Shown here: one piece after another, positions 1 to 64,000 of the stretch
Layout of the letters: the number at the start of each line of letters is the position of its first letter
Position numbering within the stretch: position 1 is the first letter of the stretch
Assembly (NCBI GenBank): GCA_024345305.1
Contig: BRON01000019.1
Span: 1-64,000, forward strand
Direction of reading: 5' to 3'
DNA length: 64,000 nucleotides
From: Mrakia gelida
Taxonomy: Eukaryota > Basidiomycota > Tremellomycetes > Cystofilobasidiales > Mrakiaceae
Made by a program: the position numbers and the translations under genes
Notes under the pieces: generated by a model
Database searches by the model: none
Told to the model about the DNA's origin: nothing
Seen by the model: only the letters and a program-made list of their open reading frames with translations

Positions 1-2023
1 TCTCTTCCCATTCCTCGTCTTTTTAGCTTCGGGGCCTCTCGTTTTTCCCCTGAGGTATCCGGAACGTTTTGTCGGAGTAGAAGAATCTCCGACACGTGTT
101 TCGGTTAACCCAGGTGTTAGCGAGATGAAGACTCATCAAGAACGACGCGCTCCCGTTCCTTTCCCTCGACTCGTCGCTCGCTCGCTTGCCGATTTCTAGT
201 CGGACCTGAGGACTCCCTGTCGTAGTCGGGGCCGGATGAGTACTCGTCTACCCAAACGAATCTTTCACTCTCTTCCGATGGACGAGGCAATTCTTGACGC
301 GTCCCTTTTTTTTCTTTCCATCCTGCCTCTGCTTCTCTCCTCCTTCCTTTTCGATCTCTCAGACTCGGAGATCATACTTGCTGCTTCACTGACCCTAATC
401 GCTGGCGTCGGTATATCCGCTGTGGGCGTTCTACGGTAAAGTAAAGGTCTCTAGGTGGGGTTGTGGTGGGTAGCTCTATCGAGGTTCGTGGGAGGAACGA
501 CGCTGGCGAGTGCTCGTTGAGGTTTCTGCTCTTCGGAGGCTTTGGGGTGGGCTGGGAGAGAGAAGGGGAGGTCGATGAAGAAGGTCAAACGAGAACTACT
601 ACTGGCGACTTGAGAACTACGCGAGGGAGAATGAGAACTACTACTGGGCGACTTGACGGCGAGACTGGTTCTGGAGAAGGGAAGATGAGAAAGGGAGACG
701 AGAAGGGAAGCTGAGAAGTTGACCAATTCTGGGGTGAAAGTTGATGAATAGCAAGAAGGTCAAAACTAGCCCACTCTTTATACTAAATATGATCCGCAGT
801 CCGAAGCACCGAGAAGAGGAACGAGGCTGGAGGGAGTAGCTAGCGAAAGGGAGGAAGGACGGTGAGACACGACGCGAGACCATCAGCGGTCACAGCAAAG
901 CCAAAAAGGGGTATAAGCTATAAAACGGAAGAGGCAGAGAAGGCGAGAACCGAGAAAAGTATGTACTAAGCAAGAGAGTCGAGACGGAAGGGAAGGCCGA
1001 GAAGAAAAGGGGAACGTGAGTGAGGCGCGTCGCGAGGGGAAGGTTTCGGGCAAAGGTACCTACAGAACGAGAAGAGTCGGCGAAGGGAAGCAGAGGACTA
1101 AATATAAACAGAAGGGCGAGGCCCAGAACCTATAGAAACGGGGTCTCTAACCGAGACAGGAGAAAAGGGGAAGAGACGCGTCGAGAAGAAAGCAAAACGA
1201 AAGAACGAACGAACCGAGAAGAACTCCTCACTTCCTCTCCAAACCCCCACACCGCTTATCCTCAGCGTCTACATCGACGCCCGGCTCTGTCGAGAAAAGC
1301 ACTCGTCGTTCGCGTCGCAGGTTTTGCTCGTTTGCGTCGTTCTCCCATTCCTTCTACCGACATCCAGATTCTCGAGGATTTCATTCTATATTCTAGTGGA
1401 ATTTGGATGGAGGCAGGAGGAATGGGAGTTCATCGTCCGTCGCAACGAAGAAGTTGGCGACGCGTCGCAGTTTTCAATGTTATCGTCGATAGGTGTCACT
1501 CGATCCGATGCAATGAGCCATGACCATTTCGAGCTCTTGACTCGTATCTGCTCATCCGAATGCTCACGTCGCCGTTTCTTCTTGAGGCTAAGAAAGGAAG
1601 GAAAGAGGACGAGCGACGAGGTCGAAACGCTGAGTTTTGCTGGCGAGCACCTCAAGTATGCATCATCATCGTCGAACTCAAGCTCGAGCGTACCACCAGA
1701 AAAACCTCTCGCTTTGGGAAGGCTCTTCAAGGAAGAAAATCTGCTGCTTTCATGGTCGCTAAGCAGAACCCTCACCGCTGACGTCGACTCAACCAAACTC
1801 CCCGACGACTTCGACCCACTAACTTTCATCTCCCTCCCACACGGATATCTGGACCCTTTCCTCGACTAGCCATCCCCTCCCTGATCTCCATCATCCCTCG
1901 CTCTCGTTCGAAACCGAGCTAGCTCGTGTTCCCTCCCTCTTCCAGCCTCCTCGCAAACTCGCCTGAGCTCCCACCTCCTGCCCTCCCTCGACCCCCTCCC
2001 CTCCCCTTCCCTCTCGCCTTCCA
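1..2023. other. Region with no confident gene
   Basis: I find no exon chain with the usual GTGAGT/CTGAC/CAG signals here. About 480-1240 is strikingly purine-rich on the + strand and its open frames are charge-biased and look non-coding. The best candidate frame is on + at about 1510-1869 and ends PHGYLDPFLD with plausible codon use. It could be a small gene, or an upstream exon of the SAC phosphatase gene, but I could not join it by splicing. Copies of GACGCGTC occur near 297, 1176 and 1459. Confidence 0.5.
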
Positions 2024-5000
2024 ATGGCTCCCAAACTGCTCACCAAATCCCGTCCCACCTCCTCGCACAGTCCCATCCACGGCCTCCCTCCCTCCCTTCA
2101 AGTCCCTCCCGGCCCTCCTCAAGCTGTCCATCGATCGTTACTCGTGTCTTGCTCGTCTGAGGGGCTGATCGTACGAGCTTCCAACAGTGCTGGTGGTCCT
2201 GGCAGGAAGGCTGGCAAGGGAGCGCTCAAGGTCGCTTGGGGTGTGAAGGGGAAGGTGGAGGAGGTTAAGGGCGAGGAGGGGTCTGTGGTGGAAGAGGAGG
2301 AAGGGGGAGGGAAGGAGAGCGAAGAGGGAGGAGCCAAGGCAGGAGGGGAGGGGGAGGAGGAGGAGGGAGTCGAGGTTGAGATCAGGGGGATACTGGGCAT
2401 CTTGAGGTTGTGGAACTGTTAGTGTTTATCTCTCACCTCGAGCAGTGTACACAACAGCTGACTCTACGAGGTTCTGTTACAGCTGCCTATCTTCTGGTTA
2501 TCGTGGATCCTAAATCCATCGGTGCTTGTGAGTTGAGCTCGAGCTCACCAACCGCCTCTCCTTCCTTTTCATTCGAGCTCACTCCTCCCTTTTGTCCTCG
2601 TTTGCTCAGTCCCTACACCCAATCACGAAACCTACTCTCTCACCAACGTCCAAGCCATCCCTCTCACCCATCATCATCTCGCTGAGAAAGCTCTCCTCAC
2701 CCTTCGACGGTCAGCCAAAGCACCTCCTCCCTCGACTCAGCCCTCAACCGAGCCCGCTCCAGAAGGATCAGATCTCGACGACGCAGCTCGGTCAGCTTCG
2801 GGAGTGAGATGGGGAGAGGTAGTTACCCCTGGGAACGAGACAGGAGCCGAGAGTTCGAGCGGAGAGGAGGACGAGGACGAAGACGAGGAGGAGAATGAGG
2901 CGAAACGAGCCGACGGATCGTACACTTCCCTCAACAAGTCCTCAACACCGGAAAAGAAGAACAAGAAGAAGATCAACCTCAACCCTTTCTTCAAATGGAA
3001 CCCCTTCATCCCCAAACCAATCACAACCACAGCCGTCTCCTCCAACCCTCTCCATCCAACACCAGCAACCGCAACCGACCCTCTCGCCCTCCCCGACGTC
3101 CTCCCAACTCCCTCCTCTCCTACGCCCTCCGACCCTCCCATCCCACTCGTTCCTTCCTCCCTCACTCTCCCCGTCACCCTCCCTACCTCTTCTACTTCCA
3201 CTTTCACCCCAACTCCAAGCTCAACAGCCAACGCAACCCGCTCCCACCTCGAGACCAAGATCCTCACCTCCCTGATCACCCTTTTTACGTCGGGTCAGAT
3301 GTTCTTCTCCTACAACCACGACATCACTAACTCGCTCGCGGCGAAGCATCAGAGAGGAGGGGTGGATAGGATCCCGCTTTGGAGGCGGGTCGATAGGAGG
3401 TTCTGGTGGAACGAGTGGTTGGGGAGGGAGTTGATCGATGCTGGGGTGAGTCGCGTCGACTTTCCTTCTCGTCTTTTCTTTCGAACCCTTCAGTCTGGAC
3501 AAGCGCGTACTGACCTCTCGCCGTCTCCTTGTCAACAGCTCCATCCCTTCATCCTCCCCGTCATGCAAGGCTGGGTCCAAATCTCAACACTTCACGTCCC
3601 ACGCGCCCTTCCTCCCACTCCCGCCTCGACGCTTTCGGCGCCGGAACCAGCAGCTCCTTCGAACTCCTCTGCGACAGGTCTTATCGATCCTCCCATGGAG
3701 GGGAACGTTCCGGAACCAGAACCACCGGCGGTGGAGTACGAGACGGTGCCCGTTGAGTTCATCGTTGTTTCGAGGAGGAGTCGAGATCGGGCTGGGTTGA
3801 GGTATCAGAGACGAGGTGAGTCTACGAGGTTTGGATATGTTTAGACCTCGAGGGCTGACCCTCGTTTTTGGGTTTCGTGAAGGTCTGGACGACGAGGGGA
3901 ACGTAGCGAATTTCGTTGAGTCGGAGATGATCGTTCGAGCGGAGGTTCGTTTCGCTCTCTTGCTCTTTTCCTCTCGCTTCTTCCTTCTACTCTCCCCTTG
4001 CTGACTCTCAAGCTCTTCTATCCTTTTCCTTCTGACAGTCACACATCTTCTCCCACGTCCAAACTCGAGGATCGAGTGCGTCCCTCCTCTTCACTCTCGC
4101 TCGTCGCGTCCTTCGAACCCCGCTGACCTCCCTCTCCTCCCTCCTCCCTCACCCACCCCTCACCTGCCCACCCACCACAGTCCCCCTCTTCTGGTCTCAA
4201 TCCCCCTACTCAACAACCTCAGCAGCCTACGCTCTCAAACCTGCTCCCGTCCTCGATCGACCGCTCGCCATCGCGAGAGGTCCCATGGCGGTTCATTTTG
4301 ATTTCCTGAAGGAGAAGTATGGAGATCAGGTTAGTTCGCTTCCGGTTCGATGACGGGGAGGACAGGAGAACGAGAGAGCCTGATCGCAGTTTTGAGGTTG
4401 GGGGAAACAGACTGTGGTGAACTTGAGTGAAGCGACGGGGAAGGAAGCGCTTGTGACGAAGGGGTTCGAGGAGGTGCTGCTTGGGTTGGGGAGGAAGGAC
4501 GTTGAGTGAGTTGTCTTCGTTTCCTTCTTTCGAAACGGGGTGGGACATTTTCGAGCTGACTCTCCGCACCTTGTCGTCCTTTCTCTACAGCTACCAAGAG
4601 TTCGACTTCCATCACGAGTGAGCTTCAGTTCTCGACGCGTCTTCCGACTCCTCTTCTCTCGCGTTCGTTTTGAGCTGATGCCTCCTCTCCCTTCTTTCAT
4701 CCTCAGATGCAAAGGCATGAAGTTCGAGAACGTCTCCATCCTCATCGATCGCTTGAACGACACCTTCCTGAAGCAAAGCTACTTCGAAGCTGGAGGACCC
4801 GACTCCCAGAAGCTCCAATCGCAGAACGGAGCTTTCCGAACCAAGTGAGTCGGCTTGTCCCCTCCTACTCCACCTCTCGTTCGAAGCGGAGGCTGACCAA
4901 CCATCCCCTCGTTCGTCTCAAACAGCTGCATCGACTGCCTCGATCGAACCAACGTCGTCCAGTCCGCTCTCGCTCGACACGTCCTCGGAATCCAGCTCGC

Positions 5001-6852
5001 TTCGATCGGTCTCTCTCAGACGGCGGATTCGCCTCCTTCGGATATCGAGACTGTTTTCAACGATGGTGAGCAGCTGGCACCTTCTAGATCGTGTTCTCAG
5101 CTTCGAGCTGACCTCGTTGTTCGTGCGCCTCGTTCGTCTCAGTTTGGGCCAACAACGGAGACGCAATCAGTCGATGCTACGCTGGGACGTCGGCTCTCAA
5201 GGGAGATTTCACGAGGTGAGTCGAGTCTTTGAACGTTGGCTTGGAGGTCGAGGACTGACGGCTCTCTCGTTGCTCTCGTTCGTCGCAGGACTGGGAAACG
5301 AAACTTGCAAGGGATGATCAACGATGGGTTGAACTCGATTTCGAGGATGTACACGTGATTTTTCTGCGTCTCTTCCCTTTTCTCCTCGTCAACGAAGAAG
5401 CTGACTCCCACCTCCTTTCAACAGTTCCGCCTTCTCCGACTTCTTCAGTCAAGGTTTGCTCGCTTCTTCCCTCTCCCTGCCGTCCTTCCTTCGACGCGTC
5501 GCTGACCTTCCCCCCACCCTCTCCTCTCAGCCGTAATCTCTTTCATGCTCGGCCAACGCTCCCTAGCCGTCTTCACCGAGTTTGTCGAGAAGCTCCAAGT
5601 CGCTGAGCCGGCGAACCTCCTTCGACTCGCGGTTGTGAGATCGGAAGCTAGTTCGTCCCTTCCTCCTTGCTCCTTCGATCTTCGCTCGCGCGATCTCGAG
5701 CTGACGCTTCTTGGGTTCGTCTTTCGCAGTCGAGACCTGCTCTGCGAGAGTGATCAGCGAAGGGGAGACTCGTCAAGCCGGATGGACTCTGTTCGCTCCG
5801 ACGGAGATGAACGTGAAGGGAGGACAACAGTTCGAGGAGAAGGTTCTTCTGCTTGTGAGTCTCGACGCGACTCCCATCTCTTTCTCGCAAACCCTCGCTC
5901 ACGGTCCCTTTCTTTTCGATGAACGAACAGACCGCCAAAGCTCTCTACGTCGCTCGCTACGACTACGAGCTCGAGAAAGTAGTTGGCTTCACGAGGTGAG
6001 TTGCTCGACGCGTCTCCCCCTCTGTGGTTCGTTCCGAGTAGGACTGACTCGGACATTTCGCACAGAATCCCACTCGGCAACGTCGTCTCCCTCCAAAAGG
6101 GAGTCTACATCCTCTCTCCTCTCCAAGAAGCAGGTCAGGACCCGGAGGAGAACTACGGTTTCAAGGTCTCGTTCCGAGGATCCGACGATGAGACCCGGTT
6201 GGCTTCGTACTCGGTGAGTCTCGACCCTGGTTTTCTTCGCTTCTCCCTCTCGCTGACTCACCCACGCGTCCTCCGCTCGTTCCTTCCAGATGCGCAATCA
6301 AATCGAACCCACCTCCCCAACGAAACCTCGTCCCAAATCCTCCTCCCTCCGCCCTCTCCTCCTCTCCTCCCCCAAACCACCCCAACCCCCTTCCTCCATC
6401 CAAACCAACTCCCCCCCTCATTCCTCGGACTCCGAAGAAATCAAATTCTTCGCCTTCAAAGCCATCCCCCGAGACATCGTCCTGCACGGCCGAGAGCTCT
6501 CAGTGGACCGCGACGACGAAGAGCAAGACCCTCGAGGCGGAGCGCAAGGGGACGAGAAGACCTGTCATGAGGTTGTGAATGGGATCGTGGGGAGGATTAG
6601 AGGGTTGTGCTCGGATGCGGGGAGTGGGTGGGATGGGGCTGATGGGGAAGGAGATGGAGGGAAGTTCTTGAGGGAGGAGGTGAGTCAGGACGCGAGGAGG
6701 TGCTTGGAGTGGGAGAGAGAGCTGACCTTTTTCGTTCGTTTTCGCGTTCGCTTTTGTGGGGGCAGCCCATCATCTCCCTTGCTGAAGCGCAGAGTAATAC
6801 GCCTTTCTTGGCTAGGATCGAGCATGGGGTGAAGAGGTGGTTGTGGCTTTGA
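2024..6852 (+). CDS. SAC-domain phosphoinositide phosphatase with hSac2 domain (Sac2/INPP5F-like)
   Basis: This predicted inositol-phospholipid phosphatase probably acts on PI4P or related lipids on endosomal or Golgi membranes. I place 20 exons: 2024-2417, 2483-2527, 2610-3445, 3539-3815, 3883-3944, 4039-4075, 4181-4329, 4411-4505, 4591-4617, 4707-4844, 4926-5065, 5143-5215, 5289-5354, 5425-5453, 5531-5650, 5730-5854, 5931-5995, 6066-6213, 6290-6679 and 6766-6852. They sum to 1,100 aa plus stop with all phases matching. SAC landmarks are GILRLWNSAYLLVIVDPKS near residue 130, SRRSRDRAGLRYQRRG, RGSIPLFWSQSP, EFDFHHECKGMKFENV, and the catalytic TNCIDCLDRTNVVQ split by the intron before 4926. 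The C-terminal part (about 5730-6213) resembles the hSac2 domain. An acidic insert lies early in the SAC domain. The start is the first ATG of the frame; an extra upstream exon is possible. Substrate is inferred from family only. Confidence 0.9.
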
Positions 6853-7476
6853 GAGCTCTCTCGCGTTCAGTTTCGGGTTTCGTTTTGTTTTGTTCTCTCT
6901 CGCTAGTAATTCATAGATATACCCATCTAATGCTCTCTCGATACACCTATAGCTTTGCTTGTTTCCGTTCTGGATATCTATCATGACGCGACCTCAGACT
7001 GAGTGGAGGAGCAAGAGCAGGAGCAGGAGGATCAGGACGCGTCGAGGACGTGAAGTCTTCGGTTCTGGACTGAAGGGCGTGCCTGAGCGAGCTCTCCATT
7101 TTCGAGTGTTGCTGAGAAGCCTCTATAGCTGTAAATCGTACCAGCGATTCATGAAGCGTTGCGAAAAACTCGATTTTCAAGAAGGGAACGACGCGTTTGA
7201 GCCCGAAAAAGGAAAGGAAGGGAAGAGGCGTCGAGCTCCTCTCTTCGCTCCTTCCTCCGCAACCATCTCCTTCCCCTTCTCTTCTCTTTCTCGGCCCCTT
7301 CTCTCGCGCATCTACCTTCCTCAGAGGTGAGTAACTCGCACTCGCATCTCGATGAAAATCTTCTTTCTCTGCTAACGCTCTCTGTCTTCCTTCGTTGAGC
7401 TCTTCCAGAAGCTTCTCCTTCCCCCCTCCTCGACTCCTCCTCCTCCCCTTCGCCACCTTCTCTCTTCCTCCTCAAG

Positions 7477-9808
7477 ATGCCTCACGTCGCCGGCGAGGTC
7501 AATCTCTTCGCTGAGCTCCGTCTCCGAAGGGCGAATGTAGAATTTGCTCCTGTGAAGGAACATCATTGCGAGGTCACTGGTCAGTCAAGAGGAAGATGGT
7601 CGAGGTCGCTCGCTCCTTCTCCTTCCTCCGCTCAAAGCTCACCCTCCCTCTTCCCCTCCCTCGTCGTCTACAGACATCGCCGATACGTGGACGTGTACTA
7701 CGTAGATCGATCTTACTGCAGAGGAAGCTGATAACATCGAATACGAGTGAGTGCTCTCTCTCTATCTCGTCCGTCTATCTCCCTTTTCCTTCCTCGGACT
7801 CGAGCTCACCTCCTTCCCCTCCCCTCCTTCCTCGTCTCCTTCTCTTCCCTTCGTCGCAGCGTCCACTGGGAAGATCGAGCCAACGTCCCTCGGGGATCCA
7901 AGGAGAGACTCATCGTTGACGGAGAACCTGTGGGACAGAGGTACATCAACCCTGACAAGGAGGACTACAAGGGAATCGTGGACTATCACCGTGAGTACGA
8001 ACGACGAACGACGAGTCGACTGCTGGCTTCCTTCGATTCCTTCGAGCTGGTTCTTCGACGAGATCCGAGAGGCTGACCCGATTGTATGCCTCGTGCATGT
8101 GTCGCTTCAGGAATGGACGAGATGCACTGTGCTAGGCTCGAGTTCGCAAAGATCGTGAACTCGCTTCCTTCCTTTCGCTCCTCCTCCTCCCTTCCTCCCT
8201 TCGACGAGCTTTGGCTCTCCTCGAGAGGCACATAAAGCTCACCTCTTCTCTTTATCTCTCGTTCAGCAAACCACCAACGAAACTGGACCCAACGTTCGAC
8301 AGCTCACTCCCATGGCAGGAACCGTCAAGCTCGAGGTCAGTTCGTTTCGAAGCTCGCACGACCTCCTTCTCCTTTGTCTCCACGAGCTCACCACCGCCCT
8401 TCCACCCTCGCAGATCGAACTCGGATGGTTCGTTCCTGAAACTCGACCCTTCGGAGGAAACTTCAAGCGGATCAACTCGGAGCATCCTCTCTTCGACGCT
8501 CGTCCAGTCAACGTTCAGGAGGTCGCCAGGAACGCCGTCAAGGGACTCACTCACACTTCCAAGGTCGTCCTCCCCTCTCTGTTCTCTTCCGAGAGCACTT
8601 TCTAACGTCGACGGCTTTCACGTGTGCAGGTTCGGTCAGATCTTCGCTCGACCTTTCAACACCCCGAGTGGAGGTCCTCCTCCCAAGTTCGTCGTCGCTC
8701 CTCCTCCTTTCCGAAACGGCTTCAACGGGGGAGAGGCAAGGAGACCGTTCGCTGAGTTCTTCTGGATCGTGAGTTGTCTTCTCTCATCTCTCCTCGTTCG
8801 CATTTCAACCGAGCTGACCCTCTCGTTCCCGTTGTCTCTTCCTTCAGGTCGGATACCCAGGTCAGTCGCGCTTCCTCCCTCCTCCGCGAGCTCGACCTCA
8901 AACTCCAACTCATCTCCTCACTCTTCTTCCCCCTCCTTCAGACCATCTCGCGAACCCTCCTCAGAACCCAGTCAACATGGCCGTGAAGACCGACGGACAA
9001 GATCAGTTCAACCCTTACGGAAGCGACTACAACCACCAGTACCCCGAAGCTCAACCGATGTTCGTTCCTCCTCAAGTCGACCGAGCGAGGTCGCTCTCCC
9101 AGACTCCCTATCGCCAAACTCCTCCTTCTCCTTCGTCGTCGTACAACCAGCAGAACGGGAACGGACGAACCCAGAGTTCTCAGCCGGATGGAGGGTGGGG
9201 AGGAGGAACGCCTGTCGCGAGTGGGAGTGGAGGACATGGTCAGAACGGTGGAACTGGGTGGCAGGCTTTCAAGGAGGAGCCGTCGGATGTGAAGGTGAGT
9301 TTGCTTCGTTCTCGTCTCGTCTGTCGATGTCGGCGAAGGGAGAGAGAGTCGAGGGAGCGAGGAGGTGCTGAGCTCGAGCTGACGATCTCCTTCCCTCCCT
9401 CGTTCCTCGCGTCCTCAGCCCTCCGTCGCCAACCCGAGCATCTGGACCAACACCAACCTCACCGCCATCGACCTCACCCTCGACGAAGACGACGACGATG
9501 ACGACGACGACGAAATCGAGGACGTCGTGATGACCTCAGGAGTTCCCTCTCGTTCAGCAGGACTCGCCGCCTCTCGCCCACCCTCCAAAGCAGCCTCGCT
9601 CCCTCCTCCCTCCGAAGCAGGCGAGTCTGTCCGATCAGGTCAAACCACAGGAACCACAGGTCGAGTCTACCCTTCTCAGGAAGACTGGATGGCTCCTCCT
9701 TCCAACACCACCGCCGTCGATCCAGACTTCCCTCCCCTCTCCACTCCCTCCTCCACTCGACCTTCCTCCGTCGTCCAACCCCAAAAGAAGACCATCCCAG
9801 CTCAGTAA
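7477..9808 (+). CDS. Hypothetical basidiomycete protein, acidic/disordered C-terminus (DUF7918-like layout)
   Basis: Function is not recognised. Ten exons join in phase: 7477-7579, 7722-7746, 7860-7990, 8111-8154, 8267-8335, 8414-8563, 8640-8768, 8848-8860, 8942-9294 and 9419-9808, giving 468 aa. The N-terminal ~200 residues are folded-looking (RLIVDGEPVGQRYINPDKED, CARLEFAKI, GTVKLEIELGWFVPE). The order VDG, FAKI, G-x-[IV] strands resembles fungal DUF7918 proteins, but this is a weak resemblance. The rest is Gln/Ser/Pro-rich with a run of Asp near 9485-9525. A likely 5'-UTR intron runs 7327-7408 (GTGAGT to TTCCAG). The annotated stop is TAA at 9806-9808, yet the same frame stays coding-like to 10603; see the next entry. 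The exon starting at 8640 uses the second of two nearby AGs. Confidence 0.7.
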
Positions 9809-10603
9809 AAGGTCCCTACCTCTCCAGCCACAACCAAACGACCTCAATCCGAAGCTCTCTTCGCTCCAGCCTCACCGGAAGCCTCCTCGGAAGTCGAACA
9901 AACCATCCTCAAACGACCTCGCGTCGATAGCGAGGCCTCTCGAACCGTCGCTTCGGACGCAGGAGATGCAGCTTCCATCGCTTCCTTCGGAGGAGGAGGA
10001 TCTTCGTCTCATTGGGGAGCGGAGTCAACAGCTGCGAGCAGTCAGGCGGGAGACCAGGAGAGACCCTAGGAGTTCCAGAAGAGCAAGAAACAGAAGCAGC
10101 CTCAGCCTCCTTCGAACGGGAACGGAAAGCAACCTCCTCCTCCGACGTCCTACGCTTCCTCCGTCGCCTCCTCCTCAACGACATCAATCAAACGACCTCT
10201 CAAACTCCCTAAAGCTCCCCTCGTCGCTCCAGGCCAGAAACATCCGAACGATCTCGAGGATGGAGAGGAGGAGGAACCTGCGTTTGAGTTTGAGGGGGGG
10301 CAGGTCGTTTCGTCGTCTTCGACTCCAGCACCAGGAGGAGGGGGTGTTTTGGCTCAAGCCGAAGCTGCTAGGAGATCAGCAGAGGAGAAGAACCGAAGGG
10401 AGGCGGAGAGTCGAAACAGTGGGAGGAGTTCTGCGACGGGTGGAGGAGCGGGAGGGAGTGTTGGGTTGGGAGGGAAGAAGGTTGTTGGTGCGCCGGGGTG
10501 GAGTGTGGTTGGGAATGCGGAGGAGGTGAAGAGGACGGCTGCGCTGGAGGAGAGGAGGAGGAAGGAAGCGGAAGAGAGGGATGATGGGGGGTGGGGGATT
10601 TGA
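9809..10603 (+). other. In-frame extension of the 7477-9808 gene past two stop codons
   Basis: The frame continues directly after TAA 9806-9808. It has 86 sense codons, a TAG at 10067-10069, then 177 sense codons to TGA 10601-10603. The translation is of the same kind as the upstream protein: Ser/Pro-rich, with basic nuclear-signal-like pieces TTKRPQSEAL and ILKRPRVDSEAS, and a charged tail (RRSAEEKNRREAES, ALEERRRKEAEERDDGGW). No 5'/3' splice pair removes either stop while keeping frame. The dispersed GACGCGTC element, often found soon after stops here, lies at 10631-10638, 28 nt after the distal TGA. Possible explanations are stop readthrough, recent nonsense mutations, or sequence error. 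Confidence 0.5.
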
Positions 10604-11518
10604 GGCGGGCGGAGGCGTTGGGTGGGAGGAGACGCGTCGATGGTCGTTCTTTTGAGTCTTTCAGCCTCGTCGCTTTGCTCAGCATGCTACATACGTTTTG
10701 ATATCCTCTCTTTTCTCCTTCCTCCACTTTCTTTCCTTCGCTCTGCTACTTTGTATCGGTTTTCTCTCGCTGTTCTCTACTCTTTCGTTTCGTTTCTTCT
10801 CTCGTTCGTTCGCCCCTGTCTGCGTCCTCTCGTCTTTCCGTCTTTCGTCCGCTTGCATATGATTCGAGCTTCGTTGCTCCTTTTCGCTTTCGATAACCCA
10901 TGCTTCCCAGATCTCAAGAAGTAGCGAAGCTCGAAGAGCGAACAAGACGGGTGACAGATCGCGACGCGTCGAGCTTGGAGGCTAGGATCCTTTCGGCCGC
11001 CGAGTCGAGTCGGATATCGAAGAAGGCGTGTAAGAGAGTATAGACTTGTACAGCGAGCTTTTGCTTCCGTTCCTTCGGTGTCAGAACGAGAAAAGCAAGG
11101 AGAGAAGAAAGAGGGAAGAGTCGAACTTCGACGTTGACCGCCAACTCCGACGACCCTCCCTTTCCCTTCCAAACACGGCGTCTAGATGTACCAGTGCGCC
11201 AGCCGTGGATGCCAGAGTGGCGACCTCGTACGCGGTTCCATCAGCCGCATCGACGTCGCCATTTTCGGCGCCTCTCGTTGATATTACCGTTGTAGATACC
11301 GGGGTTGAAAGCGAGTATACAGAGAGATAAAGTGACCATACTTGTGTTCTGCGGGGAGATTCAGGCGAAAAGGTAGACTAGCGACGACCACGAATCGACG
11401 AAAGCAAAATGAGACAAGACGCGTCGACCTTGACCCCTTTCAACTCGCTCCTCCCTCCTCAACCCACCGACCGTCAAAAGAGAAGGAAAGAAGGATCCAC
11501 CGTTCACAACAAGATACT
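10604..11518. other. Convergent intergenic region
   Basis: This lies between the + gene ending at 9808/10603 and the - F-box gene ending at 11519, so it should hold both 3' UTRs. The first part is pyrimidine-rich on +. GACGCGTC copies occur at 10631-10638, near 10963 and near 11419. I see no gene. Confidence 0.5.
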
Positions 11519-13234
11519 TTATCCAACGACCTCAACCTCTTCATCCGAATCCGAATCCACCTCGCACGGATCGTCCGGCATCCCGCCAACTCTCCTGAGG
11601 AGCTTGAATCGTCTTCCTCTTCCCCTCCTCGACGCCTCCACCATCCGACTCGCCCCACGCGACACCGTGCTACGCCTCATGTCCAGCACCTCCAACAGCG
11701 GACAAACTCCTTCTCCATCTTCGTCAAGAACGAGAGCGTGAAGGAGCTGGTCCGAGAATCCGGGGCCGACTTGGAAGCGAACGAGGGAGGGAAGTTGAGC
11801 GAGTCGAGGGAGGAAGCCTGCCTCGATGGAGGTGAACTCGTCTGCGAGGAGGAGGGTTTGGAGAGGGTGGGGAGCGTTGCAGTCCAGGGCGGAGGGAGGG
11901 AAGAGGAAGGGTGCGTAGGAGAACTTGGAAAATCGAAGGTCGAGGGAAAGGAGGTTGGGGAGATCGAAGCTGGCCAGTCTTGTGTCCAAACGAGCTACGA
12001 TCTTGAGTTCGATGAGGTTCGGGAAGGAGATGGAGGGGGATCGAGTGCGCAGGGGTTGAGTCGATCTGGAGGACTTGGAGGTTGGGAAGTTGGGTGCCGA
12101 TCTGCTGTTGGAAGAGGACCACGGGGGTATGAATGTTGAGAGTTCGGAGTTGATGAAAAGTGATGGACGACGGTAGGGTGAATTGGGAGTAATTGAGGTA
12201 GGAGGTACGAAGGGAGAGAGAGAGGAGAGGGCGACGAGGGTTCCACGCGTTCGAGGGGAAGATGGCCCAGAAGCCGTCGTCGTTGGGGTCTTCCTCGAGA
12301 AAATGGATGTCCAGTGACTCCAGCATCCCTCCCTTCCCTTCCAAGCTCCCGATGGTTGCTGCCGAGTCTCTCGCCCTCGTTTGAACGACGAGGCTCCTCG
12401 CGTCTCCCTTGAGCGACAACGCCTCGACCTTCCTCCTTCCCTCCCTTCCCCTCAGACTCCACGTCCCCCAAAGTCTCCGATCCTCCAAGAAGACCGATGT
12501 CCATCTACGAGAGACTGCTGTGAGCGGGAAGGCGACGCTCGAATCTTCCGCTTCGTCGACGAGATGGCGTCCGATGGTCGAAAGGAGTTCGGGAGGGAGG
12601 GAGTCGCAGTAGTTCCTGTTTGAACGGCGACGCTGGAGCAGAAGACGCGCCTCGTTGAGGAGGGAGACGACGGTGGCATCTGTTCCGATCGAGTAGTAGG
12701 AGAGGATGACCACTCGATGGGGTTCAGAGAGACGAGAGAGGATGGCGAAGAGACGAGTTGGGTCCTGGATCGATGAGGAGCAAGAGAGGAGGGATCAGCT
12801 CGTGGTCTTGTTGCCAAAAAGAACTTCCAGTCTCTCGATGAAGAGGACCCAGGCACGTATCCCGTAGCCCGCATTAAGTCAGGACTAGGTATAGCTCTCG
12901 ACTCACCAGGTCTGAAGTCACGCCGTCCTTCTTCACCTTCCCTTCCCCTCCTCCTCACCCCAGGGCTGCGAGCTCCAAAGCCCTGAGCTTCTTGAGGACG
13001 TCGCCTCGGGAACAAAATAAGACGATGGCTGGATCTCCGAGCCGGCGAGCCTGTATTCGTGAAAGATCAAAAACCAGGGAGGTGGTCAGCGAGACGGCAC
13101 TGAAGAAGGATGAATGGAGGAGAGGAAGAAACGAAACTGACCTCGTCGAAGCAGATTAGACCGTCGTCCAAAGCTCCCGTCGAGATGAGATCGATTCCTT
13201 TCTTGTACGCATCAGCCCACGGAAGTAGCTGCAT
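11519..13234 (-). pseudogene. TPR/F-box/leucine-rich-repeat protein, frame broken
   Basis: An SCF-type substrate-receptor family gene, judged from its layout and from the intact paralogue at 25108-26774. It reads MQLLPWADAYKKGIDLIS (TPR-like; exon 13234-13142), then RRLGDPAIVLFCSRGDVLKK, then the F-box segment DSLPPELLSTIGRHLVDE with AVSRRWTSVFLEDRRLWG, then leucine-rich strands down to a C-terminus ending DSDSDEEVEVVG. Two problems are visible. (1) Between about 12960 and 12764 no splice combination keeps frame. (2) At the C5 run (G5 on + at 12035-12039) the LRR frame shifts by one base: SIPLHLLPEPHRTQD ends one frame and SPSISFPNLIELKIVARL begins the other. It is either a pseudogene or carries homopolymer sequence errors. 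Direct comparison with the paralogue supports the intended frame. Confidence 0.7.
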
Positions 13235-13787
13235 CGTGGCTCTGGAAGGAAAGAGGGTGTCCGAGGGAAAACGAAGGAACGGAGGTCGATGGAGTTGAAG
13301 GTCACATCCGATCAAGGACCGAGCTCAACGAGTGTTCTCCTTCGAGCTTCCTCTCCCTTTCACCCTCCAAACTCTCACATCCTCCAAGTCGAGACATGCT
13401 CGTTCCCTATACCCACTCTACCTACCTCCTCGGTGACCCTCAGTCTCAACACACCTCAAAATCTTCTCTCGAAAAGCGGAGAAACCCTTCTCGAGGTCGG
13501 CGTTAATTGAAGCTCGCTTCTCAGCCTCAACGGGCTCGTTGTGAGCTCACCAGCACCTGATCCAGGAAGATCTGTCGTTTTCTTAGCTCTCTAGCTCGCC
13601 CCCGATACCCCATTCGGTTGACCTTCCAGCTCTAAACGGTCTCAATCAACGACGTCGTTCCGTTCGGCGGAAGGAAAGGCGAGCGATCTTCCTCCACCTG
13701 TTCCCTTTCCTTCCTTCCTTCCCTCCTGCTCTCTCTCTCTCTCTCTCTCAGATCTCCAACAACAACAACCCATCCTTTCTACCCAAG
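13235..13787. other. Divergent promoter region of the broken F-box gene and beta-galactosidase gene
   Basis: About 550 nt lie between the two divergent starts. I see no gene. The + strand ends in a long pyrimidine stretch with a CT dinucleotide run, then CAACAACAACAA just before the beta-galactosidase ATG, typical of a 5' leader. Confidence 0.6.
13729..13749. repeat. CT dinucleotide microsatellite
   Basis: An uninterrupted CT run directly followed by CAG, 39 nt before the beta-galactosidase ATG. It may be a leader or promoter pyrimidine tract, or the 3' end of a 5'-UTR intron. Confidence 0.85.
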
Positions 13788-16700
13788 ATGAGACTCAATA
13801 TCTTCGGCTCGATACTCTTCGCCGCTTCCCTCTTCTCTACCTCGGTTGTGCAAGCTCTCCCAAGGACACCCGTTCGAGGGATCTCGACGAGCTTGTTCGA
13901 AGCTACTGGGCCAGCAGCATCGCAGAACCTCACCGATCTCGTCACTTGGGATAACTATACTCTCAGCGTTCTTGGTCAGCGAGTCTTCATTCTCTCTGGG
14001 TAAGTTCTCCATCTCCTCTCGGTCGAGGTGCGAGAGAAAGCATCGAACTGACGCGCTTCGCTCTCGCTTTCTCCCATCTCCCGTCTCCGTCCGATCTCTT
14101 CCTCCAACCACAGCGAGTTCCATCCCTGGAGGTAGGCAAATCTTTTCGTCAATCTCTGAGACCGTCGAGACCGTTCTGACTGACTTCCGACGTCTCGTCT
14201 TCCGCCTTCCCTCCTCTCTCCTCCCTCTAGACTTCCCGTCGTCGAGCTCTGGAAGGACGTGATCGTCAAGGCCAAAGCAGCAGGATTCAACACCATCTCG
14301 ATCTAGTGAGTCTATTCTACCTCTCTCTACTCGCTCCTCCTTGTGCTCGTGAGCTGACGACCTGCTTCATCCCTTTCAGCCTTCACTGGGGACTTTGTGC
14401 GTCGTTCCCTCTCTCTCCCCGTGTAGACCATCGCTGACTTTCTTTGGTCTTCGTCAGCCAACCCTTCGAACGGAACCATCGACTTTGATCATTTCCGAGC
14501 TGTTCAGGTTCGTCTCTTCGCTTCGTTTCGGCTCGGTAGAAACTGAGCGCTGACCTCGTCTCGTCTCGCTCGACCGCTTCTCCAGCCCGTCCTGGATTTC
14601 TGCAAGGAGGTGAGTCGACTCTTCCTCTGCTCAAATCTACGAAGTGCTGATCCGTTGTGGCTGCTCCTCAGGTGGGCATGTGGATGGTCATGAGGTGAGT
14701 TCGAGCGAGAATCAAACGAAGACGACGCGTCGTCGAGTTCAGGCTGACCCCGTTGCTCCTCGTACCACAGACCTGGTCCGTACATCAACGTAAGATCATT
14801 TCTTTCTTCAGCTAACAACCTGCGCCGCTGACGTCGAACCTTCTAACTCTCTTCGAACAGGCCGAGACGACTGGTGAGTCTCGAACGAACGAAACACGTC
14901 GAGCTGATCTGCCGCTGATCCCTCTGTCCTCTCTCTCTCTTATCAGCTGGAGGCTTCCCTGGATGGTCAGTTTGGAAGCTCATTTCCTCGAAACGTCCCA
15001 GTGCTGATTTCGCACTCCCTTCGTTCGCCTCCCTCAGGGTCGTCGCGATGGAAGGAACGCTTCGAACGAACGACACTCAGTACTTTGAGGCCTGGTTCGT
15101 TCGCTTTCCCCACCTCTGCCCGCACTCAAGCTGACTCCTGGACTCCCTTCTCTTCCTTCAGGCAGCAGTACATGGACTACGTCGGAGAAATCACAGCGAA
15201 GAACCAGATCTCGAGTTCGTTCAGTCCTCCCTCTTCTCGACGCGTCTGGTCGCTCGTTCAAGGCTGACTGACCTTCCCTTTTGACCGCGTGCAGACGGTG
15301 GTCCCATCATCGCCGTCCAGATCGAGAACGAGTACGGTCAACGACTCAACGGAGAGCTCTTCCCTTCCGAGAACTGGGATTGGCCGAAGGCGATCTATGT
15401 CGAACAGCTTCAGCAGAGCCTCAAGAATCATGGATCGCAGCTTCCGACTATGCACAACGATGCTTGTGAGTCGTAATCATGCGTCACGAAGCTGACAGCT
15501 TCGCTCGCTCGACATCGAGCCCCGCGCTCAAGATTGGAGCGTTCGAGGCGCGTCGTCTGACTCGCTCTCTATTTTCTCTTGTATCACAGCTCCTCGAGGT
15601 GACTTGTGAGTCCTTACTCAATCGTCCCTTAGCTCTCAAAGGGCGATCGCAGCTGATCGTACCTTGTCCTTCCAGCATCAACGGTCCAGGAGAAGTCAAC
15701 GTGAGTCGAGCTTCGCCTTCTCCCTCGAGTTCCTCGACGCGTCTCGTTTCATCGACTTACTTCGCTCTTTCTTCTCTTCTCTTCTCTCTCTCAGATCTAC
15801 GCTTTCGACACCTACCCTCAATCCTTCGACTGCTCCAATCCCTACGGCTGGAAGGATCTTCCAACTTACTACCACCCCACTCACAAGGCTCAGAACCCCG
15901 AGGAGCCGTTTTGGATACCTGAAGCTCAAGGAGGAGCGTTCAACGCTTGGGGACAGAAACAGAATTACGACGCTTGCAGCAGTAGGTCCTCATCTTGCTC
16001 GTTCTGTCGGGGAGATCAAAGCGTCGCTGACTCCATCTCGTCGTTCATCTTCCCCCAGTTCTGACTGGACCTGTTCGTTCTTCCTCTGTCCTCGTTTATT
16101 TCGCGCTCTGGCTCACTTATCTTCGCTTTCACCGTCATACAGGACTTCGAGCGAGTTTTCTACAAGGCCTTCTGGGCTGCGAACGTCAAGATGCTGAACT
16201 GTGAGGCGACGCGTCGACATCGAGATCGCGACGAGCCATCGTCCGAGCTGAGCTTTGCTTTCCCTCTTTTTCTTACGTAGACTACATGCTTCTCGGTGGT
16301 ACCTCGTGGGGAGGTCTTGCGTTCCCTGGTGTCTACACCTCGTATGATTACGGTTGCGCCATCGCAGAGTGAGTTCGTTCCAGCTCAGCCTTCCTTCGCT
16401 CGATCTTCTGCTGACTCTCTGTCCTCCTATACCCTTTCAGGAATCGACTCCTCACCCCCAAGTTTGACGAGCTCAAGCTCCAGGGTCTCTTCCTTCGGAG
16501 CGCGAGGGAGTTCTACAAGACGGGTCAGTCTCCGCTCCATCTCGCCTGTTCTCGAGCCACGCGTCGTCTCGCCTCGAACTCACCCCGACCTCTTCCTCGT
16601 CTCTCAGACTGGATTGCCGACAGCTCTTCGTCGTTCTTCCCCGAGGACGTCTTCGTCACCTACCTTCGCAACCCCGATACCGCAACTTCGTTCTATTTCG

Positions 16701-19643
16701 TCCGTCACACCAACTCGTCTTCCCTCGACACTCAGCAGCTCAAGTTGAACATCGATACTGCCGTTGGGTACCTCGAGGTTCCTCAGTACTCTGGAGACTT
16801 CACTCTCGTCGGAAGGGATCACCGAATCGTCGTCTCGAACTACCACTTCGGTGAGACGACCTTGCTCTACTCGACTGCCAACATCTTCCTCTCGACGGTC
16901 ATCGACGGAATCGACGTTCTCTTCATCTACGCCGATCCTGGAGCCGACCAAGGACTCGAGTTCTCCATCTACGGGAACTGGACGTCGCCCATCGTGACTG
17001 GAGATCTCGACGTCGAATGGACGAACAGCACTCTCGTGAGTTCGAGTCGAGTCTTCTTTTTGCTCTCCCACTCGTCAACTGACTGATCTTCTTTGATCTC
17101 TTGTTACATCAAGAACCACACCGTACGCATCCCTCACCTCATCTTCATGGAAGGCCGAATTGACCTCTCATCCCTCTCCCTTCGCTCGCGCAGACCTTCA
17201 ACTTCACCACCACCTCCGTCGGTCTCTCAGCTATCCAAGTTCATCCCTCGCTGCTCGTCCTCGCCTCCGACACCTTCACTGCCATCTCGTACTGGGCTCC
17301 TACGATCCAATCAACTTCTGGGGACTGGGATCACTACGCGTCGTTCGGTACCAACGAGACCGTCCTCGTCTCAGGTCCCTACCTCGTCCGGAACGCGTCC
17401 ATCTCAGGTTCGGAACTCTCAATCGTCGGAGATCTCAACTCGACTGTTCCTCTCCTCGTTTACGCTCCAAAGGCAGTCGAGAGTACGTCTCGCTCTCTCT
17501 CTCTCCTCGAACGACTCGAGACGCGTGCTGACACCCTCTCCTCTCTCCTCCTGTGCGACTCATCTCTCTCTCTCTCAGCCATCAAGTTCAACGGTCAAGG
17601 CGTCGAGGTCACTCGGAACTCCTGGGGAGCGCTCGAAGGAACTCTCAAAACCTTAGTCGCGTCGATTTCGCTTCCAACGCTCGAGAAGTGGAAGTACGCC
17701 GACAGTCTCCCAGAGATCCGCTACGGCTACAACGACGTGAGCTTCGCGTCCCTCCTTGCGACATCACCTGGACTCGACTGACCTCTTCTTTCCTTCTTCC
17801 TCAGTCGCTTTGGACGAACGCCGACCACACTTCGACGACCAACCCTTTCCCTCCCTTCGCCAACAACTCAGGTTCTCAGATCCTCTACGCCAACGACTAC
17901 GATTACCACACTGGAAACATCCTGTGGCGAGGAACTTTCGAAGCCGTCGGGTTCGAAGAGGGGATCTCTCTCGGAATCTCTGGAGGATGGTGAGCTCGCT
18001 CGTCGAACGATGGCAATCTCGCACAACTCGTCTTCTCGTCGCTGACCCCACTCCTCTTTGTGCACCTCAGGGCTTTCGCTGCTCAGACTTGGCTTAACGA
18101 GGAGCCTATCGGCTTTATGTGGTCTCGAAACGGGAGCGACGCGCCGACTCTGAACGAGACGTTCGCGTTCCCTCCTGGAGCCCTCAAGGCTGGAACGAAC
18201 TGGATCACCGTTCTGCAAGGTGCGAAAGTCTTCTTCTCCGCTCTCGTTCGAAATATCTCGCTGACCGATCTTCGCTCGAACAGATCACATGGGTTGTGAG
18301 CACTCGCCTCGAGCTTTCGTCGCGTCCGTTCTTTCGCGAACTGATCAGCTTTTCTCCCTCGTTCTCCAGACTTCGAAGCTGGAAACCTCGGAGTCCCAGG
18401 ATACGGAGGAGGAGAAGTCAGTTCATCGCTCCCTCGCTCGCCCTTCTTCGTCGTACTGATCCTCTTCCTCCCTTGTTCGTCGCGTCTCCAGCTCAGCATC
18501 AAAGCTCCTCGAGGAATCCAAGGTTACATCCTGGAGCCTCAAGGAGTCAACAACTTCACCTCCTGTTAGTCTGACCCTCTTCTATCTTCTTTGACTTCAG
18601 CTGACTCTCGCTCGTCCTCTCGTTTCCAGGGAAGGTCCAAGGCAACTTCGGAGGGAGTTCGAACTTCCCTGACAAGACGCGAGGAGGTGAGTCTCTTTTC
18701 TTCGCTCTCGTGGCGATAATACTCGACAACACTAACGGGAACATTTTTGCCTTTCCCCTGAGTCCCAGTCTACAACGAGGGAGGTCTCTTCGCCGAACGA
18801 GCTGGCTGGCACTTGGTGCGTCTCGCCTTTCCTCATCGACGCGTCTCGCTGATCGTCGTCTAACCCTCCTCTGTTTCTTTCCTTCAGCCTGGCTTCGACG
18901 ACTCCGAATGGGACTCCAAGTCTCCCCTCGATGGACTCTCTGAGACCGGAGTAGGGTTCTACAGGACTAGTGCGTTCTTCCTCTTCTCGCTCGGCTCTCT
19001 TGTTCGCGCTCTCGCTCTCGCGACGCAAGCCGACCTCATCCTCTCTTAACAGCCTTCAATCTCGACGTCCCCGACGGCTACGACGTTCCCATCAACGTCG
19101 TCTTCGGTAACACCACCGGAGCCATTCGAGCTCAACTCTACGTGAGCTCGTCCGACTCAACTTCTCGACTCCTCGCTCGTTTCCCCGATGCTGACCACCC
19201 ACCCTCCCCTCTTCCCTTCACCTCAAAGGTCAACGGCTGGCAGTACGGCAAGTTCGTTGCCAACGTCGGACCTCAGCGAGTATTTGTGAGTCTCTCGCTC
19301 ACTCTCCTCCTCCCCTCCTCCCTCAAACTCGACGCGCGACGACTGACTCCGCCTCGTCCCTCGTCCCTCCTTCCTCGTTTCGCAGCCCATCCCTCGAGGG
19401 ATCATTTCCTACAACAGCACCAACACTCTCGCTCTATCGCTGTGGGGAATGGGACCTTCGGCTGAGGACTTGAAGATCGACGATATCAAGTTGACGCACG
19501 ACGAGATCACGATTTCGTCGATTGGGCGAGTCGTCTCTGTCCTTCTTCTCGGTTCGAGGTTTACGCTGACTCCTGGGTTCTTGTGGTTCGGCAGGTACGT
19601 GGCTGAGACGAACCCCGGCTGGGAGAAGAGGGAGTCGTTCTGA
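13788..19643 (+). CDS. Secreted beta-galactosidase, glycoside hydrolase family 35
   Basis: It would hydrolyse terminal beta-galactosides (lactose, plant cell-wall galactans) outside the cell. The N-terminus has a signal peptide ([20 protein letters not shown] then a VQALPRTP cleavage region). The catalytic half follows in GH35 order: LSGEFHPWRLP, GFNTISIYLHWG, MVMRPGPYINAE, GGFPGW, the acid/base motif VQIENEYGQ (about 15315), and the nucleophile region [15 protein letters not shown] (about 15912-15950). Then [22 protein letters not shown]. The C-terminal half carries the jelly-roll domains with many N-glycosylation sites, ending [20 protein letters not shown] and [10 protein letters not shown]. 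It has about 30 short introns. The last stretch, 19558-19593, is in frame either way, so a 36-nt intron there cannot be confirmed. No lesion was seen over about 1,000 codons. Confidence 0.93.
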
Positions 19644-19651
19644 GGAGTGGG

Positions 19652-19659
19652 GACGCGTC
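19652..19659. repeat. GACGCGTC element after the beta-galactosidase stop
   Basis: The palindrome starts 9 nt after TGA 19641-19643, inside GGACGCGTCGAG. It is one member of the dispersed family reported in the findings. Confidence 0.8.
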
Positions 19660-19945
19660 GAGGGCGAGTCGACGGCGGGCTGAGAGGGAGGCGGCCGGGC
19701 GTTCGAGCGAGCAGATTTTCCTGAACCTTCAACGACGTAGTCTGACTTGCATTCGTCGTCTACGCACCTGAAGGTCAACAACAAGTCAAAGATGGAAAAG
19801 AGTAGGGAAAGAGCTCAAAGCGGGGGACCTTCACACCTGCGCGGGAAGATTCTCGAGTCAAGCTCGCCCAACCCTCCCCTCCCTTCCTCCCAACTCCCAA
19901 CCCTCTCTCCCTCCCCTTCCCCCTTTCCTTTTCTCTACTTCAACC

Positions 19946-22900
19946 ATGGGACGACGAGCCAAGAACAAGCAGGGACCTCCCCAAGCTATCGATCTCTCTA
20001 TCCACTCTGCTAAGCGTAAAGCGGACGGATACGTTCCTCGTTCGGGAGGAAAGAAGGTCAAGATTTCAGCTTCCGGCAAGAAGATCAAGGGGAAGCACGC
20101 TACGGTCTCGAGGGGGAAGGATCGAGTAGAGAAGGGGATGGGAGAGGATACCGATGAGGAGATGGAGGAGGAGGAGGACAGGGTGGAGGAGGTTAAGGAG
20201 AGTAGCAGTAAGAAGGGGAAGGGGAAGGCAGCTGCTGAGGAGAGGTGAGTCTTCGTTCTTCTTCGCTCGCTTCTCTCTGTATGTTGGGAGGTGACTTCGA
20301 GGTTGGCGATGAGCTAAAGCTGATCATATATATATCACGCCGCAGGTCCATGTTCGATGCCTACGACGACGACGAGGCTATGGGAGCTGGAGACTTCAAC
20401 TTGGCTGGAGGGTGAGCTTCGACTTTTTCGCCTTCCCTTCCTTTCCTTCTCCCTCCTCGAGCATGAGCTGATCGATCCACTTCTTCTTCCAGAGATGACG
20501 ATGAGGGTATGCCTGTGAGTCACAGCTTCAAAATGTCGAAAAAAGCTCAGAGAACGAGCTCGAGCTGACCTTTCTCGACTCCTTCCCCCTCTCTCTCCCC
20601 CTCTCCAGCGACCTCCGCCTCGAGAGCTTCAGTTCTCTGATTCCGAGGAGGGTTCCGACGTGAGTCGGCCTCTTTTTAGATACTAAATGAACACGGTTCC
20701 GAACTCTTGCTGATCTTCTCCTACTCTTCCCCTTATGCAGCAAGGATCCGACGACGACGAGGACGGTCAACTCCCTCCTGGAGCCGACTCCCAGTTCGAC
20801 CTCGACCAGGGAGACTTCCCCACCGACTCGGAGGACGACGGGCTCGATGCCAACTCGGAGGATCTTCAGTCTGGAGACGACACTTCTTCCGGAGCCGAGA
20901 CCTCTGAGGACGAGGGAGAGGACGCCGCTGGACCTTCGACCAAGCGAGTTCGAGCTGCTCCCGTCGACTCGGACGACGAGTTCACCACCAACATCGCTGG
21001 AGATGGAGACGACGACGACTTTGATGGAGAGGAGAGGTTCGAGCTGCCGAGTGTGGAGCAGAGGGAGGAGGAGAAGATCCACGGAGTTGGAGAGGGAGGA
21101 CTCAGGAAGGTCGAGAGGCGAATGGGAGAGATTGTCAGGATCTTGGGTGACTGGTCCAAGTGGGGGGGAAAGGACGGCAGGTGAGTCTTCCGTTTGATTA
21201 CTGGACGCGACGAGGTCGACGAACAGGAGCTGACGCGCGTTTTCTCTTCGCCTCAGGTCGCGAAACGACTACATGGAGCAGCTCGTCGCCGATATCGCTA
21301 CCTACTACGGTTACAACGAGTTCCTCGCCGAGAAGCTCTTGCAGCTCTTCCCTGTTTCTGAGGTACGTATCTTCTCTCGCGTCTCATATTTCTTCGCTTG
21401 CTTGGGCTGACCTTCGTTCGACTCGCGTCTTAGGCCATCTCCTTCTTCGACGCCAACGAAACTCCTCGACCCGTCACCATCCGAACCAACACCCTCCGAA
21501 CGCGTCGTCGAGATCTCGCTCAGGCTCTCATCAACCGAGGAGTCAACCTCGAGCCCATCGGAAAGTGGACCAAGGTCGGACTCCAGGTCTTCGAGTCTGC
21601 CGTCCCCATCGGTTCGTCCCTCCCTCCTCTCCCTCCCTCGACCTTCGACCTCTTGCTGACTTCTCCCTCTCTCGTCCTTCAGGTGCCACTCCCGAGTACC
21701 TCGCCGGTCACTACATGCTCCAGGCTGCTTCTTCCTTCCTCCCCGTCATCGCTCTCTCTCCTCAGCCCAACGAGCGAATCCTCGACATGGCTTCCGCTCC
21801 CGGAGGAAAGACTACCTACATCTCCGCCCTCCTCCAAAACACCGGTCTCGTCTTCGCCAACGACTCCAACAAGGCTCGAACCAAGTCGCTGACGGCCAAC
21901 GTCCACCGACTCGGATGCAAGAACGTCGTCGTCTGCAACTACGACGGAAGGGAGTTCCCCAAGGTCATGGGAGGTTTCGACCGAGTGCTGTTGGACGCGC
22001 CGTGTAGTGGAACTGGAGTTATCAGTAAGGATGCGACTGTCAAGGTCAACAAGGTACGTTCTTCCCTCTCTCTCATCACCTCATCTTGATGCTCGACGCG
22101 TCGAACCGAAACTGACCTTCTCCCTCGTCTGGCCTTTCCCTTCCCTCCAGTCCGAACGAGACTTCCACCTCCTCTCCCACCTCCAAAAGCAACTCCTTCT
22201 CTGCGCCATCGACTCTGTCAACCCCGACTCGGCAACCGGTGGATACGTCGTTTACTCGACATGTTCCGTCACCGTCGACGAGAACGAGGCCGTCGTCGAT
22301 TACGCCCTCAGGAAGCGACCCAACGTCAAGCTCGTCGAGACTGGACTCGAGTTCGGAAGAGAGGGTTTCGGAAGCTTCCGAGGAAAGGACTTTGGAAGCA
22401 AGATGAAGTTGACCAGGAGGTACTTCCCTCACGTTCACAACGGTTCGTTCATCCTTCCCTTCCTTCCTCCCTCTTTCCCTCTTCTCTTCCCTTTTCGAGT
22501 CGCTCGCTGACCTCCCCTTTCCCTCCTTCTCTCTCTCAGTCGATGGATTCTACGTCGCCAAGTTCAAGGTCTCGCGAATGCCCAAGAAGACTCGAGCCGC
22601 TCTCGAGGCTGAGGCCGTCGACGCTGAGCCCGCCGAGGAGGAGTTCGTTCCCTTGCCCACGTCCATCGAGGAGGAGGAGAAGACCGAGAAGATCAGGAAG
22701 GCTGAGGAGGAGGCCAACAAGTCTGTTAAGTTCGACGACGATGCGGACGCTGAGCTTATCGAGGGTGAGTCTCGTTTCCATTCAGACGACGCGTCGCTCT
22801 TTCTTTCTTCCTCGACCCTCTGCTTGAACCTCGTCACTAACACCCACCCTTTTCCGCTCGCTCTTCACAGACTCGAAACGTCGTATGCTTAAGGCCAAGG

Positions 22901-23034
22901 GAATCAAGGTTCCCACCCAGCAGCAGGCCGAGAGGAGGAAGGTCGAGCTCGCGTCGGGGACTGGAGAGCCCAAGCCTGAGAGGAAGGGTCCTCCAGCGAA
23001 GGTTGCTGGTGGAAAGGGTGGAAAGAAGGCTTAG
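19946..23034 (+). CDS. NOP2: NOP2-type 25S rRNA (cytosine-C5) methyltransferase
   Basis: Nucleolar SAM-dependent RNA m5C methyltransferase needed for 60S ribosome assembly; the yeast orthologue modifies 25S rRNA. The start MGRRAKNKQGPPQ is followed by a lysine-rich then very acidic N-terminus (about 300 residues). Next come the pre-catalytic RsmB-like region (DYMEQLVADIATYYGYNEFL, PRPVTIRTNTLRTRRRDL, EYLAGHYMLQAASSFLPV), the SAM site LDMASAPGGKTTYIS (about 21784-21825), VLLDAPCSGTGVISKD with the TC/PC cysteine pair, and VVYSTCSVTVDENEAVVDYA. The C-terminus is again acidic then basic, ending AGGKGGKKA. About 11 introns match the local consensus. All frames join and no key residue is missing. 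It lies tail-to-tail with the MYND gene at 23325. Confidence 0.95.
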
Positions 23035-23324
23035 ATCTAACTTTTTCTCTCTCATCTATACCTACGTTTCATCTCTTCTTCGTTGGTGTTTTCGCTCCTT
23101 TGCTCTCGCTCGCTTTGTTCTTTTGCTCACTTTCGTTGGGATCTATCTGCATGCCTCTCGCACTGACCTCGGCAGCACCGATCCGAAACAAAAGGAAGAT
23201 GCGTAAAATTTCGTTATGTAAAGAACCCGACCATGCAAAAAACCTGCTCCCCTCGTCCTACTACTCGACGACCTCCTCCCTCCGACTCGATCGATGCGCG
23301 CGTCGCGTCGACTCTTCTTCATCA
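23035..23324. other. Convergent 3'-UTR interval
   Basis: 290 nt between the NOP2 stop and the stop of the - MYND gene. T-rich just after NOP2. No gene seen. Confidence 0.5.
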
Positions 23325-24562
23325 TCACCCTCGATCCCCCTGAGCCGGCACCCCTCCCTCGAACTGCCGCCTAAGAGTCCCCATCCAGTCCGGATCGTTT
23401 GGATTCGGAAGCCGCGAGGACCTCTTGAAATCCTCTTCGAACCAGAAGAACGGGGAGACGAAGATGCTGGAGGGTGCGTTTTCGAGGAGGCTGCGAGGTG
23501 AGAAGCGAGAAGGGAGCCAACTGGGACAGGTCAGGATTCGAGACTTGAGAGACGGATCTGAAGGGAAGAGAGGAAGAGAGAAGGAAGGATGAACTGACCC
23601 GCCGACGGGGAAGGGACGCCAGAGGACGAGCGTGAAGAGGTCGGCTCCTTGGTTCGTCAACGCGTCTGCTCCCAGTCGATTTTTCGTCCCGAGGAGGTCG
23701 AGTTGGGGGAACATTCGTTCGATCTGTGTGATAGGTCAGGTCAAGGGCGGCGGTCGATCGATCAGTCAGCGCGGGAGAAGACGACAAGGCTGCCTGCAGA
23801 GGGAAAGGAAAGGAGAGGCTGACCTCGTCGTTGGAGTCGATCCAGGCGGCGAGGAAGGAGAACTTCTTCCCGTCCTCGGTAGCATCGGGATGCCACGTCA
23901 CAGCGATAGTGAGGAACTTGTTCTTCTGAGAAGCCGAGGAAGAAGAGGGCGAAGAGATCAGCTGGAGTGTCTCCAACTTGATGGAAAGGGAGAGGGAGAG
24001 AAGGGCGAGAAGGAAGGAGAGGTCGAAGCTCACCATCGTCCGTCTTCCTTCTTCCGTTCGCAACGCCAGTGCCGTCTCAACTACTCGACTGACAGCGGGT
24101 CGATGGACGTTGAAGAATGACTTCTGATCTATGTCAGAAGAACACGTCAAGATCAGCTTCCGAAGGTCGAAGCTGAAGGGAAGGAAAAGACGAGAGGAGA
24201 CGAAGCTGACCTTGAGCTGAAGGAACGTTGGGCTGAACAAGCTTGAGCGCTGCAGCAGCGTTGACCTTGCACAAAGCTTTGTGACCTGATAAGCCTTCTT
24301 TTGACACTCCCGACTGCAGTATCGAGACCATTTGCATCGACCACTGGGACGAGGGGGACGGCGAGATGGAAGGGAAGGGCCGGGGCGATGTGAGCTCGCG
24401 TTCCTTCCTTCCTTTCCCTTCCCTCTCTTCGTTCGCTCAAAGAAGAACTGATTTCGAGCTCACCATACTTTGAGGTCACTGGGTGGAACGTGCTTGAAGC
24501 ATCCTTGACACTGAGAAAGCTCCTGCTCGAGACTCTGAGTTCGGATGTTCTGGATCGTTTGA
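23325..24562 (-). pseudogene. MYND zinc-finger protein, frame broken inside the finger
   Basis: The N-terminal MYND finger reads SQCQGCFKHVPPSDLKVCG-RCKWSRYCSRECQKKAYQ across an intron (24MYND region about 24520-24290), with the family's first six cysteines. The last pair, HKALCKVNAAAALKLVQ, is present but one base out of frame: at 24284-24287 the sequence gives CAGGTCAC where CAGGGTCAC would keep frame. Downstream exons read on normally (KSFFNVHRPAVSRVVE, NKFLTIAVTWHPDATEDGKK, FPQLDLLGTKNRLGADAL, SSIFVSPFFWFEEDFKR) and end GGVPAQGDRG-stop. The start codon is not resolved; an intron seems to end just before NIRTQSLEQE near 24560. The body is an uncharacterised fungal domain. It is either decayed or has a 1-nt sequence error. 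Confidence 0.6.
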
Positions 24563-25107
24563 TCAGCGGGAGCTCATCGTCGTTGGGAGGGAGACTCCAG
24601 GGAGGGAGGGGTTGAGACGTTCGAGGCTCGGTTTGAGAGGATGTTCGGTGCGAAATTGCTAGGCTAGAGTGGCAGATCGTTCGATTAGCTCGGTATGCAC
24701 TCAACGTCCGCGTATCTCGTATTTGTCTCTCGCCGGAAAGAGCTGAGCGAGCAAGCTCAGCCAAAGACGCGTCGACCCCTCGCCTCGTCGTCCTCTGATC
24801 TCACGAGCAGAGAACTACAGAGACAGATCGAAGTGCATCAGCATCGTAGGCAGCGAGTACGCAAGAAACGAGCCTCATCCACCCTCCTCCAACCGTCAAG
24901 ACCCAGAGCTGATCCCTCGCGACGTCGTCGTTCTTCGCTCCATCCTTCCCGATTCATCCCCTGACCCTCTACACCACCCTCTCACCTCCCTCAGTCTCGA
25001 CCCAAACTCTTCACACTGTGCATGAGCCAATCCAGCGTCGTCTCATCCACCCCTCTCGTTCCGCTCACATCCAACCTCCCAATCCTCGCACACCTCCCCA
25101 TCTCGCA
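24563..25107. other. Interval upstream of the MYND gene and downstream of the F-box gene
   Basis: Probably contains the unresolved first exon of the - MYND gene (candidate ATG at 24764, minus strand) and the 3' UTR of the F-box gene. One GACGCGTC copy is near 24766. No other gene seen. Confidence 0.4.
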
Positions 25108-26774
25108 TCACTTCGCCCTCGAGTTCACCAACCGAATCACCTCCCCTCCCGTCATCTCCCTTACGTAGCTCAGATCCAGCTCCTCGAGAAGAGGGCAGCA
25201 CCCGTCCCTGCCGCTCGTCCTCTCGGGCCAAACGAGCGCGCGAAGCGTGTCCGTGTACGGTGCGTGGGAGGGGTCGAAGGTTCGGAGAGAGCGGAAGTCG
25301 TTGAGGTGGGAGATGAAGGAGAGTTCGGGGAAGAGATGAGGAGCCCAGTTGGTTAGGGTTGTGAGGTTGGTGACGTTGGACGGGTGAGGAGGAGGAGGGA
25401 AGAAGAAAGGGGAGAGGTGGACGCTGCCGTCGGTGGACGCGGTGAGGAGGGAGGGGAGGAGGAACGCGGTGACGTCGGCGAGGCGGATGTTGCATTGTTG
25501 AAAGGAGATGTGGGTGAGGTTTGGCAGGGATGTGATGGAGGGCAATGCCTGGGGTGGGTTGTAGTTGAAGAAGGTCATGTCCGCTCCCTCGAGGTCGAGG
25601 GAGCGGAGGTTCGGAAGTTGTTGAAGGAGAGGGAAGAGGGATTCGGTGGGAGTGAGAACGAATCCTTCGAGGCTGAAGTGAATTAAGGAAGTAAGAAGGA
25701 CGGTTGGGGGAGTGGCTGGGACGCGACCCTCTGTCGAGCTCCAAAGGCTCAGACGTGTGACGGCGAAGGGAAGGTGGGTTCCTCCTGCGAACGGGGTACG
25801 CCAAAGGTCCCAAAGCTGCTCGAAGCTTGTCTTATCGTCCAGGGGAGTCTCGAATCGGGTGATGCTCGATACGTTGCCCTTCAGGACCTCGAAGACACCT
25901 CGAACGTCCCTCTCGTGCTTGAGCTCGAACGACTCCAACGGTCCCTTGTCCAAAAACGCTCGAACCTTCCTCCTTCCCTCTCCAGGGTGAACGACGAGTC
26001 TTCCCCAAAGCGTCGGATCCCTGACGAAGACGGCCCTCCATCGTCGAGAAACTGCGACGAGTGCGAACGCGAGGTCTCCGGAGGGAGGGTCGACGACCTG
26101 CTCGTGAACGAGGTGACGCCCGATCTGGGTGAGGAGTTCGGGAGGAAGAGTATCGATGACGTTCTTGGATCCTCGAGACGTAGCGAGAACATCTTCGGCG
26201 AGGGCGATCTGGTCGTCGAGGGAGGAGTCGAAGGAGAGGGAGGAGGCCGAGAGGAGGACGGATCGAATCGCGGGAGGGAGCTCCTGCAAGACGTCGAAGA
26301 GGCGACTTTCTTCCTGAAAGAGGGCGGACAGATGTCAAGTCAGATCAGCTCAAAGGTTCCTCACGATGGAGATCTGGGAGGGTTAGGAGTGGCTCACCTG
26401 CTTGGTCAAAGGATCGTTGTAGCCAGCGAAGGATCGCTCGAGAAGTTGGAGTCTCTCGAGGACGACGGCTCGGGTAGCGAAGGTTTGAACGATGGGACCT
26501 CGAAGTTCAGCTGCCTGACATGATATGAATGCCAAGATATCAGCTCGAGAGGGAAGGGAGGCGCGACGGTGAGAGAGATGGGAGAGAAGAACGAGAAAGC
26601 TGAGCTCACCTTGTCCAACAGAATCAACGCCTGCTCGAAGGACTCCTGCTCCTCCATCATCGCGATCCCCGCTTCGTAGAGAAGATCCCAAGGAGTCTCG
26701 TTGATCTCAAGGATATACTTGGACTGCTGGATTCGAGGAGGGGAGGACTCGGGGTAGGAAAGGAGTGGAAACAT
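25108..26774 (-). CDS. TPR/F-box/leucine-rich-repeat protein
   Basis: Likely substrate adaptor of an SCF ubiquitin ligase, with the TPR + F-box + LRR order of the Pof3/Dia2 type. Three exons: 26774-26610, 26514-26398 and 26313-25108, all phase 0. The N-terminus (WDLLYEAGIAMMEEQESFEQ, TFATRAVVLERLQLLERSFA) is TPR-like. The F-box is VIDTLPPELLTQIGRHLVHE, continuing ALVAVSRRWRAVFVRDPTLWG. Leucine-rich strands follow (LQQLPNLRSLDLEGADMTFF, SITSLPNLTHISFQQCNIRL, CPLLEELDLSYVREM). It is intact and serves as reference for the broken paralogue at 11519-13234 (shared PPELL-x-IGRHLV and AVSRRW-x-VF). It lies head-to-head with the OHCU decarboxylase gene, 109 nt apart. Confidence 0.85.
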
Positions 26775-26883
26775 GATGGAGGACGGAGGTGAACTCGAAA
26801 CGAGCTCGACCTTGCTCGCTTCCCTTCCTCCTCCTGCTGGTTCCCCTTAGCCACGACAACAGATTTTTCACTTCAACCTCAGC
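26775..26883. promoter_or_regulatory. Short divergent promoter
   Basis: 109 nt separate the F-box start (-) from the OHCU decarboxylase start (+), so the two genes must share or overlap promoter elements. The + side is pyrimidine-rich before the ATG. No specific motif recognised. Confidence 0.5.
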
Positions 26884-27793
26884 ATGCCTTCTCCTCTCCT
26901 CCCTCCTCTTCAGGACCTCTCTACCTCCTCAGAATCGCTCTTATCGTTCCTCTCCCTCCTCCTCGAACCGACTCCGATCCTCAAGACCCTCCTCGTCCCT
27001 CAGCTCGAGGACATCTTCTCTCATCCCGAAGCAGCTCCTACAGATTACGGAGACGTTCTACGAAAGGCGGAGGGTATGCTCGATACGTGGTCCCAGGAGA
27101 ATAAGACCAAGTTCGTGGAGGGCCATCGTGAGTCTTCTTCAAAGAGATAGGGAGCGAGGGAGGAGGGACGGCTGAGATGCTGGCGGAGTCGTCCGAGGCG
27201 AGTTTCGCTGAGTTTTCTCGTCTTCTCTCTCGGTTTTAAACGATCTCACAGCTCGTATAGGGGAAGGGGATGTGCTGAGTGAGCTGAGTAAGAAGGAGCA
27301 AGGTGTAGGAGGCCCTCCGACGAAGCAGGAGACTTTGGATCGGTGAGCTCGACCTTCCCCTTCCTCCTCCCCTCCCCCTCGCCGTCCCTCGTCCCCTCCC
27401 TTCCTTTTCGGCAAGATCAACATATCTCTCCTTACGATCAAGCTTCTGAAGTCTCTTTCTCGTCCCAGTCATCTGTTGAAACGAGACAAACTGACTCTTC
27501 CTCCTTCATCTCTCCCGCCGCCCGCTCACTCCTCTGTCATCGCTGCTTCCCTCCGATCAAGTCTCAAACACCTCAACGCCCTCTACGAAAAAACCTACCC
27601 CCGTCTTCGTTACATCACCTTCGTCGCAGGTCGACCGCGAGCAGCCATCGCCGTTGAAATGGAGCAGCTTCTCGGCGACTCGCCCGTCGTGAAGGAGGTC
27701 GGGAGCGCAGAGTGGGAGAGTGAGCTCGAAAGAGCGGTGAAGGATGTGTGGAGGATTGGGCATGCTAGGTTGGATGCTTTGGAGAAGGCTTAA
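26884..27793 (+). CDS. 2-oxo-4-hydroxy-4-carboxy-5-ureidoimidazoline (OHCU) decarboxylase
   Basis: Converts OHCU, the unstable product of the uricase route, to S-allantoin. Exons: 26884-27127, 27252-27342 and 27562-27793, joining in phase. The family's hallmark HPRIGEGDVLSELSKKEQ falls at the first and second exon junction (catalytic His and Glu context). It continues LNALYEKTYPRLRYITFVAG followed by RPRAAI. The C-terminus KDVWRIGHARLDALEKA matches the helical end of the family. About 188 aa is close to the usual size. The second intron is long (219 nt). No peroxisomal targeting tripeptide ends the protein (it ends EKA), so a cytosolic site is inferred. Confidence 0.85.
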
Positions 27794-28257
27794 GGGCTTG
27801 GTTTCGGGTATGCGAGGCGGGGTATGGGAGAGAGGGAGGGGCGAGACGCGCGTGTTGGGAGGGCTGGAAGAGCAGGACAGAGCGAGTTCGACGAGTCGAG
27901 TTAGGTCGTCGTTGGATGGTAAGGACGAAGATATATGTGTTTGAGTAAGGTATGTGACGATTCGGCACCATCTAGAAATCTGGTTCAGAGAAGAATGGAG
28001 GCTAGGAGAGAAGGAGAAGGTCAACCGCGTCGACAGACGGACTCGGACTCGGACCAGAGGTTCGAACTCGGAGGATTTTCTCGCCAATCTTACAAGCAAG
28101 CAAACGCTCAGTACGTCTCAGCATCCCCACCCGGTACCTCTCGAAACTGTTCTCAAAGGGCGTCACCAAGGCCCTCTCTTCCCCTCCCTCGAAATTCGCG
28201 AGCTCAACTGCTTCCCTTCCTCCCCTCCCACTCCTTCCCTCCCCTCTTCTCGCCATC
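27794..28257. other. Intergenic region before RRP41
   Basis: Tandem interval of 464 nt holding the 3' UTR of the decarboxylase gene and the leader of RRP41, pyrimidine-rich near 28150-28255. No gene seen. Confidence 0.5.
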
Positions 28258-29511
28258 ATGTCTTCTTCCAGAGTAGAGATCATCAACGCAGGAGGTCAGT
28301 TTCTTCTCTCCTCACCTCCTCCCTACGTCTAACCTGTCAACCTAATCCCTTCCTTCCCTCTCTTGTTCTGGCAGGCCTTCGCTCCGATTTCCGTCGACCT
28401 CTTGAGCTTCGAACGTTCTCCCTCTCGATCCCTTCCTCCTCCTCAGCACACTCAACAGCAGACGGATGCGCAACCTGCTCTCACGGTCTCACTACCGTCA
28501 CTGCATCCGTTCACGGACCCAAGGAGGCGAGGCTGAGGGGTGGGACTCTCTTTGATCGAGCGGTCATCAACGTCGAGGTCGCTGTTGGAGCTTGGGCGGG
28601 GAGTGAACGAAGGAAGAGGGGGAGGGGTGATAAGTGAGTCTTACGATCCTTCGTCTGTGGATTCTTCTTCTAGACGAGGTAGACCTGGCCCAGAGGGAGG
28701 TCGTTGGACGGAGGGAGGAGCTCGAGAGCTGAAGGGAGGGAAGGAGGATTTCCGAGCTCACCTCCCCCTTCCCTTCCTCCTTCTTTGCTCTCTCAGACGT
28801 ATACAAGAACTAGCAGCCGCTCTCAAGAACACCTTCGAGCCTGTCATCCAAACTCAGCTGTATCCTCGGAGTGAAATCAACATCTACGTGCAGGTGCTTT
28901 CCATGGATGGAGGTCAGTTCAGCGCACCTCGTTCCTTCGAGCTCAGCTCAACTCCTTCCTTCCTTCTCCCGTCTTCCGTCCTCCTTTCCCTCCTCGACTC
29001 CTCCGGTGGTCAAGATCTTTGAGAGCTGACGAACCTCCTCGCTCTCCCTTCCCGCTCTCCTTCGCGATCTGCAGCCCTCCTCCAAACAGCCATCAACGCA
29101 ACAACCCTCGCCCTCCTCACCTCTGGAATCTCCCTCCTCGACTCCCTCCTCTCCCTCACCCTCGGCCTTCACCCTTCCTCACCCACACCTCTCCTCGATC
29201 TCACAACCACGGAAGAGTCCGATCTTCCTCACGTCGTCCTCGCTTTCCTCCCTCGGTCAGGGAAGGTCACGACTGCTGAGCTCGGAGGAGGGAGGATCGG
29301 AGTCGAGGAGTTTGGAGAGTGTGTGAGAGTTGGAGGCGAGGGTGTTGAGGTTCTGAGGAAAGAGATGGAGAGGGCCCTGAGGGAGTGGGGTGGGAAGGTA
29401 GCTACCGGTGGGGAAGGACTGGTGGGGGCTGCTCCTGCTGGGACGGCGGGAGGTGGTGGAGGTGGGAAGTACGGAGACGAGGACGACGAGGACGAGGATA
29501 TGGATCTATAG
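28258..29511 (+). CDS. RRP41: Exosome complex RNase PH-like subunit RRP41 (SKI6)
   Basis: Structural subunit of the RNA exosome ring, for 3'-5' RNA processing and decay in nucleus and cytoplasm. Exons: 28258-28294, 28374-28633, 28797-28912 and 29075-29511. Landmarks are LRSDFRRPLELRTFSL at the N-terminus, ADGCATCSHGLTTVTASVHG then PKEA (RNase PH signature), LYPRSEINIYVQVLSMDG and INATTLALLTSGISLLDSLL. The tail is Gly-rich then acidic (GDEDDEDEDMDL), an extension not in the core fold. About 283 aa, a little longer than yeast Ski6 because of the tail. No lesions. Confidence 0.9.
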
Positions 29512-29809
29512 ATGAGTCTCCAACGCACTCTTCGGTGCTCTCGGTGAAAGCGCGTATGCTCTTCCGGCAGATAGAGATGGACTCCGGTCCAGTGTTGACT
29601 TCGCGAGCTTGCAGCGCGCCGTCGTCTTGCTTCGACTCCTCGAATCGAACGCGACGCTCGGCGTCCTTTCCCTCGCGCTGCTTCAACCCAGGGAGACCGA
29701 TTGTAGACGTGAGATCGTACGAAGCATACGCAAAGAGAGAACCGAAATCGAAAAGCAGCCAACCGAACGAAACCCAAGAAAGAAACACAACACGAACGAA
29801 AATCGCCCT

Positions 29810-31430
29810 TCAAACGACAATCGCGCACTCTGCTCCCTTGACCTTCTTCCCAACTCTCGCCATCGCCTTGACCTTCCCAACCCACTTCTTCGCAACCTTC
29901 GCAACCTTCCCCTGCTTCTTCTCCCCGTTCTCGATCTTCAGCTGAGGAACAGGAACTCCAACGACCGACTTCCCGACGCGTTGGAACTTGGTCGAGCTGG
30001 CTTTGGCGACCGAGAGGGTCGTTTCGAGGGTTTTGATGGGGTTGAGGGACGCTCGAGAGGCAGTGGAGACTCGTCGTCGGATGGTGGGAGTGGGACCGAG
30101 GTGCTTGATGCTGACCGAGCGAACGAGGAGGGAGGAGGACGAGGGAGCTCGGGTGGCGACCATGAAGCTGGGTTTCCTGACGATCAGGTTTCCGACGCTC
30201 TCGTTGTCGGAGTCGCTGAGGTCCTCCTCGAAAGCAGATGCGCCGGCGATTCGGATGTAGGGGTTGATTCGAGTAGAGACGGGGGTGGATTGAGGGGAGG
30301 AGGCGGGAGTTGAGACGAAGGAGCTGGCGGAGGAGGAGGTGGGAGAGATGGAGTGGGGATGTTGAAGCTAGAGGAGGGAAGATGAGGGTGATGTCAGCTT
30401 CGAGGTTCTCGGAGACGAAAGAGGGACGAAAACGAGCGAACCTCCTTGACGGTTCGCGAGGCGACGACGGGAGTCGACTCGATTTGAGAACGGGTCTGCT
30501 CGTCAGACGCGTTCCTGAGGTAGGTCTCTAAGTGATCGATGAAGTTGAAGATGGGAGTGACTTGGTACTGATGGCGGCGGAAGAAACGGAAGTCAGCGCT
30601 GTGACTTGACGAGAGGGCGAGAGACAGAGTGAGTGAATCGACGCGACGCGACGAACCCAAAGTCCGGCGAAGACGAGAGTCACGAACTCCTGCTTGATCC
30701 AGGAGCACCAACCGACGATGCTTGAAACCATGTTCTGCGACAAGAGGGACGAAAGAGGCCGAAAGTCAGCGACGACGACGCGCATCGAGAGGAGAGGAGA
30801 CGCGGAACCAGACTCACCAAGACCGACTCGACGACCTGGAGAACAGAGAGCTGAATGTCGAGGATGCAAGCAGAGACGAAGAGGTAGATTGAGAGAAGGA
30901 CCTGAGGGGTTAAAGGGAAGAAGAAGGTCAGCGAAGCTTTCGTTCTCGAGACGGGAAGGAAACGATGGACGTCGAGCTCAACGCCAATCCTGGTCGACTT
31001 CATAACAAAGCCGTTCCATTTCCTCCTGCTAGCAGAACGCGTTCTGGGAGCTCAGCATCAGGTGGAATGCCCTAGTGTACCCCTGCTACGTCTTCGCCAC
31101 CGATCGGGCTCCGAAGTCTCGTTTCCTCGACCTCCGTCTCCGAGATGAGCGTCGTGCCTGACCTCCTCTCCCTCCTTTCCTTCCGCTCCCTCCCTCCCTT
31201 CTCCTTCGAACCAACAAGATAACGAGCTCGAGAGAGTAGACGGAGCTCACCTTGAGATCCTTGATCTTAGTGAAGCAGGGGAAGAGAGCAGCGGCACCCA
31301 CGACGAGGAACATGACGATGTGCAACGATTTGGCGACGAGAGTGAGGAAGGTATCTCTGCCTTCAGCGAAGGTCGAGTCGTTGAGTTGCTGGACCTCCTG
31401 CTCGAGCTTGGTGGAGTTGCGTTTGAGCAT
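29810..31430 (-). CDS. Multi-pass membrane protein, unknown function; one exon interrupted
   Basis: Start MLKRNSTKLEQEVQQLNDS (31430), then hydrophobic segments IVMFLVVGAAALFPCF, VLLSIYLFVSACILDIQL and VSSIVGWCSWIKQEFVTLVF, about 3-4 membrane spans. After that comes a Ser/Thr-rich basic tail ending VGKKVKGAECAIVV at 29810. Exons are separated by normal short introns. An extra exon GYTRAFHLMLSSQNAF (about 31082-31035) followed by WNGFVMKSTRIG (about 31017-30980) would continue the membrane domain. The two halves are split by about 16 nt carrying a stop, so the gene is either damaged or wrongly read there; see findings. Family not recognised. Confidence 0.55.
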
Positions 31431-32043
31431 GGCGAAGGAGTGGAGTGGGGTGGAGTGAAGTGGAAGGAGGGTAGAGGAGGTGGGCGTTGCGAGGCGACGG
31501 CGGGACGGGACGGGAAGAGGGAGTGGTGGTGAAGTTTGATTGTGGTGGTTGAAAGGAAGGAAAGGAAGAGGAGGAGGGTTGGAAAGCTTCAAGGTCGAAT
31601 TCGGCTCGTTCCTATCCCCGTAGTCAGGAGGTGAAAAAAGGGGTAGGAAAGTCAGTTTGGATTTCGAGTTCCTGATCGGTTTCGCGTTGAGAGGGGAACG
31701 GAGGACGCGCCTTTGTTTTGATCCCTTCCCTAGCTCGTTTGAAGATGGTCCATTGGGTTTCGTCTTCCGTCTTTCGAGAAATGAGCATTCTGGGAGAGAG
31801 AGAAGAGGCATACATAGACAGTGGGCGGCTGGGTGAGGACGAGGGGAAAAGGAGGACGGGAAGAACGAATCAGTCACGATCGCGAAGACTTTTCGACAAG
31901 GAGGAAGATTTGAAAGAAGACTGACACACATTTGGCTAGTTCGTGGTCGCGTTGGAGATCCAAGCTAGAGAGAAGAGGTAAGAGAACGTCAGTGATTGAT
32001 CGAACGAGGGAGCGAGAGAGCGCGAAAGGACAACTCACCTCGT
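31431..32043. other. Intergenic region
   Basis: Tandem - genes flank it: the upstream region of the membrane protein gene and the 3' UTR of the F-box gene. No coding exon with splice support was seen, although open frames occur. Confidence 0.5.
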
Positions 32044-33461
32044 TCAGACCGTTCTGACGTCGACTCCGTCCTTCAGCAGCCTCAGAGAGAGGTCGTGCCA
32101 TCTGGGAGATCAAACGGAGGTAGAGATAGTCAGTTACGAGCATTGGATGAACAGATGAGAGCGAAAGAAGAGTGGGAAAGCGGCGACTCACGGCTTCCAG
32201 ACCCAACTCGACTTCGGACATGTCTCGACGTACAGCACCTCGACGAGACCAGGAAAGACTTCCTTCGAGACGTAAGCGGCGAGGAGACGCGCCTCGTTCT
32301 TGCTGGACTTGAACTGACCGTCCTCTTGAGGGATCGGGACGAGGTTGATCCTGCTGACTGATCCGATGGGAGCGAGGGAGAGAGGGAGAGGCACCTTCGA
32401 CGAGGATTTGTTCGAGATTCGGATGACGACCTCTTGAATATCCGGTGACGACGTCTGGAGCTCTCGATGGTCGGAGAGAAGCGTCTCCAATCGTTCCGAT
32501 CCGAGGAAGGCGACGAGTCCGAGGCCGTTCGAGTTCGCGAAGTTCGTCCTCCCCATGCTCCCGCCACCCCAACGACGTCTTTCGTCCATGGTTGCGACCG
32601 ACAGCTTGGATAGGAAGGAAATCGCTAGCCTCGATGCGAAGAGCTCTTGGAAAGATGGCCCGAAGCTGACTGGCCCAGAGAAACTCGGCCCCGTCGAGAG
32701 CTCGCGAAGTCGAGGGAGGACGAGGGAGAAGCTATCGAAGGCTGAAGGTAGTCGAGCCACCACGAGTGGGTTCACCTGAACGACCTGGAGGACCTCCATC
32801 GTAGTGGCGAGGGGGGCAAGAAGGGAGAGGAAAGAGTTGATGTTCGAGGAATCGAGTGCGACTCCGGTGAGGGTACGAAGAGGTGTCCCGAGGACGGCGA
32901 GCGCTGAGAAGATGGAGGAGGGTGCAGCTACGTCGTCGTTGAGGTGGAGGGAGACCAGGTTTGGAAGGTAGGCCAGTATGACGGCGAGGTGGTCTTGTTG
33001 GACTCCGAGCTCGTCCCATCCCTCGTCGTCCCATAGGTCTGTGTGAAGCACGAGAGCTCGGACGGCGAAGGCTGGGGCGACCGTTTCCTGGATCTGACGA
33101 CTCTGAAGAAGCTTGATGAAGGCGACTCCTTGTCTTGGTGAGTATATGTGGATGGTGGACCAGAAGGCGGACGAGGCAATGTCCTGCGAGGGGAGACGGG
33201 GAGGTTCAGATCAGCTCCCATCTTCCCTCTCTCGCTTCCTCCTGCCGGCCTACTCACACACATCGTTTTCGAGACCAGTCTGAGGGAAGCAACATCTCGA
33301 AATATCTCATCCCTCAACTTGGGAAGAGTGATGTCATCTCGCCATGAGAGGATCTCGGGGAGGAAGGAGGTCGGATCTCGAACGAGCTTGGTCGAAGGAG
33401 GATGGACGAAGGAGACGATCTCGTGCCAGACCTCGGGAGGGAAACGTTGAGAGGCCGACAT
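32044..33461 (-). CDS. F-box/leucine-rich-repeat-like protein
   Basis: Three exons: 33461-33258, 33183-32192 and 32101-32044. It begins MSASQRFPPEVWHEIVSFVH, a typical basidiomycete F-box start (FPPEVWxEI), with LRLVSKTMCDIASSAFWSTI as the rest of the F-box. The body has regularly spaced leucine-rich stretches (VILAYLPNLVSLHLNDD, LGTPLRTLTGVALDSSNI, VLPRLRELSTGPSF). It ends WVWKPWHDLSLRLLKDG and a TGA at 32044-32046. Probably an SCF substrate receptor or an orphan F-box protein; the target is unknown. Intact. Confidence 0.75.
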
Positions 33462-34140
33462 GGCAAGAGGGTAGAGATGAATAGGGTGATCTGAAGAAGG
33501 AGGGATGAGAGATGAGTCAGAGCTTCAGTGAAAACGAAGCGGAAGGAGAGGACGAACGAAGGATGAGGTTGAGGGAGAAGGAGGAGAAAAGAGCTGCTGG
33601 ACTTCGAGGCTTGAGGTCGAGATGGGAGAGTGATAATCTAAAGTACGATAAGGAGAGAGTAAGCGTCAGTTGCGAGGAGTGGTGGCCATGAAGGGGAGAG
33701 AAGGAGGGGAATTTACAGTCTGAAGCGAGGGAAGGAAGAGAAGGTTGAGCTCGACGGAGTTGACCTTCAAGAGACGTCCTTCCGCAGGGTTTGAGAGTGA
33801 GCGACTGAGGTTTGATGGGAAGATACGAAGTCGAATCCGATGAGATGACCCAAGGAGTCGAAGGAAGTCCTTTGGTATGATGAAAAGCTGCCGAGAGCGA
33901 GAAGGAGTTGGCGGACACGTTGACCTCGATTTCGTCGAGCTCACCTTTCCTTCCTCTCGTCGACTCCCTTCCTCCCCCTTCTCTTCCCTCGCCCCTCCCC
34001 CATCTCTAGACCGAGCTTCAAATCCTCATCATCTACGGTAGAAGACGATCGACCTCGCACGAAATCATCTCTCACACAATCAACCCAACTCCTCGCCTCC
34101 CCCTCCTCCTCCCTCCTCCCTCCATCCCTTCTCCCTCGTC
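33462..34140. other. Divergent region between F-box and BTB genes
   Basis: 680 nt. A - frame at 33918-33720 (MSANSFSLSAAFHHTKGLPS...) looks partly protein-like, but I could not build a spliced gene from it. The right end is pyrimidine-rich, as expected for the BTB gene leader. Confidence 0.4.
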
Positions 34141-35666
34141 ATGCCCTTCCTTTCGGTACCAACCCCCGTCAAACCTCATTCGAACTACCGAGCCGACTAC
34201 TTCAACGAGATGTTCTATCATCCGAAGGCAGACATCGTTCTTCGCTGCCGAGACGGGAGGACGAGAGAGCAAGGCGGAGCAACGCTCTACATCCTTCGTC
34301 GATCCGTCCTCAGCGCCGCTTCAGGCTTCTTCGAGGACCTTTTCGATCTTCCTCAGCCCAAGGAAGCCGAGGGAGTGCTGTGGGAAGGGGGTGCCAGCGT
34401 AGGAGTGCTGCCTCTGGTGGAGATGGAGGAGCTCTCTGAGCACATGGACACCGTCTTACGACTCACTCATCGAACGCATCTCAAAGTCAGCCCGTTCGAC
34501 GATCTACAAGAGTGCACTCCTATTGAGTCTCTCAAGATTTTGGACATCGCAGACAAGTTCGAGATGCAGGGGGTCACAGCTCTCGTCGCTTCAAGTGGGA
34601 TGGGATTCGCCTTGCGAGATCACTGCATCTTCTCCCTCCTCGGAGTCGCCATCATCCATCGCCAGTACGACCTCGTTCGTCGCGCCATCGATGAGTGAGG
34701 AAGAGCATCGAGAGAGAAGGGAACGAAGTACACGCCCTTCGTCGGTCAGATGGAGGAGGAGATCTTCGTTCGCGTCCCTCCCCGTCTCATCCATCGACTC
34801 CTAGTCCTCGAAGCACGCTTTGTCAGGACCAGTTCCTCACCACCGACCCAAATCGAGTGGGACAAAGCGAGGGAAAAGTTCGTGTGGGATTGGAAGAAGG
34901 TGAGTCCTCTCGCGATCTCATTTCGTGGTTCGAACAGTGACTGACCCTCCGCGCTTCTTCTCCTCACCCAGTTTTGAGGTTCGCGTCTCTCCCGTTCCCT
35001 CAGCACTAGACTCGGTGCGCCAACCGTGTTTCTCTCGCTCCCATTGGTCCCTCGTCTGTCGTCCGAATCGCTTACTGGCTTGCCCCTTCGTCTATCGCAG
35101 ATCGATCTCCTTCCTCCTTCGTCTCACCAAACTCCTCCTTCGTTCTTCGCGACTTCGACGTCAGTTGCACCCTCGTTTCAACATTGGAGGTATCATGTTC
35201 GATCCACGACCACTGATCCCCTCTTCTCTCGCTGACCTTCGCGCAGATGAACCTCGTTCGACGCGTCGACTTTTTCTTCAATTCCATCTCTTCTTTCAAT
35301 CTGTGCAACGTGCCTGTGAGCTCACGTCCCCATGAGCTTACCGAGATATACTAAGATCACTTTGCTGACCTCCTCGTCCCTCTATCATTCACTTTCAACT
35401 CAGCACTTCTCGCTTGACTTCGCACCTTGCTTCGTCTCTCGTTCCAAACCTCCTCGACGAGCTTCAGCTCTCTCCCGTATTCAGCGCACAAACTTCGCGA
35501 GTGGGTACGTCCCTTGTCATACTGCTGCCGAATCTCATCTGACCTTCCGCTTGCTTCCGTCTTCGTAGCTCGCTCGTCCGACCTTCTCAACGCGCTCGAC
35601 GCGACGCGACTCGATTCAATGATAAACGATAACGATGACCTCTCCTTACCACCTTTCTCTTCTTGA
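34141..35666 (+). pseudogene. BTB/POZ-domain protein, interrupted
   Basis: The first 185 codons are a clean BTB/POZ domain: FNEMFYHPKADIVLRCRDGR, LYILRRSVLSAASGFFEDLF, VLRLTHRTHLK and SLKILDIADKFEMQGVTALV. TGA at 34696-34698 then ends the frame, but the same frame resumes as EKGTKYTPFVGQMEEEIFVR and AREKFVWDWKK up to a good intron (34900-34971). The next exon begins with TTTT, whereas TTT would give FEVRVSPVPSALDS. Later exon-like stretches in changing frames (VSCTLVSTLEMNLVRRVDFF, LVPNLLDELQLSPVFSAQTS, ARSSDLLNALDATRLDSM ending at 35666) look like further pieces. I read it as a decayed BTB gene. A shorter intact 185-aa protein is the alternative. Confidence 0.6.
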
Positions 35667-35962
35667 AGCGAGAGTCGCTGCACTCTTGATCACTCCGTCC
35701 GAGCCCAAAAGATCCTCAGGACGAAGACGAACTCGAGTGACGACGACCTCGTCCTCCTCGATCTTCCGTTCTTTCCACTCCTCTCTTATCACCATCAACG
35801 AAACAGCGAGACCAACCGGATGCATCTCTAACCTAGCTCAACTAGCCTCTCCGTCCAGCCATCACCTGTAGATAATCTAGTAGATTCGTCCCCCTCGTCG
35901 CCCACCAACCCACAATCCTCCCTCGCCTTCCTCAGTCTCGCCCAATATCCTCAGCGCAACAT
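35667..35962. other. Convergent intergenic region
   Basis: 296 nt between the end of the BTB gene remnants and the thioesterase stop. No gene seen. Confidence 0.4.
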
Positions 35963-37137
35963 CTACATGAACAACCCCGACGGCTTCACCCCCGTCGCAT
36001 CCCCAATCTTAACACCCTCAGGCTTCTTCCCCAGCAGCTCCTCGACTCCCGATCCGGAAAGGAGAGCGGCCCACTTCGGTTCGACGTAGATTGCGCTGTT
36101 GGGTTCGTCGAAGACGAGGGAGGGCGGAGGCGAGGGTTCGAAGAAAGAGAGAAGGATGGGAGAGAAGGAGGGGGTGAGAGAAGAGGGTCAGCGAGACGAA
36201 AGAGGCGAGGGAAGGGAGGGCGAGAGAGAAACGTACGTCGCGTCTGCCAACTTATCTCCCGAAAGGGTCCACATCTCCGCTGCTACGACGGCCTTCCTTC
36301 CTTTTCGCTCGACGAGTTTGGTCTTGATGACGACGAACTGGATGGGACGAGGTTTCGAAGCAAAGCGAGGGGCGTCAGCGCGAAGAGAAGGAGAGCGAGT
36401 GAAAGGGGGGCAGGGAGGTTGGGTTGGGTTGAAGGTGGAGGGAGGTGAGAGAGGAGAAGGGATGGAGCGAGAATGGAACGAACCTGATCGGCCTTAGTGG
36501 GAGCTCGGTAGTTGACGGAGAGGTTGGCTGTGAGTGAGGAAGAGAAGAAAGGCGGTGGGAGGAGAGGGAAGGAGGGAGAAGGGAAGACGACGCGTCAGTT
36601 TCGAGTTTCGGGGTCTCGCCAGCGTCCTCCGTACCTCCTTCCTCTTCACGACTCTACAAGTCTACTCAAGTCCTCCCTATCCCCTCTTCCACCCACCCAC
36701 TCAAGCCGTCTTTCGCTGTCCTCGCACTCACCAGTAACTCCAATCTTCGTCGGCAAGTTCAACAACGCGTTCCTCCCCGTCGCCTCGTCCAGAATCGTCG
36801 CCACCATTCCACCGTGAACGATTCCATCGTGTCCACAGAGCGACCTTCCGAGATGAACGATGACGAGGGCCTCGGACTCGTCTTCTTTGGCGAAGACGAG
36901 GGGAGGGACGGCGAGTTTGGAGGGACCTCGGAGGGTTCCGGCGGTGAGGGAGTGGTGGACGGCGTATTCGGGGAGGGTGGTGTAGGGACCTGGGTGGATC
37001 AGAGGGATGGGTGATGGAGAGAGTGGGCGGGTGGTGAGGGGAGAGAAGAGAGGAGAGGAAGGAGAGGAGGTCAGGTTCGAGCTAGAGGTCGGTCGCGTTC
37101 GGATTCGATCTGCTCGTCCTCCTGCGAGCTCGAACAT
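35963..37137 (-). CDS. Hotdog-fold (4HBT) acyl-CoA thioesterase-like protein
   Basis: Four exons on -: 37137-36732, 36527-36484, about 36341-36235, then to TAG 35963-35965. The 4HBT signature is CGHDGIVHGGMVATILDEAT, followed by NLSVNYRAPTKADQ, VVIKTKLVERKGRKAVVAAE and YVEPKWAALL. The family hydrolyses acyl-CoA thioesters. The N-terminal ~130 residues (YTTLPEYAVHHSLTAGTLRG) match the extended fungal members related to yeast mitochondrial Fmp10. The start is uncertain: the frame opens near 37137, but an upstream exon carrying a leader is possible. Substrate unknown. Confidence 0.75.
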
Positions 37138-37304
37138 CCAGTCCTTCGAGCTCCTGGGCTACCACCCTCTAGCTCTACCACCCTGCACCCACCCACATCA
37201 TCTCCCTCCCCACCCTCTCGCCCATTTTCTTCTTCCAACCTCCCAAACCTCGCTCCTCCTCAACCCTCAGCCCACTCCCTCCCTCTCCCTCCCTCCACTT
37301 CGCC

Positions 37305-38303
37305 TCAACCGAAGCTGTACTCACGACACTCGTACCACCCGTCCAACTTCCTATACTCCCTCACCACCGCCAACTCCTGAAGGTTGGTTTCCGTCTCCCT
37401 CACGAGCTCCTTCCCAGCTGTCGAGTCTGCTGCTGGCCCTGCTGGAGCCTGACGAGGGGAGAGGAGGGAAGCGAAGTCGGGAGGGTAGAAGACTCCACAG
37501 AGCCAGATTCCTCCGATGATGATGAACTGGAGGATGTAGGAGGCTGAGGGCGAGGTGGTGATAAGATAAGAAGGTTGGTTAGTGAACGAAGATAAGATGA
37601 GGGAGAGAGGGAGAGAGAGGGAGGGAAGGAAGGGAAGGAAGGGAAGGAGGGAGGTTGAGCTCGAGCGAACGAAGGAAGGGAAACGTCGCTCCCTCCCACC
37701 CTCCCCTCCCTCCCCTCCCTCCCGGATCCGAATCGAGTATATATAAGAATAAGATAAGATAAACTCACTCCTCTGACTCATAATCTCACTAAACTGCCTC
37801 TGCTTGTACGGCTCGACCTTATCGGGCGTGATCTTCTCCATGAAGGTCAACTCCCTGAACGTTCCATCCTCTCTAGGGATATCCGCTTCTTCTTTACTCT
37901 TCCTCAAGATAGCTCCCATCCTACTCTGGTTCTTCATCGCTTCTTTGAACGTCTGTTTGAATCCTGGAGCACCTCCTGCTGCTGTACCGTCTGCAGAGGG
38001 AGGGAGGGATCGATGCAAGGCCGCTTGACGTTTGATTTCTTCAGTGTCGATGCCCATTTTTTTGGCGAGGAAGGAGGCGAACATGGGCGCTTTCTTGGGT
38101 TTAGAGGAGGAGAAGGAAGAGGCGGAAGGGGGGAGGGAGGTGTCTCGGTCCGAGGGGGGAAGGGAAGGAGGAGGGGGGGGGGACGAGGAGGAAGGGCGAG
38201 GAGGGGGAGGGGCAGCGTAGGAGCGAGAGGAGAGCTGAAGGAGAAGGGATGGGGGGAGCGACGAAGGAGAGTTCCTCGAGAGGAGGAGAGAGCGGGAGAG
38301 CAT
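37305..38303 (-). CDS. Mitochondrial single-span membrane protein, unknown function
   Basis: Starts MLSRSLLLSRNSPSSLPPSL with SSRSYAAP, a strong mitochondrial presequence (Arg/Ser/Leu-rich, no acid). Next comes a proline-rich linker, then KKAPMFASFLAKKMGIDTEE, FKEAMKNQSRMGAILRK and TFRELTFMEKITPDKVEPYK. Exon 1 is 38303-37770, a 226-nt intron follows, and exon 2 (37543-37305) has one membrane helix (YILQFIIIGGIWLCGVFYPP). It ends LDGWYECREYSFG. It resembles small inner-membrane assembly factors, but I cannot name it. Confidence 0.7.
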   Translation of the reverse strand: MLSRSLLLSRNSPSSLPPSLLLQLSSRSYAAPPPPRPSSSSPPPPPSLPPSDRDTSLPPSASSFSSSKPKKAPMFASFLAKKMGIDTEEIKRQAALHRSLPPSADGTAAGGAPGFKQTFKEAMKNQSRMGAILRKSKEEADIPREDGTFRELTFMEKITPDKVEPYKQRQFSEIMSQRSEFILSYSYIYSIRIREGGEGGEGGRERRFPSFVRSSSTSLLPFLPFLPSLSLPLSLILSSFTNQPSYLITTSPSASYILQFIIIGGIWLCGVFYPPDFASLLSPRQAPAGPAADSTAGKELVRETETNLQELAVVREYRKLDGWYECREYSFG

Positions 38304-38629
38304 CCTCGAGATGGGAGGAGGGAGGGGGTGTAGTAGGAGAGGGCGAGGGAAGGAGGGAGTTGGAGGCGAAGGAGCGAGGACGAGGTTACTTTTCGGATCG
38401 ACAAGAGGCCGGGACGAGTTTTTAAAGCTCCGTTCCGAGAAGACGCGAGGGGAGAAGATTTTCTGAGACGCTGAAAAGGTTGGCTGTAGTCCCTTCTGCA
38501 TTCCTTGGTTTGAAACCAGAGCAAAAACTCTCGTCGCGAATGAACCAGCTCCTCCCTCCGAAGACGCGTCGCACTCCCTCTCCTTTCATTCTCTCTTCTT
38601 CCGATACCAAGAACTCATCCAAATCCCCC
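38304..38629. other. Intergenic region between PEX1 and the mitochondrial protein gene
   Basis: 326 nt between tandem - genes. It holds the PEX1 3' UTR, with GACGCGTC at 38563-38570 about 60 nt past the stop. No gene seen. Confidence 0.5.
38563..38570. repeat. GACGCGTC element after the PEX1 stop
   Basis: The palindrome lies about 60 nt downstream of the PEX1 TGA (38632-38630, minus strand) and is a member of the dispersed family. Confidence 0.75.
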
Positions 38630-41600
38630 TCAACCCAAACTAACTCTCGATCCAACCCGATCCCCACCTCCCTCCGCCCCATCCAACCCTCCAGGACTCC
38701 GTTCATCCACAAACTCGCTGTAGATTCTCCCCAACCTCTGTCTCTCCGAAGCAGGCACCGACGGACGAGCAGTTTCCAGCGCTAGGGTGAGGTGGGCAGG
38801 GAGGATGATGAGCTACAAACCGAGGCGACGAAGAAGTCCGGGAAGGAATGGGAGGGAGGGAGGAAGGTAGGGAAGATCGAGTCAGCTTCGTTCGTCGCGC
38901 GAGAGAAAGGGACGCGAGATTCAACTCACCTCCTTCTTCTCCGAAACCTTCGTCGTCTCACCTCCCTCAGCCTTCACCACCCTCCTAGTCTTCCCAAACA
39001 TAACCCCAACCCTCTTCCTCAACTCCATCTCCTCCGCTTTCGTTCTCACTCCCCTCCCTCCCTTTCCACCTCCTGCTCCGCCCAGAACCAACACCTCCCC
39101 ATCTTCCCGCTCTTCCTCTTCTCCTCCTTTCGCATCAACAGGATGAGCGTCAATCGACGCATGAACCGAAGCGAGATGAGCCGTTCCAACGAGTCCACCG
39201 AGATCGGCTCCGGAGAAGAACTCGGTTTGGGAGGCGAGGGTTTCGAGGGAGATGAGAGGAGAGAGATGTAGGCGGGAGGTGAGGGATTGGAGGATCTAAG
39301 GGGTGAGGGGAGAGAAGGCGGGTTAGTGGGTGTGCGAGGAAAGAGAGAAGAGAGACGGAGGAAGCGACGAACCTCCAGTCGATCCTCATACGACGGCATT
39401 GGACAGAGCAAGGACTTGTCGAGTCGACCTGGTCGGAGGAGAGCTGGATCGATCAGATCTGGACGACTAGGAGAACGAAGTCAAACGAAAAAGAAAGAGT
39501 GGGGTCAGCACGAGCAGAAGGAGGAGGGCGCGAAGGAACGGAAAACGCAAGGACGCAAGGACGACGAGAACTAGACAAACCTCGTAGCAGCAAGCACGTA
39601 AACTCCATCGAGACCTTCTGCTCCGTCCATCTGAGTGAGCATCTGGTTGACTACTCGATCGGTCACTCCTGTAGAGTCGTGGCCACTGCGAGGGAGCGAG
39701 ACGAAGACGAAGGAGAGTCAGCGACGTGATTCGTTCGTTCGACGCGACAAGACTGAACTCTTGTCGAGAAAGGGGAGATTTGTTCGAGGTCGATGACGGG
39801 AGGGTGTAGACGAACCGTTTCGGAGCAATACTGTCGAACTCGTCGAAGAAGAGCACGCAAGGCTTCGCTGCTGAAGCTCGTTCGAAGAGATCTCGAACCT
39901 GCGACACGAAAACGACGAACCCAAACCCGAGTCAGTTCATCATCGCGCTAGCTCTCGCCCACTACTTTCCGGGAAGGAGAGTTGAAGGTCAGGATGTAAC
40001 TCACACTCTTCTCACTTGCTCCGATATATTTGTTCAGGATCTCGGGTCCTTTGACGCTGATGAAGTTGAGTCCGCACTCCTTCGCGACGGCGGAGGCGAG
40101 GAGAGTTTTTCCACAGCCTGGGTAGCCGTAGAGAAGCAAACTGTGGTCCGAATTGAAGGCAAACGAGGTTCATGTCAGCTCGGAGAAGAGTAGATATGAG
40201 GAACGTAAAAAGCGACGTCGCACTCACCCAGATCTCAACCTCAACGGACTCTGCGAGAAGATCGCTCCGTACTTTGTTGGCCACTCGAGCGTTTCGCGAA
40301 GGACTCGACGGGTATCGTAAAGGCCTTCGTGCAATCCAAAAAAGGTCAGGTGGGAGAGAAGGAGAGAACGAAGCGAAACGACGAACCTCCAATGTCCTTC
40401 CAGCTCACGTCCGAATGATGCAGCTTCACGTCTCTCAGCGACAGCGGAACGAAACCCTTCTGAGCTTCTTCGAAGTCTTCGGCTCCGAGAAGGACCTGTA
40501 TCAGCGCGAAAAAACGAGGGTCGGTCAGCGCGCGCTCTGCTCCTCATCGAAGCGACGCGTCGAGAAACGAAACGATGGTAAAGCAAGGACACTCACCTCC
40601 CCATCCCTACTCCCCATTGACCGAACCACGCCCTCCTGAACAGCTCTCCCAACAAGATCACCTAGATCCGAGACCGAATATCCTTCCGTCTTCCCAGCGA
40701 GCTCAACGAAGTTGATCGCTCGACCACGGTCGTCGAGTTTGAGAGGGGAGGAGTTAAGTTTTCGGTCGACGAGCCAGGCGAGGACCTGCACACAACGATG
40801 TGGAGAACCCCCTCCCAAAAAAAGTCAGTCCGCGAAAGCGACACGAAGCGACTCGAAACGAAAAACGATCTCGCGACGACTCACCTCCCTCCTCCCCTCC
40901 TTCGCCAACCCACCGAGCGAGACCTTCTCTCCGAACAGATGTTTCCCGCCGAGCAAAGGGTTGACGTCTGCTTCTCCCTTGGCTGTAGCGATGACGACGA
41001 CTCCTGGGAGGAAGGAGTTGGTCGAAGGACCGAGGAGGGAGATGAGGAGTTCCGCGATGAGGCGGGTTCGGGTTGTGTCGACGTGCTTATTGAGGGGAGA
41101 GAAAGATAGGAATGTATCAAGGATATGGTTGGGGTGTTAGTACAGCGCTCTTGGGCTAGGAAGGTGAGAAAGCGAGGAGGCAAAGGAAGACGAGGACGAG
41201 ACGCGACGTAGACAAAACGACGAACCTCCAGTTCAGGTCCGCAAAGCCCGTCAAGTCCATCGAGGATGAGTACGGAGGGTCTCGACCAGTTGGCTTTGGC
41301 GATGAGGAGTTGGAGGGTTGTCTTGATGGTCGCGATGGGCAAGGAGGAGAGCGTCGAGAGGTCGTGGTGGAAGGTTCCTGTGGTTCGAGAGAAAGGTCGA
41401 CGCGACGACAAGTCGAGAGGTCAGCTCTCGAAACGGCATGTTCTCGAAAGACGGGAGGGAGGGGAGATGAAAGCAGAAACTCACTAGCCAAAGTCCTCTC
41501 ATCCTCCTCCAACCTCAGCCCCAAAGCCTTCGCGAGCGTCGTCTTCCCGCTCCCTGGAGAGCCCGTCAATAAAAGGATCCTCGAGGCTGCTCCCAAAGTG

Positions 41601-43560
41601 ATACGCAGACGTCACGCAAAAGTGATTAGCTCTCCTTTTAATTAGTGTCGACTTGCCTCGTCGAACGAACGCGAGTGAAGAACGAGACGCGACTCACCAA
41701 CATCCCCTCCGCTTCCGCTCTTCTTCTCTGAGTTTGACGAAGAACCAAAGAACATCCCCGACTGAAGAATGAACGAGCTGATGAGAAACTCGAGAGACTT
41801 GGTGAAGGGTTTGGAGAGACCTGGGAGGGATCTGGATCGACGAGCGAAAGGGGACGAAACGAAAACGAAAACGAAGTCAGCTCGTCCGTCCATCCCACTC
41901 GCCCTCCTGCCCGTCCCCTCCTGCGAAAGTTCTTCCCCTTTTCCCGACGGGAAAGAAGACGTGGAAGTAGGTAGATTTGACTCGACTCGACTCACCGAAG
42001 TTTCTCCCTCTCTCCCTCCTCGATCTTCTCGTTGCCCCCCTTCTCCTCAACCTCGCCCACCGCCTCCTCATCCTTCTTCTTCGCACCAGCCCCACCGTCG
42101 AGTTCCGAAGACCACCACACCCGAACCAGATACCACTCCTCTAGCTCACTCTTCCTAGCCTTCCCCTCCCCGAAGAAGCGAAGGACGAGATGTCCAAACG
42201 GAACCGACGCGTCTGACTTCAAAGGGAGGGTGATGACCTTCTTCGCCTCGTCGTCCTCCTCCTCCTCCGACGAGCCGTCCTTGTTCGACGAGGTGGGTTC
42301 AGAGATGGATGAGGCGTCAGGGGAGGAACCGAACGGAGGTTGAACTACACGAAGGTTGATCGAAGTCCTGGACGTCGTCGTTGATTTGGCTTTCCCCTTC
42401 GATGTCGTTGGAACGGACGGTTGCTGGAGGAGGCCGATCGATTCTGGACTGAGGAGAGCATGCCAGCCTTGAACTGCAGGAGGTAGCTCGTCCGAGGAGG
42501 AGGAGAGCGGGGTGGTTGGTGGGGAGTCAGGGAGGGGGACGAGTCGGGAGGGGAGGATTCGGAGGATTGGGGAGTTTGGAGGAGGGAGGGAGGAGGGTGA
42601 GGAGGAGGTTGGTTTGGTGGTGGGTTTGGATGTTGGAGGTGATTTGGAAGTCGTGGTAGTGGTCTTGGGAGTTGAGGTTGATTTGGGAGCGGGAGGAGGA
42701 GGAGGAGGTCGAAGCATCGGGGAGATGATGATTTCCGTGTCTTGCGAGAGGAGGAGAGCTGGTGATTTGGGAGGCGGTGTGGGGGAGAGGGATTCTTAAG
42801 TAGGAATGAAGACGTTGGTTCAGTTTGAAAAGAGTCAACAGCGAGAAGGAAGTAAGACGAAAGGAAAGCAGAGTGTCGAGCTCAACTCACCAACTCTCAT
42901 CCTAACCCTATTCTTCCCCTTCACCCAAACCTCCAAGATCTGATTGAGCGTGCAGACTCGAACGTGGAAGAGAAGGTTCTGCTCAAGATAATCGGCATTC
43001 ATGGACTGCAAGGTGCGCAAGGAAGCAAAGTCAGCGACGGAAACGAGGGAGGAGGATGTCGGGAGAAGGACGAACGATGATCTCCCAGTCTTCGGGCGTG
43101 AGAGGAGCGACTGAGATGCTCTTGGCTGGAGTGAGAGCGTGAATGATGGATATCTCGATCTGAATACGAGCGAGATCAAAGTCAGCTAAGGCGTTCGAAC
43201 GAAGGAGAGAAGAAACGGACGAGCTGACCTCCATTCCATCCTTCCACCCGAACCCTTCCCCAACTCCAGGATCTACCTCCAGCCACTCCTTCCCTCCCCC
43301 AGCTCCACTACTGGAGCTCATCCCTGACCATCCTAGATAAGAGGCTTTCCCATTCTTGGTGAGGACGTGGAGGGCGAGTCCTTGAGGTCTCTGCGAGAAG
43401 AAGGAAGGGAGGGACGGAGGTCAGCATCATCTCTCGAAAGCATGAGCGAGAGAACGACGCTGACCTTCTGAGCTTGAACGAGAGGCGAGTAGATGGAGAG
43501 CGGGAGGTTCGCTAAGGTCGTCTTGAGGGGTATGAAGCGGATGAAAGCAGTTTGAGGCAT
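38630..43560 (-). CDS. PEX1: Peroxisome biogenesis AAA ATPase PEX1
   Basis: AAA+ ATPase that with PEX6 extracts ubiquitinated PEX5 from the peroxisome membrane. The PEX1 N-domain opens the protein ([49 protein letters not shown]). A long Ser/Thr/Pro linker follows (about 42000-42720), then D1 with Walker [20 protein letters not shown] (about 41560) and ILDGLDGL. D2 has [49 protein letters not shown] and [20 protein letters not shown]. It ends [13 protein letters not shown]... at TGA 38630. About 17 exons with local-type introns join in phase wherever I checked, with no lesions. D2 carries the arginine-finger-like RPGR; D1 has a weaker Walker B, as in the family. Confidence 0.92.
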
Positions 43561-43894
43561 CGTCGAAGTTGGAGGGCAGAGGAGAGAGAAAGGGAGAGGG
43601 GAGGGAAGGGGTGAGCTCGAGCGATTCGGAAGAGGAAGAGGAAGTACCCGGAGGATGGGCTGAACTGGGCCTTCAAAGGCTTTTATATATTTACTCGTGA
43701 GATCGAAGAGCTCTCCAAATATGTCTTCTGTTTGAAAGCTGGGCCGAGGAAAACATGTCCCTGAGGAGTGAAGACGGTCGTCAAGGAAGCTTGAGCGATG
43801 AGCTCGATTTTACCTTCCCTCGAGACGAGCGAGCTTCGTTTGAGCTCGCAAACCGCCACCCTCCCCTCTCACCAACTTTTTCACCACTCAGATC
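43561..43894. promoter_or_regulatory. Divergent promoter of PEX1 and the SFM1-like gene
   Basis: 334 nt between divergent starts. It contains an AT-rich patch (CTTTTATATATTTACT, about 43679-43694) that could serve as a core promoter for either gene. No other feature recognised. Confidence 0.4.
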
Positions 43895-45555
43895 ATGTCT
43901 CGCCCCGTTCAGTTTGTTATCGGTGAGCTCAAAGTCCTACTTTTTCGAAAAGACGGAGGGTGGGTGAGCTCGAAAGAGAACGTGAAGAGCTGACCGCCTC
44001 CCTTTGCTTGTGTCGATTCGAACAGAGCATCTCGAGGAGGATGACGCGGAGAGCAAGGAGGTCCCGGCTTGGGTCGGTGTGAGTGTCGTCTCTTTTCTCT
44101 GTTCTCGTTCGCTCGTAGGCTGTCGGAGGGAAGAGCAAAGAGGGCTCAAGAGGGAAGGAAGGGAAGAGTTGAGCTCGACCATTTCGAGGTTGGACACGCC
44201 CCCTCTCCCCCATCGCTAGCCTAAGCGTTTATATGGGTCGAAGCGGCCTCTTAAGGGTCGACACCCTGCTCATGAAGTATACCCAGCTCTATGGACTCGC
44301 TCTCGAAGACGAGAGAGCTCTGCAGGCTTGGTTTGACCTTCGGTCCTTCGTTGAGCTTTGGCTCGATGCCCCTCACCTCTTCCCGACCTCGTATGTCTCG
44401 GAGATCACCAGCTGATTCCTTGTTCCTCTTTTGCATCGTTCTCTTCTTCCCACGCAGCTCGAATACACAGTTCGTCCTTCCCTTCCTCCCGTCTCGTCTC
44501 GTTTTCGTCCTCTCCCACGCTAACCTCCCTCTCCCCTTTCCGTTCCTCCCTCCCCAACAGCACATGCTCACTCTCTCCCCACCTAACTCAACCGTCCACT
44601 TCACCTCCCTCTCCCCCTCCTCCCGTGTCGCTCTCGCATCAGCCTTCGCTCCCCAACCCATCACCCCTTCCACTCCCGCTCGAGCCACCGCTCAAGCTCA
44701 CACCTCGGACGTCCTCACCCTCATCAGGGACTTGGACATCGACATCTCCAGGGTGTGCTTGCTGGACCCTAAGGCGGAGAAGGAGCTCAGTACGGAAGAT
44801 GGAGAGGCGTTCGATGTGTTCCTCTTTGGAGGGATTCTTGGTGAGTCGATTCGACGACGCTCGGACGCGTCCCTCGTCTCGAGTGGACGAAACTTTCCGA
44901 GCAGATCTAACTACTGACTGACTCTCTGTCTCTCTATTGTCCTGACCTCGTTCAGGTGACGACCCACCTCTCGATCGAACCTCCGTCCTCCGTCTGAAAG
45001 GTTTCCCTGGACGACGACTCGGTCCCGTTCAGATGACGACGGATACTGCTCTCGGAGTCGTGAAGATGGTTGTCGTTGATAAGAGTGAGTCCTAGGTCTC
45101 TCCCTCTCTCTCTATCACTCTTTCTTTCTTGCTTCGTCGACCCTCCCGGTCGCCTCGCGTGAAGGACGAACTCAGGCGCGTCGAACGAACCCTTTCTCGA
45201 GACTGACTCCTTCTCGCCCTTCCTTCCTTTTCGTCCGTTTCTGCAGTCCCCCTCGAGAAGATCGAATACAACGAGTTCCCTACCATCCACTTCAACGCTC
45301 ATGAGAGTGTGGAGATGCCTTTCCGTGAGTCGAACTTCCCTTCCCTCCCTTACCCCTTCTCTCTTCCTCGCTCGCTCGTCCTTCCAACCACGCCGCCTCT
45401 CCCCACCGAGTCCCTCGCAACCATCAGCTGACTGAAGCTTTACCTTTTTCTTTCGTTCCTTAGGATACATCAAAGGACCAGACGGCGAGCCCCTCCTCCC
45501 CGTTGGAATGAGGGAGCACCTCAGGAAGGATCTGGATAGGAGTTTCGAGTTCTAG
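43895..45555 (+). CDS. SFM1: SFM1-type SPOUT protein arginine methyltransferase
   Basis: Predicted SPOUT methyltransferase; the yeast orthologue modifies an arginine in ribosomal protein Rps3. It starts MSRPVQFVIEHLEEDDAESK. The conserved PAWVG-LEYTHMLTLSPP is spread over three exons, including a 12-nt exon (44458-44469, LEYT). Then VCLLDPKAEKELSTEDGEAF, FLFGGILGDDPPLDRTS, GFPGRRLGPVQMTTDTALGV (cofactor-knot region) and YIKGPDGEPLLPVGMREHL. TAG is at 45553-45555. The intron before the 12-nt exon (44079-44457) is 379 nt, several times the local norm. Target protein inferred from family only. Confidence 0.85.
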
Positions 45556-45800
45556 ATATGTCCCCTTATCTCTCTCCTCGATATCTCCTCTGTACTTTTA
45601 CGCCTTTCCGACGACTGAACGGAAAGAACCGAGTCCCAATAGCAAGGGGAGACGAGGGAAAACAAGATCGACGACGCGATCTACCTCTCTCCGTTTCCTT
45701 CGTTCTTCTGCCTCTCGTCCACTTGAGAGCCGATCTGATCCCCCAGCGCACTTTCGCATCTCCTCCCAGCCAATCCCCCCCTCTCTTACAAATCAAAACA

Positions 45801-45998
45801 ATGAAAAAGCACAACAACAGCAAGCGCAGCTCGTTTCGTCGGAAGGCGCGAGGCGATTCCGACTTCGAGCTTCGAGCTCAGTCGATTCGTCCTTCCCTTC
45901 TTTGTCCTTCAAACGTCCAGCTTCTCCGGAACCCCACTCTCAACCCAGCCCACATCACGCTTAGAAGAATCAAAGGAAGATTGATATGTGTCGTTTAG
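45801..45998 (+). other. Upstream ORF overlapping the DUG3 start
   Basis: ATG AAA AAG CAC with a favourable CAAAACA context opens a 65-codon frame that ends at TAG 45996-45998, overlapping the DUG3 ATG (45986) in another frame. Its stop uses the first base of the first DUG3 intron (GTGAGT from 45998). It could lower DUG3 translation. Whether the transcript begins upstream of 45801 is unknown. Confidence 0.4.
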
Positions 45999-48450
45999 TG
46001 AGTCCTTTCGTTGCGGAGTGAGGTGGGCAGGGAAGGGGGGGAGGGGAGGAGGAGAAGGGAGGAGGAGAGGTCGCAGGTCGAGCTCTGCCTTTCTCGCTCG
46101 CAGCGAGACCTGCTTGGGATACGAGCTCCATTCAGCAGAGAGTTGTCTCGACGTGTGGGTGAAATGGGGAGTGTAGAGATCTAGCCCTTGCCCTGTAGAA
46201 GGATGGGAGGAGACAATGGGAATGACTCGAGCTCATCGAGAGCTCAATCTCGTCATCCCTCGCCTTCCTCCTTGTCTTCACGTCCTGCCCTCTGCTTTGC
46301 CTGTATCACTTCGCTTACCCTTATATCCGTGTATATCAGGTGGTCTACAAAGGAAAGGATCCTATCCTTCTCGCTCATGTACGTTTCTCTCTCTGTCCTG
46401 GCGAATCGAAGGGACCCGAGTTTGGTTGAGCTTGAGCTGAAGCTCACCTTCCCTCCCTTCTTCCTCTCTCGTTCCTTCCGTCATCGCAGCTTTTAACAAG
46501 ACCGTACGTCCCGGCTTTTCCGTTTCATCGTAATACTTATATCTCGCAAAGCTGCGAGGACGAGGTAGAGAGAATGCAGGAAACCTGAGCACGAAGCTGA
46601 CCTCGCCTTCACGTTTCGGCCTCGAACATCAGAGCTCACAGCATCATCAAGCAGTCGTACGCTTCGAAGTTGAGGATCGACTTGTCCAGGGGTGGAATGA
46701 ATGCTGATGGGTCAGTTCACGGGTCCTCGGCTTGAGTTTGGGGGTGTAGGAGCGGGGAGAGGGAAGAGAAGGGAGGAGAAGGAAGATGCGTCGAGCTCAA
46801 CATCCTCTCCTTCCCCTCGTCCCCTCGCCCTTCCCTCGCCCTCCTTTTCGTCATCTAGCGCTTCGCGCTGACTCTCTCCCCCTATTCCTCTTCTTTCTCT
46901 TCTATAGATTCGGCGTAGGCTGGTACGAATCTCCCAACGGTTCTCCTCCCTCCACCCCTCCTGCGTCGTCCGACGAGGAAAGCAACGACGACGAGGATCA
47001 GACCGGGTGCTCAGGATGCAGCGACAAGAGGCGGAGGAGGAGAGAGCAGGAGTTGGAGATGGAGGAGGAGGAGAGAGTTAAGCCTTGCATCTTCAACTCG
47101 GTTGTGCCTGTGAGTTCGAAGATGCCCAGTTGTGCTGAGCGAGGGAGGGGAGGGGCGGACGAGGGAGAGATGCTGATCGAGTGCTGACTCTGTCCTTTCT
47201 TCTGTTCGATATGCCTTTGGAGTAGGCTTGGAACAACGAGAACCTCTCGAGGCTGGCGGAGAAGATTCGCTCGCCTTTGATCTTGTGAGTTTTGAGGCAG
47301 GTTCGCGTCGTGGTTGTTGTTTTCGCTGTTTTCTGACGCTCGTCTCGTCTTCTTCTAGTGCTCACGTCCGAGCTTCAACATCTGGAGCTCTCTCAGAGCA
47401 GAACTGCCACCCTTTCTCGTTCGGTCGCCTCATGGTTCGTTCTTGTCTCGTTTCGACGCCTTCCCTCCTCCCCTCCTCGCTCGGTCGACTGACGCGTCTT
47501 CCCTCGTCTTCGATCCTCCAGTGGATGCACAACGGAGGAATTGCCTCGTTCTCCAAGATCCGACGCCGGCTACAGGAGTCTCTCCCCGAGAAACTCTTCC
47601 TCTTCCCCCAAGGATCAACGGACTCCGAATGGTCCTTCGCTCTCTTCCTCTCCTTCCTTCCCTCCCACCTCCTCTTCCCTCAGTCGACTTCACCCGACGC
47701 CGCCAACTCGACATCGTCCTCATCGCCTTCAACTCCTACCACCCCCAACTCTCCTCCCAGTACTACCTCGTCGCCGTTCACGCCTCTGATGCTTCAGACT
47801 GCTATGGTGAGCTCCTCGTCTTCCTTTCTCGGACCCTCCTCGTCGCGTCGCTGATTCTCGCCGCGTCGTTTCGTTTTCGCTTTCTTCTTCGTCCAGCTCC
47901 AAACCATCAACGCCCTCAACTCCTTCACCCAATCCGTCGGTGCTGAGGAACGTTCGTTGATGAACTTCTGCGTCACCGACGGAGAGAGCGTCGTCGCTGT
48001 TCGGTACATCGACTCGAAGACCGAGGAGGCGGCCAGTTTGTTCTTCTCTACGGGAACGAGCTTCGTGAGTCACTTTCCTTCATCCCCTTTCGCCTTTTTG
48101 CCTCTTCTCATCTACCCATCACGACTTTCGTCCGCGCCTTCGCCTCGCATCGCTTCATTCTACCTCTCCTCCCTTGTCTCCCTCAACTGACCCTCCCCTC
48201 CTTCCCCCTCCCCCCTCTCTCTTTCCTTCACCTTCACCAGTCCGAATCAACCACCTCCTCCTCCACCTCGCCAACCTACCGAATGTCCCACTCCTCTCTC
48301 CGTCCCGACCCTCTCGTCCTCATCGCCTCGGAACCCTTAACCTTCGAACGAAGCGATTGGATGGAGATTCCGAACAACACCATGGTCGTGGTGACGCCGA
48401 GGTTGAACTTGTTGATGATCCCGGTGGGTGGGGAGTTCTCGAGGAGTTAG
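45986..48450 (+). CDS. DUG3: DUG3-type class II glutamine amidotransferase (glutathione degradation)
   Basis: Subunit of the cytosolic Dug2-Dug3 complex that splits glutathione's gamma-glutamyl bond. The start MCRL carries the N-terminal nucleophile Cys2 typical of class II amidotransferases. The second exon follows after a long intron (about 340 nt): VVYKGKDPILLAH, then LLTRPAHSIIKQSYASKLR and GGMNADGFGVGWYES. Further motifs are LIFAHVRASTSGALSEQNCH then PFSFGRLMWMHNGGIA, NFCVTDGESVVAVRYIDS, and IASEPLTFERSDWMEIPNNT near the C-terminus. The acidic insert (SDEESNDDEDQ) near 46980 is extra. It ends PVGGEFSRS at TAG 48448-48450. No lesion. Confidence 0.92.
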
Positions 48451-48893
48451 GATCGAGGTTGGGAGGATTGGGGGGGAGGAAGAAGAAGGGACAGGAGGGA
48501 GGGAGGGAGGTGGGTGGCTGAGAGGGAGCGGTGTAGGAGTTTAGGTTGTATCAGTTCCGGCTCGGTTCGGTTTGGTTTCATGATCTGCTTTTCTTTTATC
48601 TGGATTGGAGAGCCAGAAAGGCTGCTGCTGCTTTCTAGGGGAGATTAAGCTGAAAGCGTGATCCCGACGCGTCGATCGAGACGGAACAAAGTCTTCGAGC
48701 GTTTGCGAGAGAGAGTCAGAGTCGTGATCGTTCAACGTCATATTATCAGTCGAAGAGGGGCAGTTTGATGTCGAAGATGTGCTGCATGAAGGAAGAGCCC
48801 TTCAAAATAAACACGAAGTCAGCGAACGGGTCCGCCGACGCGACGAGCTCATGTAGACGTTCGAAAAACGAGCTCACCTTCCGCTGAACCTCC
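48451..48893. other. Convergent 3'-UTR interval
   Basis: Between the DUG3 stop and the stop of the - MYND gene. GACGCGTC at 48666-48673 lies near its middle. No gene seen; small - frames are open but lack splice or family support. Confidence 0.5.
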
Positions 48894-50474
48894 TCACCAC
48901 GCAGGCTTGAAACAGAACTTCTTGTGCTCCGACCAGTGTAGCGCTGGTGAGCGAAAAGGTTCGAACAAGACGCGAGTCAGGCTTCGATCAATCTTGTCGG
49001 ACTCAAGACGACGCGTCAACTCAGGACGAACCGACTGAGCAGTATCGGACTGATTCACACTGCAGAACAAGACAAGATGTCAGTCAGATACCGAGGATGG
49101 TCGAGTAAAACACTGGAAGACTGACCTTCGAACACGCCGACAAGCTGGTTCCCTCGCAAATGCACGGCGCCGGCAAACCTCCATGCTCACAAAGCTGCAA
49201 CCCAGACTTCAATCCGCACTCGTACCAAGGGAGATGGATAGCGTGATCCGCTGAAGCGAATCCTTTGAACGGAATCCTGCAGTCTTCTCCTTCGTCGAAC
49301 CTCAAGACGGAGAGGAGGGGTGCGACTTGATCCAACGCGTCCTCGACGACGACTCCGTTCGTGAGCGTCTGGTAGACCTCGAGGGCTTGGATGGATGGAG
49401 AAGAACCAATGATCTTCTTTCGGTTGTAGGAGGTGGGAAGGACTTTGGAGGAGAGGTTGACGACGAGACGTTCGAGGAGGTCTGCGACGGAGGTGATCAC
49501 GTCCGAGGGCGAGAAGGGGTTGAAGAGGTTGAAGACGTCGAGGGCTTTGGCGGCGTGGAGGATAAAGGTTCTAGTGGAGAGGCAGAGGGAGTAGAGTCTC
49601 GAGATGTCTCGGATCCATTGGTCGAGATCGTCGAGAGAGTTGAAGTCCTGACGCAGCAAAACCAAGAGGAGTGAGCCCGACGACGAGCGGCGAGCGAAGG
49701 CGACGGAGAAAGAAGAGCGTGAACGGACCGTTTTCTCGAGCTCTTCGACTTCGAGAGTAGCGAGAAGCTCTACCTCGTGATCCAGTATCTCCTCGAGCTC
49801 CGGTTTTTTCGGGTACGCATGTAGGAGCCCAAAGGGAACTGGAACTCAGCCAGGTCTCGAAAGACAACGGCGAAAGGAGCGTTGGTGTATTTCCACTCCC
49901 GAGCCACGTCGAGGTAGAGGTCCATGAACTGAGGGAAGTAGGAAGCGGCGAACCGAAGCTGGAAAAACGACGGGGAAGGTCAGTTTTGCGTTCAACGATG
50001 GGAAGAACCGAGTGTGAGAGGACGAGCGAGAGCGACGTGAGGGAAGATGTCAGGCTCCAATCCGCTTTTCGGAGAGGGATGGATGTCGTTGAGAAGTTGA
50101 CTTAGCTGTTGAATCAACGATCAGTCAGATCACTCTTCTCGAGGAAGAGAGGAAAGGGAGAGAAAGGAAACTTACCTCAATCTCCTTCTCCCTCCCAGTC
50201 AAGAACCTGAGCTCTGCGATCGTCGAGCTCTCTCCCTCCTTATCGAGTCCAAAGATACGAGCGATTTCGGAAGCAGCCTCATCGACGGTGAGGATCCTGG
50301 ATGGTATGTTTTGGAGTGTTCTGGGGAATAGAGGGTCGAAGGGAGTTGTAGTTTGCCTCCAACTAGAAGGAGGGCTCGAGCTGGCGTTTCCTCCGAATCG
50401 AAGGGTCGAAGCTCAACCTCCCTTTTGACCCCAATCCACGACTGTAGTGCGAAGCTTTCGACTCCTTTGATCAT
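48894..50474 (-). pseudogene. Protein with C-terminal MYND finger, frame broken at an A6 run
   Basis: Exons in order: VDEAASEIARIFGLDKEGES and ELRFLTGREKEIE, LSQLLNDIHPSPKSGLEPDI, LRFAASYFPQFMDLYLDVAR with FRDLAEFQFPLGSYMRTR, then KKPELEEILDHEVELLATLE, SLDDLDQWIRDISRLYSLC, and the C-terminal zinc finger CEHGGLPAPCICEGTSLSA with ACSKCESVRYCSV and LHWSEHKKFCFKPAW. The finger lacks the usual xCQ after YCS. At the T6 run on + (49804-49809) the frame slips: one more A on the coding strand would join MRTRKK to KPELEE. As it stands a TAG follows. The start is unresolved; ATG at 50474 (MIKGVESFALQSWIG) is one candidate. Function unknown; similar layout to the MYND gene at 62884. Confidence 0.6.
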
Positions 50475-51999
50475 GTCAGAGGTCAGTAGAGGCTTTTCAT
50501 ATCTCACTCTGCACTCATCGCTTATTTTGCACTTTTTCTTTTGCTTGAGAAGCCGCCTCGACTCGTCTTGCCGTGGGATGTCCTCCTTCACGTCGTCCAC
50601 GTCGCCGACCCTCCAGCTCTCGCCGCTCTCTCTCGAGTCTCGTACGATCTACTAGTAGAAGCGGCGCCTCTTCTTTACCGCTCTATCGAAATCAAAACCT
50701 CGAAGCAGCTCGTGCTCCTGCTCTGCGAGTCCTGGCAGTACAGCGAGGTGAGCTCGCTCGCTCCTTCCTTCTCCTCCCTCCCTCCTTCTTCCTCCCTCCT
50801 CCATACTTTCTCTGACCATCTTCTCTGTTCCTTCTTTTCTGGGACTTCTCTAGTACTCCCGAAGCACCCGACCCAACCGAATCACCTCCCTTTTATCCCT
50901 CTCCCAAACCCTTCATCTCACCTTCGACTTCGCCTCCGCCTCCATCACCCAGACCTTCCTTCGGCTCGACACCCTCGTGCCTTACTCGCGATTCGCTACC
51001 CTCCAGCTCCGACTCAAGACCCTTACGATCCTCTTCAACTTCCAAACCCCAGCGATGGATCTCAGCAGTCTTCAAACAAGCATTCTCCCCAAACTCAACC
51101 CCAAGGTCGTTTCATTCACGGTCGGTCAGCCTCAACCTCCTCTGGGTCCCATCGCCAATCCTTCTTCTTCGACCGCCTCGCCGACGATATGGAGAGAGCG
51201 AGGACCTATCGGTCTACCCTGGAAGAAAATGGACCGGCTCGTCGTCCACGGAAACCTACCCTATCCAACTCCAACCACGATGGGCGCACCCCCTCCTCAC
51301 GAAGTCGTCCTCGATCTCCGGTCTAGCGAGGAGCACGACGGGTTCATGCGAAGGAGCATGGAGAGGGCATGGTCGATTCAGGGACCTCTTGCGAGAGCTC
51401 GGTTTGGAAGGAGGGTGATGGAGTTGGGGATGGCAGGGAAGGGAGGGAGATTGACGTTGATGGTTGGGACGGAGGAGGAGAAGGCGCGGTTGGAGAGTGA
51501 GATAAGGCTGCTCGAGGAGCGGTATAGGGATTATCTGGATGTAGAGGTGTGTGGGACGAGCTAGGCTTGACTGAGAGGGTGGGATAGATTGTCGAGGAAC
51601 AGAGAGAGTTTGGATTCGAGCTCGACGCGTCACCTCCGGTCAATACTTCCCTTACTCTCTCTCCTTTCCCCCGCTGACGAGGCCTATAACTGACCTTCCG
51701 CACTTCTATTTTTCCTTGATCTCCGCAGGTATTGGACCCAACCCTCACCTCCGTCGTCGACGGCTCGCGAATCGTCTCCTCTCACCACGTCCTTCGACGA
51801 CTCTCGCACGACCAGCCGGCCTACCACACATCGATCGGAACGTACATAGGCTGCCTGCGATGGATCCCCTCGTGGAGCTTTCCAGGAGGTGAACGCGCGT
51901 TGGACTTTTCTCTCCGTCCGTCGCGTCGAGATCGAGTTTTCGCTGACCCTTCTTTGTGTCTTTTCCCTGATAGTCCAGATACACAGTCACCGTAGATAA
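50473..51999 (+). CDS. F-box-like protein
   Basis: Exons: 50473-50481 (MSE), 50553-50747, 50854-51546, 51729-51888 and 51974-51999, all in phase. The N-terminus RLVLPWDVLLHVVHVADPPA then LAALSRVSYDLLVEAAPLLY is a divergent F-box (LPWDVLxxV). The body is beta/leucine-rich (LSLSQTLHLTFDFASASITQ, LQLRLKTLTILFNFQTPAMD). If the 51547-51728 intron (GTGTGT...CTGACC...CGCAG) is not used, the frame simply ends at 51564 (VEVCGTS). The spliced form continues VLDPTLTSVVDGSRIV and SIGTYIGCLRWIPSWSFPG. I prefer the spliced form. The first exon is only three codons and rests on splice logic. Confidence 0.65.
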
Positions 52000-52449
52000 A
52001 TTGCACACACGGATCCTCGATATGACTCTTCTCATTTTGAGGATCCTCATCGCGTTTTCGCCTTCACAGCACCGAAAGCTCGACGCGTCTCGTCCTCGCT
52101 TCCTCCACATTCTCTCTCTTTCTCTCCTTTCCCACATCTGCAGTAGCCGAGAAAGTCATTAAGAAGCGATCGAATGGGAAGGAAGCAAAAAGCAGAGCAA
52201 TCTAGGTGAAAGCGAGAGCGAGAGCCGCGACGAACGAAGAAAAGCAAAGCAGCAGCAAGAAAGAAGAAGAAAGTAGCAAGAGGGCACTGATGAGAAGGGA
52301 AGGGAGAACAGAACAGTAAGAAGACAGAGGGAACGAACGAACCAAAGGAAACCCGACGGAAGCAAAGGGGAGTAGAGAGAGAGAAAGGGAGAGGGGGGGG
52401 GGGGGGAAGAAAGCGAAAACAAAACGAAAACCGACCCAGTCGACGCGCC
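52000..52449. other. Convergent 3'-UTR interval with G-run
   Basis: 450 nt between two converging genes. GACGCGTC at 52082-52089 lies 83 nt after the F-box gene stop. The right half is very purine-rich on + (pyrimidine-rich on the - gene's sense strand), with the G14 run. No gene seen. Confidence 0.5.
52393..52406. repeat. Mononucleotide G14 run
   Basis: Fourteen consecutive G on +, i.e. C14 in the 3' UTR of the - gene ending at 52450. Length likely varies between isolates or reads. Confidence 0.85.
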
Positions 52450-55400
52450 TCACTCCTCCTCCTTCTTCACCTCCCCCCGTTCCCCTTCCTCAGACTCCTC
52501 AAAGAACCCACTATCCCGTCCCCTCTCGGGTCCTTTGACCCTCTTCCCCTCCTCGCTCGCACTAACAGCCCAACTCCCTTTCCTCTTCCTCCCACTCGCC
52601 TCTGGCCCCCCTCCTCCTCCATTCCCATCCGGCGTCGTCGCAACCCCCCACATCCCCGACCCGTTCCCTGGCGTAGCAGGCGCGAGGCCCAAACTCCTCG
52701 TGAGACTCAAGCTCTGAGGGGAGGAGAGCTGGAAGAACGACGAAGCGGGAGGGGAGGATCCTCCCAAATGGGTTGTTCGAGTGGACGAACCGGGAGCAGC
52801 GTAGGCTGAAGAGGTGGAGTAGCGGTTCTGGGATGCTTGGCTGGACGGAATGGCGTTGAGGAGGGTGGAGTTGTTGGAGGGTGTGGAACTTGGATGTCCG
52901 TGGGAGGAGGAGGAAGACTTGAAGGGAGTTCGGGTTGAGGAGACGTTGGAGGTGTAGGATTGGATGGAGGTCATTCCGAGGGGAATGGAGGGTTTGAAGG
53001 GTGTTGGGTGGAAGATGGGGAGGTGGGTTGGGGTTGCTGTTCCTGATCCTGAGATGAGGGAGGTGAGCGGTGTGGAGGAGGGACGACGGTGAGGGATTTG
53101 GGGAGGGATGAAGAGTGGTTCGAGGGGGAAGTCGCGTTTGAGTGAGGAAGGACCGGTTTGGTTATCGACTGGGGAGGACGAAGGACTGGAAGCGACGAGG
53201 TTGTTGCTGTAGTGGCTGTTGAAGGGTTTCGAGTCTTCGCGTTCGTCGTCGTCGTCCTCGTCTGACGCTTCGTCGTCGCGTCGATCCTGGACGTGTCTCG
53301 AAGAAGACGAGGCTGCTCCCCAAAGTCTCGAGGGAGTTCCCGATCCAGAAGCTGCTAACCCTCCCATTCCGAGCGCCCGACCCCGTCCCTTCCCTTCGTA
53401 CGCGACCTCCATGCTCCTCTTCACGTCCTCTCCCCACCTCAACCCTCCGATCGAAGGTCTCGAACTCGACGACCCAGCTCCACTCCCACCCATCATCCTC
53501 GCGGAGGGAGTAGGAGTTCCCATCGGAACGGGCTTCGACCTGACCTGCGAGAACCTCGATGACGACGCGTCGTTCGAGAGATGCTCGACCGGCGAGGAGA
53601 GGATACCGTGGTTGGTAGGAGGGGAGCGACCGATCATTCCTGGCGAAGGGGGCGACGACTGAAGGAAGTCCTCCTCGGTTCGAGCGGATGGGAAAGCGGG
53701 GGAGGACTCGAGGTTGGTTTCCTTGGACGAGAAAGGGAGGGGAGCTGGAAGAGGGGAGAGAGCAGAGGACGCTCGACTTCGAGGGATGGGGATGGATTCG
53801 GTAGTCGACGAAGGAGAAGCTTTGGGAGGTCCAACGAGAGAGGGTTGGCGTGACCGACGACCCATCCCTGGGAGAGCTTTGGGAACGACGGGGAAGAGGG
53901 TTTGACGTTCGAGTTTCCGTCGCTCCATCTCTCGTTCCTCCTCCTCCTCGTAGTCGTCTTCCTCCTCCTTGAACGTGCGAGAGTAGTCGAACGTCGCTGG
54001 CTCCTCGTACTTGATGGGAGATGATCGATCCTCCTCCTTCACCCTCGTCGCCGAAGACTCGTACCGAGCAACGCCAGCGTCCATCTCGGAAGTCCAGACC
54101 TCCTTCGACGGCGGCGACGCGTCCTCCTCGTCCTCCTCGCTCTCAGCCTCGTACTCCAACGTCGAAGGCTTGACTGGAGAGCTCCCGTTGGCTCTCAAAG
54201 CCATCAACAATGCTGCTGCTCCGTCGTCCTCGACCCCTCTGGCCATTCCGACGAGAGGAGCGTCGTCTCGACCTCGCGAAGGGAAAGACGATCGTCGTTG
54301 AGGAGAGAAGCCTGGCATCGTCATTTGCGGACGAGCCTTGTGAGGAGAGGTGGATCCGAGGGCTGAGAGAGGTCGACGAGGGACGTCGAAGCGAGCTGGG
54401 ACGATGGGAGGGGGAGGGTAGTGGGTGGAAGGGTGGTACGTCGGGGTTGGGTAGTAGTTGGAAGGGTGAGAGGTGTACTGAGGAAGGTTGCGAGGATGAA
54501 CGGCGTCGTAGGGGAGTCGAGCGAAGACCTGCTGATTCTGAGGTTGACGCTGGCTGGGAGGAAGAGCATAGTGCTGATGCTGGAAGGGCGGCGCCGTCGT
54601 CGTCGAGTCGTCTGGCGAACCTTCCTCCTGATCTCCTCCCTCCTCCGACTCGTAGTTCGCCTCTGCTCCCTCTCCCGACTCCTGGCGTCTCCGCTGCTGA
54701 TCCGATTCCTCGTGAGATGCAGGCTCCATCGGTTCCTTCCTCTTCGTCGACGACCACGGTCCAGAAGCTCGGATGGGAGCAGGAGCGACCTTCTCCTTTC
54801 CCTTTCCCTTCGCAGCAGCGACCTTCTTCTTAGGGGGAGCTCGACCAGCAGCTTTGGCAGGAGCTTTCCGTTTCCCCTTGGTTCCCTCGACGATGGCCTC
54901 CTCCTCCTCCTGAGCTTCCTCGAGATCGTCGGCTTCTTCCTCCTCGTGAATGACATCCTCGTCCGAGCCTGAACGGTTCGCCTTCTGGAGAGCTCTGTAT
55001 CGATCAAAACAGCACGAGCGGGAAGGTCAGCTCGCGCGAGACGGAGGGGCGAGAGAAGGAAGGGAACGAAGAAAGCGACGACGAAACGAACCGTTTCTTG
55101 CTCGCCCACTTCCTCTTACTCTCCAACGACCTCTCCCTCCTCTCCTCGTCCGTCTTGGGTCGTCCTTCATCTGCTCCGATCCAAACCGAACAGACGAAAA
55201 AAGTCAGCTCTCGTCCCTCTTTCTCCTCGTCCTCAACCACGAAACGAAAGAAAGAGCGAGGGCGACGAAGGAAAGCTCACTCTTATCCCACCTCGTCCTC
55301 CTAGGCTGATCACTTAACGGGATCCCATGCTTATCGCACAGATGTCTCCTCCAGATCGATCGTGCATGCTTCCCTTTGTAGACTGTTAAAATCCAAACGC

Positions 55401-56674
55401 CGAAACGCGTCAGTTCAGTGAGCAAAATCAAACGACGCGAACAAACTCTCGTTCGTCGAGCTCGTCCCTTCCTCGCGTCCCAGAAAAAAGCACTCGCCCT
55501 TATCACAAAAACAACACTCGAAATCCTTCTCCCCCGACCCCGCCGCAGGATTCGGATCGAACAACCTCCCTCCCTTCCCAACGAGCATCCTGACGGCTCC
55601 AACCATGCGGTACTCGGGTACGACGACGCCTACGATGAGCCCTCCTTCCTCGGGTGTCTTCTTCTTGGGGGGTGCTGCTGGAGGGGCGCGAGGTTTCGGG
55701 ATGGGAGGGGGGAGAATTGGGAGGAGGGAAGGGTGAGGTTGAGGTTTCCCGTAGAGGTAGTGAGCTGGATGGGAAGGAGGGGGGTAGGGTTGATGATGAG
55801 AGGAGGAGGAAGCGTGAGGTTGAGGTGGGGGTTGATGATGGGCTGAGGACCAGGGTTGGTGGTCGGAGGGAGCTAGTTGATGGTGATGAGGAGGTCCACT
55901 GGAGTGAGAAGAAGAAGAAGCTGGTGCGGGTGGAGGGGGAGGGGGAGGGTACGAGGAGAAGGGACGATGGGAAGGAGGAGGAGGAGGAGCGACCGGAGGG
56001 TACGAGGTCGAGGTTGAAGTCTGAGCTGAGTTGTGATGTGGTGGGGGAGGTGGGTAGTAGGAGGGATGATGGGCTGTAGGACGAGGGATGTTGCTGTTGG
56101 CGTAGTAAGGTTGAGAAGAAGGAGGAGGAGGAGGGCGCTCGTGGAGAGAGGACGAGGAGGAAGAGGAAGGAGCCATCCAGGGAGTCGAGCTCGTCGAGTT
56201 CGTTGCGGGAGGAGGAGGAAGAGAGGGAGCTGAAGAGGACGCTGGACCTGGTCCGTCTTGTGGTCGAGATGGATGATGGTGATGGTGGTTAGGCTCTCCC
56301 TCTCCTGCTTTCCTTTCTTGTTGTTGATTTTTCGCGTGAAGTGAAGAAAGGGGTTCATCGCCGGGGGGAAGGAGAGGAGGGTCCGAAGGCGAGGTAGAGT
56401 TGAACGATCCTCTCAAGCTGCTCTCCCCTTCCTCCCCTCCTCCTCCTCTATACCCACGCTCGTTCGAAGCTGGCCATCCCGGGAGGTAGGACTGTTTCGT
56501 AGTAGGAGTGGCGGTAGAAGGGAGGATGGAAGGGAGGGAAGGGAGGGTAAGGGAAGGAAGGGGAGGAGCTCGCCGCGAGGAGGAGGTCGACGACGACTCC
56601 GCTGTCTGTTCGAGAGGAGAAGGAGAGTTTGAGTTGGCTCGCATCGGGGGGAGGCGAGGCAGAGAGGCCATCAT
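52450..56674 (-). CDS. Large nuclear regulatory protein with a fungal zinc-binding-like domain
   Basis: Function unknown; probably a transcription regulator. The start MMASLPRLPPMRANSNS (56674) opens a long Pro/Ser/His-rich disordered region (runs of P, S and H). It is followed by a compact conserved-looking module: GLIVGVVVPEYRMVGAVRML, FECCFCDKGECFF, then after an intron YKGKHARSIWRRHLCDKHGI then PLSDQPRRTRWD, then RPKTDEERRERSLESKRKWA. The Cys/His spacing suggests one zinc site, and the basic segment suggests DNA binding. The C-terminal exon (54729-52450) is one 750-codon disordered stretch with acidic patches (EEEEEREMER) and a KRKRKGSW-like basic cluster, ending EVKKEEE. About 1,300 residues in total. 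I do not recognise the family by name. Confidence 0.7.
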
Positions 56675-57167
56675 CCCTGCTGCGAGAGACAAGGGTGTAT
56701 GGATAGAGAAGGGGAAGGGAGGCGGGCTGGAAGGAAGGGAGTGAGGGAGTTGGAAGGTGAAAGGGTCGCGAGCGAGCGTGTCTTCTCTCCCTCCCTGCGG
56801 ACGACTGATGAGCGAGCACTTTGAGACGAGACGCGTCGTGTTTGGAACTCGTCCGTTCGTCTTCTTTTCCTTCGCTCAGTTCAGAGCACAGATGAGAAGG
56901 AGAACAGACGTGATTATTAGGTGGTAAGTAGCGAGGACGAGAAAGATAACGACGAGGAAACAAAAGGGGGTATCGAAAGCAACGAGAAAAGGGATATCGA
57001 AAGCAAGGGAGCCAGCAAGAGTCAAGAAAATATGCAAGTGTGTCCGTGAAAAAGGATAGAGTCGAAGAAAAATCGAAGAGTGAAAGGGAGAGAAAGGAAG
57101 AAAACAGTCCATGAGTGATCGCAATCGACGCGACGCGTCGTCCGTCAGTCCTCGCTCGCTCGCTCGC
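56675..57167. other. Interval between two - genes
   Basis: Holds the leader of the 52450-56674 gene (GACGCGTC near 56831) and the 3' UTR of the DUF7598-like gene (CGCT tetranucleotide repeats about 57152-57168 and GACGCGTC at 57132-57139, 29 nt past the stop). A possible 5'-UTR intron acceptor (TCTCGCAG) lies just upstream of the 56674 start. No gene seen. Confidence 0.5.
57132..57139. repeat. GACGCGTC element after the DUF7598-like gene stop
   Basis: Found inside CGACGCGACGCGTCG, about 29 nt downstream of the stop at 57168-57170 (minus strand). Confidence 0.75.
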
Positions 57168-58652
57168 TCAAGCCTTGGGAGTCACGTTGAGAGGTTTAGA
57201 AATGAGGTAGCCCTGAAGAAAAGCAGCAGTGAAAATGACGACCAGCCATCAGTCAGCACCTCGATCCCTCAAGACACCCACTCACTCAGAACTCGAACGA
57301 CGGCGCGGCTCGAATCAACTCGACGACTCACCTTCAACTTCGCCTCCCCCTCCGCCTTCTTCCCAAACCCACCCCACCCAACAGGCTTCATACCTCCCCC
57401 ACTTCCAATCTTAACCTTCCCACTACTCTCCGCCTGTCCTCCAAAGCTCACAAACTTCCTCCCATCTTCCAAGGATCGATTCGCGTCTCGATCCGCGTTC
57501 GGGAAGAACTTGTACTTTGATTCCCTCGCTGGTCGAGCAGGAGCGGAGGAGGAGTTGGAGTTGAAGTTGGAGGAGTAGGATTTCTCCTCGTCGTAGGAGG
57601 AGGAAAGGGGGGAGGGGGCAGGGATTGTAGGTGTGGGGGCTTCGAAAGCGAAGATTTGACGGGTCGTTTTGAGGGAGGGACCGAAGTAGCCCTGTTGTTC
57701 GCGAGCGAAGGAAAGGAAGAGGTAGGAGGGGTGTTAGTGTTCGATAGGAGGGAGAGAGGGGGGGCCGGGTGTTTGGGAGTGGGTGCGAGGGGAGAGGAGA
57801 GGAGACGCGACGTCGTTCGACTTACGAGCAAGATGTTGAAGCATCCAAGGACGAAGAGGAACCAGCATGAGATGACGGAGAAGAGAGGGACGAAGTGGGA
57901 GAGGGTCGTTGTGGCGACGCTGTAGAAAATATGAGCGTGTCAGTCAGAGGAGAAGGAGAGAGAGAGGTGGCAAGCGACGACGTCGACTCACAAGCACTCG
58001 ATGAACCCGAGGACGGCGAGTCCGTGAGCTGGTCCGAGGGGTGGGAGGAAGCTGTGCGAGGGTGGAGAGAACTAGTTGGGGTCAGTTAGAGAAGAGGAAG
58101 CAGGGCGGGCGAGGAGAAAAACCGTACAGTTCGAAGCACCTCCGAACGAAACGAGGTCCTCCCATCTCGCTGAGGAAGAGGACGATAGAAACGAGAAGGA
58201 TGAAGAGCCTGCTCGATATCGAGTAGAAGGGACCTCCGACTTGGTTGGGTATGGCTGCGAAGAGAAGAAAATCGAAGATCAGCTTCCCTTTGATAAGGGA
58301 GGGAGAGTCGACGAGCTCACTCGAGTTTTGGATCACGTCGCACTCCCAGTCGTCTGCGTCTTCCGACCCGTCGGAGAGACCTGAACTTGGAGAGCCGGCT
58401 TTGATCCAGGCGTTGACGGCTTTGAAGTCACTGCAGAACGAAAGAAGGACGGCGGTGAGCTTAGAGACGAGGAGAGGAGAAGCGAGGAAGCGAACGACTC
58501 ACGAAACCATGAGAACGATGGTCGAAGCGATAACCAGCAGGATCGATACCATAGAGAGAAGTCGGATGAGGTTGAGGAAGATCCAGATGGGACCTGACCC
58601 TTTGCGAGAGGAGGAAGAGGAAGAGGAGTTGGGAAGGAGATGGGCGAAGGAC
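57168..58652 (-). CDS. Four-span membrane protein, DUF7598-like
   Basis: Start MSFAHLLPNSSSSSSSRKGS (58652), then helix 1 PIWIFLNLIRLLSMVSILLV and TIVLMVS. After DFKAVNAWIKAGS comes a soluble loop with CDVIQNSS, helix 2 LFILLVSIVLFLSEMGGP, helix 3 PPLGPAHGLAVLGFIECF, and helix 4 VPLFSVISCWFLFVLGCF. The Ser/Lys-rich tail contains GRKFVSFGGQAESSGK and ends GYLISKPLNVTPKA. The spacing (xSEMGxP and a cysteine-flanked second loop) matches fungal DUF7598 proteins as I recall them. About seven exons with normal introns. No biochemical role is known to me. Confidence 0.7.
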
Positions 58653-58860
58653 ATTGAAAGGGAGAAGCGACCGGCGCGTCGAGAGTGTTGTTGTCGAGAT
58701 GGACGAGTGGGGGCGGAGGACGGGGAGGGGAAGGGGAGGAGGAAGGGAAGGAGATGGAAGTTTTCGAGTCTTGAATGTAGGTTGACGGCTGAGAGGGAAG
58801 GAGACTGAAAGGTCGACCTTTTGAAGGAACTGGAGGGACGGGACGAGGGACAAAGGGAAG

Positions 58861-59319
58861 TCAAGGCGAAACAGGGGAAGGGAAGGGGTGAGCTCGATGA
58901 AAGGGAGCGAAGATGAGCTTTCCCTTCAACAACCACACCGATTCAGCCCACGAAAAGGAAGCTACGGACACAGCGAAAACGTTAGTCGACAGGGATGAGG
59001 TGGTTGGCATCTCCATGCTGCTGGCTGAGGGAGGAAGGAGTGGTTCAAGAGGACAAGGGGTCGAAGGGACCTTTTTCTGGGTGAGCTCGTCCTCCTTTTC
59101 CTTGAGTTGTCCCAGGATGGTGCGAGGCTCGAACCTGGAGTCGATGGATGATTGAGGATCTACGCCTGCTTCTTCGTAGCTGTCGAGCGTCTTCAGGGCA
59201 GGAGGAAGCTGACGGAGGGCGAGGGTGATGGTGGAAGGAGGGAAAGGAGTAAGAAGTCTGAGGAGAGAACGAGCCTCGTCGGTGCTGCCGTTCAGCGATT
59301 GTCGCGAAAAGCTGGACAA
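58861..59319 (-). CDS. Uncertain hypothetical protein
   Basis: The open frame contains a coherent stretch: STDEARSLLRLLTPFPPSTI, TLALRQLPPALKTLDSYEEA, SSIDSRFEPRTILGQLKEKE. It lacks an ATG at its upstream end (TTG only), so at least one upstream exon is expected. MQASRTSYVLVPVERVVDLL at 59531 is a candidate, but I could not join it in phase. The downstream part (SMEMPTTSSLSTNVFAVSV...) may be intron. Its neighbours are the DUF7598-like gene (-) and the + membrane protein gene. Confidence 0.35.
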   Translation of the reverse strand: MSSFSRQSLNGSTDEARSLLRLLTPFPPSTITLALRQLPPALKTLDSYEEAGVDPQSSIDSRFEPRTILGQLKEKEDELTQKKVPSTPCPLEPLLPPSASSMEMPTTSSLSTNVFAVSVASFSWAESVWLLKGKLIFAPFHRAHPFPSPVSP

Positions 59320-59606
59320 TGGATTAAAGAAGGTGGTGAGTTGCCTATCAGGCTTTGCACTTCGAAGAGGAGGAGGCCGAAGGGGGAGGTGGCAGGGCTG
59401 AAGCTGGTTGGAGGGAAGGAAGCTCGAGCTCGACGTCCTCCTTCCTTCCTCCCTCTGTCGCTGTGAGGTCGAAGGAGGTCGACGACGCGTTCTACTGGCA
59501 CGAGAACGTAACTCGTACGACTCGCTTGCATCTTGTCCGATCTCTACCCAATAAGCTTGAAAACTGACTGTTTTCCCTCTTTTTCCGCGCGCCTTCCATT
59601 GCAGGA

Positions 59607-62599
59607 GCTCAGCAACCGCACGGACGACACATCATCTTCCCTCTCCTCTTCCCTGTTTCAACTTCGCTTGGACTCGAGGACTCACCGCTCAGCTCCAACA
59701 GCTCATAGCTCCCGCCGACATCGCTTCGACCGCGGTCCACAACATCCTCGAGTCGCTGTTTCGTCAAGCTCTCCCTCCATCCCCCCGACTCCTCTGCGAC
59801 TCGCTCTTCCCCAACGGCTGCCGGTCTCCAGGACCCTACGCTACCTGTGATAGGCGAGGCTACGACTTACCAATGCGCTTGCGACAAAAAGGTTGCAACG
59901 TCGAAGGCCTTTTGGAGCTCGTCACGACGGTCGCGAGGTGAGTTTCAAGTCGCGTCGTCGTTCTTTTCATTGACCTGACCTTTTCTCCTCTCCTTTCCTC
60001 TCTCCGTCTACACAGCGCGAATCAAACACACAGCCTGATCCCTGGTCCGTATCATCTACCACATACTTCCTTCTCTCCCTCGCCCTTCGAAATCTTGCCT
60101 CGCCTCCTCTTCACCCCGAGACTCCCTCGACCCCTTTCCCTGCTTCCTCTCCGAACTCCGACCGCCCATCAATCCAGTGCTCCCCAGCTCCTTCCGTTCA
60201 CGGCAGTTCATGTAGCAGTCCCCGCTGCTATCGCCGTACGATCCGAGTAGAGGGAAGGATTGCTGAAGGTCGAGCACCGCCGTCCTCCATGACTTCTTCC
60301 TTCCCTCTGCAGGATCTAGACACCTTCAACGAGCATCAAGCCTTCTCTCTCCTCGACAACAAGCTATGGATCAACATCGAGATCAAACTGGCTCTGCGTA
60401 CGACATTAGGTGAGTTCTCATCCGTCCTACAGGCAAGAGCGGCGAACATGGCGAAGTCAAACGAAGAAAAGAGTGGAGCCTGACTGCCTTACCCTCCCTC
60501 GTTCTTCCTTCCTTACTCAAGACGAGTAGAGCAAGGTCAGACCATATCTCATCTACACCCTTCTACCATACGCCTGCGCTCGCTGACTCGCGTCTTCTCT
60601 CCTTGCAGACGAACGCAAACCGAACTCTTCCTCCTCGCCTTCACCTCCTCCTCATCTCTCCGACGAAACCCCTCGCTCAAAAGGGAGGTCATTCGACTGG
60701 AAGAGCAAGTTTGAGTACATCACCGCTGCGCCCAAGGAGGATTCTGTGTGGACGTTCTCCGCTCGGGTGAGTCCCTTCCTCGTTTCTTTCGTCGCGTCGA
60801 GACTTGTCAAAGGAAACGAGCTCGAGCTAACCTCCACTTTGCTTCCTTGCGCTCCCTTCCGTCCCCCTTTCTCGACCCTTGTAACGACAGATTTTCCTCA
60901 TCTCCATCGCAGGCTTCGTCCTCGTGACGGTCTCCATGCTAGCAGCAGCGATGCGACTTCAAGCTCTCGCTGCGAAGCATCAGGAGTCAGGGATCGATTC
61001 CAACTCGAGGTCCATTGAGGGTTCGCTGCTCTACACGGCTTATCTTCTGCAAGCTCAGTCGATTGTTTGCGAGTGAGTGGGTTCCGTGGATCTTCGTTGC
61101 TAGGAAGAACGCGACGAGAGCACGATGAGGATCGAGGACGCTGACCTTGTTCCTGTTCGTTCGTGCTTCGTTTCAGACTCGTCCTCCTCGGTGCAGCCTA
61201 CTTCGCCATCGTGACGCAGAACCTCGTCGCTGTTTTGGCTGTCCTTCTTTTCAATATCTACCTCGTGGTAGGGGGATGTGAGTCACAGCGATCTCTCTTT
61301 CTCTGCTCGAGATCAGGACGAGACGAAGGCTGACCTCGACGCGTCGACCTTCCTTCTTTTCAGTCATCGAAGCAGGTCAACGAAACTATCTCCTCGCGAA
61401 CGACAACGGACCTGAGCTCGCAACTGTTCGAAGGATCCTTTGGGCGATCCCTGCGATTGATATCTGGTGAGTCTTTGTGAACTGAGGTGACGTGGAGAAG
61501 GAGAGACAGAGGGATCGACTCCGACTGATGCGACGCGTTCTTCCCCAGCTTTCACTTCGGCTCGGACTGGGCTGCCTTCCGACTATACAAGGAACTCGGA
61601 TGGACTGCGTACAAGAAGTCTTCGGCTGACGTAGCCATCGGAGGTCTTCTCCAACGCGTCTTGATCCTTCGAGCGACCTCTTTCGTCAGTCCGTTTATCT
61701 CTCCCCACGCCCTTTCCCCACTGACACTTCCCTCTCCTCATCCCACAGTTCAGCGGAGTCTTCATCCTCATCACCTTCACCTCAACTCTCATCCTCCTCG
61801 TCGACTGGATCCCACTCTTCACCACTGAGACGGGGAAAGGTCCCTCAACTCGTTTCCGCTGCCCTCGAGGTCCTCCTACCCGCTATCTTCGCGGTCCTCT
61901 TCTTCTCCGGAGCTTTGGTACTGCTGAGACTGGGTGTGAGGCAGGAGCGGAGGCCGTTCGTCTGGGTATCGATCGGACTGCAGGTGCGTCACGTCGCTTC
62001 TCTTTCGGTCTTCCTCTTTCCCTTTCCGAGTCGAACTCACTATCTCGTTTCTTCACTCCCTTCAGGTAGCTAGTCTATCTCTTCATCTCACCACCATTGG
62101 GATCTTCGCTCCTGTTCTTCGACTGACGTCCGAGATCATCGCGTCGTTGGGCGAGACATGTTCGTCTGCCTCCTTTCGTCTCGTCGCTTACGATCTCCGT
62201 CACTCGAGCTGACCACCCTTCCCCTCCACCACCTCTTCTGCAGCCGTTGGCAAGGCCGGAGCTCTCTCAAACGAGTGGAAAGTCGTTCGTCCCCCTTCGT
62301 TGATCCCTTTCGACGCGTCCCCTTCGCTCGCTGACTAACCTCCCCCTCTTTCGTCTTTCAGTTCTTCCAGTTCGCAGTCGCGACGGTACTCCTCACCGGG
62401 AATATGGTGATGACAGCTCTAGTCCTTCGAGGGTTCGGGAAGGGATTGAAAGAAAGGGAGAGGCGTGAGTCGATTCAGCTTAAGTTTCATTTCGTCGCGT
62501 CCTTTCGAGACTCGCTGACCTTTCCTCTGCTCAATGGGGGCGTTGAAAATAGAACTTGCGAATCCAGGGCCAACGCAGGAGCTAGACTTGTTTGATTGA
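59607..62599 (+). CDS. Multi-pass (about seven-span) membrane protein, unknown; one frame break
   Basis: The N-terminal part is extracellular-like with cysteines (SLFPNGCRSPGPYATCDRRG, QKGCNVEGLLELVTTVARSA). After a soluble stretch (RKPNSSSSPSPPPHLSDETP) come membrane segments: IFLISIAGFVLVTVSMLAAA, LVLLGAAYFAIVTQNLVAVL with AVLLFNIYLVVGVIEAG, FSGVFILITFTSTLILLVDW, VLLPAIFAVLFFSGALVLLR, VASLSLHLTTIGIFAPVL and FAVATVLLTGNMVMTALVL. It ends PGPTQELDLFD (TGA 62597-62599). Near 61833-61840 the frame shifts by one: VDWIPLFTTETGK continues only as VPQLVSAALEVLL in the next frame. A 40-nt intron from 61800 is an unlikely alternative. The first exon and start are not resolved. Confidence 0.55.
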
Positions 62600-62883
62600 A
62601 TGGGAGCGTTTGGTGGTTTTGATCGATTCGAGGAGGAAGAGCGCTTCGCTACGACTGGATTTGTCTCTCGTCGGATTGCAAGAATGACGATAGCAGACGC
62701 TGGTGAGACGGGGGTGATATCAACCCCGCTCATACATGCTGAGACAGAGAGCTTAGGCTCGTCTTTCTCTCGACGACGAGACGGAGGTCGAGAAGGACGA
62801 GAGGAACCAGCCGTCGCCGATACGGTTCGTCCTCCTCCCTCCAACAGGTTGGATGCGCGTTTCGAACATCATCGATCGGGTAT

Positions 62884-64000
62884 CTACCAAAGAGTCTTCT
62901 TGCAAAAGGCCTTGTGTCGCTTCCAATCCTCCGTCTGATGCTCTGCGAAAGGGACGAGAGGAACGCGACGAGGGAGACGAGGTCAGACCGAGGCTGTAGT
63001 TTCGAAAGAGTCAAACCGGACGAGGAGGAACTCACCGGGAGAGCAGTATCGGACGGCGTGACACTGGATGAGCAGAGGCATACGGAAGAAGGTCAATGGC
63101 GAAGAGAGCAAAGGTCGAGCACGAAAACGAGACGTCGATTCACCCTCCCGCACTTGAGCAGCTCCTTTTTCACCATCCCTCGCTTCCCGCACCCACCTTC
63201 CCCGTCTCGTCCTAGCTCGCACACCGCCCACGAGAGACTGCCCACCAAGCGAGGTGTTAAAAGTGTCTTCTCTCCTTCCATCAGCATCCCTACGTTGTAC
63301 ATGAGACCGATCGCGGGGTTGAATGTCGCTTGGTGATCAGGCTCGAGCATGCGGAGCTTGGTTGACAAAAACCCTCCAAAGTCACGGTGTTCGTTCCGAA
63401 GGCTGGTGATCTTCCGTCGGAGGAGGCGAGCTGAGGGGGTTTGGAGGAGGATCTTGAAGGAGCGGAGGCGAGAGGGGTCTGTCGAGAGCGTTTCGAAGAG
63501 GAAAGTGTTGCGAAGAGGGATACACCAGTTGCCGAGGTGGTGGGAGTTGTTGAGAGCATCCTGCCGGTAGAATTGTACGCACACTGAATGTTTAGATCAG
63601 CTTGGCTTATGCAGAAGGAGGGATGAGAAGAAGGAACGGACGCGACGCGTCGAGGAGTGGAGGGAAGAAGCGAAATGGGCTCGATGGAACTCACAGGTCC
63701 AGAAACAAGGTGAAGTAGCTTCGGGAAGACCTTCGAATAGGCTTCGATTTGAGCTGATAGCACCAGATGTCCCTTGTCCTGATCTCGGAGGAATCTTCCG
63801 TAGTCGTTGGTGAAGGAGAAGACTGAGAGGAAAGCGTTCCAAGGGTAGATCTCTCCGTCGGAGAGAGCGATTCGGAGGGCAGTGATGAATCGAGGATGCA
63901 AACTCTGTCACCTGGAGAGAAGAGGGGACGAGATAGATGAAACGTATCAGTAGGTCGAGATAGAAAGGAGAGAAGGATTCAAGGAGCTCGAGGTCGCCTT
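62884..64000 (-). CDS. Protein with C-terminal MYND finger, partial at window edge
   Basis: The gene enters from beyond 64000. Visible parts: FITALRIALSDGEIYPWNAF, SFTNDYGRFLRDQDKGHLVL, then after an intron (63697-63566, containing GACGCGTC) DALNNSHHLGNWCIPLRNTF, TDPSRLRSFKILLQTPSARL and MVKKELLKCGR-CHAVRYCSP. The last exon is EHQTEDWKRHKAFCKKTLW ending at TAG 62884-62886. The MYND finger is complete except that the usual ECQ reads EHQ (Cys to His). Layout and size suggest a relative of the 48894-50474 gene. The likely role is protein interaction through the finger; the body is unknown. Intact in the visible part. Confidence 0.7.

Follow-up and report, generated by a model that had tools for sequence, protein, structure and literature searches.

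The extent to which nucleosome positions inside genes are set by the DNA sequence, and not by remodelers and barriers, is the subject of a long debate. Huff and Zilberman are said to have described, in 2014, a DNMT5-linked periodic CG methylation in the linkers of algae, and a raised genome CG frequency is a feature of this type of system. DNMT5-linked CG methylation in algal linkers is reviewed in PMC9246332. In the hypomethylated domains of medaka and zebrafish, linker-specific 6-mers have been reported (Nakamura et al. 2017, PMC5607494); in the portion of that source considered here, the medaka words are several, were derived from DNase data and recur at about 200 bp within hypomethylated promoter domains. 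In cyanobacteria the palindrome HIP1, GCGATCGC, deviates most at its first and eighth positions and least at its centre, and a function-free repair bias was proposed for it (Elhai 2015, PMC4390886). Finally, the MluI cell-cycle box (MCB), ACGCGT, is bound by MBF/Mbp1 and belongs, as the part of the source used here presents it, to the promoters of G1/S genes (PMC5448814).

The window analysed here, that is the whole stretch of 64,000 nucleotides (positions 1 to 64,000 of contig BRON01000019.1, assembly GCA_024345305.1) of the basidiomycete yeast Mrakia gelida, carries a grossly over-represented GC-rich 8-bp palindrome, GACGCGTC, that resembles each of these systems in part. Like the medaka 6-mers as described in PMC5607494, it is a short word whose pairs recur at one repeat and its multiples, here at 164-168 bp, which would be the nucleosome repeat with the word in presumed linkers, base composition is no explanation, and a further likeness is that the preferred sequence runs counter to the yeast rule; in contrast to them, it is genome-wide, consists of one dominant palindrome, was recognised from sequence alone and is not confined to promoter domains, exact copies being scarce within 400 bp upstream of genes. 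As in the algae of PMC9246332, CpG-bearing sequence would lie between nucleosomes on a genome-wide lattice, and CpG is denser on the presumed linkers even with the motif masked (1.10 versus 0.90 between them); however, the algal feature is CG methylation and the present one a specific palindrome, CpG frequency is not raised (observed/expected 0.98 in 264 kb), and no DNMT5 was recognised in a search limited by intron-split exons. HIP1 shares the 8-bp palindromic form, a recurrence of about once per 1-2 kb and the deviations at outer positions, but it is a different word of bacteria, tied to methyltransferases and to the proposed repair bias, and no nucleosome lattice belongs to it in the part of PMC4390886 considered. 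With MCBs, GACGCGTC has in common the ACGCGT core and a genome encoding a protein of the Mbp1/Res type, whereas its spacing is nucleosome-like and its location is not that of a promoter element (PMC5448814, in the part used). Among the literature titles listed, none concerned GACGCGTC or a fungal lattice of this kind, although this does not prove that they are unpublished.

Abundance and placement of the palindrome

The window contains 37 exact copies of GACGCGTC versus 1.84 expected from dinucleotides, close to the original prediction of about 35, and the exact word stands at all 25 positions which that prediction had named; the second-ranking 8-mer palindrome, CGAGCTCG, has 13 copies. The claimed excess extends to the genome, where 15,647 copies, one per 2.2 kb, occur in 34,857,517 bp against about 753 expected, and the reversed-word control (the pattern written backwards) occurs 87 times in the same 34.86 Mb. 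The core is ACGCGT, with a preference for C before and G after the 8-mer, and the half-site is GACGCG. The copies in the window, to which no strand is assigned, are the following, with classes from a self-trained gene finder that is likely to include false introns and fused genes:

296..303, non-coding (flank)
1175..1182, non-coding (flank)
1459..1466, non-coding (flank)
4634..4641, predicted intron 4618-4706
5493..5500, predicted intron 5454-5530
6007..6014, predicted intron 5996-6065
7036..7043, after the predicted stop at 6852
10631..10638, non-coding
10963..10970, non-coding; 332 bp from the preceding copy (2.0 repeats)
11418..11425, non-coding; 455 bp from the preceding copy (2.7 repeats)
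14724..14731, predicted intron
15239..15246, predicted intron; 515 bp from the preceding copy (3.1 repeats)
15736..15743, predicted intron; 497 bp from the preceding copy (3.0 repeats)
16208..16215, predicted intron; 472 bp from the preceding copy (2.8 repeats)
18838..18845, predicted intron
19652..19659, just after the predicted stop at 19643
22095..22102, predicted intron
22788..22795, predicted intron
24766..24773, predicted intron (minus-strand gene)
35260..35267, non-coding, after the predicted stop at 35250
36589..36596, predicted intron (minus-strand gene)
38563..38570, predicted intron (minus strand; two genes are perhaps fused in this model); originally placed after a stop
40554..40561, predicted intron (minus-strand gene)
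42206..42213, predicted CDS
44864..44871, predicted intron
47491..47498, predicted intron
48666..48673, predicted CDS (minus strand); originally placed after a stop
49010..49017, predicted intron (minus-strand gene); 344 bp from the preceding copy (2.1 repeats)
51624..51631, predicted intron
52082..52089, non-coding, after the predicted stop at 51995
53564..53571, predicted CDS
54116..54123, predicted CDS
56830..56837, non-coding
57132..57139, non-coding, downstream of the predicted minus-strand stop at 57168
61338..61345, predicted intron
62312..62319, predicted intron
63644..63651, non-coding flank by the gene model; originally placed in an intron

By predicted class, 20 of the 37 copies are intronic, 13 lie in other non-coding DNA and 4 in CDS. 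The 18 gene models of the window have no in-frame stops, and Pfam domains were present in both of the two window proteins tested. Of the 25 locations originally assigned, three differ in these models, namely 38563, 48666 and 63644. Rfam (gathering threshold) and ARAGORN (bacterial settings) gave no matches in the window.

In a 264-kb sample, GACGCGTC exceeds class-specific Markov models about 40-fold in introns and flanks alike and 7-fold in CDS, which bears out the predicted non-coding bias. Since flanking DNA is enriched as much as introns, GACGCGTC is no intron or splicing signal, and that candidate was rejected. The branch motif is about equally frequent in introns with a site (70/92) and without one (553/776), and the claimed placement between 5' site and branch comes to about what intron length alone yields (55/70 versus 48.5 expected, p 0.12). 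An RNA element was also rejected: the orientation of asymmetric variants in introns (49:16 and 19:6) has no significant bias after adjustment for composition (p 0.09 and 0.16). Chance, base composition, the intron/exon rhythm or an RNA or splicing element together form a next to negligible explanation; introns do hold most copies (92/147 in the 264 kb, by predicted introns), but the excess in the window and the 40-fold enrichment in introns and flanks argue against chance, null placements that keep the gene structure give no comb, and for the splice words CTGAC and GTGAGT no comb is visible to the eye and the lattice phase is weak (z 2.2 for the former, 1.1 for the latter).

The suggested preference for DNA after stops is real relative to upstream regions: of the 35 intergenic copies, 27 are closer to a stop than to a start (p 1e-4), and the 400 bp preceding start codons hold 3 exact copies versus 23 after stops. 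This upstream scarcity is 8-fold for the exact word but falls to about 2-fold for GACGCG sites, of which 25 lie in 17.6 kb of upstream DNA and 48 in 16.8 kb after stops. A role as cell-cycle promoter sites of the MBF/Mbp1 transcription factor is disfavoured by this scarcity upstream of the ATG and appears very improbable; the common ACGCGT core (PMC5448814, as far as used here) and the Mbp1-type KilA-N protein with ankyrin repeats encoded in the genome speak for it, while the number of copies genome-wide and the behaviour of ACGCGT lacking the outer G/C, which is not on the lattice described below (1 on, 2 off, n=12), speak against it.

Spacing at 164-168 bp

The unexpected part is the spacing of GACGCGTC, beyond its abundance. 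Genome-wide, in counts independent of the gene models, 644 pairs of copies are separated by 151-181 bp and 594 by 317-347 bp, versus 35 at 68-98 bp and 27 at 234-264 bp, with 218 expected in each interval; a single 8-mer gives a comb with a peak-to-trough contrast of 17- to 24-fold. Copies are separated by multiples of about 164-168 bp in introns, flanking DNA and exons. Three blocks of sequence each give this period: it is 164 bp in the window (z 7.2), 167 bp in C1:200-400 kb (z 13.9) and, from 88 sites, 166 bp in C1:8-68 kb, a stretch apart from these (z 6.5). Merged GACGCG sites (n=489), forming 890 pairs, have a period of 166 bp with z 15.5, versus at most 5.3 in 400 null placements keeping the intron, exon and flank classes and at most 7.6 in 400 jitters of each site inside its own segment. 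The comb does not come from base composition. Two classes are weak: flank-flank pairs (n=58) with z 4.2, whose peak at 150 bp is the edge of the scan, and CDS-CDS pairs (n=65) with z 3.1. The order decays with distance: the mean resultant is 0.42 for separations of 100-600 bp and 0.12 for those of 2.1-2.6 kb, while the periods fitted alongside drifted towards the edges of the scan and are left out of use. Second copies at a distance of 8-98 bp are rare, and a few off-lattice pairs are present, at 27, 111 and 134 bp.

CTCGAG, TTCGAA and GACGTC have no comb by eye, and none of them is in the top 30 when 985 6-mers are ranked by periodicity; some other 6-mers are periodic too, although more weakly, as CTCCTC (z 7.0) and AACGAA (z 7.3). 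A search for 10-bp rotational (helical) phasing was negative, both next to the sites and among the pair distances. The sites are not phased to start codons, for which the Rayleigh statistic at 166 bp is 0.2; for stop codons it is 11.5.

From its period, the comb looks like a nucleosome-repeat lattice with GACGCGTC in presumed linkers. Between the two possibilities first envisaged, the DNA-level signal (protein binding, nucleosome or methylation motif) gains from the equal enrichment of introns and flanks, the lack of significant strand bias and the lattice; the RNA hairpin or dimer is not supported, nor are the splicing-linked readings.

Words that share the lattice phase

Lattice preference was scored on a lattice anchored on the motif itself, each site's own 100 bp being excluded. 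With this score GACGCGTC is 56:0 on:off lattice of 147 sites, the outer-change words AACGCGTC and GACGCGAC are 22:0 of 51 and 39:4 of 96, and other half-sites 60:16 of 202; the on:off density of sites is 9.1-fold in CDS, 6.7-fold in introns and 7.7-fold in flanks. The preference is weak in half-sites with a changed core: GATGCG 19:21 of 109, GACGTG 30:30 of 152, GACACG 18:9 of 74, GAGGCG 56:33 of 305 and GAAGCG 66:38 of 320. Deviations from GACGCGTC sit at the outer positions, most at the second and then at the first, and the outer-change words are themselves abundant genome-wide, with 12,422 copies of GACGCGAC versus 1,532 expected and 6,695 of AACGCGTC versus 1,136.

Such outer deviations, comparable to those of HIP1, would also fit a mutation, repair or modification bias that is limited to linkers and makes and preserves GACGCGTC there without function, nucleosomes being placed otherwise. 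This unlikely explanation is also consistent with the equal enrichment of introns and flanks, with the residual 7-fold excess in CDS and with the density of copies, the HIP1 model giving about one site in each kb and the exact word occurring here once per 2.2 kb. However, a bias might cluster sites in one linker, yet 85 pairs lie 8-38 bp apart where a uniform distribution predicts 218, a 2.6-fold deficit to which short linkers may also contribute, and exact GACGCGTC is scarce in upstream regions, where DNA is usually at its most accessible; we know of no eukaryotic repair system of such specificity.

The lattice phase is not exclusive to the palindrome: other CGCG words are 124:39 of 541 (3.1-fold) and CGAACGAA 37:5 of 108, motif-masked CpG is higher on the lattice in CDS, introns and flanks, and TA, CA and AT steps fall off it. 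GACGCG, CGAACGAA and similar CpG-rich words could intrinsically disfavour wrapping and be kept in linkers by selection on the array, with no dedicated protein. The several presumed linker words and the general CpG/TA contrast between lattice phases support this explanation, as does the report that most medaka linker 6-mers match no known factor (PMC5607494, in the portion considered). We hold it to be unlikely, the placement of GACGCGTC and its closest variants being much stricter than that of generic CGCG words or words with a changed core, which is sharper than bulk stiffness would suggest, and ACGCGT lacking the outer G/C being off this pattern.

Methylation of linker CpGs as in DNMT5 algae, by which methylated CpGs of the element would disfavour nucleosomes, is quite improbable. 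The denser masked CpG on the lattice in every class favours it, and so does a C5-cytosine methylase gene at C10:832-834 kb (PF00145, E 5e-36), the one clear gene of that search beside a weak stretch at C10:110526; its best match among solved structures is DNMT1 (E 1e-19), its model ends just after the methylase domain and may lack a 5' part, and a length-limited homologue search gave matches of 27-34%, the named ones bacterial or generic. A DNMT5, combining C5-methylase and SNF2 ATPase, was not recognised in a search whose sensitivity is limited by intron-split exons. Also against methylation, the CpG ratio is only 0.98, the CpG-decay word GATGCGTC is not in excess genome-wide (968 versus about 1,109 expected) and GACACGTC exceeds expectation only 1.2-fold (1,421 versus about 1,175), and the enrichment is context-specific, CCGA and CCGG being slightly off-lattice (z -2.2 and -2.5).

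A possible linker element and its candidate protein

The preferred reading, with a probability of roughly 0.47, is that GACGCGTC is an element of linker DNA to which a sequence-specific protein probably binds, helping to phase nucleosome arrays. Solely from the period and the contrast, we infer that the lattice represents the nucleosome repeat, with GACGCGTC in linker DNA at about one copy per occupied linker. Positioned between nucleosomes, the palindrome would be recognised by a candidate sequence-specific DNA-binding protein that, once bound, would keep nucleosomes off it; the occupied sites would help to phase the array across gene bodies as well as 3' ends, and selection on binding would maintain them. 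The lattice preference, strongest in good matches to GACGCGTC, counts for this linker element; the CGCG words, CGAACGAA, the masked CpG and the weaker combs that share the phase count against a lattice of a single motif. Also in its favour are the genome-wide excess, the comb and its nulls, the few pairs at 8-38 bp, the near-expected numbers of the two CpG-decay words and the off-lattice TA, CA and AT steps; the negative 10-bp and start-codon phasing, the weak small classes, the milder upstream scarcity of GACGCG sites, the off-lattice pairs and the anchoring of the score on the motif weigh against it. Some lattice preference is retained by core-changed and generic CGCG words, and for that reason the probability of the linker element was lowered and that of intrinsic exclusion raised.

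A broader claim, that the nucleosome lattice of the whole genome is encoded in DNA by a dedicated palindromic element and a cognate architectural linker-binding protein, covering gene bodies and 3' ends with promoters spared, is doubtful; to our knowledge, no such sequence-written chromatin ruler is known in a eukaryote. Chromatin layout might perhaps be readable from raw sequence, which would give a draft nucleosome map without experiment, point to an as yet undescribed factor that binds linkers, and add a new constraint on how introns and 3' ends evolve or are built. As the comb comes from a single 8-mer, the role of sequence is directly testable by adding, deleting and shifting copies. The Mbp1-type protein, which matches the Mbp1 DNA-binding domain 4ux5 with E 4e-41, could be the candidate binder of the proposed linker element.

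Abundance and genic placement of the palindrome

The window, C19:1-64000 of the genome, contains 37 exact copies of the palindromic 8-mer GACGCGTC versus 1.84 expected from a dinucleotide model, and all 25 coordinates of the original prediction were correct (25/25). Genome-wide (34,857,517 bp, 25 contigs) the count was 15,647 versus ~753 expected, and 87 for the control word with the letters reversed. The outer-base variants GACGCGAC and AACGCGTC, counted genome-wide on both strands, reached 12,422 (~1,532 expected) and 6,695 (~1,136 expected), and the CpG-decay words GATGCGTC and GACACGTC stayed near expectation, with 968 (~1,109) and 1,421 (~1,175) copies genome-wide; these expectations come from second-order, motif-masked models of a 264-kb sample (the window plus C1:200001-400000), scaled up. 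The outer bases are therefore partly relaxed, and there is no sizeable pool of CpG-decayed copies for the two words counted.

A small gene finder, self-trained on the 264-kb sample, delimited 868 introns (84 kb), ~135 kb of CDS and 44 kb of other sequence. The 147 palindromes of this sample are distributed among introns (92), other non-coding DNA (35) and CDS (20) of predicted genes, corresponding to 40-, 44- and 7-fold enrichment over class-specific models; the preference proposed for introns and 3' regions is thus a real non-coding bias which, given the similar enrichment of both non-coding classes, is not special to introns. Copies between the 5' site and the branch occur about as often as intron length predicts (55/70 versus 48.5, p 0.12), and introns carrying the palindrome have the branch motif at much the same frequency (70/92) as those lacking it (553/776). 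The placement after stops was confirmed, with 27 intergenic copies after a stop versus 8 before a start and, within 400 bp, 23 versus 3 (p 4e-5); for the looser half-site GACGCG (reverse CGCGTC) the ratio within 400 bp is only 48 to 25. In the same sample, GACGCG sites keep phase with the stop codons of predicted genes (Rayleigh 11.5 at 166 bp) and have no phase relative to the start codons. Predicted introns are very dense in the window (205 in 64 kb) and use GTGAGT as donor and CTGAC as branch site; their median length across the sample is 89 bp.

A comb of 164-168 bp

Neighbouring palindromes in the 264 kb are never closer than 144 bp and their gaps cluster at 144-200, 284-353 and 455-499 bp; a separate list from C1:1-195 kb includes three short exceptions (27, 111 and 134 bp). 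When periodicity was scored over 100-1000 bp, palindrome pairs (184, <=1.5 kb) gave a best period of 166 bp (z 8.1; z 5.2 for the C1:1-195 kb list by itself) and palindrome-to-variant pairs (256, <=1.5 kb) one of 168 bp (z 9.6). The merged GACGCG/CGCGTC set (489 sites, 890 pairs) reached z 15.5 at 166 bp, versus maxima of 5.3 for sites randomized within intron, exon and flank classes and 7.6 for sites jittered within their own segment (400 trials each). The comb recurs with best periods of 164 bp in the window (z 7.2), 167 bp in C1:200-400 kb (z 13.9) and, outside the sample, 166 bp in C1:8-68 kb (z 6.5). Mean peaks lie at 166, 330, 502, 670 and 834 bp (slope 167.6); flank-flank (n=58, z 4.2, peak at 150 bp, the scan edge) and CDS-CDS pairs (n=65, z 3.1) are weak. 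CGCGTC is the most periodic of 985 6-mers (z 23.4), followed by CGACGC (15.9), CGTCGA (9.4) and ACGCGT (9.2); some unrelated words, AACGAA (z 7.3) and CTCCTC (z 7.0) among them, have weaker combs. Genome-wide the contrast between peak and trough is 17- to 24-fold, independently of gene models.

Exact GACGCGTC pairs genome-wide by start-to-start distance (uniform placement, 218 per class)
8-38 bp: 85
68-98 bp: 35
151-181 bp: 644
234-264 bp: 27
317-347 bp: 594

Eight of the 35 pairs at 68-98 bp are identical 85-bp spacings on one contig (G000:C22:10005-13048 and 223632-228113), several lying 509 bp, ~three lattice units, from the next; these are apparently copies of a repeat. Off-lattice triples (74-97 or 246-261 bp) at C19:164325-164516, C19:65044-65558 and C1:3185697-3185867 may mark repeats or different chromatin.

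Lattice specificity and a possible linker element

The lattice score is anchored on GACGCG sites, the motif itself, ignoring at each place sites <100 bp away. Relative densities on/off lattice are 2.07/0.11 for the palindrome, 1.82/0.32 for GACGCG, 1.62/0.51 for CGAACG and 1.10/0.90 for motif-masked CpG; the steps TA, CA and AT fall off-lattice, as do TGCA and CACC words. On the real lattice z is 18.8 for CGCGTC and 10.9 for CGAACG, versus 6-mer values from -4.2 to 4.4 on three rolled lattices; site density is 9.1-fold higher on than off lattice in CDS, 6.7-fold in introns and 7.7-fold in flanks.

Words on:off lattice
GACGCGTC, 56:0 (n=147)
AACGCGTC, 22:0 (n=51)
GACGCGAC, 39:4 (n=96)
Other half-sites, 60:16 (n=202)
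Other CGCG words, 124:39 (n=541)
ACGCGT without outer G/C, 1:2 (n=12)
GATGCG, 19:21 (n=109)
GACGTG, 30:30 (n=152)
GACACG, 18:9 (n=74)
GAGGCG, 56:33 (n=305)
GAAGCG, 66:38 (n=320)

In the 264 kb a second word, CGAACGAA (37 on, 5 off, n=108), lies with CGAACG and GAACGA on the 166-bp lattice, in the same phase as GACGCG.

Fungal nucleosome repeats are near 165 bp. If the sites sat in the linkers of nucleosome arrays, the 164-168 bp period, the few half-period pairs, the TA/CA-richer DNA between sites and the fading of lattice order over ~2 kb would all be expected; from the period value and the contrast we infer that the lattice would correspond to the nucleosome repeat. The best explanation, with a probability of slightly less than one half, is that the palindrome is a linker element, putatively protein-bound: nucleosome linkers would carry GACGCGTC, recognised by a bound protein. 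The scarcity of second copies, the core specificity and the scarcity upstream of genes favor such a protein-recognised element over a composition effect; a mutation or repair bias limited to linkers is an unlikely origin of the sites, and an intrinsic exclusion of nucleosomes by the site DNA itself is rated marginally lower.

Linker words at the nucleosome period have been described for hypomethylated promoters of medaka and zebrafish (PMC5607494), and CG methylation in linkers for DNMT5 algae (review PMC9246332); the nearest iterated palindrome is HIP1. In contrast to these systems, the present lattice is fungal, genome-wide and dominated by one palindrome that is scarce upstream of genes. 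CpG methylation of linkers as the cause of the pattern is improbable, rated below both the mutation or repair bias and the intrinsic exclusion.

Candidate proteins

Judging from homology, two genes encode candidate actors on the sites:
C12:73286-73471, an Mbp1-type protein that combines a KilA-N domain and ankyrin repeats
C10:832022-833668 (C10:832-834 kb, locus L052), a C5-cytosine methylase gene

The methylase gene has small exons and its model stops soon after the methylase domain; the closest solved structure is DNMT1 (6x9i, E 1e-19), and homologues share 27-34% among the matches listed, in a search limited to proteins not much longer than the query. The Mbp1-type protein matches the Mbp1 DNA-binding domain 4ux5 (E 4e-41), and its best named relatives are from Mrakia frigida (96% identity) and then Phaffia rhodozyma (68%), the query having 24 stray residues; this places the genome in Mrakia or a close relative (Cystofilobasidiales). 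The Mbp1 family binds ACGCGT (PMC5448814). Two sites lie ~250 and ~400 bp before the predicted start of the Mbp1-type gene (2329, - strand of its locus, L051):
L051:2583-2590, GACGCGTT
L051:2725-2732, GACGCGTC
The latter deserves attention because the exact word is scarce upstream of starts.
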